From: Spirochaetaceae bacterium | GTDB lineage: Bacteria; Spirochaetota; Spirochaetia; B11-G9 | Reading direction: 5' to 3' | DNA length: 64,000 nt | Assembly: GCA_015493635.1 (NCBI GenBank) | Contig: WGCU01000032.1 | Coordinates: forward strand, 1 to 64,000 | Part shown: positions 1 to 64,000 of the stretch, piece after piece | How the letters are laid out: each line of letters begins with the position of its first letter | How positions within the stretch are numbered: the first letter of the stretch is position 1 | Translations under genes and position numbers: made by a program | The notes under the pieces: generated by a model | What the model saw: the letters and a program-made list of their open reading frames with translations, nothing else | Told to the model about the DNA's origin: nothing | Database searches by the model: none

Positions 1-1
1 T

Positions 2-30
2 CACCCGGGTGAATATCCCGGGCTTTTTTC
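2..30 (+). terminator. Rho-independent terminator of an upstream gene
   Basis: CCCGGG (4-9) can pair with CCCGGG (17-22) and is followed by a run of six T. It would end transcription entering from the left edge of the window. The gene it serves is not visible. Confidence 0.55.
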
Positions 31-71
31 TGCATCAATTTTCCCGCTTTTTATCAGGCACAGAAATAGTG

Positions 72-92
72 CGGGATTTCTTCCCGTTTTTT
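72..92 (+). terminator. second terminator-like hairpin
   Basis: CGGGA (72-76) pairs with TCCCG (82-86) and six T follow. It is a short stem, so it is weaker than the hairpin at the window start. It may be a back-up terminator or chance. Confidence 0.35.
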
Positions 93-136
93 CCATCTCC
101 TTAACAAAAACTTTCCGGGAACTACTCCAAAAATAA

Positions 137-1120
137 TGCGGGAATCAACACCATGTCCTCATTAAGAAAGCAGGTTATTTAGAGAAAAATGAAAGATTCT
201 ATATAAATCCGGGGAAGCGGACCAGTGTTGATGGTTCACTTATCCAGGCAATTCCTTTTGCATCAATCAGGACTGACGGAAGAGAGGAGGACTGGGAAGG
301 TATTCCTCCTTTAATTGTTGATAGTGTTGGAGATAATATTAATGCTCCCGGCGGAACTGACATAAGAGAAGTTTTTGCGGCTACTGACGGAATATATCTT
401 TATACAAAAATAAATCTTGCAGACGGTGTCCCATCCACAAAACCATTGTATTATGCAATAGGTATGCAATCTTTAGATAATTCTTTTTCACGATTATTAT
501 TTACTCAATATAATGATCATGGACATTGGGTGACTGGGGTGGATAAGTGGACTAATAAATCTACTGGGCAGCATAAGCAGATTGGAAAGGGATTTATCAG
601 ATCACGGGGTGAAATTATTGAAGCACGTTACAAGCTTAAAGATATAGGAATTGAACTGGATCAGGCTTTACTAATCAACGCATGGGATGATTCCTCCGGG
701 ACGAGCTATGACAATACCTCTCAATCAAAGATAGTTTGGACTAATCACTCACAAGTCTTCACTGTAAAAGGTAAAATAAGGGGGATAAGAATTGATGAGA
801 GAAGTCTGTCTCCTATGTTGCTGAGCCCCCCTGATGAAGGTATATTAAAAATATCTCTTTACAATAAAAATAGTGAAAAAATAGGGATCGAATTCAAGCC
901 TGGTAAAATAAAGGTTGGCTATCATCGAATTAAGGAAAGGGATTACGCTTTTAATGTTTTCAGTCCAATAATACAGAAAGCTGAAGGATATAGTGGCAAT
1001 TTAGTAAGTGGAAAGCTCAATATTTTTGAAAACAATGATGATTGGATTACTGGCTATTATAATTTTACTTCGAATGCCAATGATACCATCTCCGGATTTT
1101 TCTCTGTAAAAAAGAGATGA
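137..1120 (+). pseudogene. 5'-truncated gene, secreted-type beta-sandwich protein
   Basis: One frame stays open from the stop at 134-136 to TGA at 1118-1120 (about 327 codons), but no ATG or GTG with a ribosome site begins it. The nearby ATGs (136, 153, 189) are in other frames and stop at once. The first possible initiator is a TTG at 446, which would cut through the conserved-looking part. The segment near codons 45-60 reads DGREEDW, then GIPPLIVD, which resembles CBM9/DOMON-like beta-sandwich domains; this is a resemblance only. I read it as the 3' part of a gene that lost its 5' end. The stop codon TGA is formed at the junction with the repeat element that follows, so the original C-terminus may also be altered. 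Confidence 0.55.
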
Positions 1121-1269
1121 AAGGTATCAATACCCCAGGGTAAACCCTGGAACCAGTCCGCTATTGCGGCCTGTTCCGCAGCAAGCTGCGGGGTGTTTTA
1201 ACCTTTCGTTCTCTGCACTCGATTGAGAACGGGACCACCAAGCTGTTCCGTTCCACTCACTCGTTTGAG
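1119..1269 (-). mobile_element. ~150-bp structured repeat, copy 1
   Basis: This is the same element as at 9618, 12514, 14759 and 17082, here inverted. Read on the minus strand it starts CTCAAACGAGTGAG after ATT and ends CCTTTC before AT. The loops differ from the other copies but the stems are kept. The hairpin CCGCGGC/GCCGCGG of other copies is CCGCAGC/GCTGCGG here. The hairpin CCAGGGC/GCCCTGG is CCAGGGT/ACCCTGG, and GGAGCGGGA/TTCCGTTCC becomes GAACGG/CCGTTC. The long closing stem is less perfect than in copies 3-5. It touches the preceding reading frame, whose TGA uses its terminal bases. Confidence 0.85.
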
Positions 1270-1303
1270 AATAAAGTTCCTGCCGAACTAATTTAACAGC
1301 GGT

Positions 1304-2719
1304 TCAGGTGGAAAGATCGTAGCTCTCTCCGTACTTGACAATATGTACATCTTGTACCCCTATCTCAAGAAGTACACGCTTCAGATTGTCCTGTGCCTTT
1401 TTTTCACCGTGAACCAGGAAGATCTTTTTAAGCTTTTTCAGATCAAGATTGGAGACGTACTCCCTGATCTCGCTGTAATCCGCGTGGGCGCTGAAGGCGT
1501 TGATGGTTTCCACCCGGGCGTTGAGTTTTTTCCACTGATTAAAGATCCGTACTTCTTTCTGCTTTTCGAGTATTCTTCGTCCAAGGGTGTGTTCGGCCAT
1601 GTATCCGACAATAAGAATCGTATTGTCAGGGTTTTCTATGTTGCGTACAAGATGGTGCCGTATTCTTCCTGCCTCGCACATACCGTCGGCAGAGATTATA
1701 ATTGCAGGACCCTTTACATCATTGATTTTTTTTGATTCCTGAACACTTGAGGTATAGGTAAGTTTATTAAATCCAAAAGGATTTTTATGATGCCGGATAA
1801 ACGCATCGTTTGTAGCTTTATCATAACATTCCTGATGTACTCTAAAAATAGTGGTTGCGTTGGCGGCCATGGGGCTGTCCACGTAGATGGGGATGTCCGG
1901 AATTATCTTTTTATCCGTAAGAAGATGCAAATAGTAGATAAGTTCCTGTGTCCGTTCTATGGCAAAGGAAGGAATAATTATTTTTCCGTTTTTCCGGGCC
2001 GTTGAATTTACCACTTCACCAAGGGTATCAAGAGCTTCATTAACCTTCTCGTGGAGTCTGTCCCCGTAGGTGCTTTCCAGAACAAGATAGTCAGGAGTCG
2101 GGATAATGTCCGGATCCCGGATAATGGCTTTGTTTTTGCGTCCAAGATCTCCCGAAAAGGCAATATCCACCGTATCTCCGGACTGTGTTTTTACCGTGAG
2201 GCAGGCAAGCGCGGACCCGAGAATATGTCCCGCATCATAAAAGGTAAGTTCAGCCTCCGGTATAATGAAGAGGGGTCTGTGATAGGAGAGCGTGATAAAC
2301 TGATTCTGGGCGTTTATAACATCATCCTCAGTATACAGCGGTTCATCCGTAAAGGTTTCATTGTTCTGTGCAGCTTTTTTTGAAAGATACTCAATATCTC
2401 TGGCCTGGATATGGGCACTGTCCATCATGATGAGGGACGAGAGATCTCTTGTAGCGGGGGTTGCAAAGATATTTCCGGAATAACCTTTTTTTGTCAGCAG
2501 CGGCAGCATGCCGCAATGGTCGAAATGCGCGTGGGTCAGTACCACTGTGTCCACCTTTTCAATATTTTCGGCAATATGTCTGTTTTTTGCTTCCGCTTCT
2601 TTCCTTTTTCCCTGGAATGCACCGCAGTCTATCTGGATGGTTTTCCCGTCAATTTCCAAATAATGTCTGGACCCGGTAACTTCCTGGGCAGCACCTTTCG
2701 AGTAGAGTTTTATGCTCAT
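1304..2719 (-). CDS. MBL-fold beta-CASP RNase-like metallohydrolase
   Basis: This 471-residue protein has the metallo-beta-lactamase zinc motif THAHFDHCG at about residues 62-70, an STYGDR motif near 216, a beta-CASP region in the middle and an RMMBL-type C-terminus with SAHADYSE near 411 and VHGEKKA near 437. This is the layout of the YSH1/CPSF73-like bacterial hydrolases, many of which cut or trim RNA; the substrate here is unknown. It is cytosolic, with no signal peptide. The start is well set: AGGAGG lies 6 bases before ATG. It diverges from the transposase fragment at 2821 and is not in an operon. Confidence 0.88.
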   Translation of the reverse strand: MSIKLYSKGAAQEVTGSRHYLEIDGKTIQIDCGAFQGKRKEAEAKNRHIAENIEKVDTVVLTHAHFDHCGMLPLLTKKGYSGNIFATPATRDLSSLIMMDSAHIQARDIEYLSKKAAQNNETFTDEPLYTEDDVINAQNQFITLSYHRPLFIIPEAELTFYDAGHILGSALACLTVKTQSGDTVDIAFSGDLGRKNKAIIRDPDIIPTPDYLVLESTYGDRLHEKVNEALDTLGEVVNSTARKNGKIIIPSFAIERTQELIYYLHLLTDKKIIPDIPIYVDSPMAANATTIFRVHQECYDKATNDAFIRHHKNPFGFNKLTYTSSVQESKKINDVKGPAIIISADGMCEAGRIRHHLVRNIENPDNTILIVGYMAEHTLGRRILEKQKEVRIFNQWKKLNARVETINAFSAHADYSEIREYVSNLDLKKLKKIFLVHGEKKAQDNLKRVLLEIGVQDVHIVKYGESYDLST

Positions 2720-2820
2720 GGATGTCCTCCTGAAAAACAGTATACTTCCAATTGCCTGAAAAGCAAACTATTCTTTCCGGGACTTGTCCTGTTGTCCCCT
2801 TCTGTGGTAGAATCCTGCTG

Positions 2821-3261
2821 ATGAAAACTCCGGTTATATCCGATGTGTATAAACTATTTCCCACAAGAGAATCGTGTATCCGGTTTATTGAGCATGTCAG
2901 ATGGAAGAATAAACCTGTCTGCCCTCATTGCGGTTCGTACCGGGTAAGTACCATGAGCAGGGAGTCGAGGTATCACTGCAACAGTTGTAATACTTCCTTC
3001 TCCGTTACCGTGAAAACCCTGTTTCATAATACACGGATTCCCCTGCAGAAGTGGTTCCTTGCGTTGGAGATATTTTCAGCCTCAGAAAAAAAACTGAGTG
3101 CCCGGTCACTGGCGGAAATGGTCGGCGTAAACAAGGATACTGCCTGGGCCATGCTTAACAGGATGCGGGAAGCGTTTACCGAGTACGGAGAGCTTTTGGG
3201 GCAGCTTGTTGAATTCGGAGAACGGATGCTGGGGCAGAAAGCATTGGAAAGAAAGCCTTAG
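2821..3261 (+). CDS. IS1595-type transposase N-terminal part (truncated or domesticated)
   Basis: The 146 residues match the N-terminal half of IS1595-group transposases. There is a zinc ribbon CPHCG...CNSCN (about residues 36-60) that normally binds the target, then a helix-turn-helix-like stretch with SLAEMVGVNKDTAWAML. The DDE catalytic half that should follow is missing; after MREAFTEY the protein ends within about 25 residues. No terminal inverted repeats are visible around it. Either it is the remnant of an insertion sequence or a small DNA-binding protein kept by the host. ATG at 2821 is chosen because the family alignment begins there; an in-frame ATG at 2752 would add unlike sequence that overlaps the divergent promoter region. 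Confidence 0.65.
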   Translation: MKTPVISDVYKLFPTRESCIRFIEHVRWKNKPVCPHCGSYRVSTMSRESRYHCNSCNTSFSVTVKTLFHNTRIPLQKWFLALEIFSASEKKLSARSLAEMVGVNKDTAWAMLNRMREAFTEYGELLGQLVEFGERMLGQKALERKP

Positions 3262-3342
3262 ACCAAAGATGCGGCAGCTGATACGTTTTTTTAAAATCTT
3301 ATTCTACCGTGGAGTGGGACAAATAAGTGAGGAAGGGATAGC

Positions 3343-6300
3343 ATGGATAACAGCAGAGATAGAATACTTGGTATAGATACCGGCTCAGTAATGGTGAGCG
3401 TTGTGGAAGTTGATCTTGAAGGTACTGTTTTGAAGACTTCGTACACACCTCATGAGGGGAAACCCGCCGAAGTACTGACAACCCTTTTAAAAGGCGTGTC
3501 CCTGGAACGGGTCGCGGGGATCGGCGGGACAGCATCAACACCGGATGTCATTGAAGGTATGAGAAAATATGATAACAGAGTTGCCGTTATAGAGGGAGCT
3601 AAGAAGTTTTATCCTGATCTGGATGCTGTTTTAAATGTAGGGGGAGAAAAGTATTTTCTTACCTCTTTTCATAAAGACGGCAGCTACCGCAGCTTAAAGT
3701 CCAATACCTCCTGTGCTGCAGGGACAGGAGGATTCCTTGATCAGCAGGCAAAGCGGCTGAATCTTGCCGGCGGCAGTTCGGAATTAAGTGAAAAGGCCCG
3801 TGCGAACAGAGGTGATATTCCTAAAATTGCTTCCCGGTGTTCTGTATTTGCCAAGACAGATATCATCCATTCCCAGCAGGAAGGGTATTCACTGGAGGAA
3901 ATATGTGACGGTCTCTGTCAGGGGCTTGCTCATAATATTGCTGATACGCTTCTCGAAGACAGTACCGAATTAAAAAAAATTGTTTTTTCAGGAGGAGTTG
4001 CCTTAAACAAAGCTGTTATTCAGCATCTTGACAAACGGTTACAACGGCCGCTTCTTGTACATGAGTATTCGCACCTTTTCGGAGCGTTGGGGGCCGCCTT
4101 TTTTCTTATTGCGGAAGGGGTAGATGAACTTTCAGAAGGTTATACCGCAAAATCCATCAAAAAACCGGTACGCAAAGAGAAGGAATATTACTATGAACCT
4201 CTGAAACTGACATTAACCGACTATCCTGATTTCAGAGGCGTTGATCATTATAACTTCGGACCTTCAAACGGCAGTGTCGAGGTTGAAGTGGATACCTATA
4301 CTGATATGGCCTCTGAAAAAGAGCTCCGCGTGTTTATGGGAATTGATATAGGTTCTACTTCTACCAAGGCGATCCTGACTGATGCATCGTTAACCCCGGT
4401 GGCAGGTTTTTATACCCGGACAGCTGGAAGACCCATCCCGGCAGTACAAAGCATCTTTGAGGCAATAACAAATCTGCAAAGGGAGAAAGATGTCACCTTC
4501 TTGTTTGAGGGAGTAGGAACCACCGGATCCGGAAGAAAATTCATTGGAAAGCTGATAAGTGCTGATATCATACTGGATGAGATAAGTGCTCACGCGAGAG
4601 CAGCGTACGGCTTAAATCCGGAAGTGGATACCATTATAGAGATCGGCGGACAGGATGCGAAGTTTACAACCCTCCGTAACGGTGTTGTAACCTTTTCCCA
4701 GATGAATACCGTATGTGCAGCAGGAACCGGAAGCTTTATAGAAGAGCAGGCGGGAAAACTCGGTGTCTCTCTTGCAGACTATTCATCACTGGCAGAAGGG
4801 GCCCGGGCTCCGCTGGCCAGCGACCGGTGTACCGTTTACATGGAGCGGGATATCAATCATTATCTGCACCAGAATTATTCCATTCAGGAAATACTGGCAA
4901 CGGCTCTCTTTTCTGTCCGGGAGAACTATCTGCAGAAGGTTGCCACCGAAGGCAATATCGGCAGAAACGTAGTTTTCCAGGGAGCTACCGCAAAAAACAG
5001 GGCTCTTGTTGCGGCTTTTGAGCAGAAACTAAAGCGGCCGATTTTTGTCTCGAAGTACTGTCATTTAACCGGTGCTCTTGGCGCGGCCATTACGTCCATG
5101 GAGGAAAAGACAGGAGTAACCACATTCAAAGGCCTTGAAATCTATAAGGAGGAAATTCCTGTCCGGTCGGAAACATGCAGTCTCTGTCTGAATCACTGCA
5201 GAATACGGGTAGCCACCGTACAGAATGAAGATGTTGCCTACGGATTCCTCTGCGGCAGAGATTACAATACAAAGAAGTATGTAAAAAAGGAGAAGGTCCC
5301 TGCTCTCCTGACGGTAAGAAAGAAAGCGGCGGCAGCGGTTAAAATGCCGCTTCACGACGGGAGATCAAGAGGGGAAAACCCGGTAGTGGGGATTCCGGCA
5401 GGGCTCCAGATTTTTGAGGAACTGCCCCTCTGGAAAAGATTCTTTATGGAGCTGGGTATTGAGACGGTTTCAACCGAAGGGGTGAAAGATGTTATTCCTT
5501 CGGGAAAAGAGATTGTAGAAGCGGAGTTCTGCGCGCCTATGACAGCTTTTCACGGGCATGTCCGCTATGCTGCCGGGCATGCTGATGTGGTTTTCCTGCC
5601 CATCCATCTCGAAAGTGATAAGGATGATAAAAATCCCTCCCGTCTCAGGAAGTACTGTTATTACACGCAGTTCAGCTCTGTTGTTACAAGCAGCATAAAG
5701 GTTGATGGAGAGAAAATTAAATCCATGAGGCCGGTGATAAACCACAAAGGAAGTGTACTTCATACTAAATATGAGCTTTTTAAAGCGGTAAAAGAGTATT
5801 TTCCCGGTATGTTCGGGTTCCGTGATATTTCGAAAGCCTATGACAGCGGTCTTGACTATTACCGCACTCTGAAACGTAAAATGAAGGAACTGTATTCTGA
5901 TCCGGAAGAGGGGAAAATGAAGGTCCTTCTGACCGGAAGACCGTATACCATTCTTTCGGAAGCGATGAATAAGGGGATCCCTGATTTCTTTGCCGCTTTA
6001 GGTATTGAAACCGTCTACCATGATTCACTGCCCCAGACCGGATCGGTAAGTGATGATGTAGACAAGATTCTGGATCTGTTCCACTGGGCGTATCCTGCTG
6101 CCATACTGGAAGCGGCAGATTACTGTGCGCATACCGACGGGCTGTACCCGGTGTTCGTTACATCCTTTAAATGCTCCCCCGATTCTTTTGCTCTGGAATA
6201 CTTTAAACGGATTATGGACAGCCATGAAAAACCGTACCTTATTCTGCAGATAGACGAACATGATTCAAATGTCGGGTACGAAACACGTATAGAAGCGGGG

Positions 6301-7593
6301 ATTCGGGCATTCAGGAACCATCTGAAATCGGGAACATCAGGTCAAAAGAAAACGGTGAAATTCCCCATTGCACCGGAAGTTCATGAGAACCTGAAGGGGA
6401 AAACACTGCTTCTTCCCAACTGGGATCCTTACGTACTGCCTCTTGTTGCGGCAAACCTCCGGAATGCGGGAATAGACGCACGGGTTCTGGAAGAAACTCC
6501 GACAATGATTGCAGCAAGCATGAGAATGAATACCGGGCAGTGTATTCCTGTTAATGCCATTGCCCATGAGTATGTCGAATACATAAAAAAACACCGTCTC
6601 GACCCCGGAAAGACGGTACTCTGGATGGCTAAATCAGTATGGGCGTGCAATATAACGATGTATCCGGCATTTATAAAGAGCATGATAGAAAAAGAGGGCG
6701 CTGGTGATGCCGGCGTATACACCGGAGAGCTTACGATGGTTGAGATCAGTCCCCTCGTTTCCCTTAAACTCTACTTTGCTTTTATGTTCGGGGGAAATCT
6801 GAAAAAAATAGGCTGTATGATCCGTCCCTACGAAATCAACAAAGGGCAGACCGACCAGGTTCTGGAAGAAGCCCGGGACATTCTCATGCATGCGTTCCGA
6901 GAGGGGAACGGGTTTCTGGAAGCGGTAAAAAATGTTATTGCGAGAATTGATGCAATTCCGTACCGGAAAACGAACCGTCCGAAGGTTGCAATTTTCGGTG
7001 ATTTGTACGTCCGGGATAACGAGGTGATGAACCAGGATCTTGTAAAGTATATTGAAGACGCCGGAGGAGAAGTACTGTTAACACCGTACAACGAATACGC
7101 GAAGATAATAAGCGGAGCTGTATTCCGGAGATGGATCAAAAGTCTGAATATCCCCCAGGTAATCATGTTCAAAACCCTGCTGGGAGCAATGGAGCTCCTT
7201 GAAAGCCGGTATCACGGATATTTTGAGAAATATATCGGGAAACCCGTCAGTTCAAAGAATCCTTTTGCTGAGGAGGAACTCGGTAGATTCAATATCAGGA
7301 TCGAACAGGAAGGTGAAAGTTATGAAAACGTCCTTAAAATATTCAAGATATTAAAACTGCACCCTGATGTATCACTTTTTATCCAGACAAATCCCGCTTT
7401 CTGCTGCCCTTCACTCATTACGGAAGCCATGAGTAAGGAGATAGAAGAGGTAACCGGTGTCCCTGTCTTGACTATAACCTACGATGGAACAGAATCGCCC
7501 AAAAACGATGTCATTATACCGTACCTGAAATATTCTCCTTTCTACAGGGAGCAAGCCGGAACGACCCGTTCCTCACTGGAAGAAGCATTGTAG
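3343..7593 (+). CDS. acyl-CoA dehydratase activase-related protein, double BadF/BcrA ATPase + DUF2229
   Basis: The 1416 residues contain two complete BadF/BadG/BcrA/BcrD ATPase domains (about 5-265 and 328-590). Each has the DIGS/DTGS phosphate motif and an NT(S/V)CAAGTG loop whose cysteine (about 124 and 459) in activases helps hold a 4Fe-4S cluster. A cysteine-rich DUF2229 segment follows (about 605-900, starting CSLCLNHC). A C-terminal region resembles the HgdB-type dehydratase subunit. Small homologues energise electrons for 2-hydroxyacyl-CoA dehydratases; these large fused forms are common in anaerobes but their substrate is unknown. AGGAAG sits 7 bases before the ATG. It is a single-gene unit ended by the terminator at 7599-7633. 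Confidence 0.88.
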   Translation: MDNSRDRILGIDTGSVMVSVVEVDLEGTVLKTSYTPHEGKPAEVLTTLLKGVSLERVAGIGGTASTPDVIEGMRKYDNRVAVIEGAKKFYPDLDAVLNVGGEKYFLTSFHKDGSYRSLKSNTSCAAGTGGFLDQQAKRLNLAGGSSELSEKARANRGDIPKIASRCSVFAKTDIIHSQQEGYSLEEICDGLCQGLAHNIADTLLEDSTELKKIVFSGGVALNKAVIQHLDKRLQRPLLVHEYSHLFGALGAAFFLIAEGVDELSEGYTAKSIKKPVRKEKEYYYEPLKLTLTDYPDFRGVDHYNFGPSNGSVEVEVDTYTDMASEKELRVFMGIDIGSTSTKAILTDASLTPVAGFYTRTAGRPIPAVQSIFEAITNLQREKDVTFLFEGVGTTGSGRKFIGKLISADIILDEISAHARAAYGLNPEVDTIIEIGGQDAKFTTLRNGVVTFSQMNTVCAAGTGSFIEEQAGKLGVSLADYSSLAEGARAPLASDRCTVYMERDINHYLHQNYSIQEILATALFSVRENYLQKVATEGNIGRNVVFQGATAKNRALVAAFEQKLKRPIFVSKYCHLTGALGAAITSMEEKTGVTTFKGLEIYKEEIPVRSETCSLCLNHCRIRVATVQNEDVAYGFLCGRDYNTKKYVKKEKVPALLTVRKKAAAAVKMPLHDGRSRGENPVVGIPAGLQIFEELPLWKRFFMELGIETVSTEGVKDVIPSGKEIVEAEFCAPMTAFHGHVRYAAGHADVVFLPIHLESDKDDKNPSRLRKYCYYTQFSSVVTSSIKVDGEKIKSMRPVINHKGSVLHTKYELFKAVKEYFPGMFGFRDISKAYDSGLDYYRTLKRKMKELYSDPEEGKMKVLLTGRPYTILSEAMNKGIPDFFAALGIETVYHDSLPQTGSVSDDVDKILDLFHWAYPAAILEAADYCAHTDGLYPVFVTSFKCSPDSFALEYFKRIMDSHEKPYLILQIDEHDSNVGYETRIEAGIRAFRNHLKSGTSGQKKTVKFPIAPEVHENLKGKTLLLPNWDPYVLPLVAANLRNAGIDARVLEETPTMIAASMRMNTGQCIPVNAIAHEYVEYIKKHRLDPGKTVLWMAKSVWACNITMYPAFIKSMIEKEGAGDAGVYTGELTMVEISPLVSLKLYFAFMFGGNLKKIGCMIRPYEINKGQTDQVLEEARDILMHAFREGNGFLEAVKNVIARIDAIPYRKTNRPKVAIFGDLYVRDNEVMNQDLVKYIEDAGGEVLLTPYNEYAKIISGAVFRRWIKSLNIPQVIMFKTLLGAMELLESRYHGYFEKYIGKPVSSKNPFAEEELGRFNIRIEQEGESYENVLKIFKILKLHPDVSLFIQTNPAFCCPSLITEAMSKEIEEVTGVPVLTITYDGTESPKNDVIIPYLKYSPFYREQAGTTRSSLEEAL

Positions 7594-7598
7594 GGAAT

Positions 7599-7633
7599 GA
7601 AAAGCCTTCTCTTGAAAAGGAGAAGGCTTTTTT
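7599..7633 (+). terminator. Rho-independent terminator
   Basis: AAGCCTTCTC and GAGAAGGCTT form a perfect 10-bp stem around a short loop, followed by a T run. It lies just after the stop of the 1416-residue protein and also faces the convergent gene at 7655, so it may serve both. Confidence 0.85.
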
Positions 7634-7654
7634 CAATACATTAAAACTGATGTA

Positions 7655-8290
7655 TTACATACCGAAACTGAAACTGGCGCTGTTTGTTCTCAGCGAAATA
7701 TAGCTTCCGTGTAACGGCGCTGTATTACCAAGATTAAAAACATACACCCATGTCGGATCAGTAGGATCGTAGATCTTAACATCTCCGTTAAAACCGTTTA
7801 CGGTCATTTTAACCGGTAAAACAACATCCATGTTTTCAGCTGTCAGGAGATACGCGTACTTGTTCAGGTCAATATCCGCTACCAGTTCCATCTTGCTGTT
7901 GGTAAGGCTTTTATAAACCTGGGCGCTTAGTCCTTTTGTAATATTTTTTGCGTTTTCATCATAGTTCAGCCAGAGGAGATAGGATCTCCCGTTTCCCCAT
8001 GCTTTCCCTTTTGCCGGTTTATCAACAAAAATATGTATTCCGAAGCCGGCATGCATATCATCCATTCCGCCTTTAAGATATTTTACATTAAACTGATAGG
8101 TAACAATACCAGCTTGGGGGAAGGGAATGTCTACGCGTGCCATGCCTGCTTTTACATCACTCTGAACCAACCTGTCGCCGACTACACTCCACTGTCCATA
8201 CGCATAATGAAAATCAGAAGGTGAAAGGCTGTAAAGAGGTAAAATCATAACTGCTGACAGGAAGACTGCGATTAACACTAATTTTTTCAT
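7655..8290 (-). CDS. secreted beta-rich protein of unknown function
   Basis: The 211-residue product starts with a classic signal peptide (MKKLVLIAVFLSAVMILP, then cleavage probably near LYSLS). The mature part is rich in beta-strand sequence (YQFNVKYLKGG, WGNGRSYLLWLNYD) and has no cysteine pairs or membrane segments, suggesting a periplasmic or exported sandwich fold. I do not recognise a named family. The ATG at 8290 is preferred to one at 8305 because AAAGGAGA sits just before it and the signal peptide begins there. It has its own transcription unit. Confidence 0.72.
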   Translation of the reverse strand: MKKLVLIAVFLSAVMILPLYSLSPSDFHYAYGQWSVVGDRLVQSDVKAGMARVDIPFPQAGIVTYQFNVKYLKGGMDDMHAGFGIHIFVDKPAKGKAWGNGRSYLLWLNYDENAKNITKGLSAQVYKSLTNSKMELVADIDLNKYAYLLTAENMDVVLPVKMTVNGFNGDVKIYDPTDPTWVYVFNLGNTAPLHGSYISLRTNSASFSFGM

Positions 8291-8386
8291 AATGTCTCCT
8301 TTCATGATTATATTATTATCACTATATTTTAAGTCGGTTTTGAGAATAGCACAAGTTAATTTTTATAAATTTTACAAAATTGAGGT

Positions 8387-9556
8387 TTATTTCACCGGGA
8401 GGGAAATAATAATCTTTGTACCCTTCCCGAGAGAGCTTGTAATATCCATGTGCCCGTCATGTGCTTCCACAACGTTCCTGACAATAACCATGCCCAGTCC
8501 CGTCCCCCCGCCCTTTGAGGAAGAGTAGAACGGTTCAAATATATGTTTCAGGGTTTCTCTGCTCATCCCTTCTCCGTCATCCTGAATGATGAATTCAAGA
8601 TCATTTTCTACCTTACGTGCCTCTACACAGAAACAACCCTCTTTGGAAATTGCTTTTCTGGCATTTTCCGCAAGATTCATCATTACCCGCATCATCCGTT
8701 CATTATCAAAGAGAACGGCATCGGTGCAGGAATTTTTCATTCGTACGGATATTTTTTTATTTGAAAACCGCCGTGTTACCGATATCTTCAGCCGGGACAT
8801 GAACTCATCAAGATCAACTATGTTCATGTTGAGACGGATGTCGCCTCTGGAATAGTCAAGAAGTTCATTTGCCAGGTTGTTCAGCCGCTCAATCTCAAAT
8901 TTTATATTGGATATATACTTGGCAGGTTTTTCCGGTAGGGAAGTATCCTGAATAAGTATTTCCGTATACGCTTTTACTATTGATATGGGGTTCCGGAGAT
9001 CATGAAGAATCATGGAGGAGAACTTGCCGAGATTAGAAAGCCGTTCCTGGCGGATGAGCTCTTCATGGGCTTCTTTCAGGTTTCTATTTGCAATTTCAAG
9101 CTCCGTGTTCCGTGTTTTCAGATCTTCCAGGAAGGTTTCGTTGCTTATGCGGACCATCGATGAGAGGGATCTGATAATGGAAAACGCGACCGTTGTTTTC
9201 TCGCGCACCATCTGCTGGAAGTCCTCTTCCTTGATCTGAAGAAGGGTAACATTCTGCCGTACCCTGACCGTCGCGCTCCGGGGCAGCTTGTCGATGAGGG
9301 CCATCTCTCCGAACAGATGTCCTTTTCCGTGAATCGCAAGCATGTCGGCATCATCAGTCCCGTAAGATTTCCATACTTCAACCTCTCCGTTCATGACAAT
9401 GTAGAACTTGTCCGCAGGATCCCCTTCATTGAAGAGAATTTCACCGGTTTTGAATGCTGCATCACTGCAGTAACCGGCAATATTACGGATATCATCATCA
9501 CTCAGTTCCTTAAAGAACTTTATTTTCCGTAAAAAGCTGAAATATGCATTACTCAT
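8387..9556 (-). CDS. cyclic-nucleotide-binding-domain histidine kinase, soluble
   Basis: The protein has 389 residues. A cNMP-binding (CAP effector) domain covers about 10-125, with FNEGDPADKFYIVMNGEVEV and GEMALIDKLPRSATV. A coiled stretch follows, then a HisKA dimerisation domain with the phospho-acceptor in LHDLRNP (His185). The HATPase domain has NLAENA (N box), DDGEGM and GGGTGLGM. There are no membrane segments, so it should sense a cytoplasmic ligand. No response regulator is adjacent, so its partner lies elsewhere. The N-terminal domain could bind a cyclic nucleotide or, as in many bacterial relatives, respond to something else. Confidence 0.88.
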   Translation of the reverse strand: MSNAYFSFLRKIKFFKELSDDDIRNIAGYCSDAAFKTGEILFNEGDPADKFYIVMNGEVEVWKSYGTDDADMLAIHGKGHLFGEMALIDKLPRSATVRVRQNVTLLQIKEEDFQQMVREKTTVAFSIIRSLSSMVRISNETFLEDLKTRNTELEIANRNLKEAHEELIRQERLSNLGKFSSMILHDLRNPISIVKAYTEILIQDTSLPEKPAKYISNIKFEIERLNNLANELLDYSRGDIRLNMNIVDLDEFMSRLKISVTRRFSNKKISVRMKNSCTDAVLFDNERMMRVMMNLAENARKAISKEGCFCVEARKVENDLEFIIQDDGEGMSRETLKHIFEPFYSSSKGGGTGLGMVIVRNVVEAHDGHMDITSSLGKGTKIIISLPVK

Positions 9557-9617
9557 GTGCTAAAGCATACCCTATCAGGCACTGTTATGCAACAATTACA
9601 CCCGGGACTGTTTTATT

Positions 9618-9770
9618 CTCAAACGGAGTGAGTGGAGCGGAACAACTTGTTGGTTTCTGCCCTAAGCGAGTGCAGAGAACGAAAGGTTGAAATATCCCGC
9701 GGCTCTGCCGCGGAATAGGCCGCTATAGCGGCTCAGGGAAAGGGTTTACCCTGGGGTATTGAAACCTTTC
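9618..9770 (+). mobile_element. ~150-bp structured repeat, copy 2
   Basis: The element is preceded by TTATT and followed by AT. It starts CTCAAACGGAGTGAG and ends AAACCTTTC. Its hairpin 3 is AGGGT/ACCCT where copies 3-5 have AGGGC/GCCCT, a paired change. Its right end lies inside the 3' end of the EamA gene: the last codons and the TAA stop (9746-9748) of that minus-strand gene are element sequence. Confidence 0.88.
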
Positions 9771-10654
9771 ATGGTAACAGCCTGGGATACAAACATACCG
9801 CTCAGCATGAGAGCACATCCGGCTGCGCTTCGAAAATCCATTACCTCACCAAGGAAAATCCATCCGCCTACAACAGCAAAAATCCCTTCCAGACTGAGAA
9901 TAATGGCAGCATGGGCCGGGTGAGCTTCCTTCTGGGCAAAAATCTGCAGTGTGTATGCTATCCCTACCGAAAAGAAACTTCCGTAGAAAATGGGAACCCA
10001 GGCCTGAAGAATGGTCTGTACCGCTACCGGTTCAATAAACCCTGCTGTAACAAGGCTCAAGACTCCGCAGAAAAGGTACTGAATCACTGCCAGCTTCAGC
10101 GTATCCACCCTGGGAGAGATAACTGCCATGGCAAGGACATGGGCCGCCCAGAAGAACGCGCTTAAAAAGACGAGAAAATCCCCTTTCGCAATGGAAAATC
10201 CCCCCCGTATACTCAGAAGGTACAGACCGGTAATGGAAAGAACCGCCCCGACCCAGCGGCTGGTGCTTGTTTTATGGCCTAGAAAAATACCAAGAAAAGG
10301 GACAATAACCACGTACATTCCGGTTATAAACCCAGCTTTACCTGCTGTAGTGTACACAATTCCCGCCTGCTGCAGGGATGCCCCCAGAAAAAGAAAGCTC
10401 CCTGCCAGTGCTCCGTACAGAAAAAGCTGTTTTGCCGTCCCCCGCTGCGGTTTGGCCTGCTTGCTGCGTTTTTCTTTTCTGTTGAAGTAGAGAATAAGGG
10501 GGGCAATGGAGACGGCTCCCAGTATAAAACGGACACCGTTATAGGTAAAAGGACCGATATACTCCATTCCAACCCGCTGGGCGGCAAAAGCGAGACCCCA
10601 GATAACGGCTGTGGACAGGAGCATCATGTCATTTTTAAGTACACGTGTGTTCAT
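9746..10654 (-). CDS. DMT-superfamily (EamA) transporter with element-derived C-terminus
   Basis: About 302 residues with ten hydrophobic segments arranged as two EamA repeats, the fold of RhaT/YdcZ-like drug/metabolite exporters. Typical motifs are AVIWGLAFAAQRVGMEYIGP near the start and EGIFAVVGGWIFLGEVM in the last quarter. The substrate cannot be read from sequence. MNTRVLKND at 10654 is preferred to an ATG at 10687, which would add a non-membrane leader. The last residues, KGFNTPG, and the stop codon are encoded by repeat copy 2, so the natural C-terminal tail has been replaced. All ten membrane segments seem intact, so the protein may still work. It diverges from the HAD gene. Confidence 0.85.
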   Translation of the reverse strand: MNTRVLKNDMMLLSTAVIWGLAFAAQRVGMEYIGPFTYNGVRFILGAVSIAPLILYFNRKEKRSKQAKPQRGTAKQLFLYGALAGSFLFLGASLQQAGIVYTTAGKAGFITGMYVVIVPFLGIFLGHKTSTSRWVGAVLSITGLYLLSIRGGFSIAKGDFLVFLSAFFWAAHVLAMAVISPRVDTLKLAVIQYLFCGVLSLVTAGFIEPVAVQTILQAWVPIFYGSFFSVGIAYTLQIFAQKEAHPAHAAIILSLEGIFAVVGGWIFLGEVMDFRSAAGCALMLSGMFVSQAVTMKGFNTPG

Positions 10655-10760
10655 GGGTGGTACTATAAAGGTATAGCCGGATATCATTCAAGTGCTCTTT
10701 ACCGGGAAATCATGTACCCGGCTGCTTGCAGAACCGCATACTCATGTGATTATATACCGT

Positions 10761-11573
10761 ATGTTAAAACCAGACCTTGAAAAAATCAGAGCTGTTGCCC
10801 TCGATATGGACGGAACCCTCCTGAACGATCAAAAGGAAATAACGCCCGCAACAAAAAGGTGTATTGAGCGCCTGCAAAAGAAGGGGATTTATCCCATTCT
10901 CGTTACCGGCCGCAGTTTTGAAGCGCTGAAGCCCTTTAAGGAGGCTCTCGGCCTCCGCACTCCTGTTATCAGCTACAATGGAGCACAGATAGTGGACGGT
11001 ATAACAGGAAAGCTGCTGCAGGATTCTCCCCTTTCCGATACAAGCAGCCGCTTCATTCTGGAACTGGCCCGCAGGGAGAATATCCATGTACAGGCCTACC
11101 GGAACGGAACACTCTACTTTGAACGGCACCGTCCTGAATCGGAACACTACGAGAGCCATGTCAATCTGAAAGGAGAAGTGGTGGACTTTGACAGTCTGGA
11201 GCCCCTTAAATTTACCAAGATGATGTACGTCGGAAAGCACAGTGTCCTGGAAAAAATGAAAGATACTGTTCTGGCGGCAGTCGGCAGTACTACCGCCGTG
11301 ATGTTTTCCAATGACGAGTTTCTTGAGTTTATGTCCAAAGATGTATCAAAAGGGAAGGCGCTTCTTGCTGTTCTTTCCCTTCTCGGCCTTTCTCCGAAAG
11401 AGGCCATTGCCTTCGGAGACGGTGACAACGATATTCCGCTGCTTGAGACCGCCGGTATAGGGGTTGCCATGGAAAATGCTTCCCTGTCTGTTAAAAAAGC
11501 AGCGGATTTTACCGCTCCCTCCAACAATAATGACGGTATCGCCCGGTTCCTGCATCCCCTGTGCGGTTCCTGA
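10761..11573 (+). CDS. Cof-type HAD-IIB phosphatase
   Basis: About 270 residues with HAD motif I DMDGTLLNDQ near residue 13, a C2B cap domain in the middle, and motif IV GDGDNDIPLL near 225. Such Cof/YbiV-like enzymes dephosphorylate sugar phosphates, flavin or pyridoxal phosphates; specificity is unknown. The ATG at 10761 begins the family-like part; an upstream ATG at 10692 would add 23 unlike residues. It is monocistronic and followed by a GC-rich repeat. Confidence 0.85.
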   Translation: MLKPDLEKIRAVALDMDGTLLNDQKEITPATKRCIERLQKKGIYPILVTGRSFEALKPFKEALGLRTPVISYNGAQIVDGITGKLLQDSPLSDTSSRFILELARRENIHVQAYRNGTLYFERHRPESEHYESHVNLKGEVVDFDSLEPLKFTKMMYVGKHSVLEKMKDTVLAAVGSTTAVMFSNDEFLEFMSKDVSKGKALLAVLSLLGLSPKEAIAFGDGDNDIPLLETAGIGVAMENASLSVKKAADFTAPSNNNDGIARFLHPLCGS

Positions 11574-11606
11574 AGGTTGAATGCTGTTGTTCTTTTTTTT
11601 GGGGGG

Positions 11607-11706
11607 GGGAAGGATTCCCCCTCGCTTCGGAAAGCCTGAACCGCCCCTTCTCCGGGCTCGGTTACCCTCCGCCCGCGGGGCGGGGCTGTTCCTCCGCTCC
11701 CCCCTC
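11607..11706 (+). repeat. GC-rich repeat B, copy 1
   Basis: A ~90-bp segment (from the CCCCCTCGCTTCGG stretch to TCCGCTCCCCCCTC) closely matches 18353-18445. It starts with a hairpin of G-run and C-run (GGGGG AAGGATT CCCCC) and holds the near-palindrome CCGCCCGCGGGGCGG. It carries no reading frame that is kept in the other copy. A homopolymer of nine G precedes it and may be length-variable. Confidence 0.7.
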
Positions 11707-11794
11707 AGCGCATGCTCCGCTACATGCTCACACTCATCTCCTTCTGAGTCTACCATGTTCTCAATGATTAATTCTGTGTCATTCACATTTGTCC

Positions 11795-11838
11795 TTGACA
11801 GAACGGATAACATGGCGGATCTTTATTGTCAGGAGGCG
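11795..11838 (+). promoter_or_regulatory. repeated leader with -35-like box and strong ribosome site, copy 1
   Basis: TTGACA (11795-11800) is followed by AACATGGCGGATCTTTATT and CAGGAGG. Very similar sequence stands at 13883 and 17813, before unrelated or decayed genes. The -35 box is convincing but no standard -10 is obvious (GATCTT lies at the 17-bp spacing). The CAGGAGG serves the Uma2 gene at 11845. Confidence 0.5.
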
Positions 11839-11844
11839 TGACCC

Positions 11845-12429
11845 ATGGAGACATCACCTGAAAAGCTCAATAAAAAATTTACCTATAAAGACTACCTTAC
11901 CTGGCCGGAAGGTGAAAGATGGGAGCTTATTGACGGTGTGGCTTATGATATGAGCCCGGCTCCTTCAAGAACTCATCAATTTATATCGTCATATTTTACC
12001 AGTACTTTTTTTGATTATTTTAAGGGAAAAGACTGTAACGTTTTTGCTGCCCCCTTCGACGTACGGTTTCCCGGCGGGTTTAAGGCGGATGAGGATGTAG
12101 ATACCGTAGTTCAGCCTGATATCTCCGTCTTTTGTGATGAAAAAAAGCTGGATGACCGTGGGGGCAATGGAGCCCCGGATCTGGTTGTGGAAATACTTTC
12201 TCCCGCAACAGCCGCCAAAGATTTAAAGGAAAAGTTTATGCTCTATGAAAGAGCAGGGGTTAAAGAGTACTGGGTTGCGGACCCGGCCAATAAAACCCTT
12301 ATTGCTTTTATTCTGGGAGATGACGGTACATACGCCCGGGGTGTGGTCTATGCCGGTAAGGATGTCTTGAAAACTGCCCTTTTTGAAGGTTTGGAAATAA
12401 AGATGGAAGAGGTGTTTGAGGAACAGTAA
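11845..12429 (+). CDS. Uma2-family putative endonuclease (PD-(D/E)XK fold)
   Basis: The 194 residues have the complete Uma2/DUF820 layout: YKDYLTWPEGERWELIDG at the start, DMSPAPSRTHQ, the restriction-endonuclease-like core VVQPDISVFCD, then DLVVEILSPAT with the acidic catalytic residues, LKEKFMLYERAGVKEYWVAD with the lysine, and a short C-terminal strand. Family members are thought to be nucleases, though the biology is largely unknown; they are abundant in cyanobacteria and some spirochaetes. AGGAGG lies 8 bases before the ATG. This is the only intact plus-strand copy among at least four related genes and remnants between 11.8 and 18.4 kb. Confidence 0.88.
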   Translation: METSPEKLNKKFTYKDYLTWPEGERWELIDGVAYDMSPAPSRTHQFISSYFTSTFFDYFKGKDCNVFAAPFDVRFPGGFKADEDVDTVVQPDISVFCDEKKLDDRGGNGAPDLVVEILSPATAAKDLKEKFMLYERAGVKEYWVADPANKTLIAFILGDDGTYARGVVYAGKDVLKTALFEGLEIKMEEVFEEQ

Positions 12430-12433
12430 AATT

Positions 12434-12510
12434 GAAAAACCGGATTACTCCCGGATGGATGAGGATGTTTACAGCAAAGTATTTCAGGATGTACGGATCC
12501 CCGACCCGTT
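12434..12510 (+). pseudogene. C-terminal fragment of a second Uma2-type gene
   Basis: Translation gives EKPDYSRMDEDVYSKVFQDV, nearly the same as fragments at 16608 and 18047, where it reads EKPDYYRIDEDVYSKVLRDA. In the last copy it follows MVYRLGSDGIF, which is the C-terminal part of a Uma2 protein. There is no start here. Repeat copy 3 interrupts it at 12514. Confidence 0.6.
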
Positions 12511-12513
12511 ATT

Positions 12514-12666
12514 CTCAAACGAGTGAGTGGAGCGGGACAACTTGTTGGTTCCGTTCCCGAGGGAGTGCAGAGAACGAAAGGTGTCAATACCCTGCGGCTC
12601 TGCCGCGGAATTGGCCGCCATAGCGGCTCACGGAAAGGGCTCTGCCCTGGGGTATTGACACCTTTC
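12514..12666 (+). mobile_element. ~150-bp structured repeat, copy 3
   Basis: The element lies between ATT (12511-12513) and ATT (12667-12669). A long hairpin is possible from GGAGCGGGA (12529-12537) to TTCCGTTCC (12549-12557). The closing stem GAAAGGTGTCAATACCC (12576-12592) pairs with GGGTATTGACACCTTTC (12650-12666) over 17 bp. Between the arms lie three small hairpins: GCGGC/GCCGC, GCCGC/GCGGC and AGGGC/GCCCT. It sits between two convergent Uma2 3' ends; the paralogous junctions at 16608 and 18047 lack it. Confidence 0.9.
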
Positions 12667-12673
12667 ATTCCGG

Positions 12674-13321
12674 TTAAAGCCTGTTTTCTTTGCTGTTTTT
12701 GGAGTACCCCGGTCTTTTTTCTTTCGTTTCCTCAGTATAGTTCTCCATACCGAAAACCTTCTTAAGATTTAAAGAGAGCTCCGGCAGCGCCTGGAAAGAG
12801 GGAGTCCCTTTGTAGTCAAATACTTCCGGTTTCCCGTATTCTCCGTTACTTAAGGAATACTTCCAAACAATCTTCCCGGCGGGATCTATTATCCAGTACT
12901 CTTTTACGCCCCTTTTTTCGTACAGGTCCCGTTTTGTTATCTGATCCCGGGTTGTGCTGGAGGGGGAGAGGATTTCGATTACAATATCCGGGGGACCGGT
13001 AATCCCCTTTTCGGAAAGTTTTTCATCATCGCACAGTACAACAATGTCCGGCTGCACAATAGTGTTTATTTCATCCTCCGGCTCATCTTTTTCAGGTAAA
13101 AAAATGTCGAAAGGGGCGGCAAATACCCGGCAGGGTTTATCCTCAAGAAAATTGGCAATTATTCTGAAAACTTCTCCTGATACCGTTTGGTGTGTTGTTC
13201 CCGGCGCAGGGCTCATGTTGTACGCTTCCCCCTCTATCAGCTCCCACCTCTCATCATCGGACCAATTTTTGTACTGGGCGTAGGTAAAGTAGTCTTTGAA
13301 TTTTTCTTTTGGTACTGCCAT
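12674..13321 (-). CDS. Uma2-family putative endonuclease, minus-strand subfamily
   Basis: About 215 residues with the same fold as the gene at 11845 but clearly a different subfamily: FTYAQYKNWSDDERWELIEG, NMSPAPGTTHQ, the core VQPDIVVLCDDEKL, DIVIEILSPSS, and KRGVKEYWIIDPAGKI, followed by a lysine-rich tail (KEKRPGYSKNSK). The acidic and lysine core residues are all present, so it may be active. ATG at 13321 is used because GGAGG lies 7 bases before it. Its 3' end is copied at 16690-16722 and 18158-18235, and a collapsed version of the whole gene lies at 14915-15000. Confidence 0.85.
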   Translation of the reverse strand: MAVPKEKFKDYFTYAQYKNWSDDERWELIEGEAYNMSPAPGTTHQTVSGEVFRIIANFLEDKPCRVFAAPFDIFLPEKDEPEDEINTIVQPDIVVLCDDEKLSEKGITGPPDIVIEILSPSSTTRDQITKRDLYEKRGVKEYWIIDPAGKIVWKYSLSNGEYGKPEVFDYKGTPSFQALPELSLNLKKVFGMENYTEETKEKRPGYSKNSKENRL

Positions 13322-13372
13322 CAAATACCTCCGTTTACAAAAAAAGTATATACTATGTCTGATATTTAGAGT

Positions 13373-13786
13373 TTACCCCAGAAACCGGTAGACGGTAATA
13401 AGCGCTGTAACAAAAACAAACCCCGAGGTTATCAAAGCAGTCAGCCTGTTGAACCGCTTGTCAATAACCTCAAATCGTCTGTCAATAGCTTCGAACCGCT
13501 TGTCAATAACCTCAAATCGTCTGTCCATGGTCTCAAACCGCTTGTCTGAAGCTTCTAATCTTGCATCTATCCGCTTAAATCCTTCCTCCATCCGGAGTGC
13601 AATCAGTTCAACGTTCTTGCTCAGAGTTCTTATGGATTCTTTTAACCCGTCATGCTCTGCAGCATGCTCCTCCTTTCTGACCGTGGAAGAGAGAAGCAGA
13701 AATATCCCTCTTTTAAGTGATTCAGGGTTTTTAACTTCTACAGCATCGGTAAATTCACCGGTAATAATTTCCGCAAGATCGCTCAT
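13373..13786 (-). CDS. heptad-repeat coiled-coil protein with C-terminal membrane anchor
   Basis: About 137 residues. After an N-terminal segment (SDLAEIITGEFTDAVEV) the chain becomes a coiled coil with regular seven-residue repeats of the form D(K/R)RFE(V/A)I, encoded by DNA repeats of 21-42 bp (about 13458-13545). One hydrophobic segment ends the protein (LTALITSGFVFVTALITVY), giving a tail-anchored shape. Such proteins resemble the 'Hemolysin XhlA/DUF1640-like' coiled-coil class, but I cannot assign a function. The ATG at 13786 gives a better distance to AGGAGG than the ATG two codons upstream. Copy number of the heptads could vary by slippage. Confidence 0.65.
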   Translation of the reverse strand: MSDLAEIITGEFTDAVEVKNPESLKRGIFLLLSSTVRKEEHAAEHDGLKESIRTLSKNVELIALRMEEGFKRIDARLEASDKRFETMDRRFEVIDKRFEAIDRRFEVIDKRFNRLTALITSGFVFVTALITVYRFLG

Positions 13787-13882
13787 ACTCATATCCTCCT
13801 GATTCTATCATGTTCTAAACTATTAATACAGGGAAATATCCTCTGCCGATTCAATGTGTTCAATGTTCAGTAACATTTGTTC

Positions 13883-13915
13883 TTGACATAACTCATAGCA
13901 TGGTGGATCTTTTTC
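13883..13915 (+). promoter_or_regulatory. repeated leader, copy 2 (before the SDR gene)
   Basis: TTGACATAACTCATAGCATGG followed by TGGATCTTT matches the leader at 11795 and 17813. Here it precedes an unrelated dehydrogenase gene, whose own ribosome site AAGGAG is at about 13949. The similarity extends upstream (ACATTTGTTCTTGACA against ACATTTGTCCTTGACA). Confidence 0.5.
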
Positions 13916-13961
13916 ATTAAAAGTCCTGCCTTTTGCGGACATAAAAATAAGGAGAAACCAG

Positions 13962-14714
13962 ATGCAAAATAATGAGACGACCTCTCCATTAATAAAACTT
14001 GCCGGTAAAACTGCTCTTATAACCGGTGCCAGCCGCGGTATCGGGCGGGCAATTGCCCTGCGGCTTTCAAAGGATGGGGTTAAAACTGCATTAGTCAGCC
14101 GTAATAAAAACTCTTTAGGTACCGTAAAGAAGGAAATTGAAAAAAAGGGAGGCACAGCACGAATATATCAATTTGACCTTACTTCTGTATCTGAAATCGG
14201 CGGTTTCGTCAAAAGAGTCGCGGAAGATTTTGGAGGAATAGATATTCTCATAAACAATGCGGGTTTAGCTGATTCAAAACCCTTTGAAAAAACTACAGAA
14301 GCTGAATGGGACAGAATATTTACTGTCAATGCTAAAGCGCCGTTCTTCCTCTGTAAGGAGGCCCTTCCCTATCTTGTTAAATCCGGAGATGCAGGTATTA
14401 TTAATATTACATCAGTTGTTGCAAAAAAAGGGTATCCGGACCAGTCTGTTTATGGTTCATCAAAACATGCCCTCTACGGATTTTCAAAAGCACTTGCCAA
14501 AGAACTTCAGGATAGAGGTATAAAGGTGCATACTGTAGGACCTGGAGGTGTAGCGACAGAGATGGTTACAAGAGTGAGGCCCGATATTAATTCTGATAAC
14601 CTTATTCAACCGGAAGCGATAGCGGAGATCGTTGTATTTCTTCTCACCCTGGGGGGCAATGCAGTTGTAGATGAAATTGATGTCCGGCGTGCAGGGAAAA
14701 CACCATGGGCATGA
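13962..14714 (+). CDS. short-chain dehydrogenase/reductase, FabG-like
   Basis: The 250 residues form a classical SDR: nucleotide-binding TGASRGIG near residue 20, an arginine-containing strand (LVSRN) that suggests NADP(H), NNAG near 92, the catalytic serine in INITS, and YGSSK with the active Tyr and Lys near 166-170. It is close to 3-oxoacyl-ACP reductases, but there is no fatty-acid gene nearby, so the substrate is open. AAGGAG lies 8 bases before ATG. It is isolated inside the repeat-rich segment and is followed by repeat copy 4. Confidence 0.87.
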   Translation: MQNNETTSPLIKLAGKTALITGASRGIGRAIALRLSKDGVKTALVSRNKNSLGTVKKEIEKKGGTARIYQFDLTSVSEIGGFVKRVAEDFGGIDILINNAGLADSKPFEKTTEAEWDRIFTVNAKAPFFLCKEALPYLVKSGDAGIINITSVVAKKGYPDQSVYGSSKHALYGFSKALAKELQDRGIKVHTVGPGGVATEMVTRVRPDINSDNLIQPEAIAEIVVFLLTLGGNAVVDEIDVRRAGKTPWA

Positions 14715-14758
14715 AAAGTTATTGGTATACCCCTGCTTTCTTCTGCTGTCTCTTTATT

Positions 14759-14911
14759 CTCAAACGAGTGAGTGGAGCGGGACAACTTGTTGGTTCCGTT
14801 TCCGAGGGAGTGCAGAGAACGAAAGGTGTCAATACCCCGCGGCTCTGCCGCGGAATAGTCCGCCATAACGGACTGGGTCCAGGGCTTTGCCCTGGGGTAT
14901 TGACACCTTTC
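14759..14911 (+). mobile_element. ~150-bp structured repeat, copy 4
   Basis: The element is flanked by ATT on both sides. The closing stem is the best of the five: 14821-14838 pairs perfectly with 14894-14911 over 18 bp. Inside are CCGCGGC/GCCGCGG (14837-14853), AGTCCG/CGGACT (14857-14874) and CCAGGGC/GCCCTGG (14879-14895). The middle hairpin changes on both arms compared with GCCGC/GCGGC in copy 3. It starts about 45 bp after the SDR stop and is inserted next to a decayed Uma2 gene. Confidence 0.9.
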
Positions 14912-14914
14912 ATT

Positions 14915-15000
14915 TCCATTCCGAAAACCTTCTTAAGCCTTAAGGAAAGTTCCGGCAGTGCATGGCAAGTAGTCTTCGTCTTTTTCTTTTTGTACTGCTA
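14915..15000 (-). pseudogene. collapsed remnant of a minus-strand Uma2 gene
   Basis: Its left part (CCGAAAACCTTCTTAAG) matches the end of the Uma2 gene at 12674-13321, and its right part (AAGTAGTC, then TTTTTCTTTTTGTACTGC) matches the start of that gene. Some 500 bp in between are missing, leaving a scar joining codons near both ends. It shows that these genes are lost by internal deletion. Confidence 0.6.
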
Positions 15001-15050
15001 TATTACTTTACGGAGTTGCTGTCTGTATTAATTGAGTGTATATTTAATGT

Positions 15051-15989
15051 ATGGCGTTTGAACATGATAGAAGATACAAGCGTATATTCTCGTATCCGTA
15101 TTTCCTGCAGAAGCTACTTGAGTCTTTTGTACATGAGTCATTTATAAAAAATCTTGACTTTTCAACTTTAAAACGTGTTGATAAGAGTTTTATTAATTCT
15201 GACTTTCAGGAAAAGGAATCTGATCTCATATTTACCATTCAGTTTAAGAAGAAGACTATATACATATTTCTGCTTCTGGAATTTCAGTCTACTATGGATA
15301 AAATGATGACAGTAAGGTTTTTACGATATATCATGGAATTGTATGAATCCTTTAGGAAAATACCGGAAACAGGCCTATTCCCTGCTGTTTTCCCTGTACT
15401 TCTTTATTCAGGGGATACTTTATGGACTGCAAAAGAGGAAATAAGTTCTTTAATAGAAAAAAGTATCCCGAAAAGATATATTCCCATGTTTAGATATTAT
15501 CCAATATTTGAGAACAAAATACCTAAACAAAGTCTTGAAAAGATACAGAACGCTGTATCAGCCATATTTTATATTGAAAATTCAAGCCCTCAAGAACTGG
15601 AGCAGGAAATAGATATACTTATGGATATAATAAAAGACGAGGACCTGTCAGTAGTAAAAGAGCTTGCTGGATGGTTTAACAACTATTTATCAGGGGTAAG
15701 TGAAAGTATTGATAAAGAAAGTATTTCACAGAAACTGGAAACATTAATGGAGGTAAAAGCAATGTTTGCAACAAAACTAAAAGAGCATGATGAAAAACTT
15801 ATCAAACAAGGGATAGAAAAAGGGATGGAGAAAGGGATAGAAAAAGGGATAGAAAAAGGGATAGAAAAAGGGATAGAAAAAGGGATAGAACGAACCGCCT
15901 TGAATATGCTGGAAGCTGGTATTTCTGTTGAAATTATATCAAAAACTACCGGTTTAACTGAAAAAGAGATATTGCTTCTTTCTGAATAG
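15051..15989 (+). CDS. Rpn-family (Transposase_31-like) nuclease with GIEK tandem repeats
   Basis: The 312 residues match the Rpn/PF04754 family, PD-(D/E)XK proteins whose E. coli members raise RecA-independent recombination by cutting DNA. The N-terminus has FEHDRRYKRIFSYP, and the nuclease core reads KESDLIFTIQFKKKTIYIFLLLEFQS, with Asp, Glu and Gln in the usual places. Near the C-terminus seven copies of GIEK/GMEK/GIER (15810-15893) join the core to a short helical tail (AGISVEIISKTTGLTEKEI). Such repeats and tails are normal for the family. The frame is intact. No good ribosome site precedes ATG at 15051, so expression may be weak. The next gene, a broken Uma2, begins 32 bases later. Confidence 0.82.
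   Translation: MAFEHDRRYKRIFSYPYFLQKLLESFVHESFIKNLDFSTLKRVDKSFINSDFQEKESDLIFTIQFKKKTIYIFLLLEFQSTMDKMMTVRFLRYIMELYESFRKIPETGLFPAVFPVLLYSGDTLWTAKEEISSLIEKSIPKRYIPMFRYYPIFENKIPKQSLEKIQNAVSAIFYIENSSPQELEQEIDILMDIIKDEDLSVVKELAGWFNNYLSGVSESIDKESISQKLETLMEVKAMFATKLKEHDEKLIKQGIEKGMEKGIEKGIEKGIEKGIEKGIERTALNMLEAGISVEIISKTTGLTEKEILLLSE
15810..15893 (+). repeat. seven 12-bp tandem repeats in the Rpn gene
   Basis: The unit GGGATAGAAAAA occurs seven times, units 2 and 7 being variant. Since 12 is a multiple of three, gain or loss of units alters linker length without shifting the frame. Confidence 0.95.
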
Positions 15990-16021
15990 AACTATCATCC
16001 TTGATTCAGGAGGAGCGGCCC

Positions 16022-16603
16022 ATGGAGATATCCCCAAAGAAACTCAATAGGAAGTTTACCTATAAAGATTATCTTTCCTTGCCCGAGGGCGAAAGATGGG
16101 AACTCATTAACGGTGAGGCCTATGATATGAGTCCGGCACCAAGCCGGAGGCATCAAGATATTACCGGAGCTTTGTTTGTCTTGTTGAAGAATTATTTAAA
16201 GGGAAAGGAGTGCAGAGCAACACGGCTCCCTTTGACGTACGTCTTCCCGGCGGGTTTAAGGCGGACGAGGATGTGGAGACTGTAGTTCAGCCTGATATTT
16301 CCGTCTTTTGCGATGAAAAGAAGCTGGATGAGCGCGGGGGTAACGGAGCTCCGGATCTGGTTGTGGAGATTCTTTCTCCCGCAACGGCCTCCAAAGATTT
16401 AAAGGAAAAGTTTTTTCTCTATGAAAGAGCAGGGGTTAAAGAAGTGGGTTGTGGACCCTGTAAACAAGACTCTTACCGTTTTTATTAGAGGAACCGACGG
16501 CAAATATGCCCGGGGTGTGGTCTATGCAGGCGAAGATGTACTAAAAACTTCCCTTTTCGAAGGACTGGAGATCAAGATGGAAGAGGTATTCGAAGAACGG
16601 TAA
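16022..16603 (+). pseudogene. Uma2-family gene broken by two frameshifts
   Basis: This is a close copy of the intact gene at 11845, starting MEISPKKLNRKFTYKDYLSLPEGE with AGGAGG before the ATG. The frame is lost at about 16205-16215, where one base is missing before CCCTTTGACGTACG, and shifts back at about 16433-16442, where two bases are missing in the GTACTGGG codons. Together the three lost bases restore the first frame, which runs to 16603. The catalytic core between the two shifts is read in the wrong frame, so no active protein is expected. It is a very recent inactivation, as the rest is hardly changed. Confidence 0.82.
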
Positions 16604-16607
16604 ATTT

Positions 16608-16722
16608 GAAAAACCGGACTACTGCCGGATAGATGAGGACGTTTACAGCAAAGTACCTCAGGATATCTGAATTCCTGCCTTCTTGTTTAGGTCCTGGTTG
16701 CTTTGTTGTTTTAAAGTAGCCG
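16608..16722 (+). pseudogene. paralogous Uma2 3'-end junction, empty of the element
   Basis: It begins with the codons for EKPDYCRIDEDVYSKV, as at 12434 and 18047. After a short link it carries a worn version of the minus-strand Uma2 3' end (TTGCTTTGTTGTTTT, then AGTAGCC). The same two pieces flank repeat copy 3 at 12514, but here there is no element between them. Confidence 0.55.
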
Positions 16723-16798
16723 CATCTTCAAACTAAAAAATATAATACACTGCAAAAAGCTTCTTGCATTGGGGTTCAATATTTAGTAGATTAAATAC

Positions 16799-17827
16799 AT
16801 GAGAAGAATAGTCAATCAAATATCTGACATATTTGTTCGTTTTCTGCTGGGTTTGGAAGAGAATAAGCCAATTCTTATTGATTTTATAAACACTATTCTT
16901 CTTGATTCGGAATTTGATCCGGTGGTAGATCTTAAAATACTGAATCCTTTTAATTTAAAAGAAGGGTTAGATGATAAAGAAAGTATTCTTGATGTTAAAG
17001 CCGAAGACAAAGCAGGAAGGGTATTTGACGTAGGAATTCAGGTAATAGGAAATGCTTCTTTTGTAAAACGATCACTTTATTCTCAAACGAGTGAGTGGAG
17101 CGGGACAACTTGGTTCCGTTCCCGAGGGAGTGCAGAGAACGAAAGGTGTCAATACCCCGCGGCTCTGCCGCAGAATAGTCCGCCATAGCAGCCTGGGTCC
17201 AGGGCTCTGCCCTGGGGTATTGATACCTTTCATTACTGGGCAAAAAATTATCACAGCCAGCTAAAGGAAAGTGAATACTACAGGATACTTATGCCGGTGG
17301 TGTGTATAAACATACTGGATTTTGTAATTTTTCATGATATTAAAAAAGCCCGCAGTTGTTTTATGGCTACCGAGAAGAACAATCCTGAATACGTATTAAG
17401 TGAAGACTTTCAGATACATTTTTTTGAGCTTGAGAAAATGGATGTAGAAGGTAGCAAAACATTTAAAAACAGGCTTGAGAAATGGGCTTTCTTTTTTAAA
17501 CAAGAGGGTTTTTTGGATGAGGAGGAAGAGATGCAGGTATTATTAAAGAATGACAAGGTAATGGAAAAAGCACATGAATCCTATAAAAAATTTACAGCGA
17601 ATGATAAAATGCTTAAGATGTATGAAGCCAGAGAAAAACGGATACGAGATGAAGTCAGCAATATTGACTATGCCCGTGAGCAAGGCATTGACAAGGGGAT
17701 TGAGGTAACTGCAGTAAGAATGCTCAAAGAAAATGTTGAAATTTCTTTTATTTCCAAAGTTACTAATATTTCAGAGGAAAAACTGCTTGAGCTCAAGAAT
17801 AAAATTTGGAAATTGACAGAACGTTGA
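16799..17827 (+). pseudogene. PD-(D/E)XK nuclease-family transposase gene split by repeat copy 5
   Basis: The first part (16799-17081) encodes MRRIVNQISDIFVRFLLG, the core with DVKAEDKAGRVFDVGIQV (Asp, Glu and Gln of the PDDEXK_2 fold) and GNASFVKRSLY. The second part (from 17235, same frame) continues WAKNYHSQLKESEYYRILMP and INILDFVIFHD, then a helical tail to 17827. Removing the element gives one frame of about 291 residues, the usual length for this family, with the expected YYWAK at the join. Within the element a stop (17186-17188) ends translation. Internal start sites could still yield the second part (for example ATG 17291), but without the catalytic core. Confidence 0.85.
17082..17231 (+). 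mobile_element. ~150-bp structured repeat, copy 5, inside the Rpn-like gene
   Basis: The element is flanked by ATT (17079-17081 and 17232-17234). Removing it with one ATT rejoins the codons for SLYYWAK. It is three bases shorter than copies 2-4 (ACTTG then GTTCC, missing GTT). The closing stem has one G-T wobble. This is the clearest proof that the element inserts into occupied DNA. Boundaries are uncertain by two or three bases, because TTATT on the left and AT on the right recur at every copy. Confidence 0.92.
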
Positions 17828-17854
17828 ACATGGTGGATCTTTATTATCAGGAGG
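17813..17854 (+). promoter_or_regulatory. repeated leader, copy 3
   Basis: TTGACAGAACGTTGAACATGG, GGATCTTTATTA and CAGGAGG match the leader at 11795. The first bases overlap the end of the Rpn-like gene (its last codons and stop at 17825-17827). The ribosome site now leads only into a decayed Uma2 gene. Confidence 0.5.
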
Positions 17855-18141
17855 CATCAATCGGTTTTGGTATCTCTTGCCAGGATTATTTCCGATATTA
17901 CTGATAAAGGCCAGTGCGAAACCTACGTAGCCCCTTTTGATGTAAGATTCTCCGATAAAGAAGATAAAGAGATAACAACCGTTATTCAGCCGGATATCTC
18001 CGTATATAATGGTCTATAGACTGGGAAGTGACGGTATATTTGAAAAACCGGACTACTATCGGATAGATGAGGACGTTTACAGCAAAGTACTCCGGGATGC
18101 TCAGGTCCCCGTTTCATCTTTGTTGAAAGAGAAAGCTGAGT
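17855..18141 (+). pseudogene. Uma2-family gene remnant with internal deletions
   Basis: One frame, read from about 17863, gives VLVSLARIISDITDKGQC, then YVAPFDVRFSDKEDKEITTV and QPDISVYNGL before a stop at 18017-18019. A second frame from ATG 18010 gives MVYRLGSDGIFEKPDYYR, ending SSLLKEKAE at 18141. The N-terminal quarter and the catalytic stretch (normally DLVVEILSP) are gone. This copy preserves the complete C-terminus of the subfamily whose fragments lie at 12434 and 16608. Confidence 0.7.
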
Positions 18142-18157
18142 AGGGGTACCGGTTAGA

Positions 18158-18235
18158 GCCTGTTTGCTTTACTGTTTTTGGAATAACCCGATCTTTTTTC
18201 TTCCGTTGTCTCCGTATAGTTCTCCGTATCCTCCA
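18158..18235 (-). pseudogene. 3' end fragment of a minus-strand Uma2 gene
   Basis: The bases CCGGTTAGAGCCTG, then CTGTTTTTGGAATA and TATAGTTCTCCGTAT match the last ~80 bases of the Uma2 gene at 12674. No more of that gene is present. With the remnant to its left it forms the same convergent junction as at 12434-12745. Confidence 0.6.
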
Positions 18236-18237
18236 TT

Positions 18238-18330
18238 AATCAGAACATACCTTTTCTGAAGGTGAGAGTTGGGAACTCATTGCAGAAATTGTCTGCGACA
18301 TGAGTCCGGCGTCTTCAGTTTTGTATGATA
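18238..18330 (+). pseudogene. N-terminal Uma2 scrap and filler before repeat B
   Basis: Bases 18255-18320 can be read as FSEGESWELIAEIVCDMSPAS, a worn copy of the Uma2 N-terminal motif (PEGERWELIDG...DMSPAPS). Nothing else recognisable lies in 18238-18343. Together with the pieces to the left, the 700 bases from 17828 to 18525 contain only gene debris, repeat B and an AT-rich leader. Confidence 0.5.
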
Positions 18331-18343
18331 TAGTCGTATTTCA

Positions 18344-18445
18344 TCCGGGGGAAACCCCCTCGCTGCGGAAAGCCTGATCCGCCCCTTTATCCGGGCTCGG
18401 TAACCCTCCGCCCGCGGGGCGGGGCTGTTCCTCCGCTCCCCCCTC
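18344..18445 (+). repeat. GC-rich repeat B, copy 2
   Basis: GGGGGAAACCCCC forms an opening hairpin, then CTCGCTGCGGAAAGCCTGA and TCCGCCCC, and a GC-rich block that matches 11624-11706 nearly base for base. Both copies begin with a G-run/C-run hairpin and end TCCGCTCCCCCCTC. It lies about 100 bases before the large exported protein. Confidence 0.7.
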
Positions 18446-18546
18446 GATAAAGACTTATGTATTGCTTATGGTAATACTGGGATTTTTGCTTCCAAACAGT
18501 AAAAAGTACTTAAAAAATAGAATAAATGGGGTATACTGTTCTGTAT

Positions 18547-21500
18547 ATGAATACTTTGCGTGTTAAATTAATCATTGTACTATTGTATTTCTTTGTAACT
18601 ATTTTCAGAGTAGTGGCTGTTAATTATACATGGACTGGTAATACAAATAGTAATTGGAACGTCGAATCAAACTGGAAAGATGGTGACGGCTTCACTGTTG
18701 GCGATGGTTATCCAGATGGGAATGATGATACTGCAACTATAGATATTGCTGATTCTGTATCAACTCTCGGTGCTAATCTCACTATTGGTAAACTTACAAT
18801 TAATAATGCTGGAGCCACTTTGACTCTTGATCAAAATTTGACTATTGATAATTCTGGTGGTGAAACTGGTGCTCTTATAATAACAGCAGGTGTTCTGGAT
18901 TTAAATTCGAATGACTTAACAATCGACTCATTCTCCAATGATGGAACTCTCCGTCTTCAGGGATTAGAAACTGTTACAATAAATGGGACGAGTCCGCCTG
19001 CTGCTGTGGATTTTGATACCGACAGTGGAATAGTGGAGTACTACGGTGCGGCGTTAACTAATAATTATGGATCGTTATCGGCTGGATATTCTTACTATAA
19101 TCTTGTTTTTAACGATACAGTCGATGGAGATGATACTTGGGCTCTGTCAAGTAATTTAACGGTAAACGGAGATCTAACGATAACAGCCGGAACCCTGGAT
19201 ACAAACGGAAATGATCTGACAGTAACAGGAGCGGCCACAAATTCAGGAACCATAACAGGTGGAGCAGGAACTATTGGCTTTAGCACTAGTTTAACAAGTT
19301 CAGGGACATTGAATTTGGGAGCAGGAGTAGCAACGGTAACAGGAGCAGCAGATTTTAGTGGAGGGACAATAGATTACAACGGGAGTGGGAACGGAGTTCT
19401 TGTTTTAAATGATAATTTAACGTTAACGGCAGGAACGACACTAAGTAATATAGATTCAGGTGATATCATAAGATTTGTTGGAGGTAATAATCAGACAGTA
19501 GAAACCGGAGGGAATGCATTTCCTAAAGTTGAGATAAATAAGAGCGGAGGAAGTGTAACTTTAAACACGGATAATATGACGCAGACAGCTGGATCAGTTC
19601 TTAGTTTTAGCTGTACCGGAGCAACAGCAGTAAACCTTAATGCATTAAGCTGGACGCTTCAAAATGCAGTGGATATAAACGATAATGTAACATTTAATAT
19701 AAATGCAGGGATCTTGGCTGGAGGTCAGGCAGTAACAGTATCAGGTACAGGGATTCTGAATCAGACAACAGGTAGTTTGACTGCTTCGAGTTTTACGCAG
19801 TCAGGTACGGGAAGCTCAACACTTGGAACGGGAGTCTTTACGGTAAGCGGGGCGTTTGGTGTAACAGGAGGGAGTTTTACCCAGACAGGAGACAACGGAG
19901 GGAATGCACAGAGTGTAGGATCACTTACAGTAAGTGGAGGAGCATGCAGCTGGGATGATACGAATGTAGGAGGAACGCTTGTATTGGCCGGAGCAGTGAA
20001 TCATACGGATGGTAGTTTATCCTTTGGAAATAAGACAGTAACGGGAGTGACAACCTTTGATATGACGGATCCCGGAGGGGATCTTGATCTTGGCGGAAGT
20101 GATATTACAGCGAGTGGAAATGTAACAATATCAAGTACTGGAGCAGGAGCACTTACGCATGGAACATCAATATTAAGGATGAATGGAGGGAACTTAAGTA
20201 CAGATTCTACTTTGAATAGTCTGGAGATACAGGCAAACTGTACGATGAACAGTTCCATAATTCTTAACGATTCTTTAACTTTAACAGCTGGAACTCTGGA
20301 TGTGTCAACATCAAACTACCAGATAAACATTGGTGGGAGTTGGAATGTTCTCGCAGGTTCTTTTAACCCACAAAATGGAAAGGTGGTTTTTGATGGAACA
20401 GGTTGGATAGATACAGAAAGTTTTTACGATTTAGAAATTGATACTACAGGGGGGCCTTTAACACTCTCTGGTGATATTGATATTAATAATGATCTATTAC
20501 TTACAAATGGAACATTAGATGCTTCAATAACAAATTATCAGATAAATGTGGGAGGAAACTGGAGTAACAGTGGGACGTTTACAGCTCGAAATGGAAAAGT
20601 TGTATTTGATGGACCAGCAATAGAAGTCACAGGAGATAATACCTTTTATGACTTCGAATATTTACAATCAAGTGGCTCTATTAACTTTGGTGCAGGACAA
20701 ACCCAGACCATCAATGGTGATTTCCATGTAGATGGAGGTGCTATAGGCACAACGATAGAGTTAAACAGCACCAATCAGGGGCCCCCAGCAACAAGGTGGA
20801 ATATTACTTTCAATGGGTCTGCTAATATTCTGAATACTGAAATATATAACAGTAATTCTACTAATCCTGTTTTCCCTGACGCATCATGTAACACATTGAA
20901 TTTGCCGCTTTCTAATTACAATAATAATCCAAATTGGGTATTCGGTATACCTGTTACTGCTTCATGGACAGAAGATATTGACGGAGACGGAAGAATTGAC
21001 AGAATACGTGTAAGAGTAAGTGATCTGGTAAATTTAAGCGATACGTTTACTGGAGTAGAGGCGTACGTAGAGGGATATGATATAGACACTTCTATTGGGG
21101 ACCATGGGTTCTCGGTGGGCGGACAGGATTATGAATTTTTTATAAATCTTAAAGAACATAACAATCTTGATACAGATGCACGTCCAAAATGGCAGTTGAC
21201 TTCCAATTCGAACCCCGGTGGTTTGTATGGAACTGTAGGTGGTCGCTTTGTTCTTGCAAGATCAAATTATTGGCCGGACTTACCAATCGACCGTGCAGCC
21301 CCGGCTATCGGCTACACCCTTACTGTTGCAGGAAAAAAACAGATATTTGTTCACATGTCTGAACCGGCGCAGGAAAATCCAAGTGGAGTTATCAAAGCAG
21401 CCGATTTCTCGTACAATGGTACTGCAAATATAACAGGGCTCACCAGGATTACGACAAGCGGGAATGGTACAAGTGAGTTTATTCTTGATCTTGATGCTCC

Positions 21501-22596
21501 GGTTACAGCAGAAGAAATATACAATCAAAAAACGATTAATCTAATTAATCCGTTGAATGATAATACTATTCTGACAACCCCTGTAATTGATTCAAACCCG
21601 GCTGCAAACCCGGCTGCAAATCCTGCGGCAGTTGCCGATACAACACTTCCTGCATCTACCGATATAGCCCGGGTTTCAGATCTTGGTCTCGGTGCTCTGG
21701 GAACGGATAAAACAGGGATTTTTCAGCCTGTCTGGGCAAAGACGGATTCAACAATCCGTGATACCAGGGGAGGTACCGGAAAGATTGACCGGGTGGAGTA
21801 CGGTGATTTTGATTCAAGCGGATGGCTGCAGGATAAGGATTTTACACTGCAAATTTCCCTGGATAGCAGTCTCTCGGTTGCCGGCAGTGAAGCAGTGGAT
21901 CTTGTCTGGGACACGAGTGTGGGAAGCCCGTATCTATTGAACGGAATGTGGCTTCCTTCGTACAATCCTCCTGATTTACCAGTTTCTGTAGTAAATCCGC
22001 AAGGGTATACTACTTTCACTCCCTATCCCCCCACTGCACCTCCTGCTTTTTTCTACAGGGATTATGTGTATGATCTGGTTGACAATCCCGATACAACTGC
22101 GGTTATTCAAAATGCGGTAAGCAGTTCCGGTGCAACCCGAACGTTTCATGTTGATGCATCTAATCCGAAGATTGTGAATGGGAAAGAATTCCAGTTTTTC
22201 TTGCGGGACTCAAACGGGCTCATCTACGCCCGGGTGGGCGACCCCAATGCCTATAACTGGTACCGGACAATCCGGCCGTGGTCTTTCCTTATACGGAATG
22301 TTATTGAGCAGACAGACAGGATAACCATTCTTGACAACGTTATCGATCCCACCAAGGGAGAAAAGGCGGAACTGGAGTATGTCCTCTCGAAGAGCGGGAT
22401 GATAACCATTCAGGTATTCAACCTGGCAGGAGATTTGATAGATATTCTCCATCGGGGACGGCAGTCAGCAGGGGAGTACTCAACCGCATGGGACGGCAGA
22501 AACCGGGCGGGACATATTGTTGCACGGGGTATCTATTTTGTTCGGTTTACCGGACCGGGAATCGATCAGTACCGGAAGGTGATGGTGGTTAAATAG
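18547..22596 (+). CDS. large exported beta-helix protein with FlgD-like C-terminal domain
   Basis: About 1349 residues. A signal peptide (MNTLRVKLIIVLLYFFVTIF) is followed by YTWTGNTNSNWNVESNWKDG, the opening of many bacterial adhesin/autotransporter-like right-handed beta-helices. A long array of short strand repeats follows to about residue 760, with recurring LTLTAGTLD, NYQI(N)xGG and NGKVVFDG units. Around residue 808 stands EDIDGDGRIDRIRV, a calcium-loop-like motif. The last ~85 residues (LEYVLSKSGMITIQVFNLAG...AWDGRN...GIYFVR) form a FlgD Ig-like domain, used in several phyla at the C-terminus of secreted proteins. The first 2.5 kb is poorer in G+C and codon-biased to A/T compared with the last 1 kb. 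ATG 18547 gives the signal peptide; no strong ribosome site is seen. Confidence 0.78.
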   Translation: MNTLRVKLIIVLLYFFVTIFRVVAVNYTWTGNTNSNWNVESNWKDGDGFTVGDGYPDGNDDTATIDIADSVSTLGANLTIGKLTINNAGATLTLDQNLTIDNSGGETGALIITAGVLDLNSNDLTIDSFSNDGTLRLQGLETVTINGTSPPAAVDFDTDSGIVEYYGAALTNNYGSLSAGYSYYNLVFNDTVDGDDTWALSSNLTVNGDLTITAGTLDTNGNDLTVTGAATNSGTITGGAGTIGFSTSLTSSGTLNLGAGVATVTGAADFSGGTIDYNGSGNGVLVLNDNLTLTAGTTLSNIDSGDIIRFVGGNNQTVETGGNAFPKVEINKSGGSVTLNTDNMTQTAGSVLSFSCTGATAVNLNALSWTLQNAVDINDNVTFNINAGILAGGQAVTVSGTGILNQTTGSLTASSFTQSGTGSSTLGTGVFTVSGAFGVTGGSFTQTGDNGGNAQSVGSLTVSGGACSWDDTNVGGTLVLAGAVNHTDGSLSFGNKTVTGVTTFDMTDPGGDLDLGGSDITASGNVTISSTGAGALTHGTSILRMNGGNLSTDSTLNSLEIQANCTMNSSIILNDSLTLTAGTLDVSTSNYQINIGGSWNVLAGSFNPQNGKVVFDGTGWIDTESFYDLEIDTTGGPLTLSGDIDINNDLLLTNGTLDASITNYQINVGGNWSNSGTFTARNGKVVFDGPAIEVTGDNTFYDFEYLQSSGSINFGAGQTQTINGDFHVDGGAIGTTIELNSTNQGPPATRWNITFNGSANILNTEIYNSNSTNPVFPDASCNTLNLPLSNYNNNPNWVFGIPVTASWTEDIDGDGRIDRIRVRVSDLVNLSDTFTGVEAYVEGYDIDTSIGDHGFSVGGQDYEFFINLKEHNNLDTDARPKWQLTSNSNPGGLYGTVGGRFVLARSNYWPDLPIDRAAPAIGYTLTVAGKKQIFVHMSEPAQENPSGVIKAADFSYNGTANITGLTRITTSGNGTSEFILDLDAPVTAEEIYNQKTINLINPLNDNTILTTPVIDSNPAANPAANPAAVADTTLPASTDIARVSDLGLGALGTDKTGIFQPVWAKTDSTIRDTRGGTGKIDRVEYGDFDSSGWLQDKDFTLQISLDSSLSVAGSEAVDLVWDTSVGSPYLLNGMWLPSYNPPDLPVSVVNPQGYTTFTPYPPTAPPAFFYRDYVYDLVDNPDTTAVIQNAVSSSGATRTFHVDASNPKIVNGKEFQFFLRDSNGLIYARVGDPNAYNWYRTIRPWSFLIRNVIEQTDRITILDNVIDPTKGEKAELEYVLSKSGMITIQVFNLAGDLIDILHRGRQSAGEYSTAWDGRNRAGHIVARGIYFVRFTGPGIDQYRKVMVVK

Positions 22597-22687
22597 AAAC
22601 AGAGGAAAGATTATTGTTTGTTTATATTTTCTCATGTATAGTTTACTGCAGGAAATTATGAACATGATAAACATACATGGAGATTTT

Positions 22688-25600
22688 ATGAAAAAAATAT
22701 ATGGTGCTGCTGCTTTTTTGCTCATACTTTTTGCTGCCGGCTGTGCTTCGTTTTCCGGAATAGCTGTTCCCGGGAATGCGGGAAAGGCGGCGGAGCCCTG
22801 GGAACGGTTACCGTTTAAAGCGTCGTACAGGGAGCTGAATACCGCAGCGGACAAAGCTGTTCTTAAAGAGGAAAAAGGAGTGAGAGTTCTCCTTCATCAG
22901 GGGAACTTTACTTTTGATGATTCCGGAAGTCTGGAATCACGGTTTACATGGGTATACAAGATTCTTGATCAGAGCGGTATTGAAAACTGGTCAAGTACCC
23001 AGGTAGCGTGGACCCCCTGGAATCAAACACGGCCGGAGATAAAGGTAAGGGTAACAAATCCGGACGGAAAATCTTATTTTTTGTTAAAGAAAGACATTGT
23101 TGAGCGGTCTGAACGCAGTGAATCCACTAATATATATTCGGACCGGATGATTCTGCGGGCCCCTTTCCCCCGGGTTATGGTCGGCTCTATCATTGAAGAG
23201 GAAATAACGCTTCATGACTCTCTGCCGAGGTTTGATACAGGGATAACCAAAACCTGGTATTTTAAAGGTGCAAATCCCATGCTCATGAGCAGGGTTATTA
23301 TAAATGTTCCCCGGAATCTTCCCTTCCGGTACCGAGTTTTCAAAAACACCACATTAAAACCTGTTGTAAAGACATTGGAAAACGCAAAGCAGTACAGCTT
23401 TGAATATACCCATGTACCTCCGGCAAAGGCTATTGAGCCGGGGATTCCGATCGATGAATCCCACTGGATGAAACTCGCCTTTTCTACCGGAGAATCGTGG
23501 AACAAAGTGGCTGTTGTATATAACACTCTTGTCGAGAAAACCCTTGCCGATTCTGATTTTACTTCTGACATGAAAGAGGTGACCCTGTCCAAAGATGCCT
23601 TTAAAAGCGCGGTAGCCATTACCCAGTGGCTTAACAAAAAGATCCGTTATACGGGGCTGGAACTGGGAGAAAACTCCATTGTTCCAACACTTCCCGAAAA
23701 GACTCTGAGCCGCGGTTTCGGCGACTGCAAGGATAAGGCGGTGATTGTAACGGGAATGATGCGGAAGGCGGGGTTTGATGCTCATGTTGCTCTTCTCAGT
23801 GCGGGAACGTCCGAGGATATAAGTCCCGATCTCCCGGGGCTCGGAGGTTTTAACCATGCCATTGTGTATGTGGGGGGTAAAAACCCCTTTTTTATTGATC
23901 CTACCAGTGAGTTTTCATACAACGGATATCTGCCGCTGGGTGATCAGGGAAGACTGGCTCTTGTTATTGATCCCCGCACAACAACAGTTACACGGACGCC
24001 GGTATCGGTCTCAAAGGATAACCGTACGGTAAAAGACATTACCTATACCATGAAAGATACAGGGTATGCTGATGTTGCCGAATCCATTACCTATTATGGC
24101 GGCGATGACAGTTACTACCGCAGCCGGTATCTTTATTCTAAAAAGAAGGATCTTGAGAAGAGTTTTGATGACTATATTAAAGCAGCATACCGGTTTGGTA
24201 AACGGGAAGCTTTGACCTATTCCAACCCGGATGATTTTTCCAAACCGTTCCATGTATCCTTAAAAATAAGCGGAGTTGGAAGAGGGGTAACAGAAGAGGT
24301 AACCGGATTTGTCGCGATAATGCAGGCAGAGATGGTTAATCGGCTGCCTGATGTTTTTCAATATAAGAACGATGATGATAAACCCCGCAAAAACAAGTAC
24401 AGTTTTTACCAGCCCTTTGTCTATACAAAACGGTATATCATCAATCCCCCTACGGGATTTGTCCCCAGAAAAGTTCCTCAATCGGAGTTTATCAAGCTGG
24501 GGACCGTCAGCCTCTCAAAAAAATATAACGTAACCGGCAACAGAGTAGAAGCGGTATTTGTTCTTGATTCAGGAAAAAAGATTATATCAGCGGCGGAATT
24601 TGAGAAAACAAAGAAGGCTGTTCTTGCCTTTAAGGAAGAGAAGCCTGTTATTCTTAATTTTGAACACATAGGGTACAAGCTTCTTTCAGAAGGGGACTAC
24701 AAAGGGTCAATACAGGAGTTCAAGAAATACTGCGACCTTGAAAAGGATAAGGCTATTCCACGGATACGGCTCGCGGGAGCGCTTCTCCAGGCGGGTCTTG
24801 GAGATGATGCCCGGAAAGCTGCGTTAAAAGCAGTTAGTCTCGATCCGAAGTCAGCAGCTGCACAGGCAAAGCTGGCATGGGTGCTGCAGCATGACGGGCT
24901 GGGCAGACGGTTTATGCCGGGATTTGACCGGGCGGGAGCTGTTGCAGCCTACAAAGCGGCAATTAAACTGGATCCCGATAATTGGTTGTACCATGCGAAT
25001 CTTGCAATTCTGTACGAGTACGATGAAACCGGTCTGCGCTATACGGCGGGTTCCAATCTGGACGATGCTATTGAGCAGTATAAAGCGGTAGGCAGCAAGC
25101 TTGCTGAAAAGGGAATGGAACTTAACCTTATTACTGATTACTTTTACAGCGGCCAGTTTAAGGAACTTCTGAAACTGCTGGATAAAGTTAAAAACAGGAA
25201 TACTGTTTCTCTCTACCGGATAGTGAGCTATGCGGCAATGGGGAATATGGCTTCCGCTTTTTCAGAAGCGGAAAAATCCGCCGATGCAGGCGCAAAGCGT
25301 AAACTTCTTTCAAGTGCCGGTGATATGCTCATCCGTATCAGAAAGTACCATGAAGCTGCTCAGCTTTTTACCGAAGCGGCAAAAGGATCCGATGATGCCC
25401 TTTCGCTGGAAACCCGGGCTTCAACCTTTGAAAAGACAATACCCTACGAAAAGATTACCTTTAATCTGTCAAACCCTGAGGATATTGTCAGAAAGTACTT
25501 TAAAGAACTGTACATGTCCAAAGGAAAAAACTTCGGCGGGATACAGAAACTGGTTACAGAGGATTTTTATAAAAAAGGGATGAACTCCGAAGACAACAGT

Positions 25601-26815
25601 ACGTTCAAGGATGAGTGGTTTTCCTTCAGGAAGCAGAGCATCTCCTCAGGAATATCCCTGGAGACTATTCTTGATCTGCTTCTTGCTGATATGAAGTTTC
25701 AGTCAGAGAATGACGGCGACGGGGGATACCACCTGAAGCTTGTTCAGACAGGGCTTGGATCGAATCTTGATTCAAATTATTATCTTGTTCCTTCAGGAAC
25801 ATCTTTTAAAATAGCGGCAACCGATAATGACAGGGTGCTCGTCGGTTCCGTTGTTGAAATGCTGGATAAGGAGGGGAAGGACTCCAGAGCGAAGGTGTGG
25901 CTGGACTGGTTTATAAAGGATTACAGTATCTTTAACCGCAGCAGTGACGACCCGCTCTACGGACATCCGGTACAGAAGTTCTGGAAGCGCCACGGAAAGC
26001 GTTCGGCAGCGGAAATACCCTATGCTGCCGCGGCGATTGAGGTGATGGACAAGCGTCTTGCTGCACACGCGGTCTCTGTTCTTGAAAAGGGCAGGGTAAA
26101 AGCATCTCCGGTGGAACGAGTCCGGGCTTTTGATTATGCCTTGTATTTCGGTTACCAGACGCTGGAAAACGTATCAATGATGTACCGGAGCGCGAAGGAA
26201 CTTTATAACAGTTATCCTGATTCCGGTTTCGCATGGTCCTCATATCTCGATGCACTTCTGCGGACTAACAGAGGAGCGGAACTGGTGAAGGTAGCTAATC
26301 AACGGCTTAAAGAAGATCCTTCAGACAGTATTTCGGTAAATATGCTTATTAATTACTATTTTTCGAAGATGAATTTTGAGAAGGTTGATGAAATTTTTAA
26401 TAAACAGATACAAGCAAACAGGGAGTCCGCCCGATTGTACAATGCCGTGGCATGGATGGACCTTTTTAAGAAAACCTATGATAAAAAAGGGCTTGAATAC
26501 GCCCGGAAGGCGGTTAATCTGTCGGGAAGCAATAATGAAGCCATACTTCATACCCTTGCTTCCCAGTATGCTGAAGCCGGCAGATGCCGGGAAGCGCGGA
26601 AAACCCTTGATGAGGTTATCCATCTCTCAGGGAACGATACCCCCTCTTCCGATGACTGGTATGTTCTTGGCCGGATTGCCGAGGAGTACGGTATGCGTGA
26701 GACAGCAGAGAAGTACTATAAGAAGGTGGAGAAACCCAAACTGCAGGTGGAACGCTATGATTCCGCATACGTTCTTGCGGAACGGCGGTTAGGAATTATG
26801 AAAAAAGGAAAGTGA
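22688..26815 (+). CDS. DUF3857/transglutaminase-like TPR lipoprotein
   Basis: About 1375 residues. The lipoprotein signal MKKIYGAAAFLLILFAAGC has a lipobox ending at Cys19, so the protein should be anchored to a membrane facing the periplasm. A DUF3857 domain (about 60-240) is followed by a transglutaminase-like domain with Cys in GDCKDK (~345), His in GFNHAIVYV (~389) and Asp in FIDPTSEF (~404). Tetratricopeptide repeats start at about 660 and continue, with breaks, to the end (e.g. LGDDARKAALKAVSLDPKSA, EYGMRETAEKYYKK). The catalytic triad is present; the substrate is unknown. GGAG lies before ATG 22688; an upstream ATG at 22634 would spoil the signal peptide. Confidence 0.87.
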   Translation: MKKIYGAAAFLLILFAAGCASFSGIAVPGNAGKAAEPWERLPFKASYRELNTAADKAVLKEEKGVRVLLHQGNFTFDDSGSLESRFTWVYKILDQSGIENWSSTQVAWTPWNQTRPEIKVRVTNPDGKSYFLLKKDIVERSERSESTNIYSDRMILRAPFPRVMVGSIIEEEITLHDSLPRFDTGITKTWYFKGANPMLMSRVIINVPRNLPFRYRVFKNTTLKPVVKTLENAKQYSFEYTHVPPAKAIEPGIPIDESHWMKLAFSTGESWNKVAVVYNTLVEKTLADSDFTSDMKEVTLSKDAFKSAVAITQWLNKKIRYTGLELGENSIVPTLPEKTLSRGFGDCKDKAVIVTGMMRKAGFDAHVALLSAGTSEDISPDLPGLGGFNHAIVYVGGKNPFFIDPTSEFSYNGYLPLGDQGRLALVIDPRTTTVTRTPVSVSKDNRTVKDITYTMKDTGYADVAESITYYGGDDSYYRSRYLYSKKKDLEKSFDDYIKAAYRFGKREALTYSNPDDFSKPFHVSLKISGVGRGVTEEVTGFVAIMQAEMVNRLPDVFQYKNDDDKPRKNKYSFYQPFVYTKRYIINPPTGFVPRKVPQSEFIKLGTVSLSKKYNVTGNRVEAVFVLDSGKKIISAAEFEKTKKAVLAFKEEKPVILNFEHIGYKLLSEGDYKGSIQEFKKYCDLEKDKAIPRIRLAGALLQAGLGDDARKAALKAVSLDPKSAAAQAKLAWVLQHDGLGRRFMPGFDRAGAVAAYKAAIKLDPDNWLYHANLAILYEYDETGLRYTAGSNLDDAIEQYKAVGSKLAEKGMELNLITDYFYSGQFKELLKLLDKVKNRNTVSLYRIVSYAAMGNMASAFSEAEKSADAGAKRKLLSSAGDMLIRIRKYHEAAQLFTEAAKGSDDALSLETRASTFEKTIPYEKITFNLSNPEDIVRKYFKELYMSKGKNFGGIQKLVTEDFYKKGMNSEDNSTFKDEWFSFRKQSISSGISLETILDLLLADMKFQSENDGDGGYHLKLVQTGLGSNLDSNYYLVPSGTSFKIAATDNDRVLVGSVVEMLDKEGKDSRAKVWLDWFIKDYSIFNRSSDDPLYGHPVQKFWKRHGKRSAAEIPYAAAAIEVMDKRLAAHAVSVLEKGRVKASPVERVRAFDYALYFGYQTLENVSMMYRSAKELYNSYPDSGFAWSSYLDALLRTNRGAELVKVANQRLKEDPSDSISVNMLINYYFSKMNFEKVDEIFNKQIQANRESARLYNAVAWMDLFKKTYDKKGLEYARKAVNLSGSNNEAILHTLASQYAEAGRCREARKTLDEVIHLSGNDTPSSDDWYVLGRIAEEYGMRETAEKYYKKVEKPKLQVERYDSAYVLAERRLGIMKKGK

Positions 26816-26821
26816 TTTTTC

Positions 26822-26850
26822 TTGACTCTTTATCTATATATGGTTATCTA
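26822..26850 (+). promoter_or_regulatory. promoter of the thioredoxin / thioredoxin reductase pair
   Basis: TTGACT (26822-26827) and TATCTA (26845-26850) are 17 bases apart, and the surrounding sequence is strongly AT-rich (TATATATGGTTATCTATATATA). It lies 27 bases before the thioredoxin-like ATG. Confidence 0.5.
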
Positions 26851-26876
26851 TATATAAACTATTGAAAGGAGTTACT

Positions 26877-27224
26877 ATGACCTTAGATACAAATTTGAAG
26901 CACGTGACATCAGGTGCTGAGCTTAACGAACTTATCACGGAAAATGAAAATGTAATGGTCTGCTGCGGTAGAATGGGACCGATGTGTGTTCCTGTATACG
27001 CAGTAATGGAAGAACTTGAGAAATCAGGGGAATATGATAACGTCGTATTCCGGGATATGCTTTTCGATGACCCCGAGGCAGCTGTTATCCGGAATCTTCC
27101 GGAATGCCGTTCTTTCAGGGGGCTTCCCTTTACCATTTACTATAAAAACGGGAAGGTTGCCAAAGCTACCTCAAGTCTTCAGTCAAAAGAACAGGTTACT
27201 TCTATTTTAAAAGAAGTATTCTAA
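26877..27224 (+). CDS. thioredoxin-like protein with unusual cysteine motif
   Basis: The 115 residues have a thioredoxin-like outline (VMVCCGRMGPMCVPVYAVME, then NVVFRDMLFDD, then GLPFTIYYKNGKVAKA with the cis-Pro). In place of WCGPC the active region reads CCGRMGPMC: Cys29, Cys30 and Cys37. The same pattern is known in thioredoxin-like proteins of amino-acid-fermenting anaerobes. The gene is 9 bases upstream of trxB and surely forms an operon with it, so TrxB is its likely electron donor. AAAGGAG precedes ATG 26877. A role in supplying electrons to the neighbouring selenium/purine pathway is an inference from position. Confidence 0.78.
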   Translation: MTLDTNLKHVTSGAELNELITENENVMVCCGRMGPMCVPVYAVMEELEKSGEYDNVVFRDMLFDDPEAAVIRNLPECRSFRGLPFTIYYKNGKVAKATSSLQSKEQVTSILKEVF

Positions 27225-27233
27225 GGAAAAACA

Positions 27234-28166
27234 ATGAAAAGCTACGATGCTATTATACTCGGAGCAGGACCGGCAGGATTAACTGCCGGTATTTATCTCT
27301 CAAGAGCAAAACAGAAGGTTCTTATTCTTGATTCAGGAACCGGCGGAGGACAGGTAATGCTGACTCATGCGGTAGCAAACTATCCTGGTATGCCGGAAAC
27401 CTTCGGATATAAACTGGCTTCCGGAATGAAAGAACAAGCGGTCAGTTTTGGCTGTGAGATTCTGACAAATCAGGAAATATCAGCAATGGATCTGAAAAGT
27501 ACAGATAAGACGATAACTGCCGGCGGTGAAACGTACAAAGCTGCTTCGGTTATTGTTGCTGTCGGTGGAAAACCGCGGACCCTTGGACTGGAATCCGAAA
27601 AAAGGTTTCAGGGAACCGGTATTTCGTACTGTGCTACTTGTGATGGAGACTTTTTTACCGGTGAGGATATTGTTGTTATCGGGGGAGGTAATTCAGCTCT
27701 CGAAGAAGCTGTTTCCCTTACCCAGTACGCAAAATCAGTTACGATCGTTCATCAGTTTGATCACTTTCAGGGATACGCCCATGCCATTAAAGCGGCGGAT
27801 GAAAATCCTAAAATATCGTTTATTATGGAATCTGTTGTTGAAGAATTTCTTGGTGATGAAGCGCTGACCGGGGTAAAAATAAGAAGTAAAAAAACGGGGG
27901 AGGTTACAACCCTCAAGGTAACGGGAGTATTTATCTTTATCGGTTACGTACCGTCAACAGAGCCCTTTGCCGATATTCTAGAATTGAACAACAGAAAAGA
28001 AATTATTACTGATGAAGATATGGCGACAAACATTCCCGGGGTTTTTGCCGCGGGGGATGTCCGGGCAAAAAAATTCCGCCAGATAACCACTGCCGTCAGT
28101 GACGGTACCATTGCGGCATTAGGCGCCATGGATTACATGCACGGTCCGGATCCGGATAAACTGTAA
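27234..28166 (+). CDS. trxB: thioredoxin reductase
   Basis: The 310 residues form the low-molecular-weight thioredoxin reductase: FAD site GAGPAGLTAG near residue 10, redox pair CATCDGD (Cys133, Cys136), NAD(P) site VIGGGNSALEEA near 157, and the second FAD motif GVFAAGDVR near 270. The NADPH-specific HRRxxxR element is not obvious here (the strand reads SVTIVHQFDHFQ), so another donor such as a ferredoxin or NADH, as in some anaerobic enzymes, cannot be excluded. It follows the thioredoxin-like gene with 9 bases between, and the terminator at 28181 closes the operon. Confidence 0.9.
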   Translation: MKSYDAIILGAGPAGLTAGIYLSRAKQKVLILDSGTGGGQVMLTHAVANYPGMPETFGYKLASGMKEQAVSFGCEILTNQEISAMDLKSTDKTITAGGETYKAASVIVAVGGKPRTLGLESEKRFQGTGISYCATCDGDFFTGEDIVVIGGGNSALEEAVSLTQYAKSVTIVHQFDHFQGYAHAIKAADENPKISFIMESVVEEFLGDEALTGVKIRSKKTGEVTTLKVTGVFIFIGYVPSTEPFADILELNNRKEIITDEDMATNIPGVFAAGDVRAKKFRQITTAVSDGTIAALGAMDYMHGPDPDKL

Positions 28167-28180
28167 CAAAACAAAACACA

Positions 28181-28217
28181 AAAAAACGGCAGGCTTTAAC
28201 AGCCTGCCGCTCTTTTT
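28181..28217. terminator. bidirectional terminator between trxB and the thrC-like gene
   Basis: CGGCAGGCT and AGCCTGCCG form a 9-bp stem with a five-base loop. The stem is preceded by AAAAAA and followed by CTCTTTTT, so it can end transcription from either side. Confidence 0.85.
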
Positions 28218-28234
28218 CTATCCCTGCTAAAAAA

Positions 28235-29455
28235 TTATGAAAACAGCTTTTTTACAGCCTCAATTGTCGGTTCGATGGAGGGCGGGATGGAAACCGCGTC
28301 TTCCACTGCCTTAAGATCTTTAAATCCTGTTCCCGTTAACAGAATAACAACGGACGCGTCTTTGTCAAACATCCCTTTCCCGGCATCTTTTCTAAAAGCA
28401 GCCCAGGCGGCACTAGCCGCGGGTTCAGCAAAGACTCCGGCTTCTTTTGCCAGTTCAAGCTGTGCTTCAAGAATCGCTTCATCGGTTATTTCCGTAGCCC
28501 AGGAACCGCTTTCATTGATGTACCGGACAGCCATTCTGCCGTTAGCCGGGGAGGAAACCGAGATGGAATCCGCCTTGGTGGAAGCTGAAGGTATGGTATT
28601 CATCTTTCCGGTTTTCCATGCCTGACTTATGGCATTACTTTTTGTTGACTGGGCACAGATAATCTGCGGCACTTTCGGAATAAGCCCTGCTTCTTTAAGA
28701 TCATGGAACCCCTTGTACACTCCCGCGTAGATAACTCCGTCACCGACGGGAACATAGATAATATCGGGGGCTTTTCTTCCTAACTGATTGAACAGTTCGA
28801 TTGAAATAGTCTTTTTCCCCTCTACCGTCATGGGATTAAAGGCCGTATTTCTGTTGATACCGCCGAAAGCCTTTGAATACTCAATGGACAATGCAAAGGC
28901 ATCATCGTACGTTCCCTTTACCGGGACAACAGTCGCACCATAAAGTACGGACTGAAGCAGTTTTGCTTTTGGTGCGGTTTCCGGTACAAAGAGCACGATG
29001 TTCAATCCGTAAGCCGCTCCCGCGCAGGCCATTGCCGAACCGGCATTACCGGTGGAAGCAAGGGCTATGGTGTTTTCACCGAAGTGAAGCGCCTGGGCAG
29101 CTACAAGCTGGGACGCACGGTCCTTGAAAGAGCCTGACGGATTTGCACCATCGTTTTTCAAAAGTACATTTTTAATACCCAGAGTATCAGCAAGCCTTTT
29201 TGGTGCAATGAGCGGTGTATTCCCTACGGGATACACCGCGGCATCGGGTACCGGGTACGGAGAGAAATCTCCGGGAGTAACGGCGTCCCTGTGGGCAAGG
29301 GATGCAAGATAGGCTTTATCCAGTACTGTTACCAGATTACCCCTCTGCATTTCTCCCTGCTCAAGGGCTTTTTCTGAACATGCAGGGCACCGGTACATAA
29401 TAGTATCCGATGCATATTCTTTCCCGCAGTCGTTGCAGACATATTTAAAATTCAT
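28235..29455 (-). CDS. thrC: threonine synthase-like PLP enzyme with zinc ribbon
   Basis: The 406 residues form a fold-type II PLP enzyme of the threonine synthase group. An N-terminal zinc ribbon (CNDCGKEYAS...YRCPACS) is followed by the PLP-lysine motif NPSGSFKDR near residue 107, STGNAGSA (phosphate/carboxylate loop) and the glycine loop LLTGTGFKD. Real threonine synthases make threonine from O-phosphohomoserine. Its place, 17 bases downstream of another PLP enzyme and divergent from ygfK, suggests instead an amino-acid lyase or ammonia-lyase role in purine breakdown, where ygeX usually stands. No other threonine-pathway gene is near. The strong GGAGG precedes ATG 29455. The family is certain, the substrate is not. 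Confidence 0.75.
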   Translation of the reverse strand: MNFKYVCNDCGKEYASDTIMYRCPACSEKALEQGEMQRGNLVTVLDKAYLASLAHRDAVTPGDFSPYPVPDAAVYPVGNTPLIAPKRLADTLGIKNVLLKNDGANPSGSFKDRASQLVAAQALHFGENTIALASTGNAGSAMACAGAAYGLNIVLFVPETAPKAKLLQSVLYGATVVPVKGTYDDAFALSIEYSKAFGGINRNTAFNPMTVEGKKTISIELFNQLGRKAPDIIYVPVGDGVIYAGVYKGFHDLKEAGLIPKVPQIICAQSTKSNAISQAWKTGKMNTIPSASTKADSISVSSPANGRMAVRYINESGSWATEITDEAILEAQLELAKEAGVFAEPAASAAWAAFRKDAGKGMFDKDASVVILLTGTGFKDLKAVEDAVSIPPSIEPTIEAVKKLFS

Positions 29456-29472
29456 ACAGGATCCTCCAGTAC

Positions 29473-30936
29473 TTACAGAAGTCCTACTTCTTTGTTGAAA
29501 TCATCAATAAGAGCATCTATTTTATCGGTAAGAGCCTGAATGTTTGTCCAGTATTTCTTGTCGTACCACTGTTTGTTTATCCCTTCATAGGTTTTGTCCT
29601 GCTGTTCGATCCAGGTGTAGTATTTAAGGTTATGGATCCGTTTCCGTTCCAGGTATGTCAGTTCAAGGGTATTGTCTGTTACCTGACCCATAATGCTCCG
29701 TGCATACACTGCGGCGGCATCTTCAGAAGTAAATGCACCCTGTGCCTTGTTCATTTCATCAAGACGTGATGTGTACATAGCTTCCGAGTCGGTAAGTACG
29801 GTAACAATAACATCATCTTCGTCAAGTTCGTAGTATTTTGCTACCTTGATTGCGGAAAGTACATTGGCAATACCGGAAATACCAAGAAGAGGCAGTTTTT
29901 TAATGACATCCTGTGAAAGACCCTTCTTTGCAAGGTACGCCTGTCCCTCTTTATCATTGAAGAGACGGAGAATATCCATACAGTCGTTATCATCAATGGC
30001 AGTAACCATATCGGTATTACGAACATTGTGTATCCACGGCACATGCTTGTCGCCGATTCCCTCAATTCTGTGGCCGCCGAAACCGTTGTTAAGAAGGGTA
30101 GGACACTGAAGCGCTTCCCCCGCTACCACTTTTACATTGGGAAATACCTGTTTCAGGTAATCACCCGCGCCGATTGTTCCCGCTGAACCGGTTGTAGAGG
30201 TAAATGCTTTCAGCTGATCTTTGCTTATATTTTCCTTATCAAGAAGATCTTCAAAGGCCCTTCCTGTTACATTGTAGTGCCACAGATAGTTTCCAAACTC
30301 ATCAAACTGGTTGAAGATAACGATATCGTCTCCCCGTTCTGCATCAAGTTCATTACATTTGTCAAAGATCTCCTTAACATTGGACTCACATCCGGGAGTG
30401 GCAATAACCTCACCGGCAATCTTTTTCAGCCAGTTAAACCGTTCAGCACTCATCTCTTCAGGGAGAATTGCTATGGATTCACAACCGAGAAGCACGGAAT
30501 TGTACGCTCCGCCCCGGCAGTAGTTCCCTGTTGAAGGCCATACCGCTTTCTGGCGGGTGGAATCGAAGTTTCCGGTAACAAGTGCAGGAGCAAGGCATCC
30601 GTAGGTAGCTCCGACTTTGTGGGCGCCTGTAGGAAAGTACTTACCTACCAGGGCAAATATTCTCGCTTTGACACCGGTAAGCTCTTTCGGTATTTCTATA
30701 TAGTTAACATCACCGAACAATCCGCCTTTCTCTGTGGGCTCGTTTCTCCAGGTAATTCTGAACAGGTTGGCCGGGTCGACATCCCAGAGACCGATATTTT
30801 TTAATTTCTCTTTTATTTTTTCAGGTACAAGGTCCGGGTTTATCATCTGTTTTGTCGTTGGTAGAATAATCCCTTTTTCACGGCACCGTTCAATATTCTT
30901 TTGCCGGGCTTCTTTATGCATGGTTAAATCAATCAT
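29473..30936 (-). CDS. PLP-dependent beta-family enzyme linked to the selenium/purine locus
   Basis: The 487 residues form another fold-type II PLP enzyme, with TGAHKVGATYG holding the probable Schiff-base lysine near residue 108, STGNYCRGGAYN as the phosphate-side loop, and TGSAGTIGAGDY as a glycine-rich loop. In genomes with YgeW/YgeY clusters a protein of this kind is annotated only as 'PLP-dependent protein subunit beta'. The reaction is unknown; beta-elimination or ammonia-lyase chemistry is an inference. ATG 30936 is chosen: GAGGAAAAAGG lies just before it and the 47 codons upstream encode an unlikely hydrophobic leader. First gene of a two-gene operon with the thrC-like gene. Confidence 0.78.
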   Translation of the reverse strand: MIDLTMHKEARQKNIERCREKGIILPTTKQMINPDLVPEKIKEKLKNIGLWDVDPANLFRITWRNEPTEKGGLFGDVNYIEIPKELTGVKARIFALVGKYFPTGAHKVGATYGCLAPALVTGNFDSTRQKAVWPSTGNYCRGGAYNSVLLGCESIAILPEEMSAERFNWLKKIAGEVIATPGCESNVKEIFDKCNELDAERGDDIVIFNQFDEFGNYLWHYNVTGRAFEDLLDKENISKDQLKAFTSTTGSAGTIGAGDYLKQVFPNVKVVAGEALQCPTLLNNGFGGHRIEGIGDKHVPWIHNVRNTDMVTAIDDNDCMDILRLFNDKEGQAYLAKKGLSQDVIKKLPLLGISGIANVLSAIKVAKYYELDEDDVIVTVLTDSEAMYTSRLDEMNKAQGAFTSEDAAAVYARSIMGQVTDNTLELTYLERKRIHNLKYYTWIEQQDKTYEGINKQWYDKKYWTNIQALTDKIDALIDDFNKEVGLL

Positions 30937-31106
30937 CCTTTTTCCTCTCTTTATAAATAATTTAAAAATAAGTAATAATTTTTGTATAGCAACCCTAATA
31001 TACATCAAATTACGCTCACGCGCAATATGCAAAGGTAAAAAAACAAGAAAAAATAAAAATAATGTTAAAAATTGCATAAAACCGCAGTTTTTTTATAAAT
31101 TGGTTC

Positions 31107-31134
31107 TTGCAAATATCGTAATTTGGTATATTAT
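31107..31134 (+). promoter_or_regulatory. probable promoter of the ygfK operon
   Basis: TTGCAA (31107-31112) and TATTAT (31129-31134) are 16 bases apart in an AT-rich 227-base divergent region between the PLP operon and ygfK. AAAGGGG precedes the ygfK ATG. No operator palindrome was clear. Confidence 0.45.
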
Positions 31135-31163
31135 AAAAGGTAAATTATCATAAAGGGGTTAGT

Positions 31164-34100
31164 ATGAGTGATGTTATGAGACCTGTTCCGTTCAGGGAAC
31201 TTGTTTTAAGAATTTTTAAAGAATATCAGCAAAGCAGAACGATATTCGGTATCCATGAAACACAGTTTTTTAAAAAGAGTAATAAAAAAAGCCTGACAAT
31301 TTTCGGAGAAACGAGTCAGACACCGCTTGGTCCCGCGGCAGGTCCCCATACACAGCTTACACAGAATATAATAACGTCCTATCTTACGGGAGGACGGTTC
31401 TTTGAACTGAAAACGGTACAGATACTTGATACACTGGAAGTGGAAAAGCCGTGCATAGACGCGGAAGATGAATGTTTTAATACAGAGTGGTCAACTGAGT
31501 TTACCCTGGTAAAGGCGTATGAGGAATACGCGAAAGCCTGGGTTATTCTTTATCTGTTGGAGAGTTTGTTTGATTTGAGTTTGACTTCCGGACGCTCCTT
31601 TATCTTTAATATGAGTGTCGGGTATGACCTTGCAGGAATTAAAAACAAGAGGGTTGATACCTATATCGGGGACATGATGGATTCCTCCTCCAATACTACC
31701 TTTAAAGGCTATCTGCAGGAAGCCGAAGCCCTTATAGCAGACGGATCTTTTCTGGAGGGAACCGGCCTTGAAGGAAAGCTGCAGCAGCTTAAGGATGTTC
31801 CGTCCCGGATACCCGCACAGATGTGTAATCAGATTACCCTTTCAACCATGCACGGCTGTCCCCCAAAAGAGATTGAGGATATCTGTCATTACATGCTGAC
31901 GGAGAAAAAGCTCCATACCTTTGTAAAACTTAATCCAACTCTTCTCGGATTTGACAGGGTCCGCTCAATTCTTGACAGCCTCGGATTCGATTATGTCGGC
32001 CTGTCAGAAGAAGCTTTTTCCCATGATCTTCAGTACAGTGATGCGAAGGGGATGCTTCACCGTCTTTTTGATACGGCAAAACATGAAGGGCTTGAGTTCG
32101 GTGTAAAACTTACCAACACCCTTGGTTCGATTAATAACAAAGGGGTGCTGCCCGGAGATGAGATGTACATGTCAGGAAGAGCGCTTTATCCGCTTTCCAT
32201 CAATCTGGCGGCAGTTCTTTCAAAGGAATTTGACGGCGATCTTCCTGTTTCCTATTCCGGCGGAGCTTCACAGGTAAATGTGGAAAAGATTTTCGCATCA
32301 GGTATACGTCCTATAACCCTTGCCACCGATCTGCTTCAGCCCGGCGGTTATCTGCGGCTGAAAGAGATGGCTGACCTCCTGGAATCATCCGGTTCCTGGG
32401 ATATGAAAAAGATTGATGTTGAAAAACTTCAGAAACTGGCCGCGGAAGCACTTGAAACAGATTATACAAAGAAGGAATGGCGGGGACATGACAAGGCGGA
32501 GGTTGATGAGGAACTGCCAATCTTTGACTGCTACGTGGCTCCCTGTGTTGTCGCGTGTCCGATACATCAGGATATCCCCGAGTATATTAAACTTGCCGGA
32601 GAGGGCAGGTACACCGAAGCGGTGGAGCTTATCTACGAACGCAACGCCCTGCCTTCCATAACCGGACATATATGCTCGCATCAGTGTCAATACAGCTGTA
32701 CGCGTCTGGACTATGAGGGAACAGTACAGATCCGGGAAATCAAGAAAATTGCTATTGAGAACGGGTTTGAAGATTTTAAAAAGAAATGGACCAGACCGGA
32801 GCTTGATAAAGATAAAAAGGTGGCCGTTATCGGGGCAGGTCCCGCGGGACTTTCTTCCGCGTACTTTCTCGCAAGAGAGGGGTACGAGGTAACCGTTTTT
32901 GACAAGCATGAATCAGCCGGCGGTGTTGTTAACCACGTTATTCCCCAGTTCAGAATTACCGAGGAGGATGTTCTCCATGATATCCGCTTTATTGAAGCCC
33001 ACGGTGTTACGTTTGTCTTTGGAGCGGCACCGGAAATTGATATAAAAAAACTGAAAAATGAAGGGTTTGGTTATATTATTCTTGCTGTCGGTGCTGAAGG
33101 AGTTCGTGCTTTTCCCCTTAAGGGAGATAATAAAAACATACTTCCCTCGTTTCAATTTCTTCAGGATTTTCACAAGGATCCCGCAAAAATCAGTCTTGGT
33201 AAACAGGTTGTTGTTGTCGGTGCCGGAGATACGGCCATGGATGCCGCCCGTGCAGCAAAGCGCGTAAACGGCGTAGAAAAAGTAACGGTTGTATACCGGA
33301 GAGCTGAAGAGCAGATGCCTGCAAGTCCCGAGGAATATGAGGAAGCAATGGAAGACTCTATCCCCTTTATGTGGCTCAGGAACCCTGAAACTTTCAATGC
33401 TGACGGAACGCTTACGCTTCGTGTTATGGAACTTGGAGAACCGGATGAGGGCGGCAGAAGACGTCCTGTTCCAACGGATAAAACGGAAACCATTCACGCT
33501 GATATGCTCATCCCCTCAATCGGGGAAACGGTCGATACCGGACTTCTTAAAGAAGCGGGTTTTACCCCTGATGCACGGGGCCGGTTTAAAACTGACAATG
33601 ATCTGCAGCTTTCAGGAGAGGGGGTCTTCCTTATCGGTGACGGCAGAACAGGTCCTTCCACGATCGTTCAATGTATTGCCGAAGGAAGAAAAGCGTCGGA
33701 CACCATCTGTAGAAAGGATAACCCGGACTGGACAAGAAGAGTATCTTTCTCATTCCTGAAGGATCTTAAAAACAATCAGGAAATACTGGACAAGAAGGGT
33801 GTTCTCAAACCCGCCCTGGACAGAAAAACTGCGTACGATGTATCTGAATTCGCAAAAACCGAAGCAGCCCGGTGCCTGCAGTGTAACTATATCTGCAACA
33901 AGTGTGTGGATGTCTGTCCGAACAGAGCTAACGTCAATCTTGCCATAGACGGGTTTAAGGATGAATACCAGATAATTCATATTGATGCCTACTGTAACGA
34001 ATGCGGGAACTGTGCAACCTTCTGTCCCTATAACGGGAAACCGTACAAAGACAAGTTTACCGTTTTTTCCAGGATGGATGATTTTGAAAACAGTACCAAC

Positions 34101-34292
34101 CCCGGCTTTTATGTAAGCGGGAAGGATGTAACCCTGCGGCTGGCGGAAACAGTCTATAAGCTCTCCATCGATGATGCGGGGAACCTTTCAGGAACTAAAG
34201 AGCCGTCCCACAGTGATTATCCTGATGTAAAGCGGGTTGTCGCAGCCATCTATACCAAATACAATTACCTGCTCGGTCCGGTAGAGGAATAG
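31164..34292 (+). CDS. ygfK: putative selenate reductase subunit / purine-locus oxidoreductase YgfK
   Basis: The 1042 residues carry three parts. A dihydroorotate-dehydrogenase-like TIM barrel fills the N-terminus to about 430 (QITLSTMHGCPPKEIEDI). A GltD-like flavoprotein covers about 450-870, with Cys-rich CVVACPIHQ and CSHQCQYSC, FAD site VIGAGPAGLSSA near 553 and NADPH site VVGAGDTAMDAA near 685. A two-cluster ferredoxin closes the chain (CNYICNKCVDVCP near 907, CNECGNCATFCP near 944). YgfK was named for selenate reduction in E. coli but is conserved in anaerobic purine/urate-degrading clusters with ssnA, ygeY and ygeW. It should move electrons between NAD(P)H, flavins and Fe-S proteins in the cytosol. 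First gene of a long operon; ssnA follows after 9 bases. Confidence 0.92.
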   Translation: MSDVMRPVPFRELVLRIFKEYQQSRTIFGIHETQFFKKSNKKSLTIFGETSQTPLGPAAGPHTQLTQNIITSYLTGGRFFELKTVQILDTLEVEKPCIDAEDECFNTEWSTEFTLVKAYEEYAKAWVILYLLESLFDLSLTSGRSFIFNMSVGYDLAGIKNKRVDTYIGDMMDSSSNTTFKGYLQEAEALIADGSFLEGTGLEGKLQQLKDVPSRIPAQMCNQITLSTMHGCPPKEIEDICHYMLTEKKLHTFVKLNPTLLGFDRVRSILDSLGFDYVGLSEEAFSHDLQYSDAKGMLHRLFDTAKHEGLEFGVKLTNTLGSINNKGVLPGDEMYMSGRALYPLSINLAAVLSKEFDGDLPVSYSGGASQVNVEKIFASGIRPITLATDLLQPGGYLRLKEMADLLESSGSWDMKKIDVEKLQKLAAEALETDYTKKEWRGHDKAEVDEELPIFDCYVAPCVVACPIHQDIPEYIKLAGEGRYTEAVELIYERNALPSITGHICSHQCQYSCTRLDYEGTVQIREIKKIAIENGFEDFKKKWTRPELDKDKKVAVIGAGPAGLSSAYFLAREGYEVTVFDKHESAGGVVNHVIPQFRITEEDVLHDIRFIEAHGVTFVFGAAPEIDIKKLKNEGFGYIILAVGAEGVRAFPLKGDNKNILPSFQFLQDFHKDPAKISLGKQVVVVGAGDTAMDAARAAKRVNGVEKVTVVYRRAEEQMPASPEEYEEAMEDSIPFMWLRNPETFNADGTLTLRVMELGEPDEGGRRRPVPTDKTETIHADMLIPSIGETVDTGLLKEAGFTPDARGRFKTDNDLQLSGEGVFLIGDGRTGPSTIVQCIAEGRKASDTICRKDNPDWTRRVSFSFLKDLKNNQEILDKKGVLKPALDRKTAYDVSEFAKTEAARCLQCNYICNKCVDVCPNRANVNLAIDGFKDEYQIIHIDAYCNECGNCATFCPYNGKPYKDKFTVFSRMDDFENSTNPGFYVSGKDVTLRLAETVYKLSIDDAGNLSGTKEPSHSDYPDVKRVVAAIYTKYNYLLGPVEE

Positions 34293-34301
34293 GAGAGCAT
34301 C

Positions 34302-35627
34302 ATGATTATTATTAAAAACACAAAAGCGCTGCAGTTCGATCCTCCAACGGTATGGAACAATGTGGATATCGTTATTGACGGTGATACCATTGCGGATATG
34401 GGTAAAGGTATCGCGCAAAACTATACAGCTGATAAGATTATCGACGGAACGGATAAACTGGTCTATCCCGGTCTTGTCTGTTCCCACCACCATTACTATT
34501 CGGGATTATCCCGGGGGGTTCTCGCTGAAATAGGGCCGACTCCCGACTTTGTTTCGACACTAAAAAATCTCTGGTGGAGAATGGATAGAGCCCTGGATGA
34601 GGAATCAACCTACTATTCAAGCATTATAAGTTCCATCGACGCGATACGGGCGGGAACGACGGCGGTTATTGACCATCATGCAAGTCCTTCGTACATAACC
34701 GGTTCCCTTTCCACGATAAAGCGCGGATTTGATGATTCAGGCCTCCGGGGGATGACATGTTACGAGGTAACGGACCGGAACGGTATCGATCAGATGAAAG
34801 AGGGTGTTGAAGAGAATATCCGCTTTGCCAGGGAGATTGATGCGGAAGCTGCATCAGGTAAACCGCATCTCGTTGATGCGCATATAGGTGGCCACGCCCC
34901 CTGTACCATTCCTGATGAGGGAATGGAAATGATGGCTGCTGCCGTAAAGGAGACAGGCCGGGGGCTGCACCTTCATGTTGCCGAAGACAGGTACGATGTT
35001 TCCCAGTCCCACCTTGTATATGGAAAGGATATTGTGAAACGCCTTGATTCCTTCGGTATTCTCAATGAGAAGACGATCCTTGTGCATGGTATTTTCCTGA
35101 GCCCCGAAGAGATAGAGATATTGAACAGTCATGACAGCTTTCTCGTTCACAATGCCCGCTCAAACATGAATAACGGTGTCGGATACAACGAAAAGCTCGG
35201 CAGTTACCGGAATCTCGCTCTTGGTACCGATGGAATTGGTCCGAACATGTACGAAGAACTGAAGTTCGCCTATTTCAAGCATAAAGACGCAGGCGGCCCT
35301 CTGTGGCCGGGAGATTATCTGCAGTTTCTTGCAAACGGGAACAAGCTCCTTGAACGTAACTTTGGAGAGTCCTTCGGAAAACTTGAGAAGGGGTACAAAG
35401 CGGATATTGTGGTAACTGATTACCGCAGTCCCTCTCCCCTGGTTGCGGAAAATATAGGCGGACATATGGTGTTCGGCATGACGTCAGGTGATGTTGAAAC
35501 CGTTATCATTAACGGAAAGTTGGTTATGGAAAATAGGGAGTTTCCCTTTGATATAAAAGAAATCTATGCGAAAGCGGCAGTCGCTGCACAGCGGGTGTGG
35601 GATAACATGGACAAAATTAAAGCGTAA
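34302..35627 (+). CDS. ssnA: putative aminohydrolase SsnA
   Basis: The 441 residues form an amidohydrolase of the cytosine/guanine deaminase branch. The metal-binding HxHx motif is SHHHYYSG near residue 62, then HIGGHAPC, HLHVAED near 223 and GTDGIGPNM near 303. SsnA is one of the marker genes of the selenium/purine cluster; it probably removes an amino group from a purine or a ring-opened derivative, though the true substrate is not set. It sits between ygfK (9-base gap) and ygeY (13-base gap), with GGAG before ATG. A deaminase of different subfamily lies at 40437, so the two need not share a substrate. Confidence 0.92.
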   Translation: MIIIKNTKALQFDPPTVWNNVDIVIDGDTIADMGKGIAQNYTADKIIDGTDKLVYPGLVCSHHHYYSGLSRGVLAEIGPTPDFVSTLKNLWWRMDRALDEESTYYSSIISSIDAIRAGTTAVIDHHASPSYITGSLSTIKRGFDDSGLRGMTCYEVTDRNGIDQMKEGVEENIRFAREIDAEAASGKPHLVDAHIGGHAPCTIPDEGMEMMAAAVKETGRGLHLHVAEDRYDVSQSHLVYGKDIVKRLDSFGILNEKTILVHGIFLSPEEIEILNSHDSFLVHNARSNMNNGVGYNEKLGSYRNLALGTDGIGPNMYEELKFAYFKHKDAGGPLWPGDYLQFLANGNKLLERNFGESFGKLEKGYKADIVVTDYRSPSPLVAENIGGHMVFGMTSGDVETVIINGKLVMENREFPFDIKEIYAKAAVAAQRVWDNMDKIKA

Positions 35628-35640
35628 GAGGAGAAAAATA

Positions 35641-36861
35641 ATGGGAATTAACGACGAAATTCTAAAAAAAGCAAAAGAATACCGGGATTACACAGCTGAG
35701 AACTTATCAAAGATGGTACAGGCAAAGTCCTACAGCGGAAAAGAAGAGGAAGAATGCAGACTTATTAAAAAACTTTGTGAAGAAGCCGGATTTGATGAAG
35801 TATACTTTGATGATCTTGGAAGTGTTATCGGCCGTGTCGGTAACGGTCCGAAAAAAATTGCTTTTGACGCGCATATCGATACGGTAGAGGTTGGGGATCC
35901 TTCACAATGGAAGCTTGACCCCTTTTCCGGACTCATCAAGGATGGTCTTGTGCATGGCCGGGGATCTTCGGATCAAAAGGGCGGCGGCGCGTCAATGATT
36001 ACCGCGGGGCGCATTCTCAAGGAACTGGGATACGGAGGAGAGTTTTCCGTCTACTTTACCTTTACTGTTATGGAAGAGGACTGTGACGGAATGTGCTGGA
36101 AATATCTGATAGAAGAAGAAAAATTCAAACCGGATTTTTTTGTTTCCACAGAGCCGACAACCTGCCGGATCTACCGGGGACACCGGGGCAGGATGGAGAT
36201 TGTCGCCCGGCTTAAGGGAGTTTCATCTCATGGTTCAGCTCCGGAACGGGGAGTAAGTGCTGCATACAAAGCTGCCAAAGCTGCCCTGGCCATGGAAAAA
36301 CTGAACGCTGACCTTCAGCCTGATGATGATAATTTTCTCGGGAAAGGAACGATCGTTGTTTCCCAGATAGAAGTAAAAGGACCCTCCCAGTGCGCGGTTC
36401 CCGATCAGGCCATGCTTTACATGGACAGAAGACTAACCTGGGGAGAAGATGCGGAGCTTGCAATCAGCCAGGTAAAGAAATACATGGCGGAAGCTGTTGG
36501 AGAAAGTGAAGATTCCATAGATGTGTATATGCCTGATTATGAAAAGAGGGGCTGGAGGGACAAGGACTATGGGCAGGAGCTCTACTTCCCGACATGGAAA
36601 ACTCCTGAAGATCATGTTATCGTCAGATCTGGAGTGGATGCCTACAAAGAGCTGTATAAAAAGGATCCTGTGGTAGATAAGTGGACCTTCTCAACCAACG
36701 GTGTTGCTACTACCGGACGGCACAAGATTCCTGCCATTGGTTTTGGTCCCGGAGATGAAGAACAGGCGCATGCTCCCAATGAGGTAACCCGGGTGGATGA
36801 TCTGGAGATCTGTTCAGCTTTCTATGCGATGCTGCCCTATACTCTGGAGAAGAAACTGTAG
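35641..36861 (+). CDS. ygeY: YgeY-family selenium-linked M20 hydrolase
   Basis: The 406 residues make up an M20-type metallopeptidase/deacylase. Metal ligands are seen in AFDAHIDTVEVGD (His near 81), HGRGSSDQKGG (Asp near 111) and MEEDCDGM (Glu near 145), and a final His in EEQAHAPNE near 382. These are the YgeY signatures shared by the clusters in Enterobacteria and Clostridia. Members of this family cleave an amide bond; here the product of purine ring opening is the probable target. The ATG at 35641 has GAGGAG ahead of it; a longer frame from 35566 overlaps ssnA and is not used. A strong hairpin follows the stop. Confidence 0.9.
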   Translation: MGINDEILKKAKEYRDYTAENLSKMVQAKSYSGKEEEECRLIKKLCEEAGFDEVYFDDLGSVIGRVGNGPKKIAFDAHIDTVEVGDPSQWKLDPFSGLIKDGLVHGRGSSDQKGGGASMITAGRILKELGYGGEFSVYFTFTVMEEDCDGMCWKYLIEEEKFKPDFFVSTEPTTCRIYRGHRGRMEIVARLKGVSSHGSAPERGVSAAYKAAKAALAMEKLNADLQPDDDNFLGKGTIVVSQIEVKGPSQCAVPDQAMLYMDRRLTWGEDAELAISQVKKYMAEAVGESEDSIDVYMPDYEKRGWRDKDYGQELYFPTWKTPEDHVIVRSGVDAYKELYKKDPVVDKWTFSTNGVATTGRHKIPAIGFGPGDEEQAHAPNEVTRVDDLEICSAFYAMLPYTLEKKL

Positions 36862-36911
36862 GAGAATGTTCGCTTTTGTTACTGAAGATGAGTATATTTT
36901 AAGTGATGTGG

Positions 36912-36960
36912 AGCCGGTCTATCCCGAAAGGGGAAGGCCGGCTGTGATGTTTGTTTTTAT
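36912..36960 (+). other. GAAA-tetraloop hairpin between ygeY and the Mo hydroxylase
   Basis: AGCCGGTCT...CCC (36912-36925) can pair with GGG...AGGCCGGCT (36930-36943), giving about 14 pairs with one A-A mismatch and two G-T wobbles, capped by GAAA. A broken T run follows (TTTGTTTTTAT at 36950-36960). It may be a weak terminator, an attenuator or an mRNA-processing/stability stem that sets the level of the hydroxylase genes. A 39-codon frame (36866-36985) with AGGAG before ATG runs through it and overlaps the next gene; I cannot tell if it is translated. Confidence 0.55.
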
Positions 36961-36977
36961 GAAAAGGATCTGTAGCC

Positions 36978-39110
36978 ATGAGTAATAAAATCAGTACTGC
37001 TGTCCGTAGAGTTGACGCAGTTGAGAAGGCCTCCGGAAGAGCCCGTTATATTTCAGATTATGAGTTTAAGGGGCTTCTTTACGCCCGGGTACTCCGTTCT
37101 GAAAAACCCCGGGCCAAAATAACCGGTATTTCCAAACCTGACTTTCCCGAGGGTTATTACTATATCGACGGAAAGGATATTCCTTCTGAAGGCAGAAATA
37201 ACATCCAGATGATAAAGGACGACTGGCATGTTTTTGCAGAAGGTGAAGTACGGTATATTGGTGAAACCATAGCTCTTGTTGTCGGCCCGGACAAGGAAAA
37301 AGTGTTGCAGCTTCTTTCTGAAATCCGGGTTTCGTACAAAGAGGAAGAGCCGGCGTATACTATTGCGGAAGGTCTTGCCTGCAAGGGCGGCCCTCTTTTT
37401 GGTGATGACAATATTTACGGAGAGTATAATCTTGTAAAGGGAAATCCTGAAGAAGCGTTTAAAAACGCGGTAAAGGTTGTTGAAGGGACCTATAAAACGG
37501 GTTTTCAGGAACATCTTTACATGGAACCTCAGGGGATGGTGGGGACATGGGAAGAGGGCAAGCTGACGATCTATGCTTCGGCTCAGTGTCCTTTTTATAT
37601 ACGGAAATCTGTGGCTGGTGTTATCGGGGTTGATGAAAAGAATATCAGGATAAAACAGGTTACCACCGGGGGGGCTTTCGGCGGGAAAGAACATTTTCCC
37701 GATGTTATAGCAACGCCTCTTGCAGTTGCGGTACATAAACTTAAACAGCCGGTGGAACTGGTTTTTGACCGTATTGAAGACATCAGTTTTACCTGTAAAC
37801 GGCATCCCAGTGAGATTACCATAAAAACAGCCCTCGACAAGAACAACACTATTCTTGGTATGGATATAGATACCCGTATTAACGGCGGAGGCTATGAATC
37901 AAGTACTCTCATCGTTCTTCAGCGGGCGCTTCTCCACGGACTGGGAGTATACAACATCCCCAATGCCCATGTCCGGGGCAGGGCGGTGGCAACAAATACC
38001 TTTCCATCAGACGCGTACCGTGGATTTGGAGCACCTCAGGGTCTTTTTGCCATCGAACTGCATATGAGTCAGGTAGCCCGGGAGGCGGGGATGCTCCCTG
38101 CTGATTTTAAGCGGAAATATTTCATTAAAACCGGTGATATGACCGTAACAAATACAACAATGAAAGATGTCGTCAAGCTTGAGGAGATGTTTAAGGCTGC
38201 TGATGATATGTCGGATTATTCCAGAAAGGTAAAGGAGTATGAGCATGATCCGCTAAAGGGGATCGGAATCTCTTTTGTTAATCACGGCGGCGGTTTTACC
38301 GGAAACGGAGAGCAGGAAATTATCAAGAGTGTGGTAAAAATGAAGCGCACCGGAGAGAAGAAGGCAGCGCTTTATGTATCCAATGTTGAAATGGGTCAGG
38401 GGCTGCAGACGGTACTCCGGAAAATTGCGGCTCAGGAACTTGGCCTTGACTATACGGATATTGATTACGACAATCCTGATACGGATATCGTACCCGATTC
38501 AGGCCCTACCGTTGCTTCCCGGTCCACCATGGTTGTCGGGTACCTTATACAGGAGTGCGCGAAGAAATTAAAGACACGGTGGGACGAGGGGATAGGTACC
38601 GAAACAGAGCATCATTACGTGCATCCCCCGGGACTGGTATGGAATCAGGATACCCTCCAGGGAGATGCGTATCCTTCCTACGGATGGGGACTGAACGTTG
38701 TGGAAGTAGAGATGGATCCTGTTACGTTTGAGATTAAAACAACGGGTATATGGACGGTGTTTGATGTGGGAATCCCCATGGACGATACCATTATGGCCGG
38801 CCAGGTTTCCGGAGGGGTTATTCAGGCCCTCGGCTATGCGTCTATGGAAAAGTGTGAGGTGCTGGACGGACGGTTCCGGCAGCATACCATGGCGGACTAC
38901 GTTATTCCTACGTCAGTGGATTTTCCTGAGGTAAAGAACGTGTTTATCGAGAATCCCTACGCGTATGGTCCCTCCGGAGCGAAAGGCGCGGGAGAACTGG
39001 TATTTGATGCAGCGGCTCCTGCATACGCGGATGCTGTCCAGCAGCTGACAGGCAGGAATATTTATGAGATACCGGTAACACCGGAGATGGTTATGGGAGC
39101 TCTGAAATAG
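36978..39110 (+). CDS. xanthine dehydrogenase-family molybdenum-binding subunit
   Basis: The 710 residues are the large subunit of a xanthine dehydrogenase-family Mo hydroxylase. The chain opens VRRVDAVEKASGRARYISDY. Pterin-binding motifs are GGAFGGKEHF near 233, AYRGFGAPQG near 345 and NVEMGQGLQT near 470. The C-terminal GPSGAKGAGELVFDAA carries the catalytic glutamate near 678. With the Fe-S gene at 39111 and the FAD gene at 39578 it forms a full three-subunit enzyme in one operon. Its place suggests xanthine, hypoxanthine or a related purine as substrate, perhaps with a Se-containing Mo centre, since the yqeB/yqeC maturation genes lie in the same locus; this is inferred. Confidence 0.88.
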   Translation: MSNKISTAVRRVDAVEKASGRARYISDYEFKGLLYARVLRSEKPRAKITGISKPDFPEGYYYIDGKDIPSEGRNNIQMIKDDWHVFAEGEVRYIGETIALVVGPDKEKVLQLLSEIRVSYKEEEPAYTIAEGLACKGGPLFGDDNIYGEYNLVKGNPEEAFKNAVKVVEGTYKTGFQEHLYMEPQGMVGTWEEGKLTIYASAQCPFYIRKSVAGVIGVDEKNIRIKQVTTGGAFGGKEHFPDVIATPLAVAVHKLKQPVELVFDRIEDISFTCKRHPSEITIKTALDKNNTILGMDIDTRINGGGYESSTLIVLQRALLHGLGVYNIPNAHVRGRAVATNTFPSDAYRGFGAPQGLFAIELHMSQVAREAGMLPADFKRKYFIKTGDMTVTNTTMKDVVKLEEMFKAADDMSDYSRKVKEYEHDPLKGIGISFVNHGGGFTGNGEQEIIKSVVKMKRTGEKKAALYVSNVEMGQGLQTVLRKIAAQELGLDYTDIDYDNPDTDIVPDSGPTVASRSTMVVGYLIQECAKKLKTRWDEGIGTETEHHYVHPPGLVWNQDTLQGDAYPSYGWGLNVVEVEMDPVTFEIKTTGIWTVFDVGIPMDDTIMAGQVSGGVIQALGYASMEKCEVLDGRFRQHTMADYVIPTSVDFPEVKNVFIENPYAYGPSGAKGAGELVFDAAAPAYADAVQQLTGRNIYEIPVTPEMVMGALK

Positions 39111-39584
39111 ATGAAAGATATAGAATTTACCCTTAACGGGAAAAAGGTACATAGCGCAGCCGATCCTTTGAAACGGCTTCTTGATGTCCTCCGGGATGAT
39201 TTTACGGAAACCGGGGTAAAAGAGGGATGCGGAGAAGGAGAATGCGGCGCATGCTCGGTTTTAATGGATGGGAAGCTGGTAAACTCTTGTATGGTTCCCA
39301 TCGGTGCGGCAGAGGGGTGTGATATTGTCACACCGGAAGGGCTGCGGGAGACTGAAAAAGGCAAGGTGATTATTGAATCCTTTGCGGATTCCGGTGCCGT
39401 TCAGTGTGGTTTTTGTACTCCGGGAATGATGATGGCGGCGGATGCGCTTCTGGAAGAAAACAGTAATCCCTCTGAAGAGGAGATTCGGGAAGCCCTCTCC
39501 GGAAATCTGTGCCGGTGTACCGGTTACGATCTCATTGTCAAGGGAGTAAAGGACTCCGCCACGAGGGGGAAGAAACTATGGTAG
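39111..39584 (+). CDS. xanthine dehydrogenase-family 2Fe-2S subunit
   Basis: The 157 residues bind two 2Fe-2S clusters: plant-ferredoxin type CGEGECGACSVLMDG (near 40-55) with a further Cys in VNSCM, and helical type CGFCTPGM (near 99) with CRCTGYD (near 137). It carries electrons from the Mo subunit to the FAD subunit. The ATG follows the TAG of the Mo subunit directly, so translation is coupled; the end overlaps the next start by seven bases. Confidence 0.93.
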   Translation: MKDIEFTLNGKKVHSAADPLKRLLDVLRDDFTETGVKEGCGEGECGACSVLMDGKLVNSCMVPIGAAEGCDIVTPEGLRETEKGKVIIESFADSGAVQCGFCTPGMMMAADALLEENSNPSEEEIREALSGNLCRCTGYDLIVKGVKDSATRGKKLW

Positions 39585-40435
39585 ATTCATACAAACCTGC
39601 TACGCTTAAAGAAGCACTTGCTTTACGGAAGCAGCATGATCTTATCCCCCTTGCCGGCGGAACGGATCTTATGGTTAAGTATCAGAGCTGGAGCGGGACA
39701 CTGCCCCGGTTCCCCAAAGGTGCTCTCTTTATAAGCCGGCTGCCGGAGCTGAAAGGAATTGAAAAGAGGGGGGAGTCTCTCATTATCGGAGCCGGAGCTA
39801 CGTTATCAGATGTAGCGGCTTTTCCTGATACTCCCAAGGTATTACGGGATGCAGTTTTAAGTATTGCTGCGCCGGGAATCCGGAATATAGCAACTCTTGC
39901 AGGGAATATATGTAATGCCTCCCCGGCAGGAGATTCCATCTGTGCTCTTTACGCCCTTGATGCTTCGGTTGTTCTCCAGCGTACCGGGTCGGAACGGACC
40001 GTACCGGTTATGAAGTTTATCACCGGACCGGGGAAGACAGTCCTTGAAGGGGACGAACTTGTTACCGCTGTTATTGTCCTGTTGGAAAAAGCAAATATCA
40101 GTATCTTTAAAAAGGTTGGAACACGGAAGGCGAATGCCCTTTCGAAGCTTTCCTTTTCCGCGGTTGCCGAGGTAAAGGGCGGTGTTATAGACGGAATTGC
40201 TCTTGCGTTCGGTGCGGTTGGACCGACGGTGGTACGGTCAGTTGAACTGGAAAAGAAGTGTATCGGGAAAAAACGTTCTGAAATTGAATCGAATATTGAA
40301 GAGATAGTACGGGATTACAGTACCATGATTGTTCCGATAGATGATCAGCGTTCAAGTGCCGAGTACCGTAAACAGGTTGCCTTGAACCTGCTGCGGAATT
40401 TTTTGACTGAAGAACTTGCAGGAGGGATGCGCTGA
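39578..40435 (+). CDS. xanthine dehydrogenase-family FAD-binding subunit
   Basis: The 285 residues form the FAD subunit of the same enzyme. The start VDSYKPATLKEALALRKQHD leads into LAGGTDLMVKY (pyrophosphate loop near 33-43) and later TLAGNICNASPAGDSICAL near 110. The C-terminal CO-dehydrogenase-flavoprotein domain is complete. Electrons leave here to NAD or another carrier. ATG 39578 overlaps the previous gene by seven bases and has GAGGGGGA before it; an ORF from 39509 would be mostly overlap. The deaminase gene starts one base after the stop. Confidence 0.9.
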   Translation: MVDSYKPATLKEALALRKQHDLIPLAGGTDLMVKYQSWSGTLPRFPKGALFISRLPELKGIEKRGESLIIGAGATLSDVAAFPDTPKVLRDAVLSIAAPGIRNIATLAGNICNASPAGDSICALYALDASVVLQRTGSERTVPVMKFITGPGKTVLEGDELVTAVIVLLEKANISIFKKVGTRKANALSKLSFSAVAEVKGGVIDGIALAFGAVGPTVVRSVELEKKCIGKKRSEIESNIEEIVRDYSTMIVPIDDQRSSAEYRKQVALNLLRNFLTEELAGGMR

Positions 40436-40436
40436 A

Positions 40437-41804
40437 ATGGCTCAGATACTGTTAAAAGACTGTTATTACATTTTACAATCAACCCATGATGAGCCCCTCC
40501 GGGGCTGGGATCTTTTAATTGAAGATAACCGTGTCAAGAAACTGGCAAAAGATATCAACGTTACCCTTTCGGGAGATGACCGGGTTATTGACTGTTCTAC
40601 TCACGTTGTTGTGCCGGGATTTATCAATACACACCATCATTTTTATCAGACCCTGACACGGAACCTTCCGGCGGTTCAGGATGCGAAACTCTTCGATTGG
40701 CTTGTGTATCTCTATGAGATTTGGAAGCATCTTGATGAAGACGCGGTATACTATTCTTCCCTCCTTGCCATGGGGGAGCTGCTTAAAACAGGATGTACAA
40801 CTTCGACAGACCATCATTACGTGTATCCCCATCACATTACCGGGGATATTATGGGGATCCAGTTCAAGGCGGCAGAGCAGCTGGGAATGCGGTTTTCTCC
40901 CACGAGAGGGTCCATGTCTCTCAGCAAGAAGGACGGCGGGCTTCCTCCTGATACGGTGGTACAGTCTGAAGAAGAAATTTTAAAAGACAGTGAGCGGGTT
41001 ATTCAGACCTATCATGATGAGAGTGAGCTTTCCATGCGGAAGATCGTTCTTGCACCCTGTTCCCCTTTCAGTGTAACGGAACAGCTGATGAAAGATTCCG
41101 TTGAGCTTGCACGGAAGTACGGTGTCCGCCTTCATACCCATCTTGCTGAAACGAAGGATGAGAATGATTTCTGTGTTGAGATTTACGGGCGGCGTCCGCT
41201 GAAGCTGATGGAGGATACAGGATTTATCGGCAGCGATGTTTTCTACGCCCACGGAATTCACTTTACCGATGCTGAACTGCAGCTGCTCAGTGAAACAAAA
41301 ACCCATATTGCCCACTGTCCTTCTTCCAACATGCGTCTTGGATCGGGTATCTGCCGGGTTACCGAGATGCTTCCCAAGGGGATAAACGTCGGCCTCGGGG
41401 TAGACGGTTCAGCTTCCAACGATACATCGGATATGCTCGGCGAAATGCGGAACGCCCTGCTGCTACAGCGTGTTCATTACGGTAGTAATGCGGTTACCGC
41501 GAGGGATATTTTTAAACTTGCCACGGTAAACGGCGCCCGGCTTTTAAACTTTGAGAAAGTCGGAGAACTGAAAGAAGGCTGGGCGGCGGATATGGCACTG
41601 TTCAATATTGATAAAATGGAATACGCAGGTTCTCTTTCCGATCCCTTAGCAGCCTTAATCTTTTCCGGATACAACCATGGAACCGACTACACCATTGTGA
41701 ATGGAAAGATCGTTGTAGAACAGGGGAGGCTTGTTGGTGTGGACGAAGAGGAACTGACAAAGAAAGCAAACGAGATCTCTTTCAGGATGATTGAGGAGGC
41801 ATAA
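40437..41804 (+). CDS. 8-oxoguanine deaminase-like amidohydrolase
   Basis: The 455 residues form an amidohydrolase close to bacterial 8-oxoguanine/guanine deaminases: metal motif NTHHHFYQT near 66, TDHHYVYP near 116, LHTHLAETKDE near 234, and VDGSASNDTSD near 328, which is typical of 8-oxoguanine deaminase. Such enzymes turn 8-oxoguanine (or isoguanine-like purines) into urate plus ammonia. In this locus it would supply urate or xanthine to the hydroxylase route. GGAGGG precedes ATG 40437, which is one base past the previous stop; the following FAD gene overlaps its stop by one base (TAATG). Confidence 0.85.
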   Translation: MAQILLKDCYYILQSTHDEPLRGWDLLIEDNRVKKLAKDINVTLSGDDRVIDCSTHVVVPGFINTHHHFYQTLTRNLPAVQDAKLFDWLVYLYEIWKHLDEDAVYYSSLLAMGELLKTGCTTSTDHHYVYPHHITGDIMGIQFKAAEQLGMRFSPTRGSMSLSKKDGGLPPDTVVQSEEEILKDSERVIQTYHDESELSMRKIVLAPCSPFSVTEQLMKDSVELARKYGVRLHTHLAETKDENDFCVEIYGRRPLKLMEDTGFIGSDVFYAHGIHFTDAELQLLSETKTHIAHCPSSNMRLGSGICRVTEMLPKGINVGLGVDGSASNDTSDMLGEMRNALLLQRVHYGSNAVTARDIFKLATVNGARLLNFEKVGELKEGWAADMALFNIDKMEYAGSLSDPLAALIFSGYNHGTDYTIVNGKIVVEQGRLVGVDEEELTKKANEISFRMIEEA

Positions 41805-42577
41805 TGATACAGGAAGCAGTAAAACCCGCTTCTTTGAAAGAAGCGGCTGCCCTGCAGAAGCAGGGGATGATGTTTTTAAGCGGTGGAACACTCATAAATT
41901 GGGCTCCCGCGCAGATAAAGGCAGAAAAGGTTATTCTTCTGGAGGGGCTTCTCTCTACCGGAATAGAACAGAAGGGTGATACCCTTGAAATAGGAGCGGG
42001 AGCAACCCTGCAGTCCATAGCTGACTCACCGGCTGTACCCGAAGTATTACGGACCGGGGCAGGATTTATTCCCTCAAGAATTATCCGCAGCATGGCAACT
42101 ATCGGAGGTAACATAGCTGCAAACCGGACAGACTCATATATAATTCCCGTACTCTTTGCTCTCCAGGCCAAGGTTGAAACGGCCGGTGGAGAAATCATGG
42201 ATGTCTATTCATACTGTACCGAAGAGCGCAGCGACCTTATTGTAAAGGTCCTTCTCCCCAGAGTGGACGGATCGGCAGCTGTTGACCGGGCACTACGCTC
42301 TTCGGCAGCGTATCCTTCCGCTGTTACGGCAGTACGTGTTGCGGACGGAGACTGTGTTGTCGCTCTCGGCTGTGCCGCACCCCATGCCATCCGCCTTAAG
42401 GATGTTGAACAGGGGATCGTATCGAAATCCCTCGTTTCAGAGGAAGATATTTTTAAAGCAGTATACGCTGCCATCAATCCTCCCGCGGGTCTCAAGGAGA
42501 CGGCGGAATACAAACGGTATATAGAATCAACCCTTATTGCTCATTCCGCGGTGCAGTGCCGGAAGGGAGGGAAATAA
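41804..42577 (+). CDS. FAD-binding subunit for the XdhD-type hydroxylase (YgfM-like)
   Basis: The 257 residues belong to the FAD subunit family: AVKPASLKEAAALQKQG at the start, SGGTLINWAP in place of the usual GGTDL loop, SMATIGGNIAANRTDSYIIP near 90, and a shorter C-terminal domain than the subunit at 39578. In E. coli ygfM stands next to xdhD; here the gene ends three bases before the xdhD start. It should therefore be the FAD partner of XdhD. The FAD-loop changes are typical for the YgfM group rather than decay. Confidence 0.85.
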   Translation: MIQEAVKPASLKEAAALQKQGMMFLSGGTLINWAPAQIKAEKVILLEGLLSTGIEQKGDTLEIGAGATLQSIADSPAVPEVLRTGAGFIPSRIIRSMATIGGNIAANRTDSYIIPVLFALQAKVETAGGEIMDVYSYCTEERSDLIVKVLLPRVDGSAAVDRALRSSAAYPSAVTAVRVADGDCVVALGCAAPHAIRLKDVEQGIVSKSLVSEEDIFKAVYAAINPPAGLKETAEYKRYIESTLIAHSAVQCRKGGK

Positions 42578-42579
42578 TC

Positions 42580-45453
42580 ATGAAGATAACCATTGTACTA
42601 AACGGGACTCCCCGGGAAGTGTATACGGAACCGGGCGAGAATGTTCAGAAACTTCTTAAAAGGGTTGGTATCAATTCTGTACGGAACAGTGATGACGGAT
42701 ATGCCTTTGCAGGCAGTGATGCTGTCTGGATGGATGGCCGGATTGTTGCTTCTTCACTCCTTATAGCGGCCCAGATAGACGGAAAGGAAATACGGACGGT
42801 GGAATACCTGTCCAGAGACGGTGTTATCTCACCGGTGCAGAGTGCAATGATTGATGCGGGGGTTGTTCAGTCCGCGTATAATATTCCTGCGGCGGCTCTC
42901 ATCCTCGACGACCTTCTTACCCGCATACCAAATCCCGGGAAGGAAGATATCAAAGATGCGCTGTCCGGTCTTTTTATCCGTGACAGCGGGTATGAGCAGT
43001 TTTTTCTGGCAGTCAAGCTTGCTGTCAAACGGAAGAATGATCCGGAGTATACAACGAAAATTGCTCCCGAGTTTGATGAAAACCTGCGGTTCATCGGTAA
43101 GGTAAAGCGGAAGGTAGACGGAGCGAAGCTTGTCAGAGGTGAAAAGGTTTTTGTGGAAGACAAGGTGGAACCGGGGTCATGTATTCTCAAGGTACTCCGC
43201 AGTCCCCATGCCAGTGCGTACATTACCAGTATCGACACATCGGCGGCTAAAAAAATTCCGGGGGTTATTGAAGTTTTTACCTATAAAAATACCCCGGAAA
43301 CCTGGTACACCCAGGCGGGGCAGGGTTTTCCGGAGCCTTCTCCCTACGACCGGCGGCTTTTCGGTATAAAGATGAATCATGTCGGTGACCGGGTTGCGGC
43401 TGTTGTCGCGGAAACCGAAACAATTGCGGAAAAGGCATTACAGGCTATAAAGGTTGAGTACGAGGTTTTAAAACCGGTACTTTCCATTGAAGAGGCCGCA
43501 GTACCGGGAGCGCCTGTTATCCATAATAGTGAAATTATCTATGTTGACGGAGCTCCTGATGATCTTGCGGAACAGAACAGGAGTTTTGATCCCCGGGACG
43601 GGAAGGTTATATACCAGTTCCCCATCGGTGGAGATCCTCACAAGAATATTGCGGCCAGTATTACCGATGGTATCGGTGATGTGGAAAAAGGTTTTAAGGA
43701 AGCTGATGTCGTTATTGAACGGGAGTATGAACCGGCGTCAACCATACAGTGTACACCCCTGGAAATGCATACCGTCTATACGAAGATGGACGGGGAGCGG
43801 CTTATCATGCACTGTTCGACCCAGGTTCCCTTCCACGTGCGGAGAATTACAGCCGCAGTTCTTGGAATTAGTGAGAACAGGATACAGGTTATAAAGGAAC
43901 GGGTCGGCGGCGGATATGGTTCAAAGCAGGATATCCTGCTCGAAGAGGTCTGCGCGTACGCTACGTACAAAACCGGCCGGTCGATCTTTCATCAGTATTC
44001 ACGGAAAGAGGAGTTTGAGTCCTGCAGTACCAGAAAGGGGATGAAAATACGGGTAAAACTCGGAGCCAAAAAGAACGGGAAACTGACAGCAGTTTACATG
44101 GATCTGAGAGCCAATGAAGGACCCTACGGTGCCCACGCACTGACGGTACCCATGAACGCGTGTTCGAAGTCTCTGCCGCTGTTTCTCTGCGATAATTTCA
44201 AGTTTGACGTACACGCGTACTATACAAATACCGCGCCCACCGGAGCGTATCAGGGATACGGAGCTCCCAAAGGATCCTATGCCCTGCAGATGGCTGCCGC
44301 GGAACTGGCTGATGAACTGGGGATGGATCCTCTTGATTTTCTTGAATTGAACAGGGTTCACGAAGGTTCCATGCTTGAAATCCTCAAGTGTCTCGGCGAA
44401 GGGAGAGAGGGCGTTGCCGCTCCTGCTGAAAGCTGCGGCCTTGGTCCTGCCCTTGAAAAGGGTTCAAAGATGATGGAGTGGGGGAAAAAGCCTGTCTCTG
44501 ATGATCCGGATGTAAAGATCGGAAAGGGTGTTGTTATTATCCAGCAGGGATCGGGCCTTCCGGGGCTTGATCAGTCCAATGCGGTCATAAAAATGCTTGG
44601 TGACGGTACTTTCATGCTGCTCTCGGGAGGCGCGGATCTTGGAACCGGCCTTGATACCGTCAGTGTTAAGATGGCTGCCGAGGTTCTGGCAACTGAGATG
44701 TCTAACGTTTCAATTCTATCTGGAGATACTGACAATACCCCCTTTGATACAGGAGCCTATGCCTCAAGCGGTACCTATTTTTCCGGCGGAGCTTCGATGC
44801 TTGCGGCTCAGGATCTCAGAAAGAAAATTCTATCAGCTGCCTCTCTCATTATGGAAGAACCGGCAGCGGATCTCTCTATTGAGTATCCCGGTAAAATCGT
44901 CGGGAAAAAGAGTGAATTAACATACAAAGAACTGGCGTGGAATACCCAGAGCGGCGAGGGAACCGGTCAGCTTATAGGCGAAGGACATTTTACCACCGAT
45001 GACGCTTCCTTTCCCTACGGTGCTCATTTTGCCCAGGTTGCCGTAAATACCCGGACGGGAGCTTTGAAGATACAGAAATACTATGCTCTTATGGATGCGG
45101 GGATGCCTATAAATCCCGAATTGGCCCAGGGTCAGGTGTTCGGAGCTGTTATGAAGTCGATAGGTCATACACTGTATGAAGGACTTGTGTATGATGAAAA
45201 AGGACATGCCCTCAATACGGATCTCAGGGGATACGGTGTTCCCATGATAGGGGATGTTCCGGATGATTTTAAGGTCGAGCTTATTCAAACTGATGACCCC
45301 TACGGACCCTACGGTGCGAAATCAATATCGGAGATAAGTGTGAACGGTGCCGCGCCTGTTATAGCAAACGCAATACATGATGCTGTCGGTGTCTGGATGC
45401 GGAAGTGGCCTATTACACCCGAGGCTGTTTTACGGGCCTTGGGGAAAATATAG
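42580..45453 (+). CDS. xdhD: selenium-dependent xanthine dehydrogenase XdhD
   Basis: The 957 residues align throughout with E. coli XdhD as I recall it, including the N-terminal stretch SVRNSDDGYAFAGSD. That N-terminal part has the outline of a two-cluster 2Fe-2S domain (about 1-160) but all the cysteine ligands are replaced (GYAFAGSD, SAYNIPAAAL, GLFIRDSGYEQ). The Mo part begins near 170 with LRSPHASAYI and contains RVGGGYGSKQD, AYQGYGAPKGS and the catalytic Glu in GPYGAKSISEISVNG. Family knowledge links it to a Se-containing Mo cofactor. With no internal Fe-S cluster it needs a separate 2Fe-2S subunit, for which the gene at 47842 is the best candidate in this locus. Confidence 0.93.
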   Translation: MKITIVLNGTPREVYTEPGENVQKLLKRVGINSVRNSDDGYAFAGSDAVWMDGRIVASSLLIAAQIDGKEIRTVEYLSRDGVISPVQSAMIDAGVVQSAYNIPAAALILDDLLTRIPNPGKEDIKDALSGLFIRDSGYEQFFLAVKLAVKRKNDPEYTTKIAPEFDENLRFIGKVKRKVDGAKLVRGEKVFVEDKVEPGSCILKVLRSPHASAYITSIDTSAAKKIPGVIEVFTYKNTPETWYTQAGQGFPEPSPYDRRLFGIKMNHVGDRVAAVVAETETIAEKALQAIKVEYEVLKPVLSIEEAAVPGAPVIHNSEIIYVDGAPDDLAEQNRSFDPRDGKVIYQFPIGGDPHKNIAASITDGIGDVEKGFKEADVVIEREYEPASTIQCTPLEMHTVYTKMDGERLIMHCSTQVPFHVRRITAAVLGISENRIQVIKERVGGGYGSKQDILLEEVCAYATYKTGRSIFHQYSRKEEFESCSTRKGMKIRVKLGAKKNGKLTAVYMDLRANEGPYGAHALTVPMNACSKSLPLFLCDNFKFDVHAYYTNTAPTGAYQGYGAPKGSYALQMAAAELADELGMDPLDFLELNRVHEGSMLEILKCLGEGREGVAAPAESCGLGPALEKGSKMMEWGKKPVSDDPDVKIGKGVVIIQQGSGLPGLDQSNAVIKMLGDGTFMLLSGGADLGTGLDTVSVKMAAEVLATEMSNVSILSGDTDNTPFDTGAYASSGTYFSGGASMLAAQDLRKKILSAASLIMEEPAADLSIEYPGKIVGKKSELTYKELAWNTQSGEGTGQLIGEGHFTTDDASFPYGAHFAQVAVNTRTGALKIQKYYALMDAGMPINPELAQGQVFGAVMKSIGHTLYEGLVYDEKGHALNTDLRGYGVPMIGDVPDDFKVELIQTDDPYGPYGAKSISEISVNGAAPVIANAIHDAVGVWMRKWPITPEAVLRALGKI

Positions 45454-45480
45454 AACGAATAATTTTTTTGGAGGAAGTTA

Positions 45481-46677
45481 ATGGACAAATTAAGAATTGA
45501 AGAGCTCATCAGATCTCTTGCCCGGCTTGATACAAAGAGCATGTATAACAATGATTTCTTTTTAACCTGGGAAAAAAGCTACGATGAAATAACCGGTACT
45601 TTCGCGGTAGCCCAGGCACTGAGAGCTATGCGGGAAAGAAATATATCGACCCGTATTTTCGACAGTGGTCTCGGTATATCCCTTTTCAGGGATCAGTCAA
45701 CACGGACCCGGTTCAGTTATGCAAGCGCGTGTAACCTTCTCGGACTTGAAGAACAGGTTCTCGATGAAAAAAAATCTCAGGTTGCCCACGGAGAAACAGT
45801 GCGGGAAACTGCCAACATGATTTCCTTCATGGCGGATGTTATCGGAATCAGGGACGACATGTACATTGGGAAGGGGCATACCTACATGCAGCAGGTTGCA
45901 GCAGCGGTAGAAGACGGATACCGGGAAGGTGTGCTGGAACAGCGTCCGACCCTTGTTAATCTTCAGTGTGATATTGATCATCCAACTCAGAGTATGTCTG
46001 ACGCGCTCCATCTGGTAAATCATTTCGGCGGAGCAGAGAACCTTAAAGGGAAAAAGATTGTTATGTCATGGGCATATTCTCCCTCCTACGGAAAACCTCT
46101 TTCCGTTGCCCAGGGTGTTGTCGGCCTGTTAACGAGGTTCGGAGCGGATGTACAGCTGGCCCACCCGAAGGGGTACGAGATTATGCCGGAAGTAGAAGAG
46201 GTCGCACGGCAGAACGCCGCGGAGAGCGGAGGCAGCTTTACCAAAACCAACAACATGGCTGAAGCGTTTAAAGATGCTGATGTTGTCTATCCCAAGAGCT
46301 GGGCTCCCTTTACGGCTATGGAAAAAAGGACCGAACTGTACGGAAATGGTGATTTTGACGGTATCGACAAACTTGAAAAAGAACTGCTTGCCCAGAATGC
46401 AGCCCATAAAGACTGGGAATGTACTGAAGATCTTATGAAAACCACGAAAAACGGCAAGGCACTCTACATGCACTGTCTTCCTGCTGATATTTCCGGTGTA
46501 AGCTGTGAAAGCGGTGAGGTTGAAGCATCGGTTTTTGACCGGTACCGGATACCGATGTACAAGGAAGCAAGCTACAAACCGTACATCATTGCCGCAATGA
46601 TATTTTTAAGCAAGGTACGCAATCCTTCTGAAAAACTTTTTGAACTCCTTCAGGCTGATAAAAAACGGGTTTTATAG
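45481..46677 (+). CDS. ygeW: knotted carbamoyltransferase YgeW
   Basis: The 398 residues are an aspartate/ornithine carbamoyltransferase relative: carbamoyl-phosphate site DQSTRTRFSYA near residue 63, LVNLQCDIDHPTQS (near 157-170) with the H-P-x-Q-x-x-x-D pattern, and HCLPAD near 333. YgeW proteins have a trefoil knot and an unknown amino-acid substrate; they do not use ornithine or aspartate. In purine-degrading anaerobes the reverse reaction could release carbamoyl phosphate and ATP via carbamate kinase, although no kinase gene is in this window. GGAGGAAG lies before ATG. The terminator at 46705 ends the ygfK-ygeW operon. Confidence 0.93.
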   Translation: MDKLRIEELIRSLARLDTKSMYNNDFFLTWEKSYDEITGTFAVAQALRAMRERNISTRIFDSGLGISLFRDQSTRTRFSYASACNLLGLEEQVLDEKKSQVAHGETVRETANMISFMADVIGIRDDMYIGKGHTYMQQVAAAVEDGYREGVLEQRPTLVNLQCDIDHPTQSMSDALHLVNHFGGAENLKGKKIVMSWAYSPSYGKPLSVAQGVVGLLTRFGADVQLAHPKGYEIMPEVEEVARQNAAESGGSFTKTNNMAEAFKDADVVYPKSWAPFTAMEKRTELYGNGDFDGIDKLEKELLAQNAAHKDWECTEDLMKTTKNGKALYMHCLPADISGVSCESGEVEASVFDRYRIPMYKEASYKPYIIAAMIFLSKVRNPSEKLFELLQADKKRVL

Positions 46678-46704
46678 GGAGTCTTACTAATCTGAACCGA
46701 TACA

Positions 46705-46754
46705 ATCCCCCGGGAGCAGTCCTTACAAGGTATGCTGTTTTTCGGGGGATTTTT
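46705..46754 (+). terminator. long-stem terminator after ygeW
   Basis: ATCCCCCG (46705-46712) pairs with CGGGGGAT (46743-46750) and TTTTT follows. The 30-base loop can form an inner hairpin (AGCA-CCT against AGG-TGCT). It ends the long ygfK operon and lies just before hpt. Confidence 0.75.
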
Positions 46755-46791
46755 GTTTGACACTGCCCGTTTACGGGTATATTCTGATCTT

Positions 46792-47322
46792 ATGAAATAC
46801 CATATTGATGTCTTGATCGAAGAAAAAAGAATCCATTCGCGGGTCGCGGAACTGGGGGCGGAAATCAGCCGGGATTATGCCGGAGCTGATGATGTTATTC
46901 TCGTCGGCCTCCTCCGGGGATCAACAATATTTCTTGCTGATCTTGCCCGTAAGATAGATCTGGAGGCAAAGATTGACTTTATGGTTGTTTCCAGTTACGG
47001 GAACTCCATGGAATCTTCCCGTGAGGTACGCATAAACAAGGACCTTGAGGAAGACATCAGCGGTAAGAACATTATCATCGTAGAAGATATTATCGATACC
47101 GGGTACACCCTTGAAAAGGTGAAAGACTACCTGCTACTGAAGAAACCAGCCTCATTAAAGATATGCACCCTTCTTGATAAACCGGAACGGAGAGAGGTTT
47201 CCGTCGATGTAGATTACGTAGGCTTCTCCATACCCGATGTTTTTGTTATCGGATATGGAATCGATTATGCACAGAAACATCGGAATCTGCCATACATAGG
47301 GAAAGTAGTATCAGAGGAATAG
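46792..47322 (+). CDS. hpt: hypoxanthine phosphoribosyltransferase
   Basis: The 176 residues form a type-I phosphoribosyltransferase: [15 protein letters not shown] near 40 (the PPi loop), VVSSYGNS (flexible loop), and the PRPP motif [14 protein letters not shown] near 98. The C-terminal [16 protein letters not shown], with an acidic/aromatic pocket, fits hypoxanthine/guanine as base. It salvages purine bases to IMP or GMP. ATG 46792 fits the family start; an upstream ATG at 46732 lies within the terminator. It competes with the breakdown genes around it for hypoxanthine. Confidence 0.9.
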
Positions 47323-47323
47323 C

Positions 47324-47638
47324 CTACAGCTGCCAGATAACAAGCACTTCAGCGCCGGTTTTAGAGGTATACGGTCCGTGGGTCATATCCTTGTGGATGA
47401 GCTGATAGGTCCCCTGGGAGAATACCTGTCCATTTATTTCATACTGACCTTTTAATATAAAATGCTGTTCTGTATGAATATGTGTATGTCCCTCCATCCT
47501 GAAACCCGCCGGAAGCTTCATGATAACGGTTTTCCCTTTATCATCTTCCCTCAGGATCTTGATTTTGGTTCCCCTATAGTAGGGTTCTCCCGCTTCCTGC
47601 CATTCAAGAGAATTACAATTAACTGCAGTGTCTATCAT
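47324..47638 (-). CDS. small cupin-domain protein
   Basis: The 104 residues form a single cupin barrel: motif 1 GHTHIHTEQHFILKGQYEI near 48-66 (His, His, Glu/Gln, His as metal ligands) and motif 2 HGPYTSKTGAEVLVIW at the end. Such proteins bind a metal and a small ligand or act as isomerases or sensors. It is convergent with hpt (one base between them) and divergent from the Fe-S gene at 47842. ATG 47638 has AGGGGG before it; an in-frame start at 47734 would add an unlikely leader. A role in purine metabolism is suggested only by place. Confidence 0.75.
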   Translation of the reverse strand: MIDTAVNCNSLEWQEAGEPYYRGTKIKILREDDKGKTVIMKLPAGFRMEGHTHIHTEQHFILKGQYEINGQVFSQGTYQLIHKDMTHGPYTSKTGAEVLVIWQL

Positions 47639-47841
47639 ATGAATCCCCCTTATATAAATAATAGTACTAAAATTCTGTAAGTGCAAGGAAATAACAGTAC
47701 GGGAAAGGAGAATGGGGTGTGTTTCAATTTTCATTTTGCGTAAAAATAATTAAATATATTGATGGAAAGTTAATATTTACTTTGAATAATTGTAGAAAAT
47801 GCTCTATACTATTAAAAGAATAAAATTTTTAAGGGAAGGTT

Positions 47842-48330
47842 ATGGAAACCATAAAAGTTAACGGAAAAGAGGTATCGGTAGAGGAAAAAGATCTTGATAC
47901 ATCTCTGCTTGATTTTATTCGATACACTCTTAAGCTGACAGGAACAAAGAACGGCTGCAATATCGGAGTGTGCGGGGCATGTACTGTTCTTGTTGACGGC
48001 GCTCCGAAACGTTCATGCAAGGTAAAAGTGGGCAGTATTGCCGGTAAGGATGTGCTGACCATTGAGGGAATGGAACAGCCTGACGGCAGTCTTCACCCGA
48101 TACAGCAGGCGTTTATCGATGCCGGAGCCATACAATGCGGGTTTTGTACTTCCGGAATGATTATGAGCGCGTACGCGCTGTTGTTGAAAGAACATAATCC
48201 TTCGAGAGAAAGAATCCAGAAAGCCATCGCAGGAAACTTGTGCCGGTGTACCGGGTATCAGCAGATTATTGATGCCATTGAACTTGCTGCACAGCGGATG
48301 TTCTCCCGGGAAGAATCTGCTGCGGTATAA
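47842..48330 (+). CDS. stand-alone 2Fe-2S subunit of a Mo hydroxylase
   Basis: The 162 residues have both complete clusters: CNIGVCGACTVLVDG near 41, with Cys in PKRSC, and CGFCTSGM near 101 with CRCTGYQ near 139. There is no Mo or FAD gene next to it, but XdhD at 42580 lacks all these cysteines and has an FAD partner without an Fe-S gene. So this is probably the third subunit of the XdhD enzyme, moved 2.4 kb away by ygeW, hpt and the cupin gene. GGAAGG lies before ATG. The next gene is a sensor kinase, 64 bases on. Confidence 0.9.
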   Translation: METIKVNGKEVSVEEKDLDTSLLDFIRYTLKLTGTKNGCNIGVCGACTVLVDGAPKRSCKVKVGSIAGKDVLTIEGMEQPDGSLHPIQQAFIDAGAIQCGFCTSGMIMSAYALLLKEHNPSRERIQKAIAGNLCRCTGYQQIIDAIELAAQRMFSREESAAV

Positions 48331-48394
48331 AATGAAAGCTGTTCTCTGTTTGCTTGTTTTGCTGATTTTGTATATCTTTGGATAAGAGAGGCTG

Positions 48395-50884
48395 ATGAGT
48401 ACTATTAAACAGAAAATTGCACGCATGGTTTTAAATCCCGAATATACCTCAGAAGATAGAACTGTGTTTGTCGGTTTTGTAAGGTCGCTTCTTTATCTTT
48501 TTCTTTTTTTGAGTTTCTTTTCTTCTTTCATTCTTTTTCTGGTTAATATTAAAACAGGCGCGGTGATAGAGCTGGCAAGTTTTATTCTTTTTCTTGGAGC
48601 ACTTTTCATGTATTCAAAAAAGAGGATGACTGCGGCAGCTTTGATCGTTCTCTATACATTGATCGCGGCGTTTCTTGCCAGTCTTCTTTTTGGAAGGGAT
48701 ACGTACTATGTCGCTGCGTTTCTGTTTCCCGTTGTTCTTCTTCTCAGCAGTGTGATTCTGACAAGGAAGGTATACGCTGTTACGGTTGCGGTTACCATCC
48801 TTCTGTTTATTGCTGCCTCTTTCGAATCATATCATCTGTACCTGATGCCTGTTGGCAGGGAAGATCCTTTTATCAATATTTTTGTCGTCATCATGCTTAT
48901 TCTTGTCAGTATGGCGGTTATCAATCTTTTTACCGGAATGCTGTACCGGGTTTTCAGGGCAGCGAAGGAGAGTGAGGAAAAATTCAGGGTAATTTCAGAA
49001 GAGATCAAAGTCGGTATTTACGCGTATTCAACCAATCGAAAATTTGTTTACGTAAACAAGTATATGAGTACATTGCTTGGATACACTGAAGAGGAACTGC
49101 TCACCATGAATTTTCTGAACTTTGTTCATTCTGAAGATAGAAAGATTGTTGAGGAGAGGGGGCTTAAACGTCTTGCCGGAGAAGAAGTGGTAAAGGGGTA
49201 TGAACTCAGGGCTATCCGGAAAGACGGAACCCCCCTGTGGATATTCCTTTCCGCCGCGAAAGTTGCTGTTACCGATAAACAACTTGGTGTCGGTGCCCTT
49301 TTTGATATACAGCAGCGGAAGAATCTGGAAAAACAGGTTCTTACGGAAAAAGAGCAGCTGGCAATAACCCTGCGGAGTATCGACGAAGGGGTTATCGTTA
49401 CCGATCTTGAGGGGAACGTTACCCTGCTTAACAGGGCCGCCTGCTCTCTGTTGGGATTAAAGCGGGAAGTGAGTCTTGGAAAACATATCAACATCCTTTT
49501 CCCTTCTTTTGAAAATGACGGAGAAGCGAAAGATAACTTTTTCCAGTTGTTTAAGGAGTACACAGACACCGGAAAGAGGATTTTTAAGGGGTATCTTGAG
49601 GTATCCGGAAAAAGATCAAGGCCTTTCCTCTCCATATCATTTGCAACACTGAAAAATGAACAGAGCGAGCAAAAAGGGTACGTTATTGTTGTCAAAGATA
49701 TAACAGAAGCTAAAAAGATAGAAGAAAATGCGGAACGGATGGAAAAACTTGAAGCTTTAGGGCTCCTGGCTGGTGGTATTGCCCACGATTTTAATAACAT
49801 TTTAACCGGTATAATGGGAAATATTGATCTTTTAAGTCTCTATGTAAAAGATACGGATGATCACCGTATTTCAGAGCGGCTCCTTGATGCTCAAAAAGCC
49901 TCTTCCCGGGCTGTTAATTTGACACGGCAGCTTCTTACCTTTTCCAGAGGGGGGAGTCCTGTAAAAGATATTATCTCCCTGCCGAATCTTGTTGAGGATA
50001 CGGTTTCCTTTACCCTTTCCGGGTCAAACGTAACCTACCGGGTAGAGTATCCCGGTAATCTGTGGCCGGGTAACGTTGACCACAGTCAGATATCCCAGGT
50101 TATTCAGAACCTTTCAATGAATTCCAAGCAGGCGATGGAGGAAGCCGGCGGCGAAGTATTTGTACGGCTTGAAAACTTTTACATGCCGGCAGAGAAAACG
50201 GTACCGGGATTGATGCTCTCCGGAGGACGGTATGTTAAAATAACGTTCAAAGATAACGGTCCTGGTATCCCGGAGGAAGCCCGGGCAAAGATATTTGACC
50301 CCTATTTTACAACGAAGGAAACCGGCAACGGGCTGGGACTTGCCACTGTCTATTCAATAGTAAAACAGCATGGCGGCAGTATTGAGGTTGAATCGGATAT
50401 GCATAGGGGAACAACTTTTACGTTCTATCTTCCAGCCGCGAGGGAAGAAATTGATTCGGAAACTGAAGAACGCTCAGTCTATCAGGATACACTGCAGCAG
50501 GTTGCCGGGAAAAAATCCATTCTTGTTATGGATGATGAGGAGATAGTCCTCTCTGTTGCAGTAGAAATGCTTTCCACGCTGGGGTTTGATCCTGTTCCTG
50601 TTACAGGAGGAGAGGCTTGTATAAAAAAATATAAAAGGCGTTTGGCAGAAAATAACCCGTTCAGTGCTGTTTTCCTGGATCTGACTATTCCCGGTGGGAT
50701 GGGTGGAAGGGAAGTAGCTGCCGAGATTTTGGAGGTAGATCCTTCTGCCCGTCTTATTGCCATGAGCGGATATTCTCATAATAAAGTTATGGCTAACTTC
50801 AAGGAGTATGGTTTTTCTGCGGTACTACGTAAACCATTTCTTCTGAAAGAAGTAGATGCATGTTTAAAAAATCTTGATATATAA
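48395..50884 (+). CDS. PAS-domain hybrid histidine kinase in the purine locus
   Basis: The 829 residues start with six or so membrane segments (about 27-190, RSLLYLFLFLSFFSSFILF), followed by a PAS domain (about 198-310, RKFVYVNKYMSTLLGYTEEEL), a second PAS (about 325-440), HisKA with the phospho-His in GGIAHDFNNILTG near 465, HATPase (NLSMNSKQAM, DNGPGIP, GNGLGLAT) and a C-terminal receiver (MDDEE and the phospho-Asp in FLDLTIPG near 768). It should sense a signal at the membrane. No partner regulator is near. Being between the Fe-S gene and adenine deaminase on the same strand, it may respond to purines or to redox state. Confidence 0.88.
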   Translation: MSTIKQKIARMVLNPEYTSEDRTVFVGFVRSLLYLFLFLSFFSSFILFLVNIKTGAVIELASFILFLGALFMYSKKRMTAAALIVLYTLIAAFLASLLFGRDTYYVAAFLFPVVLLLSSVILTRKVYAVTVAVTILLFIAASFESYHLYLMPVGREDPFINIFVVIMLILVSMAVINLFTGMLYRVFRAAKESEEKFRVISEEIKVGIYAYSTNRKFVYVNKYMSTLLGYTEEELLTMNFLNFVHSEDRKIVEERGLKRLAGEEVVKGYELRAIRKDGTPLWIFLSAAKVAVTDKQLGVGALFDIQQRKNLEKQVLTEKEQLAITLRSIDEGVIVTDLEGNVTLLNRAACSLLGLKREVSLGKHINILFPSFENDGEAKDNFFQLFKEYTDTGKRIFKGYLEVSGKRSRPFLSISFATLKNEQSEQKGYVIVVKDITEAKKIEENAERMEKLEALGLLAGGIAHDFNNILTGIMGNIDLLSLYVKDTDDHRISERLLDAQKASSRAVNLTRQLLTFSRGGSPVKDIISLPNLVEDTVSFTLSGSNVTYRVEYPGNLWPGNVDHSQISQVIQNLSMNSKQAMEEAGGEVFVRLENFYMPAEKTVPGLMLSGGRYVKITFKDNGPGIPEEARAKIFDPYFTTKETGNGLGLATVYSIVKQHGGSIEVESDMHRGTTFTFYLPAAREEIDSETEERSVYQDTLQQVAGKKSILVMDDEEIVLSVAVEMLSTLGFDPVPVTGGEACIKKYKRRLAENNPFSAVFLDLTIPGGMGGREVAAEILEVDPSARLIAMSGYSHNKVMANFKEYGFSAVLRKPFLLKEVDACLKNLDI

Positions 50885-50896
50885 GGTGTTGTTATT

Positions 50897-52624
50897 ATGA
50901 AAGATCTTTTACGGAGAAGGATCCTGACTGCTTCAGGAAAAAAGAAAGCGGATGTGGTTTTTAAAAATGCCAAAATTGTGGATGTTTTCTCGCACAAGAT
51001 TATTGAAGGAAGTTTTGCGGTAGATAACGGGCGTGTAGCAGGTATTGGAGCCTATGAAGGGGTTCTGGAAGTTGATCTGGACGGAAGGTATGTTATACCG
51101 GGACTCATAGACAGTCATGTCCATATTGAATCGTCTCATGTACTGCCGGGAAACTATGCGAGAGCTGTTATTCCCCATGGGACGACAACTGTTATTGCTG
51201 ATCCTCATGAGATAGCAAATGTACTGGGAGAAGAGGGGGTCCGTTTGATGATAGACGCTTCAAAGGGTATCCCTCTTAATGTCTTTTTCATGATACCCTC
51301 CTGTGTCCCCGCGACCTCTTTTGAAAACTCCGGTGCGAAGCTGACTGCCGGAATTATTGATTCTCTGATGGAAGAAGATACGGTACTTGGTCTGGGAGAA
51401 GTCATGGATTTCCCCGCGCTCCTAGCCGCGGAACCTGCAATGTTGGATAAACTGCATACCGCATTGAAACGTCACAAGCTTATTGACGGCCATGGCCCTA
51501 TGCTGGTGGGAAGAAATTTGAATGCCTATGCCGCAGCGGGAGTACGGACCGACCATGAATGTTCAACTGTTGATGAAATGGATGAGCGGCTTAAAAACGG
51601 GATGTACGTTCTCCTCCGCGAGGGAAGCGCAGCACGAAATCTCGAAGCCCTTTTAGGAGGTGTTACTCCTGAAAATTCACGGAGATGTGCTTTCTGTACC
51701 GATGACCGGCAGCCGGAAGATCTTCTGGAATTGGGGCATATTGATAATCATCTGCGTATTGCAGTAAGAAGGGGTATTGATCCCATAACGGCAGTACAGA
51801 TGGCTACCATCAACAGTGCCGAATGCTACCGCCTCGAAGACATTGGAGCAATTGCTCCCGGATACTATGCGGATTTTGCCGTTGTGGAAGATCTAAAGAA
51901 TTTTAATGTTGTCTCCACATACTATCGGGGTAAACAGGTCGCTGCAGAGGGAAAGGCTCTCTTTTCGCAAAAATCCTTCGTTGTGGAAAACAGCGGTAAA
52001 AGTGTCCATGTTAAGGATTTTACCGCTGACGATCTAAAATTAAAACTGACCTCGGATATTGCCCGGGTCATGCGCCTGAGATCCAGGAGCCTTTTTACGG
52101 AAATGGTTCAGCGGAAGGTACACCAGGATGAGGAAGGGTTTTTTCAGTATCACCGTGAGCTTGATATCTGTAAACTAGCTGTTATTGAGCGGCATCATGC
52201 AACGGGGAATATCGGACTGGGGCTGGTGGAGAATTATAAACTTGGCGGTGGTGCGGTTGCTTCCACTATAGCTCACGACTCCCATAATATCATTGTTATT
52301 GGAGACAATGATGAGGACATGTACGCCGCGGCACAGGAATTGATCCGTGTCGGCGGAGGGATTACGCTTTGCAGCGAAAACAGAATTTTAAAGACCCTGA
52401 AATTGCCTATTGCAGGTCTCATGTCTGACCGTTCTCTTGAAGAGGTCTATGAATCTCTCCGGGAAATGCATGAAATTGCTTTTGAAAAGCTACACATAAA
52501 CAGGGACCTTGATCCTTTTATGACCCTGTCGTTTCTTGCGCTTCCGGTTATTCCGGAGATAAAGCTGACGGATATGGGGCTGTTTGATGTAACGAAGTTT
52601 GCCTTTACCGATATTTCTGTTTAG
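50897..52624 (+). CDS. ade: adenine deaminase
   Basis: The 575 residues match the bacterial Ade family: metal motif GLIDSHVHIESSHVLP near 68-83, GTTTVIADPHEIANV near 95, ATGNIGLGLVENYKLGGGA near 435, and SFLALPVIPEIKLTD at the C-terminus. It turns adenine into hypoxanthine plus ammonia. The gene follows the sensor kinase by 12 bases. With hpt and the Mo hydroxylases it feeds adenine into the same pool. No frameshift or missing ligand is visible. Confidence 0.94.
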   Translation: MKDLLRRRILTASGKKKADVVFKNAKIVDVFSHKIIEGSFAVDNGRVAGIGAYEGVLEVDLDGRYVIPGLIDSHVHIESSHVLPGNYARAVIPHGTTTVIADPHEIANVLGEEGVRLMIDASKGIPLNVFFMIPSCVPATSFENSGAKLTAGIIDSLMEEDTVLGLGEVMDFPALLAAEPAMLDKLHTALKRHKLIDGHGPMLVGRNLNAYAAAGVRTDHECSTVDEMDERLKNGMYVLLREGSAARNLEALLGGVTPENSRRCAFCTDDRQPEDLLELGHIDNHLRIAVRRGIDPITAVQMATINSAECYRLEDIGAIAPGYYADFAVVEDLKNFNVVSTYYRGKQVAAEGKALFSQKSFVVENSGKSVHVKDFTADDLKLKLTSDIARVMRLRSRSLFTEMVQRKVHQDEEGFFQYHRELDICKLAVIERHHATGNIGLGLVENYKLGGGAVASTIAHDSHNIIVIGDNDEDMYAAAQELIRVGGGITLCSENRILKTLKLPIAGLMSDRSLEEVYESLREMHEIAFEKLHINRDLDPFMTLSFLALPVIPEIKLTDMGLFDVTKFAFTDISV

Positions 52625-52660
52625 CCGGTTACTTCATCTGCTTTCATTCATCGATATCAA

Positions 52661-52720
52661 TCAGTTTCTTGTTCCAGGAGCCTTTGGGAATGATGCTGCT
52701 GCATTATCAAGGTAGATCAT
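52661..52720 (-). pseudogene. truncated class-V aminotransferase (EF2568-like cysteine desulfurase) start
   Basis: ATG at 52720-52718 overlaps the TGA of yqeB (ATGA) and encodes MIYLDNAAASFPKAPG, the exact N-terminal signature of the cysteine-desulfurase-like class-V enzymes, then stops after TRN at 52661. Another frame just beyond reads KKLIDIDE and stops, as an end of a protein might. I infer an internal deletion of a gene that was translationally coupled to yqeB. In other bacteria this EF2568-type gene belongs to the Se-dependent Mo hydroxylase locus. Confidence 0.6.
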
Positions 52721-54306
52721 TTTTTCTTCAGCCCTGTAAGGTAAAGGAGTGCTTCGAGGGTTCCCCCTCCTACAGCCCGTGCTTTATCGGAGATGGTGAA
52801 ACAGTTTTCAACATTTCCCCGGGCATCCACATCTCCAATTTTGAAATCCTTTGGAACCTTCATCCCTTTATGAATCATACCGCGGAGTACGCCGGGGATC
52901 TGGGCTCTTACCTCACTTTTCCCTATGGTTGCAAGAAGATCCCCTTCCTGAACGAGGTCACCGATCTTTTTTACCGGTATGACAGCCCCTTCCGCGGTAG
53001 AACGTACCACGCGTTTTGCTGCATGTCCCCCTATGACTCCCGGAACACCGGTATTCGGTTCCGGTTTCCCCTTTAGAATAACCCTGCCGAGATTGTGACC
53101 CCGGTTTGTTTCGACAACAGCATGGACATCGTATCCCGCTTCAAACCCCGGGCCGAGGCCGATAACAACAGGTGCCATATCTTTTGTTGTTCCAAGGTTT
53201 TTTTTGGCAAGAATTGCATCAACAACTGCCGCGGGTTTCAGTGCTTCTATATACGTTCCGTCGGGATCTTCCACGACGGGAATCATACCGTCTATGAGAA
53301 CCTTCCGGATACTCTCAAGGTTTGAGGCTTTTACCGCGGTAATGCCGTCTATGGTAATTGAACCGTCAAACATTGCCTGGGCAAAGGATACTTTGCTTCG
53401 TATTACAGTCGGCTGCGCAATTTCGAGTACAACAACACGGTAGCCGCTTCTGAAAAGCCGGGCAACGGTGCCGCTTGCAATATCACCGCCGCCTCTGACT
53501 ATAACAAGGTTATCAGTCCGTTTTTTAAGGTGTTTCGCGTGGGCTCCTTTCTGTATTTTGATGACCTCCGCGAGGATTGAAAAGGCAATTTCCTCCGGTG
53601 TTTCTGCCTTGAGATCCAGACCAACCGGCGCATAGACTGCTTCAAGTTTTTTTTCATCAACTCCTTCATCGCGCAGCGTATTGATAATAACCGCGGATTT
53701 GCGTTTGCTGCTCAAGAGTCCGATATAGGCAGCCTCAGAATTGACAACAGTTCTCAGGGCTTCTTCATCCACACTGCCGGTGGCAATGACAATAAAGGTA
53801 TTATTATCTATAGGCGCCTTTTGTAAAGCCTCTTCAATGGTAGTCCCGGAGTAGAGAGCCTTTGCCATAGGGAACCGTTCTTTGGAAATAAATTCAGGTC
53901 TGTTTTCTACTACAACTATATTGAAATGGACTTTCCCTGCGAGTTCCGCAAGGCTCTTCCCTACATGACCGCCGCCGACAATCATGAGAACTGGCCGTGC
54001 GCCTATTACTTCAATAAAGACTTCCATCTCTCCGCCGCAGTTCATGGCGATACTTGTTTCCCCTGTGCCGTTGTCAAGGGTGTAGGTAACTATTTTAGAC
54101 TGTCCTGATTCAATGCAGCGGGATGCTTCTTCTATAACGTACGCTTCCGCCAGACCTCCGCCGATGGTTCCCCGTATATTATTTTTATCTAGCACAATCA
54201 TTTTGGCACTCGTCCTCGGCGTAGATCCCCTGGCTGTTACGATGGTAGCAAGTGCGAAGGGGATGTTTTTCTCTTTTAATGCCGCCGCTTCCTTAAAAAT
54301 ATCCAT
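52717..54306 (-). CDS. yqeB: selenium-dependent Mo hydroxylase maturation protein YqeB (XdhC-like + EF2563-like)
   Basis: The 529 residues have two parts. Residues 1-260 resemble XdhC/CoxI maturation factors: ATIVTARGSTPRTSAKM, GTIGGGLAE near 48, then a Rossmann domain with MIVGGGHVGKSLAEL near 133 and GLLSSKRK. Residues 265-529 match the EF2563/YqeB family of Se-dependent Mo hydroxylases: LVIVRGGGDIASGTVARLF near 270, GLGPGFEAGYDVHAVVETNRGH and GVIGGHAAKRV. It probably loads or modifies the Mo cofactor, with Se, for XdhD. It is 11 bases downstream of yqeC in one minus-strand operon, and the stub of a third gene follows at 52720. Confidence 0.9.
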   Translation of the reverse strand: MDIFKEAAALKEKNIPFALATIVTARGSTPRTSAKMIVLDKNNIRGTIGGGLAEAYVIEEASRCIESGQSKIVTYTLDNGTGETSIAMNCGGEMEVFIEVIGARPVLMIVGGGHVGKSLAELAGKVHFNIVVVENRPEFISKERFPMAKALYSGTTIEEALQKAPIDNNTFIVIATGSVDEEALRTVVNSEAAYIGLLSSKRKSAVIINTLRDEGVDEKKLEAVYAPVGLDLKAETPEEIAFSILAEVIKIQKGAHAKHLKKRTDNLVIVRGGGDIASGTVARLFRSGYRVVVLEIAQPTVIRSKVSFAQAMFDGSITIDGITAVKASNLESIRKVLIDGMIPVVEDPDGTYIEALKPAAVVDAILAKKNLGTTKDMAPVVIGLGPGFEAGYDVHAVVETNRGHNLGRVILKGKPEPNTGVPGVIGGHAAKRVVRSTAEGAVIPVKKIGDLVQEGDLLATIGKSEVRAQIPGVLRGMIHKGMKVPKDFKIGDVDARGNVENCFTISDKARAVGGGTLEALLYLTGLKKK

Positions 54307-54317
54307 ATTTTTTCCTT

Positions 54318-55109
54318 TTATTCCGCATAATGTACGGCCCTGACAGGGCCTTCAGTTTCTGAATTCCGGCTGGATGTTATTAAAATCATATCCGGTACAT
54401 CAGTTTCTTTTAAAATATATTCTGCCGTTTTTTGCCCCTGTTCTGTACGTTCCTTGGTATCTGCCTTATGCAGCATAATAACTCTTTGTGCTGCTGCTGG
54501 TGTATTTTTAAAAAGACCGGTTTTGGATTGAACAAGGCTGGTAATAGTCCTGTTATCAATAATTTCACCCGGGTGCTTCCCTGTCAGAGAGCAGAATTCC
54601 TTTACTCTGAAAACATGCTCCTCATCAATGACTGCTCCCAATGCGTCAAGTCCTATAACACCGAACACGGAACTGGTTGATAAAGGAATAACAGGTTCAT
54701 GGATACCGGGAGCTTTTACCGGCAGGTGCTTTGCTCCGTCCGCTTCAACAAGTATGATATCAAAGATATCTGCTGAATAAAGGTTATCAATCTCTTCCGG
54801 AAGGAAACCCTTTAACTTATGTTCTCCGCCTTGTTCAATCTCCTTCCGTGCAGCAACGGTGATCCCCCCCGGTGTTCCTGCCGCAATCTGTGTAAGCAGT
54901 TTTTCTATTGAAGAAATAACAACCCGGTCACAGATTCTGTTCTTGACCTCCGGATGATAGATCATTGTTGTTGTTGTAACAAGAACAGCAGAACCGGAAT
55001 CAGCCAATTCTCTGGCAAGGAGGTAGATAAGGGTGGATTTTCCCCCGCCTCCGGTAAAAGACAGTACCGGCCGGAGGTGTATATTCTTGAGAGCGTTAAG
55101 AAAAGTCAC
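54318..55109 (-). CDS. yqeC: selenium-dependent Mo cofactor biosynthesis protein YqeC
   Basis: About 263 residues, a P-loop protein of the YqeC family: LSFTGGGGKSTLIYLLAREL (Walker A near 20-27), TTTTMIYHPE, then DIILVEADGAKHLPVKAPG near 140-158 and GLDALG. It probably powers a step in making the Se-containing Mo cofactor or a linked nucleotide. GTG at 55109 with GGGG ahead is preferred; an earlier TTG at 55154 lacks a ribosome site. First gene of the yqeC-yqeB operon, facing the ade unit. Confidence 0.88.
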   Translation of the reverse strand: MTFLNALKNIHLRPVLSFTGGGGKSTLIYLLARELADSGSAVLVTTTTMIYHPEVKNRICDRVVISSIEKLLTQIAAGTPGGITVAARKEIEQGGEHKLKGFLPEEIDNLYSADIFDIILVEADGAKHLPVKAPGIHEPVIPLSTSSVFGVIGLDALGAVIDEEHVFRVKEFCSLTGKHPGEIIDNRTITSLVQSKTGLFKNTPAAAQRVIMLHKADTKERTEQGQKTAEYILKETDVPDMILITSSRNSETEGPVRAVHYAE

Positions 55110-55185
55110 ATTAAACCCCGCGATATAATACCGAAAAAAAGTGAAAAATTTCAAGAGTTGACTTAGGGATTCCTAATAAAAATAT

Positions 55186-56793
55186 CTATTTTTCAATGAT
55201 AACGCCATTTTTAAGGGTAAGGGTGGTTTTGAGGTTTCCTTTTCCTGAGGAAACCCACTTATGCATTCCAAAGAAGACAGAAACCTTTCCGAAAATATTT
55301 TGTTCCACCTTTAAAACTGCGTCCCTCTGCAGGACAAGATTTCTCTGTACATCATGAAGATGTTTGATACTGACCGTGTATAGATCGTTTAGTGCCTGGT
55401 ATTCTTGTTCGAGCTGTGCTTTGGCGAGGGATATCTTTACGGCGGTTTCTTTGTCCAGTTTGTTTTTCTGCAGGGAATTGCCCAGCTGACGGATCTTGTT
55501 TTCCAGTTCGTCAAGCCGGGAAGCAGTCTCTTTTACTTCCCCTTCGCCATGAAGAAGAGCCCGGTATGTCTCCGGAAGCATTCCAACATGCAGTTCAGTA
55601 AACGGTTCATTGATGTTTCCCAGCTTTTTGCAGATAATACTTCCTCCTGCAACGACAGTACCTCCGAAAATTTCCGCCCGCTTGCCCGCAAGGATAATAT
55701 CACCGTCTGCCTTTATTTTTGAATGCATAACAGCTTCTTCCACGTATAAGTTCCCCCGGCACTCTACTTCCGCGTTCTCAATATACCGGGCATACAGATC
55801 TCCTCCGCAGACTAGGGTTCCCTCATCATTTCCCGAAATTCCCGCTTTCAGGATCATGTCTCCGCCGCTCGTAATATGTACTCTGCTTACCGATTTCCCT
55901 ATCTGAATATCTCCCTCTGCGCGGATGGTAAATCCATCCGCAACCCTGCCCCTTATGTCTATGGCACCGTTAAAGTCCATGTTCCCGTTTGAATAATCAA
56001 CATTTTCCACGGTGATAAGCGGTTCAACGATGACTGTTCCCCCCTTAAGCTTTACATTTCCGTCTACAGCAGCACGAATTTCATTTCCATCTAAAGAGCG
56101 TTCTGTTCCTTTCCCCCCCCGTAAAGCAGCAGCTCCCGAATCTGTCTTTGCTGAAATAACGTTTCCGTAGACATCCTGTCCATCAGCGGGATGTACAGGA
56201 TCACTCAGCCGGGCAAGCAGTTCTCCCTTCTTCTTGTTCTGGATAAAGTTAAGTTCCCGCAGGTCCATCCGGTTGTACGAAAGTTCTTTAAAGGGTTTCC
56301 CTCTGTCAGTTTCAAAAAAATATTCCGGTTTTGATGAAATCTGATGTACAGGATACGTTCCCTCAGCCGCGACAATCGGCTGTCCGAACAGGGTGTTTTC
56401 AACGGCAGTTTGGAGATTATCTTCCTTTATTCCGAATATGACTCCGGCCTTTTTCAAGGCTTTTGTTAAAAATGCAACTGATAGGGGTTCTCCGCCGGAT
56501 TTACCTTCATCTATGGTCAGAATAGCACTCATTGCGTCTTTACTTACGGTCAGGGTAATACGGGGGCCATGCTGCTCTCCTTCGGGCCAGGGAACAAGTC
56601 TTTGCGGTGTTCCAGCTGCTGATTCGATAATGGTGTACAGCTGCTGTTTTCTAACCGGAGGGATGCCGAGAAGTTTCAGCCTGCCGAGAATTTCTTCCGG
56701 ATACACCATATGTCCTCCCGGAGGTGGAGGGGTAACGGTAAGCCATGCCCATCCGTCTTTATAAAAGATGGTAAAAAGTTCACTTCTTTTCAT
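55186..56793 (-). CDS. FapA (DUF342) family protein
   Basis: The 535 residues belong to the FapA/DUF342 family: an N-terminal domain (EILGRLKLLGIPPVRKQQLYT), a long right-handed beta-helix of polymer-forming repeats (about 200-400: GGTVIVEPLITVENVDYSNG, MDFNGAIDIRGRVADG, HITSGGDMILKAGIS) and a C-terminal coiled coil with a final beta tail. In other bacteria such proteins are linked to flagella, cell polarity or cell shape. It starts on the ATGA of the hybrid kinase, so it is translated together with it; the two are likely to act in one system. Confidence 0.88.
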   Translation of the reverse strand: MKRSELFTIFYKDGWAWLTVTPPPPGGHMVYPEEILGRLKLLGIPPVRKQQLYTIIESAAGTPQRLVPWPEGEQHGPRITLTVSKDAMSAILTIDEGKSGGEPLSVAFLTKALKKAGVIFGIKEDNLQTAVENTLFGQPIVAAEGTYPVHQISSKPEYFFETDRGKPFKELSYNRMDLRELNFIQNKKKGELLARLSDPVHPADGQDVYGNVISAKTDSGAAALRGGKGTERSLDGNEIRAAVDGNVKLKGGTVIVEPLITVENVDYSNGNMDFNGAIDIRGRVADGFTIRAEGDIQIGKSVSRVHITSGGDMILKAGISGNDEGTLVCGGDLYARYIENAEVECRGNLYVEEAVMHSKIKADGDIILAGKRAEIFGGTVVAGGSIICKKLGNINEPFTELHVGMLPETYRALLHGEGEVKETASRLDELENKIRQLGNSLQKNKLDKETAVKISLAKAQLEQEYQALNDLYTVSIKHLHDVQRNLVLQRDAVLKVEQNIFGKVSVFFGMHKWVSSGKGNLKTTLTLKNGVIIEK

Positions 56794-59123
56794 TTCAGAA
56801 CCTTGGCAACCAGATTGAGAAGCTTATGCAGAGAGTAGGGTTTCTGCAGGAACCCGTCTGCTCCCATCTCCAGTACCGCTTTTACCCGTTCATCCTGCCG
56901 GAATCCCGAAGAGAGAATAACCTTTGTATCTCCCTGGATTTCTTTTAGTTTTGGGAAAATCTCTTTACCGGACATTCCGGGCATTGCCATATCGAGGAGG
57001 ACAAGATTAATGCCGCCGTAATGCTGTGTTAGAATTTTAAGTGCCTCTGTGCCGTTTTCGGCAAGAAAAACAGAATATCCGGCGGTCTCGAGCATCTCTC
57101 TGGCGGTTAGGCGTATCGTCTCTTCATCATCAATAACAAGAATTGTTCCGCTCTGCTTTTCAACAACGTTTTTTACCGTTTCAGGAAGTGCTTTCTCTGA
57201 ATCCTTTTCTGCTGCCGGAAGGTATACCCTGAAGCATGATCCCTTCCCCTTTTCCGAGTAGACATCCACTGCTCCTTTGTGAAGGGAAACAAGGTTGTAT
57301 ACCATGGAAAGTCCAAGCCCCGTCCCCTTATTTTTATCTTTCGTTGTAAAAAAGGGATTATAGATGTGCCGGATCAGATCCGAATCCATACCGATACCCG
57401 TATCTTCAACAGAAACGATGTAGTACCTGCCTGGAACAAGGGAGGGATGTGTTTTACTGAAGAGTAAGTCAGCAGTAAGATCCTTTACTGCTACCGTAAG
57501 CTCTCCCCCCCAGGGTTCACCCTCTTTTTTCATAAAGGTCATCGCGTGGGATGCGTTAACAGCCAGATTGAGAAGGACCTGTTCCATCTGGGCGGGGTCG
57601 CCTGAAATCATTGCCCTGCCCCGATATGTTTTAAAGACAAGATGTATACTCTTGTCAAAAGAGTTTTCCGCTATTGCTTTAACGGAATGGATTATTTCAT
57701 TGAGATCCATCGGAACAAACTGCGGTTTATGCTGGCGGGCAATGGATAGAAGCTGCTTCACAATATCCGATGCCCGGTTTCCCGCTGATGCCATGGTATC
57801 AAGGTACTGTTTGAGCTTTTCTTTCTCGATAACACCGTCTTTTTCCAGTTTAAAGTCAATGAGTGAAAGGGGGCCTGTTATACCTGCAAGCACATTGTTA
57901 AAGTCGTGGGCAAGTCCTCCTGCGAGACTTCCTACCGTTTCCAGTTTTTGCGCCCGGACAAGTTTTTCTTCGGCGGTTTTTCTGTCTGTTATATCTACTA
58001 TATTTGCGAGGATATACTCACTGTTTTCGCTAAAAGAAACTTTTCTCAGAGAAACCTGGGCATCAAAGACCGAATCATCCAGGGGGCGCCGGGCTTTCCA
58101 TTCAAAGATCTGTTCACCCTTTTCAATGACCTTGTCTATAATGGATTGTATTTCCGCCGGGTCTGTCCCCCGTTTTGAATAATCAAGAATGGTATAGCCG
58201 AGTGCTTCCTCTCTGGAATGAAGGCCGTACATTTTAAGCATCGTTGAGTTCACGTCTTCTACGTGTCCCGTAGTATCATGAATTATGATAGCAGTAAAGG
58301 CGGAGTTGAAAATCTCCTTATACTGCTGGTAGGAGGTGGTAAGCTCCCTGTTTAACACAGCAATCTCTCTGTTGTTTATCTTTTCCCGTTCCACCGTTTC
58401 CTGGAGAGTCTTCATCCCCTCTTGTATTTTCCCGGCTGTAAACCTGAAGGTTTCAGATAAGGTTTTCAGTTCTCCGGTCATGATATCGGGGTCAATGTCA
58501 ATATCATAGTTACCCTGCGCGATACTTTCAGAAGCTGCCGTAAGGGTTTTTAAAGGGACCGCAAAGATAAAGTAAAGGAGTATTCCCATTACGGCTGTAG
58601 TAAAAAGGATTGCCATAACAACAAAAAATGCTATCCGGATCACCGTATCATGGACAATCGTTTTTATCTTGCTGATATTCTGAAAACGAACCAGATGCCC
58701 GTTATCCCCATAGGAAACAACAGTAACAATGACAGAATTCCGGTAGTCAACAGTATCGGCATCAACCCCTGAGTAGATGCTGTTTTTCAACGTATGAATA
58801 TAAAAATCAAGATAAGGAGGCACATAGTTTTTGGCAGTACTGGTTAGGACTGAAATATTTCCATGGTTATCAATGGAGACAAAAAAACCTCCTTCCTTTT
58901 TCAGAAAGCCGTTTATCAGATAGTCAAGATCGTTCTCTTTGAAAAAACTGAGAAGGGGTGCAATATACTCAGTGCTTATTTTATTCTGTTTATGAACAAA
59001 TTCGGTGATCCCATTCTCTATTTCCCGGGTACCGAAAAGAACGAGAACGATAACAGGAATGAGGGATAAAATAAAAAAAAGCAGTGAGAGCCTGAAAATA
59101 AGAGAGGAAAATAAACGTTTCAC
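56790..59123 (-). CDS. HAMP-PAS hybrid histidine kinase
   Basis: The 777 residues have a first membrane helix (FRLSLLFFILSLIPVIVLVLFG), a periplasmic sensor part, a second helix near 160 (FFVVMAILFTTAVMGILLYFIF), a HAMP linker, a coiled coil, PAS (GHVEDVNSTMLKMYGLHSRE), HisKA with GLAHDFNNVLAG, HATPase (NLAVNASHAM, DTGIGMD, GTGLGLSM) and a receiver (IDDEE, phospho-Asp in VLLDMAMPG). A GTG start at 59123 is chosen; it lies five bases after the stop of the membrane gene, with GAGGAG before it. A start at 59303 would overlap that gene. It overlaps FapA by four bases. Confidence 0.86.
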   Translation of the reverse strand: MKRLFSSLIFRLSLLFFILSLIPVIVLVLFGTREIENGITEFVHKQNKISTEYIAPLLSFFKENDLDYLINGFLKKEGGFFVSIDNHGNISVLTSTAKNYVPPYLDFYIHTLKNSIYSGVDADTVDYRNSVIVTVVSYGDNGHLVRFQNISKIKTIVHDTVIRIAFFVVMAILFTTAVMGILLYFIFAVPLKTLTAASESIAQGNYDIDIDPDIMTGELKTLSETFRFTAGKIQEGMKTLQETVEREKINNREIAVLNRELTTSYQQYKEIFNSAFTAIIIHDTTGHVEDVNSTMLKMYGLHSREEALGYTILDYSKRGTDPAEIQSIIDKVIEKGEQIFEWKARRPLDDSVFDAQVSLRKVSFSENSEYILANIVDITDRKTAEEKLVRAQKLETVGSLAGGLAHDFNNVLAGITGPLSLIDFKLEKDGVIEKEKLKQYLDTMASAGNRASDIVKQLLSIARQHKPQFVPMDLNEIIHSVKAIAENSFDKSIHLVFKTYRGRAMISGDPAQMEQVLLNLAVNASHAMTFMKKEGEPWGGELTVAVKDLTADLLFSKTHPSLVPGRYYIVSVEDTGIGMDSDLIRHIYNPFFTTKDKNKGTGLGLSMVYNLVSLHKGAVDVYSEKGKGSCFRVYLPAAEKDSEKALPETVKNVVEKQSGTILVIDDEETIRLTAREMLETAGYSVFLAENGTEALKILTQHYGGINLVLLDMAMPGMSGKEIFPKLKEIQGDTKVILSSGFRQDERVKAVLEMGADGFLQKPYSLHKLLNLVAKVLK

Positions 59124-59130
59124 GGTCCTG

Positions 59131-59697
59131 TCATGCTCCTCTGTACCGTTTGGGCAGTAAAAAGAACACGGCGGTTGTAAAAAAGAAGGTGTAAATAACT
59201 TCCGAAATGACGGAGATGCCGATAGCGGTATATATTTTCCAGAAATGTGTTTCTCCGCCGAAGTTCTGCAGATAGACAGTACGTACAAAAAAGAAGTTGA
59301 CAACGTTGAATATCAAAATTAAGAATGCATAGTAGTAGATAACAACAGCTCCTGCCCACAGGAGGAACTGATAAAAAGGGTGCTCCCGGCACTTTCCAAT
59401 AATGCGGCCGGAAAGAGCAATAAAGAGAGCGCCTGCCAGATGAGCAGTGAAGGAAGCCGCTGCTATTCCGGGCTGCAGATGGAGAAAACTTCCAACAGAA
59501 CGGAAAACGGTTATAACGACAGCTCCCGGTATACCGGTAAAAAAGGCTCCCAGTGTAATAAAAATCTCACCCGGGTCCATGGTAACCTGGTTTCCAAAGA
59601 TATTAATATGAATTTTAAGGAAAATGACGAGAAATGCTGCTGTTCCAAAGAGCAGGGCTATAATAATTTTTTGTTTTGCTATTTTTTCTCGTATCAT
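59131..59697 (-). CDS. five/six-helix membrane sensor-like protein (LytS 5TM-like)
   Basis: The 188 residues are almost all membrane helices: LFGTAAFLVIFLKIHINIF, then TMDPGEIFITLGAFFTGIPGA and VITVFRSVGSF, which resembles the DPG/R signature of the LytS/YhcK 5TM receptor domain, then three or four more helices. In many kinases this domain is fused to the kinase; here it is a separate gene directly upstream of one, so it may be a detached sensor for it. An ECF-transporter-like substrate subunit is the other possibility. The operon order is this gene, kinase, FapA. Confidence 0.68.
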   Translation of the reverse strand: MIREKIAKQKIIIALLFGTAAFLVIFLKIHINIFGNQVTMDPGEIFITLGAFFTGIPGAVVITVFRSVGSFLHLQPGIAAASFTAHLAGALFIALSGRIIGKCREHPFYQFLLWAGAVVIYYYAFLILIFNVVNFFFVRTVYLQNFGGETHFWKIYTAIGISVISEVIYTFFFTTAVFFLLPKRYRGA

Positions 59698-59817
59698 TCC
59701 TGTAAAAGTATAGAATCTTACCGGAAGAAATGCAATGATTTCTTCTGTCTTGCAAAAAGTATCTTTTCCCGATAGGGTTAGGAAGATGACGGAATCAAAA
59801 AATCCAAGGGGCTTAAG

Positions 59818-61119
59818 GTGAGTATAAAAGATCAGGTTGCCGGAATAAAAAAGTCACAGATATTCTTGGGGGCTCTGTCGCAGGAGCTGAAAAATGAAGC
59901 TCTCGCGCAAATTTCCCGTGAATTAAAAAAGAGAAGCGGTGAAATTGTACGGGCCAACAGAAAGGATACTGAACGGTCTGTTCAATCCGGGTTGCCTTCT
60001 CCTCTGCTGAAACGGTTGAAATTTGATGAACGGAAGATCGTAAGCGTATGTGAGGGAATTGAGAGCCTTATAAAACTTCCTGACCCTGTCGGTAAAACGA
60101 TCCATGCCCGGGAACTTGACAAAGAGCTGGAGCTTTATCAGGTAACGTGTCCCATCGGTGTTATCGGTATGATCTTTGAATCCCGTCCCGATGCTCTTGT
60201 TCAGATAGCGACACTCTGTCTTAAGAGCGGTAACGGTGTTATTTTAAAGGGAGGCAGTGAGGCTGCTGAGACAAATAAAGTACTGACCGATATTATTCAT
60301 ACGGCAAGTGTAGACGCTGGGCTTCCGGAAGGATGGATTTCTCTCGCTGAAACCCGTGAGGATGTCATGGAGATGCTTGAACTTGAAGATTCCATTGATC
60401 TTCTTATTCCCCGGGGATCAAACAGCTTTGTCAAGTACATTATGAAAAATACGTCGATTCCTGTTCTCGGTCATGCGGATGGGATCTGTCATCTCTATGT
60501 AGACCGGAATGCGGACATCCCCATGGCAGTAGACCTGACTGATGACTCTAAAACACAGTACGTAGCGGTCTGTAATGCGGTGGAAACTCTTCTTGTTGAC
60601 AGCGGAATTGCCGGGGATTTTTTACCCGCTTTAAAGATGCGGATGGATGAAAAGCATGTGGAGCTGAGAGGATGCAGCCGGACAAAAGAAATTATTGATG
60701 TAAAGGATGCAGTGGAGGAGGACTGGAGCACAGAGTACCTCGACTATATCCTGTCGATAAAGGTTGTTGATTCCCTTGATGAAGCGATATCCCATATCAA
60801 TACCTACGGTTCCGGACATACCGACGGTATTGTTACTTCCGACAAGGGGAAAGCTTTTACGTTTATGGATCTGGTTGATTCTGCGGATGTTTTCTGGAAC
60901 GCAAGTACACGGTTTGCCGACGGTTTCAGATTCGGTCTCGGCGCGGAAGTGGGGATCAGCACCAACAAAATTCATGCCCGGGGTCCTGTCGGGCTTGAGG
61001 GGCTTGTCATTTATAAATGGAGACTTATGGGGAACGGACAGAAGGTCTCTGATTATTCCGGGGAAAACAGCCGTTCATTCACTCACAAAGAATTAAACAA
61101 GGATTATGCGAAACTTTAA
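59818..61119 (+). CDS. proA: glutamate-5-semialdehyde dehydrogenase (gamma-glutamyl phosphate reductase)
   Basis: The 433 residues match ProA throughout: the GTG start gives MSIKDQVAGIKKSQ, then CPIGVIGMIFESRPDALVQ near 117, LKGGSEAAETNK, HADGICHLYVD near 220 and the catalytic Cys in TQYVAVCNAVETLL near 252. It makes glutamate semialdehyde from glutamyl phosphate, the second step of proline synthesis. It overlaps proB by 14 bases, so the two are coupled. proA comes first, the reverse of the usual proBA order. Confidence 0.95.
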   Translation: MSIKDQVAGIKKSQIFLGALSQELKNEALAQISRELKKRSGEIVRANRKDTERSVQSGLPSPLLKRLKFDERKIVSVCEGIESLIKLPDPVGKTIHARELDKELELYQVTCPIGVIGMIFESRPDALVQIATLCLKSGNGVILKGGSEAAETNKVLTDIIHTASVDAGLPEGWISLAETREDVMEMLELEDSIDLLIPRGSNSFVKYIMKNTSIPVLGHADGICHLYVDRNADIPMAVDLTDDSKTQYVAVCNAVETLLVDSGIAGDFLPALKMRMDEKHVELRGCSRTKEIIDVKDAVEEDWSTEYLDYILSIKVVDSLDEAISHINTYGSGHTDGIVTSDKGKAFTFMDLVDSADVFWNASTRFADGFRFGLGAEVGISTNKIHARGPVGLEGLVIYKWRLMGNGQKVSDYSGENSRSFTHKELNKDYAKL

Positions 61120-62200
61120 AGGGATAAAGCGTCTCGTTATAAAAATCGGTACAAATCTTCTTACGGAAGGGAACAGCCTTAATATTGCCTATGTGGATAC
61201 TGTCTGCCGCCAGATTTCCCTTCTTAAAGAGCGGGGAATTCAGGTGCTCCTTGTTTCTTCCGGGGCTATCGGTATGGGTGCCGCAAAACTCGGGCTGACA
61301 GCAAAGGTTACTGATATTAAAATGAGGCAGGCCTGCGCGGCTATCGGGCAGCCGCTTCTCATGCATCAGTACAGTGAATCCTTCAGCAGATACTCAGTAC
61401 CCATAGCCCAGGTCCTCCTTACCCGCGAAGTTTTCAACAACCGGAAAACCTTTTTAAACCTCAGGAATTCAGTGGAGACCCTCCTGTCTCTCGGTGTTGT
61501 TCCGGTGGTAAACGAGAATGATTCCATATCCACGGCCGAAATAGGGACCGCTTTCGGTGATAATGACAGTTTGAGTGCCTACGTTGCCAGCAAGGTGGAT
61601 GCCGGTCTTCTTATTATTCTTACCGATATAGACGGTCTGTACAACGGAGATCCCCGAAGAGATCCCGGAGCGAAACTCGTAAAGGTCGTACATGAGATAA
61701 CCCCGGAAGTATTTGATTTTGCAGGAAGTGAGGGGAGTACCTTTTCTACGGGGGGTATGAAGACAAAGCTGAAAGCGGCTGTCATAGCGGGTACCGCCGG
61801 CTGTAAAACAATTATCTGCCATGGACAGAAAGAGGATATTCTGATCCGGCTTCTTGACGGAAAAGAGGAGGGAACACTCTTTCTTGGAGGCGAACGTCTT
61901 TCCGCGAGAGCCCGATGGATCCTTAACAGTGTTCCGAAAGGTGAAATACATATTGATGCCGGGGCTCTTGATGCTCTCCGCCGGAACAAAAGTCTTCTCC
62001 CTTCGGGGATTACAGCGGTGGAAGGAATATTTAATGCCGGAGATGTTGTCTCCATAAACGGATGTGCCCACGGTGTCAGCAGCTTTACAAGTACTGAAAT
62101 AGAAAACCTCATCGGCCGTCATTCAGCTGACATAGAATCGATAGTCGGTACAGGAAGGAGGGATGTTATCGCCAGGCCGGAAGATATTGTTTTTTTATAG
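61106..62200 (+). CDS. proB: glutamate 5-kinase with PUA domain
   Basis: The 364 residues form ProB: an amino-acid kinase domain (about 1-255) with IKIGTNLL near 13, VSSGAIGMGA near 51, VVNENDSIST near 132-145 and the Thr-rich GGMKTKLKAA near 218, and then a PUA domain (about 275-355, NSVPKGEIHIDAGALDAL). It phosphorylates glutamate and is normally feedback-inhibited by proline. It starts inside the end of proA. The next gene begins 29 bases downstream. Confidence 0.95.
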   Translation: MRNFKGIKRLVIKIGTNLLTEGNSLNIAYVDTVCRQISLLKERGIQVLLVSSGAIGMGAAKLGLTAKVTDIKMRQACAAIGQPLLMHQYSESFSRYSVPIAQVLLTREVFNNRKTFLNLRNSVETLLSLGVVPVVNENDSISTAEIGTAFGDNDSLSAYVASKVDAGLLIILTDIDGLYNGDPRRDPGAKLVKVVHEITPEVFDFAGSEGSTFSTGGMKTKLKAAVIAGTAGCKTIICHGQKEDILIRLLDGKEEGTLFLGGERLSARARWILNSVPKGEIHIDAGALDALRRNKSLLPSGITAVEGIFNAGDVVSINGCAHGVSSFTSTEIENLIGRHSADIESIVGTGRRDVIARPEDIVFL

Positions 62201-62229
62201 AATCTTTTAACTCTGTCGATACATACAAT

Positions 62230-63720
62230 ATGAATAATGCAGTATTTATAAATGCACGTGCTCTTACTCCCTATGCTTACAAAGAGCTTCCGGGAGGGAA
62301 AAGTGCTTTCGATCACGTTATCGATACAGCGGTCAGTCTTCCGGATACCGGAAAGATATACGTGCTTGCCGGAGATTCATTTAACAAAGAGGGTCCCTTT
62401 GACATTGTCAGGGAACCGGTAAACAGCATGGAAGACCTTTTTGCAGTTATGATCCGTTATGCAGGAAAGAGTGATACGCTCTACTATCTCTACGGGGATA
62501 CTCCCCTTATTGATCCGGCTATTGTGCAGAGGATGTATAAAAACCATAAAAATTATTTTGCATCCTATACCTTTGCAGACGGATATCCCTACGGTCTTGC
62601 TCTGGAAATTCTGCAGGGCGGAATACTTTCCCGCCTGGCGGCTCTTGCGGGAAAATATCACTTTCCGGTAACCCGGGGAGGTATTTTTGAAGTTATCCAG
62701 AAAGATATAAACTCCTTTGACATCGAAACCGAGATATCTGAAAAAGACCAGCGGATGCTCCGGGTTTCGCTGGCAGCTGATACAAAACGTAACTTTAATC
62801 AGCTGAAGAGAATTATGGAAGGCGGAGGTGTTGATGAGCAGTCAGTTGTTAACCTGCTGGAAACGCGTCAGGATCTCCTCCGGACTGAACCGGCCTACGT
62901 TACCGTACAGATTGCGTCGGGATGCCCCCAGGCATGTACCTACTGCCCCTATCCTGCGGTGTATCAGGATATCCTGAAGAATAAAGAAGTGATGCCTCTG
63001 GATAACTGGAAGGTAATTCTTGATCGGGTTAAACAATTCAGCGATGACGCGGTTTTCAGTGTTTCTCTCTGGGGTGAACCATCATTTCATCCTGATATTA
63101 TTGATCTCGTAAAAGAGACCCTTGCGTACCCTTCTTTTTCTCTTGTTATTGAAACCTCCGGCCTTGGCTGGAGTAACGAAACCATTGACGCTATCAAAGA
63201 GGTGTCGGACGGAAGAGTAACATGGATTCTCTCCCTGGATGGAGAAAATGAAACAATCTATCGTCAGCTCAGGGGAGAAGGATGGTCAGAAGCACGGGCG
63301 GCAGCAGAGTATCTTTTTAAAAAATTCAAGGATCATTTCTACCTTCAGTCAGTACGAATGAAGGCCAATGAAGAGTACCTTGAAAAATTTTACCGGGAAT
63401 GGAAAGCTAAGGGAGTTCAAACGATTATACAGAAGTATGATTATTTTTGCGGGATGCTTCCCGATGAAAAAGTGACCGATATTTCACCGGTCCGGCGGTT
63501 CCCGTGCTGGCATCTTAAACGGGATTTAACGGTTCTAATAGACGGGACTGTACAGCTCTGCAGGGAAGATATCAACAATGAGCATCCACTGGGAAATATT
63601 TTTTCAGAAGATCTTTCGGTAATATGGGAACGGGGGATGCCTCTTTATCTGAATCATATTCATGGGGAGTATCCGGAATTATGCAGGAAATGCGATGAGT
63701 ACTATACCTACAACTTCTAA
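62230..63720 (+). CDS. spiro-SPASM radical SAM protein
   Basis: The 496 residues start with a nucleotidyltransferase-like domain (about 1-190, AVFINARALTPYAYKELPGGKS, YLYGDTPLIDP) and continue with a radical-SAM domain whose CPQACTYCPYP holds the 4Fe-4S cysteines (232, 236, 239). The C-terminal SPASM-type cysteines lie in FPCWHLKR, QLCRED and LCRKCDEYY. This two-part protein is known as 'spiro-SPASM' and is found in spirochaetes; its product is not known. It overlaps the next gene by 26 bases. Confidence 0.9.
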   Translation: MNNAVFINARALTPYAYKELPGGKSAFDHVIDTAVSLPDTGKIYVLAGDSFNKEGPFDIVREPVNSMEDLFAVMIRYAGKSDTLYYLYGDTPLIDPAIVQRMYKNHKNYFASYTFADGYPYGLALEILQGGILSRLAALAGKYHFPVTRGGIFEVIQKDINSFDIETEISEKDQRMLRVSLAADTKRNFNQLKRIMEGGGVDEQSVVNLLETRQDLLRTEPAYVTVQIASGCPQACTYCPYPAVYQDILKNKEVMPLDNWKVILDRVKQFSDDAVFSVSLWGEPSFHPDIIDLVKETLAYPSFSLVIETSGLGWSNETIDAIKEVSDGRVTWILSLDGENETIYRQLRGEGWSEARAAAEYLFKKFKDHFYLQSVRMKANEEYLEKFYREWKAKGVQTIIQKYDYFCGMLPDEKVTDISPVRRFPCWHLKRDLTVLIDGTVQLCREDINNEHPLGNIFSEDLSVIWERGMPLYLNHIHGEYPELCRKCDEYYTYNF

Positions 63721-64000
63721 TAACGTACGGGTTCCTTATACTATTGTCGGAAACAAAAAAAACAATAAGGATCTTGTCCTGTCTCCCTCTTTAAGTCTTC
63801 TTGTTCTCAACAGGGGAGGGAGACCCTACAAAGCTGAATATCTTAAAACCCTGCAGAAACTTGGGCCGGTTGAAATCCTTTCTGTAGAGGGTGCTTCTCC
63901 CGGGTACGATATTGAACTCCTTGTAAAGCGGTTTTCCGGAGTGAAATTTCTTCTTTTCAAGGGGCATGTATCTGTGGGAGAACAGATAAATATCGGTTTG
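63695..64000 (+). CDS. partial gene after spiro-SPASM (runs off the window)
   Basis: An open frame begins with ATG at 63695, inside the end of the spiro-SPASM gene, and stays open for 102 codons to the window edge: MSTIPTTSNNVRVPYTIV, then LLVLNRGGRPYKAEYLKTLQ and SVEGASPGYDIELLVKRF. The pattern LVLNRGG...YLKTLQKLG resembles the N-terminus of a glycosyltransferase-like protein, but with only the first part visible I do not name it. The overlap suggests it is co-translated with the spiro-SPASM gene. Confidence 0.6.
   Translation, partial: MSTIPTTSNNVRVPYTIVGNKKNNKDLVLSPSLSLLVLNRGGRPYKAEYLKTLQKLGPVEILSVEGASPGYDIELLVKRFSGVKFLLFKGHVSVGEQINIGL

Follow-up and report, generated by a model that had tools for sequence, protein, structure and literature searches.

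IS608 and ISDra2 are inserted at TTAC|C and TTGAT|G, respectively, with the target word kept in the left flank, and the +1 base is common to the left end and the target at about 70% in IS608 and about 90% in ISDra2 (PMC5934647). The TTGAT target word of ISDra2 has been confirmed (PMC2806898). Palindrome-associated transposable elements (PATEs), described in Haloquadratum (PMC3119063) and Halanaerobium (PMC7290912), are tied to a host-specific element of IS605 type within one organism. REPs are likewise geneless palindromic repeats, for which Y1 movers, the RAYTs, are presumed (PMC3733652).

The element analysed here is a geneless DNA unit of 154 bases, five copies of which occur in the window, i.e. 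the whole stretch of 64,000 nt that was analysed, from a Spirochaetaceae bacterium (GCA_015493635.1 WGCU01000032.1:1-64000). The repeat is mobile, has exact boundaries, causes no target duplication, follows a TTNAT target word and a +1 T rule, and possesses a covarying fold. It is likely to represent a single-strand transposon of IS200/IS605 kind that is PATE-like and non-autonomous; the transposases that move it, in the form of a folded single strand, are probably of IS200 type and supplied by other elements. The lack of target duplication, the retained 5' TTNAT, the +1 T and the subterminal hairpins correspond to IS200/IS605 geometry, and therefore the repeat is grouped with PATEs.

The features in common with PATEs are the absence of genes, dispersal, insertion without target duplication, a terminal oligonucleotide identical to the target word, near-terminal palindromes (imperfect ones at both ends of the repeat, corresponding to the structures P1 and P2 described below) and ends that resemble those of IS200/IS605-type elements. 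Unlike PATEs, the repeat occurs with one fold in about 16 genera, its partner insertion sequence is mostly not visible, and it covaries as a whole element, beyond the ends alone. This breadth, the whole-element fold and the partner missing in most hosts distinguish it from the described PATEs, and the breadth and the conserved four-way-junction fold are unusual. Judged by its sequence, the repeat would qualify as a PATE on every point that can be tested in this way but one, namely ends common with an autonomous element. With IS608 and ISDra2 it shares insertion 3' of a retained left word, the match of the +1 base, subterminal hairpins and exact sealing of the donor, and TTGAT, the word of ISDra2, is among its own target words. 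In contrast to IS200/IS605 elements, it contains neither tnpA nor tnpB, its right-end structure is larger, and its left terminal bases pair at the foot of this right structure. An earlier, sequence-only reading of this DNA knew of no named element of such a form. In agreement with this, no Rfam family matched the repeat at either gathering or relaxed thresholds, but its mobility is not of an unnamed kind, being PATE-like with IS200/IS605 geometry. The repeat would merit an Rfam or ISfinder entry.

Repeat copies in the window and in Spirochaetia

The five copies of the window align over about 158 columns. The features are given below, and the copy spans exclude the left target word.

1117..1270, minus strand: repeat copy 1, placed by alignment (own-genome match E 1.4e-42)
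1271-1274, minus strand: target word TTAT of copy 1
9617..9772, plus strand: repeat copy 2, target word TTTAT ending at 9616 (own-genome match E 3.6e-40)
12513..12668, plus strand: repeat copy 3, target word GTTAT ending at 12512 (own-genome match E 3.9e-59)
14754..14757, plus strand: left target word TTAT of copy 4, which stays in the flank outside the element, on the basis of flank statistics (71 copies) and empty sites
14758..14913, plus strand: repeat copy 4, the reference copy, target word TTTAT ending at 14757
14757..14821, plus strand: P1 of copy 4, with the terminal helix TTCTC/GAGAA, the internal motif GANNGAG/GANNGAG and the left hairpin GGAGCGGGAC/GTTCCGTTTCC
14822..14911, plus strand: P2 of copy 4, in which the stem GAAAGGTGTCAATACC/GGTATTGACACCTTTC closes a four-way junction with three hairpins (helices 4-7)
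16799..17827, plus strand: Rpn-type (PDDEXK_2) gene broken by copy 5
17081..17233, plus strand: repeat copy 5, within the Rpn-type PD-(D/E)XK gene, where it separates Leu-Tyr from Tyr-Trp

All five copies reported by the sequence-only reading are present, with ends displaced by 1-3 bases. Its statements that no transposase lies inside and that movement is driven from elsewhere are supported as well: the repeat is geneless and externally driven, the open reading frames within it are chance ones only, and 154 bases are too short for a gene. In the genome from which the window comes (3.27 Mb, 101 contigs), about 40 copies were found, compared with the five noted earlier, and where they match copy 4 the identity is 78-100%; the count derives from 45 matches, a few of which are second or reverse hits on one copy.

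A covariance-model search of this genome and of other spirochaetes, which the earlier reading had proposed, found the family widely. The model R1, built from 32 copies, was used to scan 395 sampled Spirochaetia genomes representing 133 genera, and the repeat was detected in 30 of these genomes, from 16 genera and at least 9 families, the carriers often having at least seven copies each (up to seven candidates per genome were scored, a ceiling that many genomes reached). One match (G378) was marginal (E 7e-4) and, when read by eye, unlike the repeat family, so that the safer totals are 29 genomes and 15 genera. A second model applied to a whole-phylum sample revealed six carriers, every one of them inside the class Spirochaetia. 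The repeat was not found in the phage or plasmid records searched, exact repeat patterns were not found in viral contigs, and no copies were present near an EamA homologue in 38 loci from named genome contigs. The partial copies C5, C51, C57 and C73, considered as split autonomous elements, turned out to be deletions that are geneless inside.

Insertion sites and proposed mode of movement

Insertion of the repeat is exact, without target duplication, and located 3' of a TTNAT word that is retained as the left flank. Among 71 copies, T, A and T were found at positions -4, -2 and -1 of the left flank in 70, 69 and 70 cases, respectively; the flank is mostly TT(T/G/C)AT over these copies, and in the own genome nearly always (T/A/G)TTAT. 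The base at +1, directly following the insertion, is T for 60 of the 71 copies (85%), the element's own first base is also T, and the right end of the repeat is TCAT or TTAT.

These boundaries were also visible at empty sites. In one carrier (G287), a repeat copy breaks a tnpA remnant, an intact paralogue of which is present in the same genome and represents the empty site; the two are identical at 117/120 positions across AATTTTAT|TGCC, with exactly 154 bases inserted and none duplicated or lost. Excision of copy 5 restores one reading frame (RSLY|YWAK), and a PDDEXK_2 domain (E 1.4e-49) extends over the junction. Removal of the repeat also restores an oligopeptide ABC ATPase (ABC_tran, G296) and a DGC-domain gene (G055), with Pfam domains crossing the join, and in-frame restoration was observed in further genes beyond these three. 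Such exact empty sites offer test material for single-strand transposition. A Uma2 paralogous region (18010-18240) was rejected as the empty site of copy 3, since its spacer differs although its flanks align.

In the proposed model, one strand of the 154 bases would fold into two adjoining structured hairpins, P1 and P2. The first bases of the element would pair with the bases just upstream of P2, forming the end helix of P1, and P2 would be a four-way junction, the stem of which stops two bases short of the right terminus. Cleavage by a TnpA, i.e. a Y1 HUH transposase, provided in trans would take place 3' of the left TTNAT and 3' of the right TCAT; a single-stranded circle would be released and the donor sealed exactly. 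The circle would then be inserted 3' of another TTNAT, with preference for TTNAT|T. The mover may be a Y1 TnpA similar to the one encoded by G287, or a related enzyme now lost or absent in most carriers, for which the repeat fold would constitute the single-stranded DNA substrate.

Fold and covariation

The minimum free energy of copy 4 corresponds to a z-score of -5.9 on the plus strand and -7.9 on the minus strand, and 0/200 shuffles were equally stable. Paired change, which had been claimed from the five window copies, is not demonstrable there (RNAalifold covariation term +2, two-sided changes in just 4 pairs), but is strongly supported when 32 diverse copies are compared. Moreover, one of the examples, GGAGCGG to GGAACGG, is actually a one-sided change from G.T to A-T, and the reported 18-bp stem is perfect, apart from an occasional wobble, in the GTC/GAC copies 3-5, whereas copies 1 and 2 have a 3x3 internal loop. 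The alignment of the 32 copies (A4, mean column identity 68%) contains a structure of 53 pairs, in which 90.3% of cells are paired. Two-sided change was found in 32 pairs and 215 cells, compared with 67 +/- 7 cells in shuffles and 29-65 with slid partners, which indicates that covariation is present in the larger alignment.

In P1 (helices 1-3), two-sided change affects 17 of the 21 pairs. The terminal helix covaries, taking the forms TTCTC/GAGAA, TTCCC/GGGAA, TTGCC/GGCAA, TTCGC/GCGAA and TTTACC/GGTAAA. In the GANNGAG motif, two copies of which are opposed, the NN pair varies (GC/GC, AT/AT, AC/GT) and the flanking G and A are mostly constant; this is the pattern that would be expected of two Watson-Crick pairs between tandem G.A mismatches. 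Compensatory change reaches the GANNGAG motif and also the inner hairpins P2a-P2c, far from the ends. In palindromes, compensatory change can also arise partly via template-switch correction, without selection. However, the GANNGAG mismatches are kept and the helix arms lie about 55 bases apart, therefore template switching is probably not the whole story for the repeat fold.

The earlier reading ascribed the paired change to selection on the shape of RNA or of single-stranded DNA, and the retention of the fold via paired change agrees with this. Departures of the G.T type outnumber those of the A.C type (78 v 45, 52 v 27), an excess that is suggestive by cells and not significant by column events; the asymmetry favours neither strand significantly, and therefore one transcribed strand is not singled out. 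This is of importance for the explanation that, after a PATE-like spread, the repeat has been kept as a transcribed structured RNA, the fold of which may function in mRNA end protection, in regulation, or in binding a transposase or another protein. Such a role is rather unlikely, but several observations are consistent with it, namely the compensatory change in P2a-P2c and GANNGAG, remote from the ends, the extra hairpins added in some lineages (L221, L226) with pairing retained, and the intergenic position of many copies. Besides the lack of significance by column, it is opposed by the absence of any Rfam match and by the occurrence of copies both inside and between genes, in both orientations, with no constant neighbour gene or promoter seen.

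For the single-strand transposon, which is the preferred reading, the reason for the conservation of the inner stems is one that we infer. Tentatively, the 154-nt fold may be a compact recognition object usable by diverse Y1 transposases, with its ends joined by the terminal helix and the tandem-G.A GANNGAG/GANNGAG, and mobile elements of this type, self-contained, structured and single-stranded, may form a widespread class; alternatively, it may lead a second life as RNA. If this is true, an element without genes could persist and spread throughout a bacterial class with no partner of its own. The maintenance of one fold over about 16 genera, with the sequence drifting and the partner often absent, suggests that a folded strand by itself can be a mobile unit durable in evolution. 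The repeat family would also constitute a natural mutational scan of the pairs which the substrate of a single-strand transposase must keep. The fold is more elaborate than IS200/IS605 transposition is known to require, which counts against the model.

Candidate transposases and other repeat types

An IS200-like enzyme, as suggested by the sequence-only reading, is the best-supported driver, and a candidate was found in G287, namely a 614-bp IS200-type element (L228:2819-3432) with a TnpA of 151 aa (PF01797 Y1_Tnp, E 2.2e-33), the PDB relatives of which are Y1 transposases, including that of IS608. This element interrupts rloB at CTTTTAT|T and has TTCAT as its last bases, and the rejoined RloB has a complete domain. 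Its left end folds like that of the repeat, with a terminal helix TAAC/GTTA round a small hairpin, the spacer AAGGGATTCAAATACC and the hairpin CCGCGGCTTGCCGCGG. The match of this left end to the R2 repeat model is weak (E 0.025), with the alignment starting exactly at the boundary, and 35 nt of it, a short motif, are 89% identical to a repeat copy (blastn E 3e-5). In G264, the copies of this TnpA clade likewise have the left flanks TTTAT|T or TTTGT|T and right ends TTCAT. The target, right terminus and left-end layout in common with the repeat make a good but not conclusive case, based on sequence comparison, for the G287 element as the partner type.

An autonomous element with unmistakably identical ends was seen in none of the genomes. 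The single intact IS200-type TnpA of the own genome (C6) was rejected as a partner since the ends differ, and the decayed TnpA of G336 since it resembles another IS200 type. Y1 genes are weakly enriched in carriers (19/30 vs 151/365, p = 0.02, kinship not corrected); no Y1 gene was found in 11 of the 30 carriers, some of which are 95-99% complete and have several repeat copies.

It is very unlikely that the repeat is of the REP/BIME type and moved by a RAYT, although it is palindromic, dispersed and geneless, and some carriers have RAYT-like Y1 genes, e.g. G001 (L170), 2 kb from a copy. Unlike REPs (PMC3733652), the repeat has no GTAG or CGTC tag beside its hairpins in the alignments, is much longer (a 154-base unit vs 20-40), shows no paired arrangement, and has a four-way junction and a defined insertion site. 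Moreover, no RAYT-like gene was found in the own genome at the sensitivity of PF01797.

It is highly improbable that the repeat is a remnant of omega-RNA type, left by a TnpB or IscB (HEARO) element. The RNAs of TnpB and IscB are structured and located at the ends of IS200/IS605 elements, HEARO RNAs are sometimes also geneless, and the repeat resembles them as a mobile structured unit of about 150 nt. Nevertheless, it has no sequence or structure match to these RNAs, and no HEARO match was obtained even at E <= 10 (second search E <= 1). The carriers are without IscB and almost without TnpB: the TnpB zinc ribbon gave no hit in the own genome (G000), nor did it in 26 of 29 carriers that were searched, RRXRR hits were confined to 3 genomes, where they lie inside reading frames approximately 1,400 aa long, and no repeat copy carrying TnpB or IscB was seen. 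As TnpB is nearly absent and the RRXRR reading frames are probably Cas9, omega-RNA readings are unlikely. A DDE-transposase MITE, a cassette of integron type or an intron that is homing or self-splicing would also be short, multicopy and geneless, and P2 is a large inverted repeat, but this origin is scarcely credible, given the lack of terminal inverted repeats (TCTCAAAC...CTTTCAT), the exact empty sites without target duplication and the absence of a match to Rfam intron families. The copies that interrupt genes do so in both orientations (sense in the DGC gene, antisense in the ABC gene), and therefore splicing is ruled out as a general rule.

Copies of the element in the Uma2/Rpn region

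Five of the approximately 40 genome copies of the element lie within one 16-kb stretch of the window, and this stretch, which carries Uma2 and Rpn-type genes, therefore looks like junk or an insertion hot region. The features observed in the window were as follows.

446-1120 (+), convergent ORF whose TGA is supplied by the end of copy 1 (ATGAAAGG)
2752-3261, IS1595-type transposase fragment comprising the N-terminal part, with zinc ribbon PF12760
9746-10687 (-), EamA gene running into copy 2, tail MKGFNTPG-stop
11644-11706 and 18383-18445, 63-bp GC-rich repeat, copies 95% identical
11829-12750, 16006-16706 and 17900-18240, repeated Uma2-family genes and fragments adjoining Rpn-type genes
15780-15899, tandem repeat with a 12-bp unit inside a Transposase_31 (YhgA-like/Rpn) gene, translated as GIEK repeats

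The element can provide stop codons to genes ending in its copies. The IS1595-type transposase fragment is probably a remnant. The 63-bp sequence, a second repeat besides the element, is perhaps another small mobile repeat; the string GTTCCTCCGCTC is common to it and to an insert within P1, the left structured part of the element, in another genome (locus L222, G222).

Structural variants of the element

Some copies carried an added hairpin within P2, the stem closing the four-way junction, or within P1, with the closing pairs retained (L220, L221, L226 and L223), and other variants were entirely devoid of the inner hairpins (L225, L217 and L039). The junction is therefore tolerant of both hairpin gain and hairpin loss.

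Shared flanks and further palindromes

In the source genome, the left flanks of two loci (L012 and L021; G000 C11 and C12) were identical over the 40 bases shown, up to the start regions of the contigs, yet the element copies themselves and their right flanks differed. The common left flank reflects either the assembly or an exchange by recombination among copies of the element. Elsewhere, IS200-type elements of one spirochaete family (L238, L239 and L236; genomes G369 and G376) had palindromes of the pattern ATACCCCGC..GCGG close to TTTAT words, and these likely represent another set of PATEs (palindrome-associated transposable elements).

What the first reader, a model, noticed from the sequence alone, without database searches (positions are those of the whole stretch)
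16799..17827. Repeat copy 5 splits an Rpn-like nuclease gene, proving insertion
Taking out 153 bp (element plus one ATT) rejoins a frame of ~291 codons with the family-typical SLYYWAK at the join. Flanking ATT is present on both sides of copies 3, 4 and 5, and AT follows all five. This looks like a short target duplication or a strict target preference. Because the gene on each side of the insertion is otherwise open, the event is recent.
Basis: seen in the sequence. Interest (0 to 1): 0.72.

Follow-up and report, generated by a model that had tools for sequence, protein, structure and literature searches.

The report
Short IS200-type hitchhiker splits nuclease gene
A 153-base piece of DNA with no gene of its own has jumped into a nuclease gene of a spirochaete; it belongs to a widespread family of hitchhikers that probably borrow an IS200-type transposase, and a single base inside each copy predicts the target sequence it landed next to.

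Summary
Copy 5 is a 153-bp insert (17082-17234) that splits a 291-codon Rpn/PDDEXK_2 gene. Rejoining the flanks restores one domain (169 bits, against 68 and 81 for the halves), and an uninterrupted orthologue lacks exactly these 153 bp. Empty sites in two other genomes prove precise insertion elsewhere too. The family has at least 40 copies in this genome and occurs in 13 of 395 Spirochaetia genomes sampled.

It is not a target-duplicating transposon. It is a palindrome-associated, transposase-free element (PATE) related to IS200-type insertion sequences: no terminal inverted repeats, covarying subterminal hairpins, a fixed right end TTTCATT, insertion 3' of T-N-ATT, random sequence to the right. 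An IS200-type transposon in a genome with near-identical copies has the same target (TTATT), the same end (TTCATT) and a left hairpin identical over 23 nt to elements of this genome. The first base of an internal NATA guide pairs with target base 2 in 90 of 117 copies (permutation mean 44; within genomes p=5e-5), as in IS608.

New here: the family, its hairpin accretion and its natural guide-target covariation. 'Recent' is only weakly supported, and no cognate transposase was found in this genome.

The parts
16799..17827 (+). Rpn-family PD-(D/E)XK nuclease gene (PF12784 / TIGR01784), split by copy 5
   Evidence: Halves match profile 5-86 and 88-229; rejoined 6-229 at 169 bits; TIGR01784; 84% identical uninterrupted orthologue L140
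17082..17234 (+). Copy 5 of the transposase-free element (153 bp), right end ...CCTTTCATT
   Evidence: Sequence; absent from L140; alignment with the other copies of this genome
17077..17081 (+). Left cleavage/target pentamer TTATT, pre-existing target, 3' of which insertion occurs
   Evidence: Logo over 76 copies; TTATT or TCATT present in empty sites L232, L088, L096
17151..17154 (+). Left guide tetranucleotide AATA, 5' of the left hairpin; first base pairs with target base 2
   Evidence: Guide-target covariation 90/117; rule as in IS608
17155..17173 (+). Left-end hairpin CCCCGCGGCTCTGCCGCAG, shared with the left ends of IS200-type transposons
   Evidence: Covarying helix 5; motif found outside the repeats only in IS200-type left ends and one truncated copy
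17199..17215 (+). Right-end hairpin CCAGGGCTCTGCCCTGG
   Evidence: Helix 7
17230..17234 (+). Right cleavage site TCATT, element-borne
   Evidence: Logo; same in IS200-type relatives
1116..1269 (-). Copy 1 (target TTATT at 1274-1270 on the minus strand)
9618..9773 (+). Copy 2
12514..12669 (+). Copy 3
14759..14914 (+). Copy 4

Best explanation
Copy 5 is one copy of a transposase-free mobile element of the PATE kind, a non-autonomous relative of an IS200-type (IS200/IS605 family) insertion sequence. Most likely a Y1 HUH transposase (TnpA) supplied in trans bound its subterminal hairpins on single-stranded DNA, excised the top strand as a circle, and inserted it 3' of TTATT in the Rpn gene without target duplication. 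The target is chosen by base pairing: a four-base guide, NATA, just 5' of the left hairpin pairs with the T-N-ATT target (guide base 1 with target base 2, guide base 2 with target base 1). Shown here: the precise insertion, the fixed ends, the asymmetric target, the hairpin covariation, the guide-target covariation and the shared ends with an IS200-type transposon. Inferred: TnpA in trans, the single-stranded circle, and which TnpA acted in this genome.
For: Precise empty sites: L140, L238/L232, G055 L082/L116/L122 against L088/L096. Asymmetric target: T-N-ATT on the left in 73 of 76, fixed TTTCATT right end, random right flank. No terminal inverted repeats; seven helices with 13 pairs changed on both sides (shuffled mean 7.9, 0/500) and 92.6% of cells paired. 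An IS200-type transposon in G287 (tnpA P0001, NF033573 at 124 bits; solved relatives ISDra2 and IS608 TnpA) sits 3' of TTATT, ends in TTCATT, and has the 23-nt AAATACCCCGCGGCTTGCCGCGG of G000 elements just before tnpA. Relatives in G264, G260 and G369 end in GTTCATT where the right end could be read, most of them next to TTATT. That hairpin (up to 2 mismatches) in 2.1 Mb occurs only in the repeats, in IS200-type left ends and in one truncated copy. Guide base 1 complementary to target base 2 in 90/117 copies, permutation mean 44, max 64; within-genome mean 77.8, max 87, p=5e-5; IS608 uses the same pairs A+16:T-3 and A+17:T-4. In G287, 40 of 50 copies lie on the positive-GC-skew strand, the direction expected for insertion into the lagging-strand template (mechanism).
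Against: No close tnpA homologue in this genome; most other carriers also lack one. No strand bias in this genome (19 against 20), and in G287 the bias falls to 21 of 30 (p=0.04) when neighbours are merged. 27 of 117 copies break strict guide pairing (13 of them are G:T wobbles). Which guide serves the right end of the short element is not resolved. Transposition itself was not observed.
Confidence: 0.88

Rival explanations
1. A classical MITE moved by a DDE transposase with a 3-bp target duplication (ATT).
For: ATT on both sides of most copies; net gain of one ATT at the empty site.
Against: No terminal inverted repeats. The flanking triplet is nearly always ATT, not a variable duplication. 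Target conservation is one-sided and extends to -5. The C of the right-hand TCATT is independent of the left flank. Guide-target covariation.
Confidence: 0.04
2. A REP/REPIN-like repeat moved by a REP-associated tyrosine transposase (RAYT).
For: RAYT-like Y1 genes occur in several carriers, and a few lie near copies.
Against: RAYT genes are mostly not flanked by the element. No GT[AG]G guide. The ends and hairpin match an IS200-type TnpA element instead. P0001 scores 124 bits as IS200 but 22 bits (below cut-off) as REP_Tyr.
Confidence: 0.05
3. A small self-splicing or RNA-level element (intron-like), so the split gene still works.
For: Covarying RNA-like fold; sense orientation in the Rpn gene.
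Against: No Rfam match. Other copies interrupt genes in antisense orientation (GGDEF gene in L213, PrsW gene in L024). Too short for known self-splicing introns (background knowledge).
Confidence: 0.02

Closest known systems
PATEs (palindrome-associated transposable elements) of Haloquadratum, PMC3119063; PATE-like sequence of Halanaerobium, PMC7290912
   Same: No terminal inverted repeats, near-terminal palindromes, no target duplication, too short for a transposase, ends related to IS200/IS605 elements
   Different: Spirochaetia; hairpin modules multiply inside the element (111 to about 330 bp); guide and target covary between copies
IS608 and ISDra2 (IS200/IS605 family), PMC5934647
   Same: Insertion 3' of a 4-5 base target; guide 5' of a subterminal hairpin; guide base 1 pairs with target base 2 (IS608 AAAG/TTAC; here AATA/TTATT, GATA/TCATT, CATA/TGATT)
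   Different: The element here carries no tnpA or tnpB
IS605-specific stem loops on Borrelia plasmids, PMC2775950 (abstract only)
   Same: Spirochaete DNA with degenerate IS200/IS605 remnants and stem loops
   Different: Reported on Borrelia plasmids next to lipoprotein genes; its sequences were not compared here
BOX elements of Streptococcus pneumoniae (from general knowledge)
   Same: Modular repeats with variable numbers of internal hairpin units
   Different: Not compared by sequence; a resemblance recalled from memory only

Membership tests
PATE / non-autonomous IS200/IS605 element | No terminal inverted repeats | tested here: met
   Left end CTCAAACG/CCCCAACG against right-end reverse complement AATGAAAGG
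PATE / non-autonomous IS200/IS605 element | Subterminal palindromes near both ends | tested here: met
   Helices 1-2 and 5-7, covarying
PATE / non-autonomous IS200/IS605 element | No target duplication; insertion 3' of a fixed 4-5 base target | tested here: met
   T-N-ATT left only; empty sites. A 3-base ATT duplication cannot be told from an element-borne ATT at a single site; the five-base asymmetry decides
PATE / non-autonomous IS200/IS605 element | Ends shared with a TnpA-encoding IS200/IS605 element | tested here: met
   G287 IS200-type element and relatives
PATE / non-autonomous IS200/IS605 element | Guide 5' of the hairpin pairs with the target (left end) | tested here: met
   90/117, p=5e-5 within genomes
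PATE / non-autonomous IS200/IS605 element | Guide for the right cleavage site | tested here: inconclusive
   GATA 5' of the right hairpin in the IS200-type relatives; placement in the short element unclear
PATE / non-autonomous IS200/IS605 element | Lagging-strand template preference | tested here: inconclusive
   G287 40/50, merged 21/30; this genome 19/39
PATE / non-autonomous IS200/IS605 element | Mobilised in trans by TnpA | not testable with these tools
   Needs a cleavage or transposition assay
REP/RAYT system | RAYT gene flanked by the repeat | tested here: not met
   Most RAYT loci without copies
IS91 (Y2 HUH) derivative | Y2 transposase present in high-copy genomes | tested here: not met
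   No PF04986 in G000, G287 or G055
DDE MITE | Terminal inverted repeats and variable target duplications | tested here: not met

The most novel reading that the evidence does not exclude
Within one family of transposase-free elements, single-base changes in the internal guide have re-set the insertion target in nature (AATA to TTATT, GATA to TCATT, CATA to TGATT), so copies across Spirochaetia are a natural record of guide-directed retargeting; and the elements grow by multiplying hairpin modules while keeping both ends.
Probability: 0.75. Interest if true: 0.62.

Novelty: new member of a known kind. Interest (0 to 1): 0.52.

Why it matters
It explains a high-copy repeat in several spirochaete genera that has no Rfam entry and turned up in none of my literature searches. 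It gives clean empty sites and a likely mover. It also offers a natural test of the DNA-guide code of IS200/IS605 transposases, which has been re-set by design in the laboratory (IS608, PMC5934647): here about 120 natural insertions show guide and target changing together. The element also breaks genes (Rpn nuclease, BrxB, a DGC-domain gene, a GGDEF gene, an IS200 tnpA).

Tried and rejected
Rfam search at gathering and at E<=5: nothing for the repeat. The resident IS200 copies of this genome (C6, C65) as movers: their ends differ (GGTGGTTGTTGAC). RAYT association: looked promising in G055 and G003, but 1 of 8 long RAYT loci in Sphaerochaeta-like genomes had a copy nearby. IS91: absent from the three high-copy genomes. 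Larger 1.7-1.8 kb 'copies' as autonomous versions: they are IS110-family elements inserted inside the hairpin. GC-skew bias in this genome: none. Intron reading: antisense insertions exist. In-window paralogous flank of copy 3 (18031-18140) as an empty site: too diverged to be clean. Phage and plasmid collections: no match.

Full report
What is there. Copy 5 occupies 17082-17234 and splits an open frame running from 16799 to 17827. The two halves match PF12784 at profile positions 5-86 and 88-229, with practically nothing lost between them. Joined without the 153 bp they give one domain at 169 bits and a TIGR01784 'Rpn family recombination-promoting nuclease' match at 150 bits. A same-family genome (G002, locus L140) carries an uninterrupted orthologue, 84% identical, aligned on both sides of the insert and lacking exactly 153 bp. 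Its site reads CTATACT rather than TTATTAC, so the target pentamer is not shared by that relative.

The family. This genome holds at least 40 copies, the others 75-94% identical to copy 5, nearly all about 160 bp. In 395 Spirochaetia genomes a 23-nt right-end pattern occurs in 13 genomes of several families, with zero hits for the reversed control. Named carriers include Spirochaetales M55B182, Tobar13.5m-G43 and Sphaerochaeta UBA6084. Genome G287 has 83 right-end hits, and the 41 scored copies are 96-100% identical to the query copy, so its copies probably spread recently. In G055 and G009 the same ends enclose extra hairpin modules, some repeated in tandem, giving 111 to about 330 bp.

Proof of mobility beyond copy 5. 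In G287 a copy sits inside an IS200 tnpA gene. The paralogue in the same genome reads GTTAGCAATTTTATTGCCAATCAG where the filled gene reads GTTAGGAATTTTATT[154 bp]GCCAATCAG. In G055 a larger repeat exists with the element (L082, L116, L122) and without it (L088, L096); the empty site is CTCTCATT|TCAAGTCC. Other copies rejoin to intact BrxB and DGC domains, and interrupt a GGDEF gene and a PrsW gene in antisense. That excludes an intron.

Ends and target. Over 76 copies the left flank is T-(T,C,G)-A-T-T in 73, the right end is TTTCATT, and the right flank carries at most about 0.2 bit per position. There are no terminal inverted repeats. The C of the right-hand TCATT does not depend on the base on the left, so the right pentamer belongs to the element. 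This is insertion 3' of a fixed target without duplication, the rule of the IS200/IS605 family (PMC7290912). An explicit structure of seven helices is 92.6% paired on 18 divergent copies, with 13 pairs changed on both sides (shuffled mean 7.9, none of 500 as high) and a sharp drop when slid by one column. The terminal helix TTCTC/GAGAA in this genome becomes TTCCC/GGGAA in Sphaerochaeta-like genomes.

The likely mover. In G287 an IS200-type element (L227, about 1357-1970; tnpA is P0001) lies 3' of TTATT and ends in TTCATT. P0001 is IS200/IS605 TnpA (124 bits against a cut-off of 55), and its closest solved relatives include the ISDra2 and IS608 transposases. Directly upstream of tnpA is AAATACCCCGCGGCTTGCCGCGG, identical over 23 nt to elements of the window's genome. 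Relatives in G264, G260 and G369 end in GTTCATT where the right end could be read, most of them sit next to TTATT, and the closer ones have AATA-CC-hairpin at the left and GATA-CC-hairpin at the right. Across 2.1 Mb of held sequence that hairpin occurs 31 times in the repeats and otherwise only in such left ends and in one truncated repeat copy. The window's genome has no close tnpA relative; its two IS200 loci have other ends.

The guide. In IS608 the guide AAAG selects TTAC through A+16:T-3 and A+17:T-4, that is, guide base 1 with target base 2 and guide base 2 with target base 1 (PMC5934647). Here the four bases before the left hairpin are NATA. In 117 copies guide base 1 is the complement of target base 2 in 90 (103 with G:T). 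Shuffling guides among copies gives a mean of 44 and a maximum of 64 in 20,000. Shuffling only within genomes gives a mean of 77.8 and a maximum of 87, p=5e-5. AATA goes with TTATT, GATA with TCATT, CATA with TGATT. Because the pentamer is present in the empty sites, it is target and not part of the element.

Strand. In G287, 40 of 50 copies have positive GC skew along their top strand (p=2e-5), the direction expected for insertion into the lagging-strand template (mechanism in PMC6006769). Merging copies closer than 20 kb leaves 21 of 30 (p=0.04). In the window's genome there is no bias (19 of 39), perhaps because its copies are older and have been rearranged; this remains a weak point.

How recent. 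Both halves are open, and against L140 dN/dS is 0.07 and 0.09 (dS is high or saturated), which mostly reflects time before insertion. One change matters: the E of the ExQ motif, present in all six homologues aligned, is G here. The gene may have begun to decay after, or been inactive before, the insertion. 'Recent' is plausible but not dated.

Verdict. The insertion is real. The element is a new family of PATE-type, IS200-related hitchhikers. The most interesting part is the natural covariation of guide and target.

Noticed in passing
L123 (G035:C10) and L116 (G055:C183): IS110-family elements (VYIGIDVHKDTYALS) are inserted at the tip of the CCCCTTGGGG hairpin of the element in two different genomes, so IS110 seems to target this hairpin.
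   Followed up: partly
window 17030-17041: The Rpn gene has VGIQ where all six aligned homologues have E at that position (VEIQ type), a loss of a conserved active-site residue.
   Followed up: partly
window 11829-12430, 16001-16603, 17840-18140: Three related Uma2-family (PF05685) gene copies or fragments in a row; the 16001 copy appears frameshifted.
   Followed up: no
window 11644-11706 and 18383-18445: A second, GC-rich 63-bp repeat, 95% identical, not part of this element.
   Followed up: no
window 15792-15899 and 13451-13555: In-frame 12-bp tandem repeat (GIEKGIEK) at the end of a Transposase_31 gene, and a 21-bp tandem repeat in a neighbouring region.
   Followed up: no
L017 and L018 (G000:C12 and C11): Two contigs start with the same 118 bp and a copy of the element, then diverge: recombination through the repeat or an assembly fork.
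   Followed up: no
L228, L233, L234, L235: A conserved 273-306 aa RAYT-like Y1 gene lies beside a dprA/smf-like gene in several Sphaerochaeta-like genomes, mostly without flanking copies: possibly domesticated.
   Followed up: partly
G030 and G050: About 37-40 PDDEXK_2 matches per genome in two single-contig Spirochaetia genomes, many of them partial.
   Followed up: no
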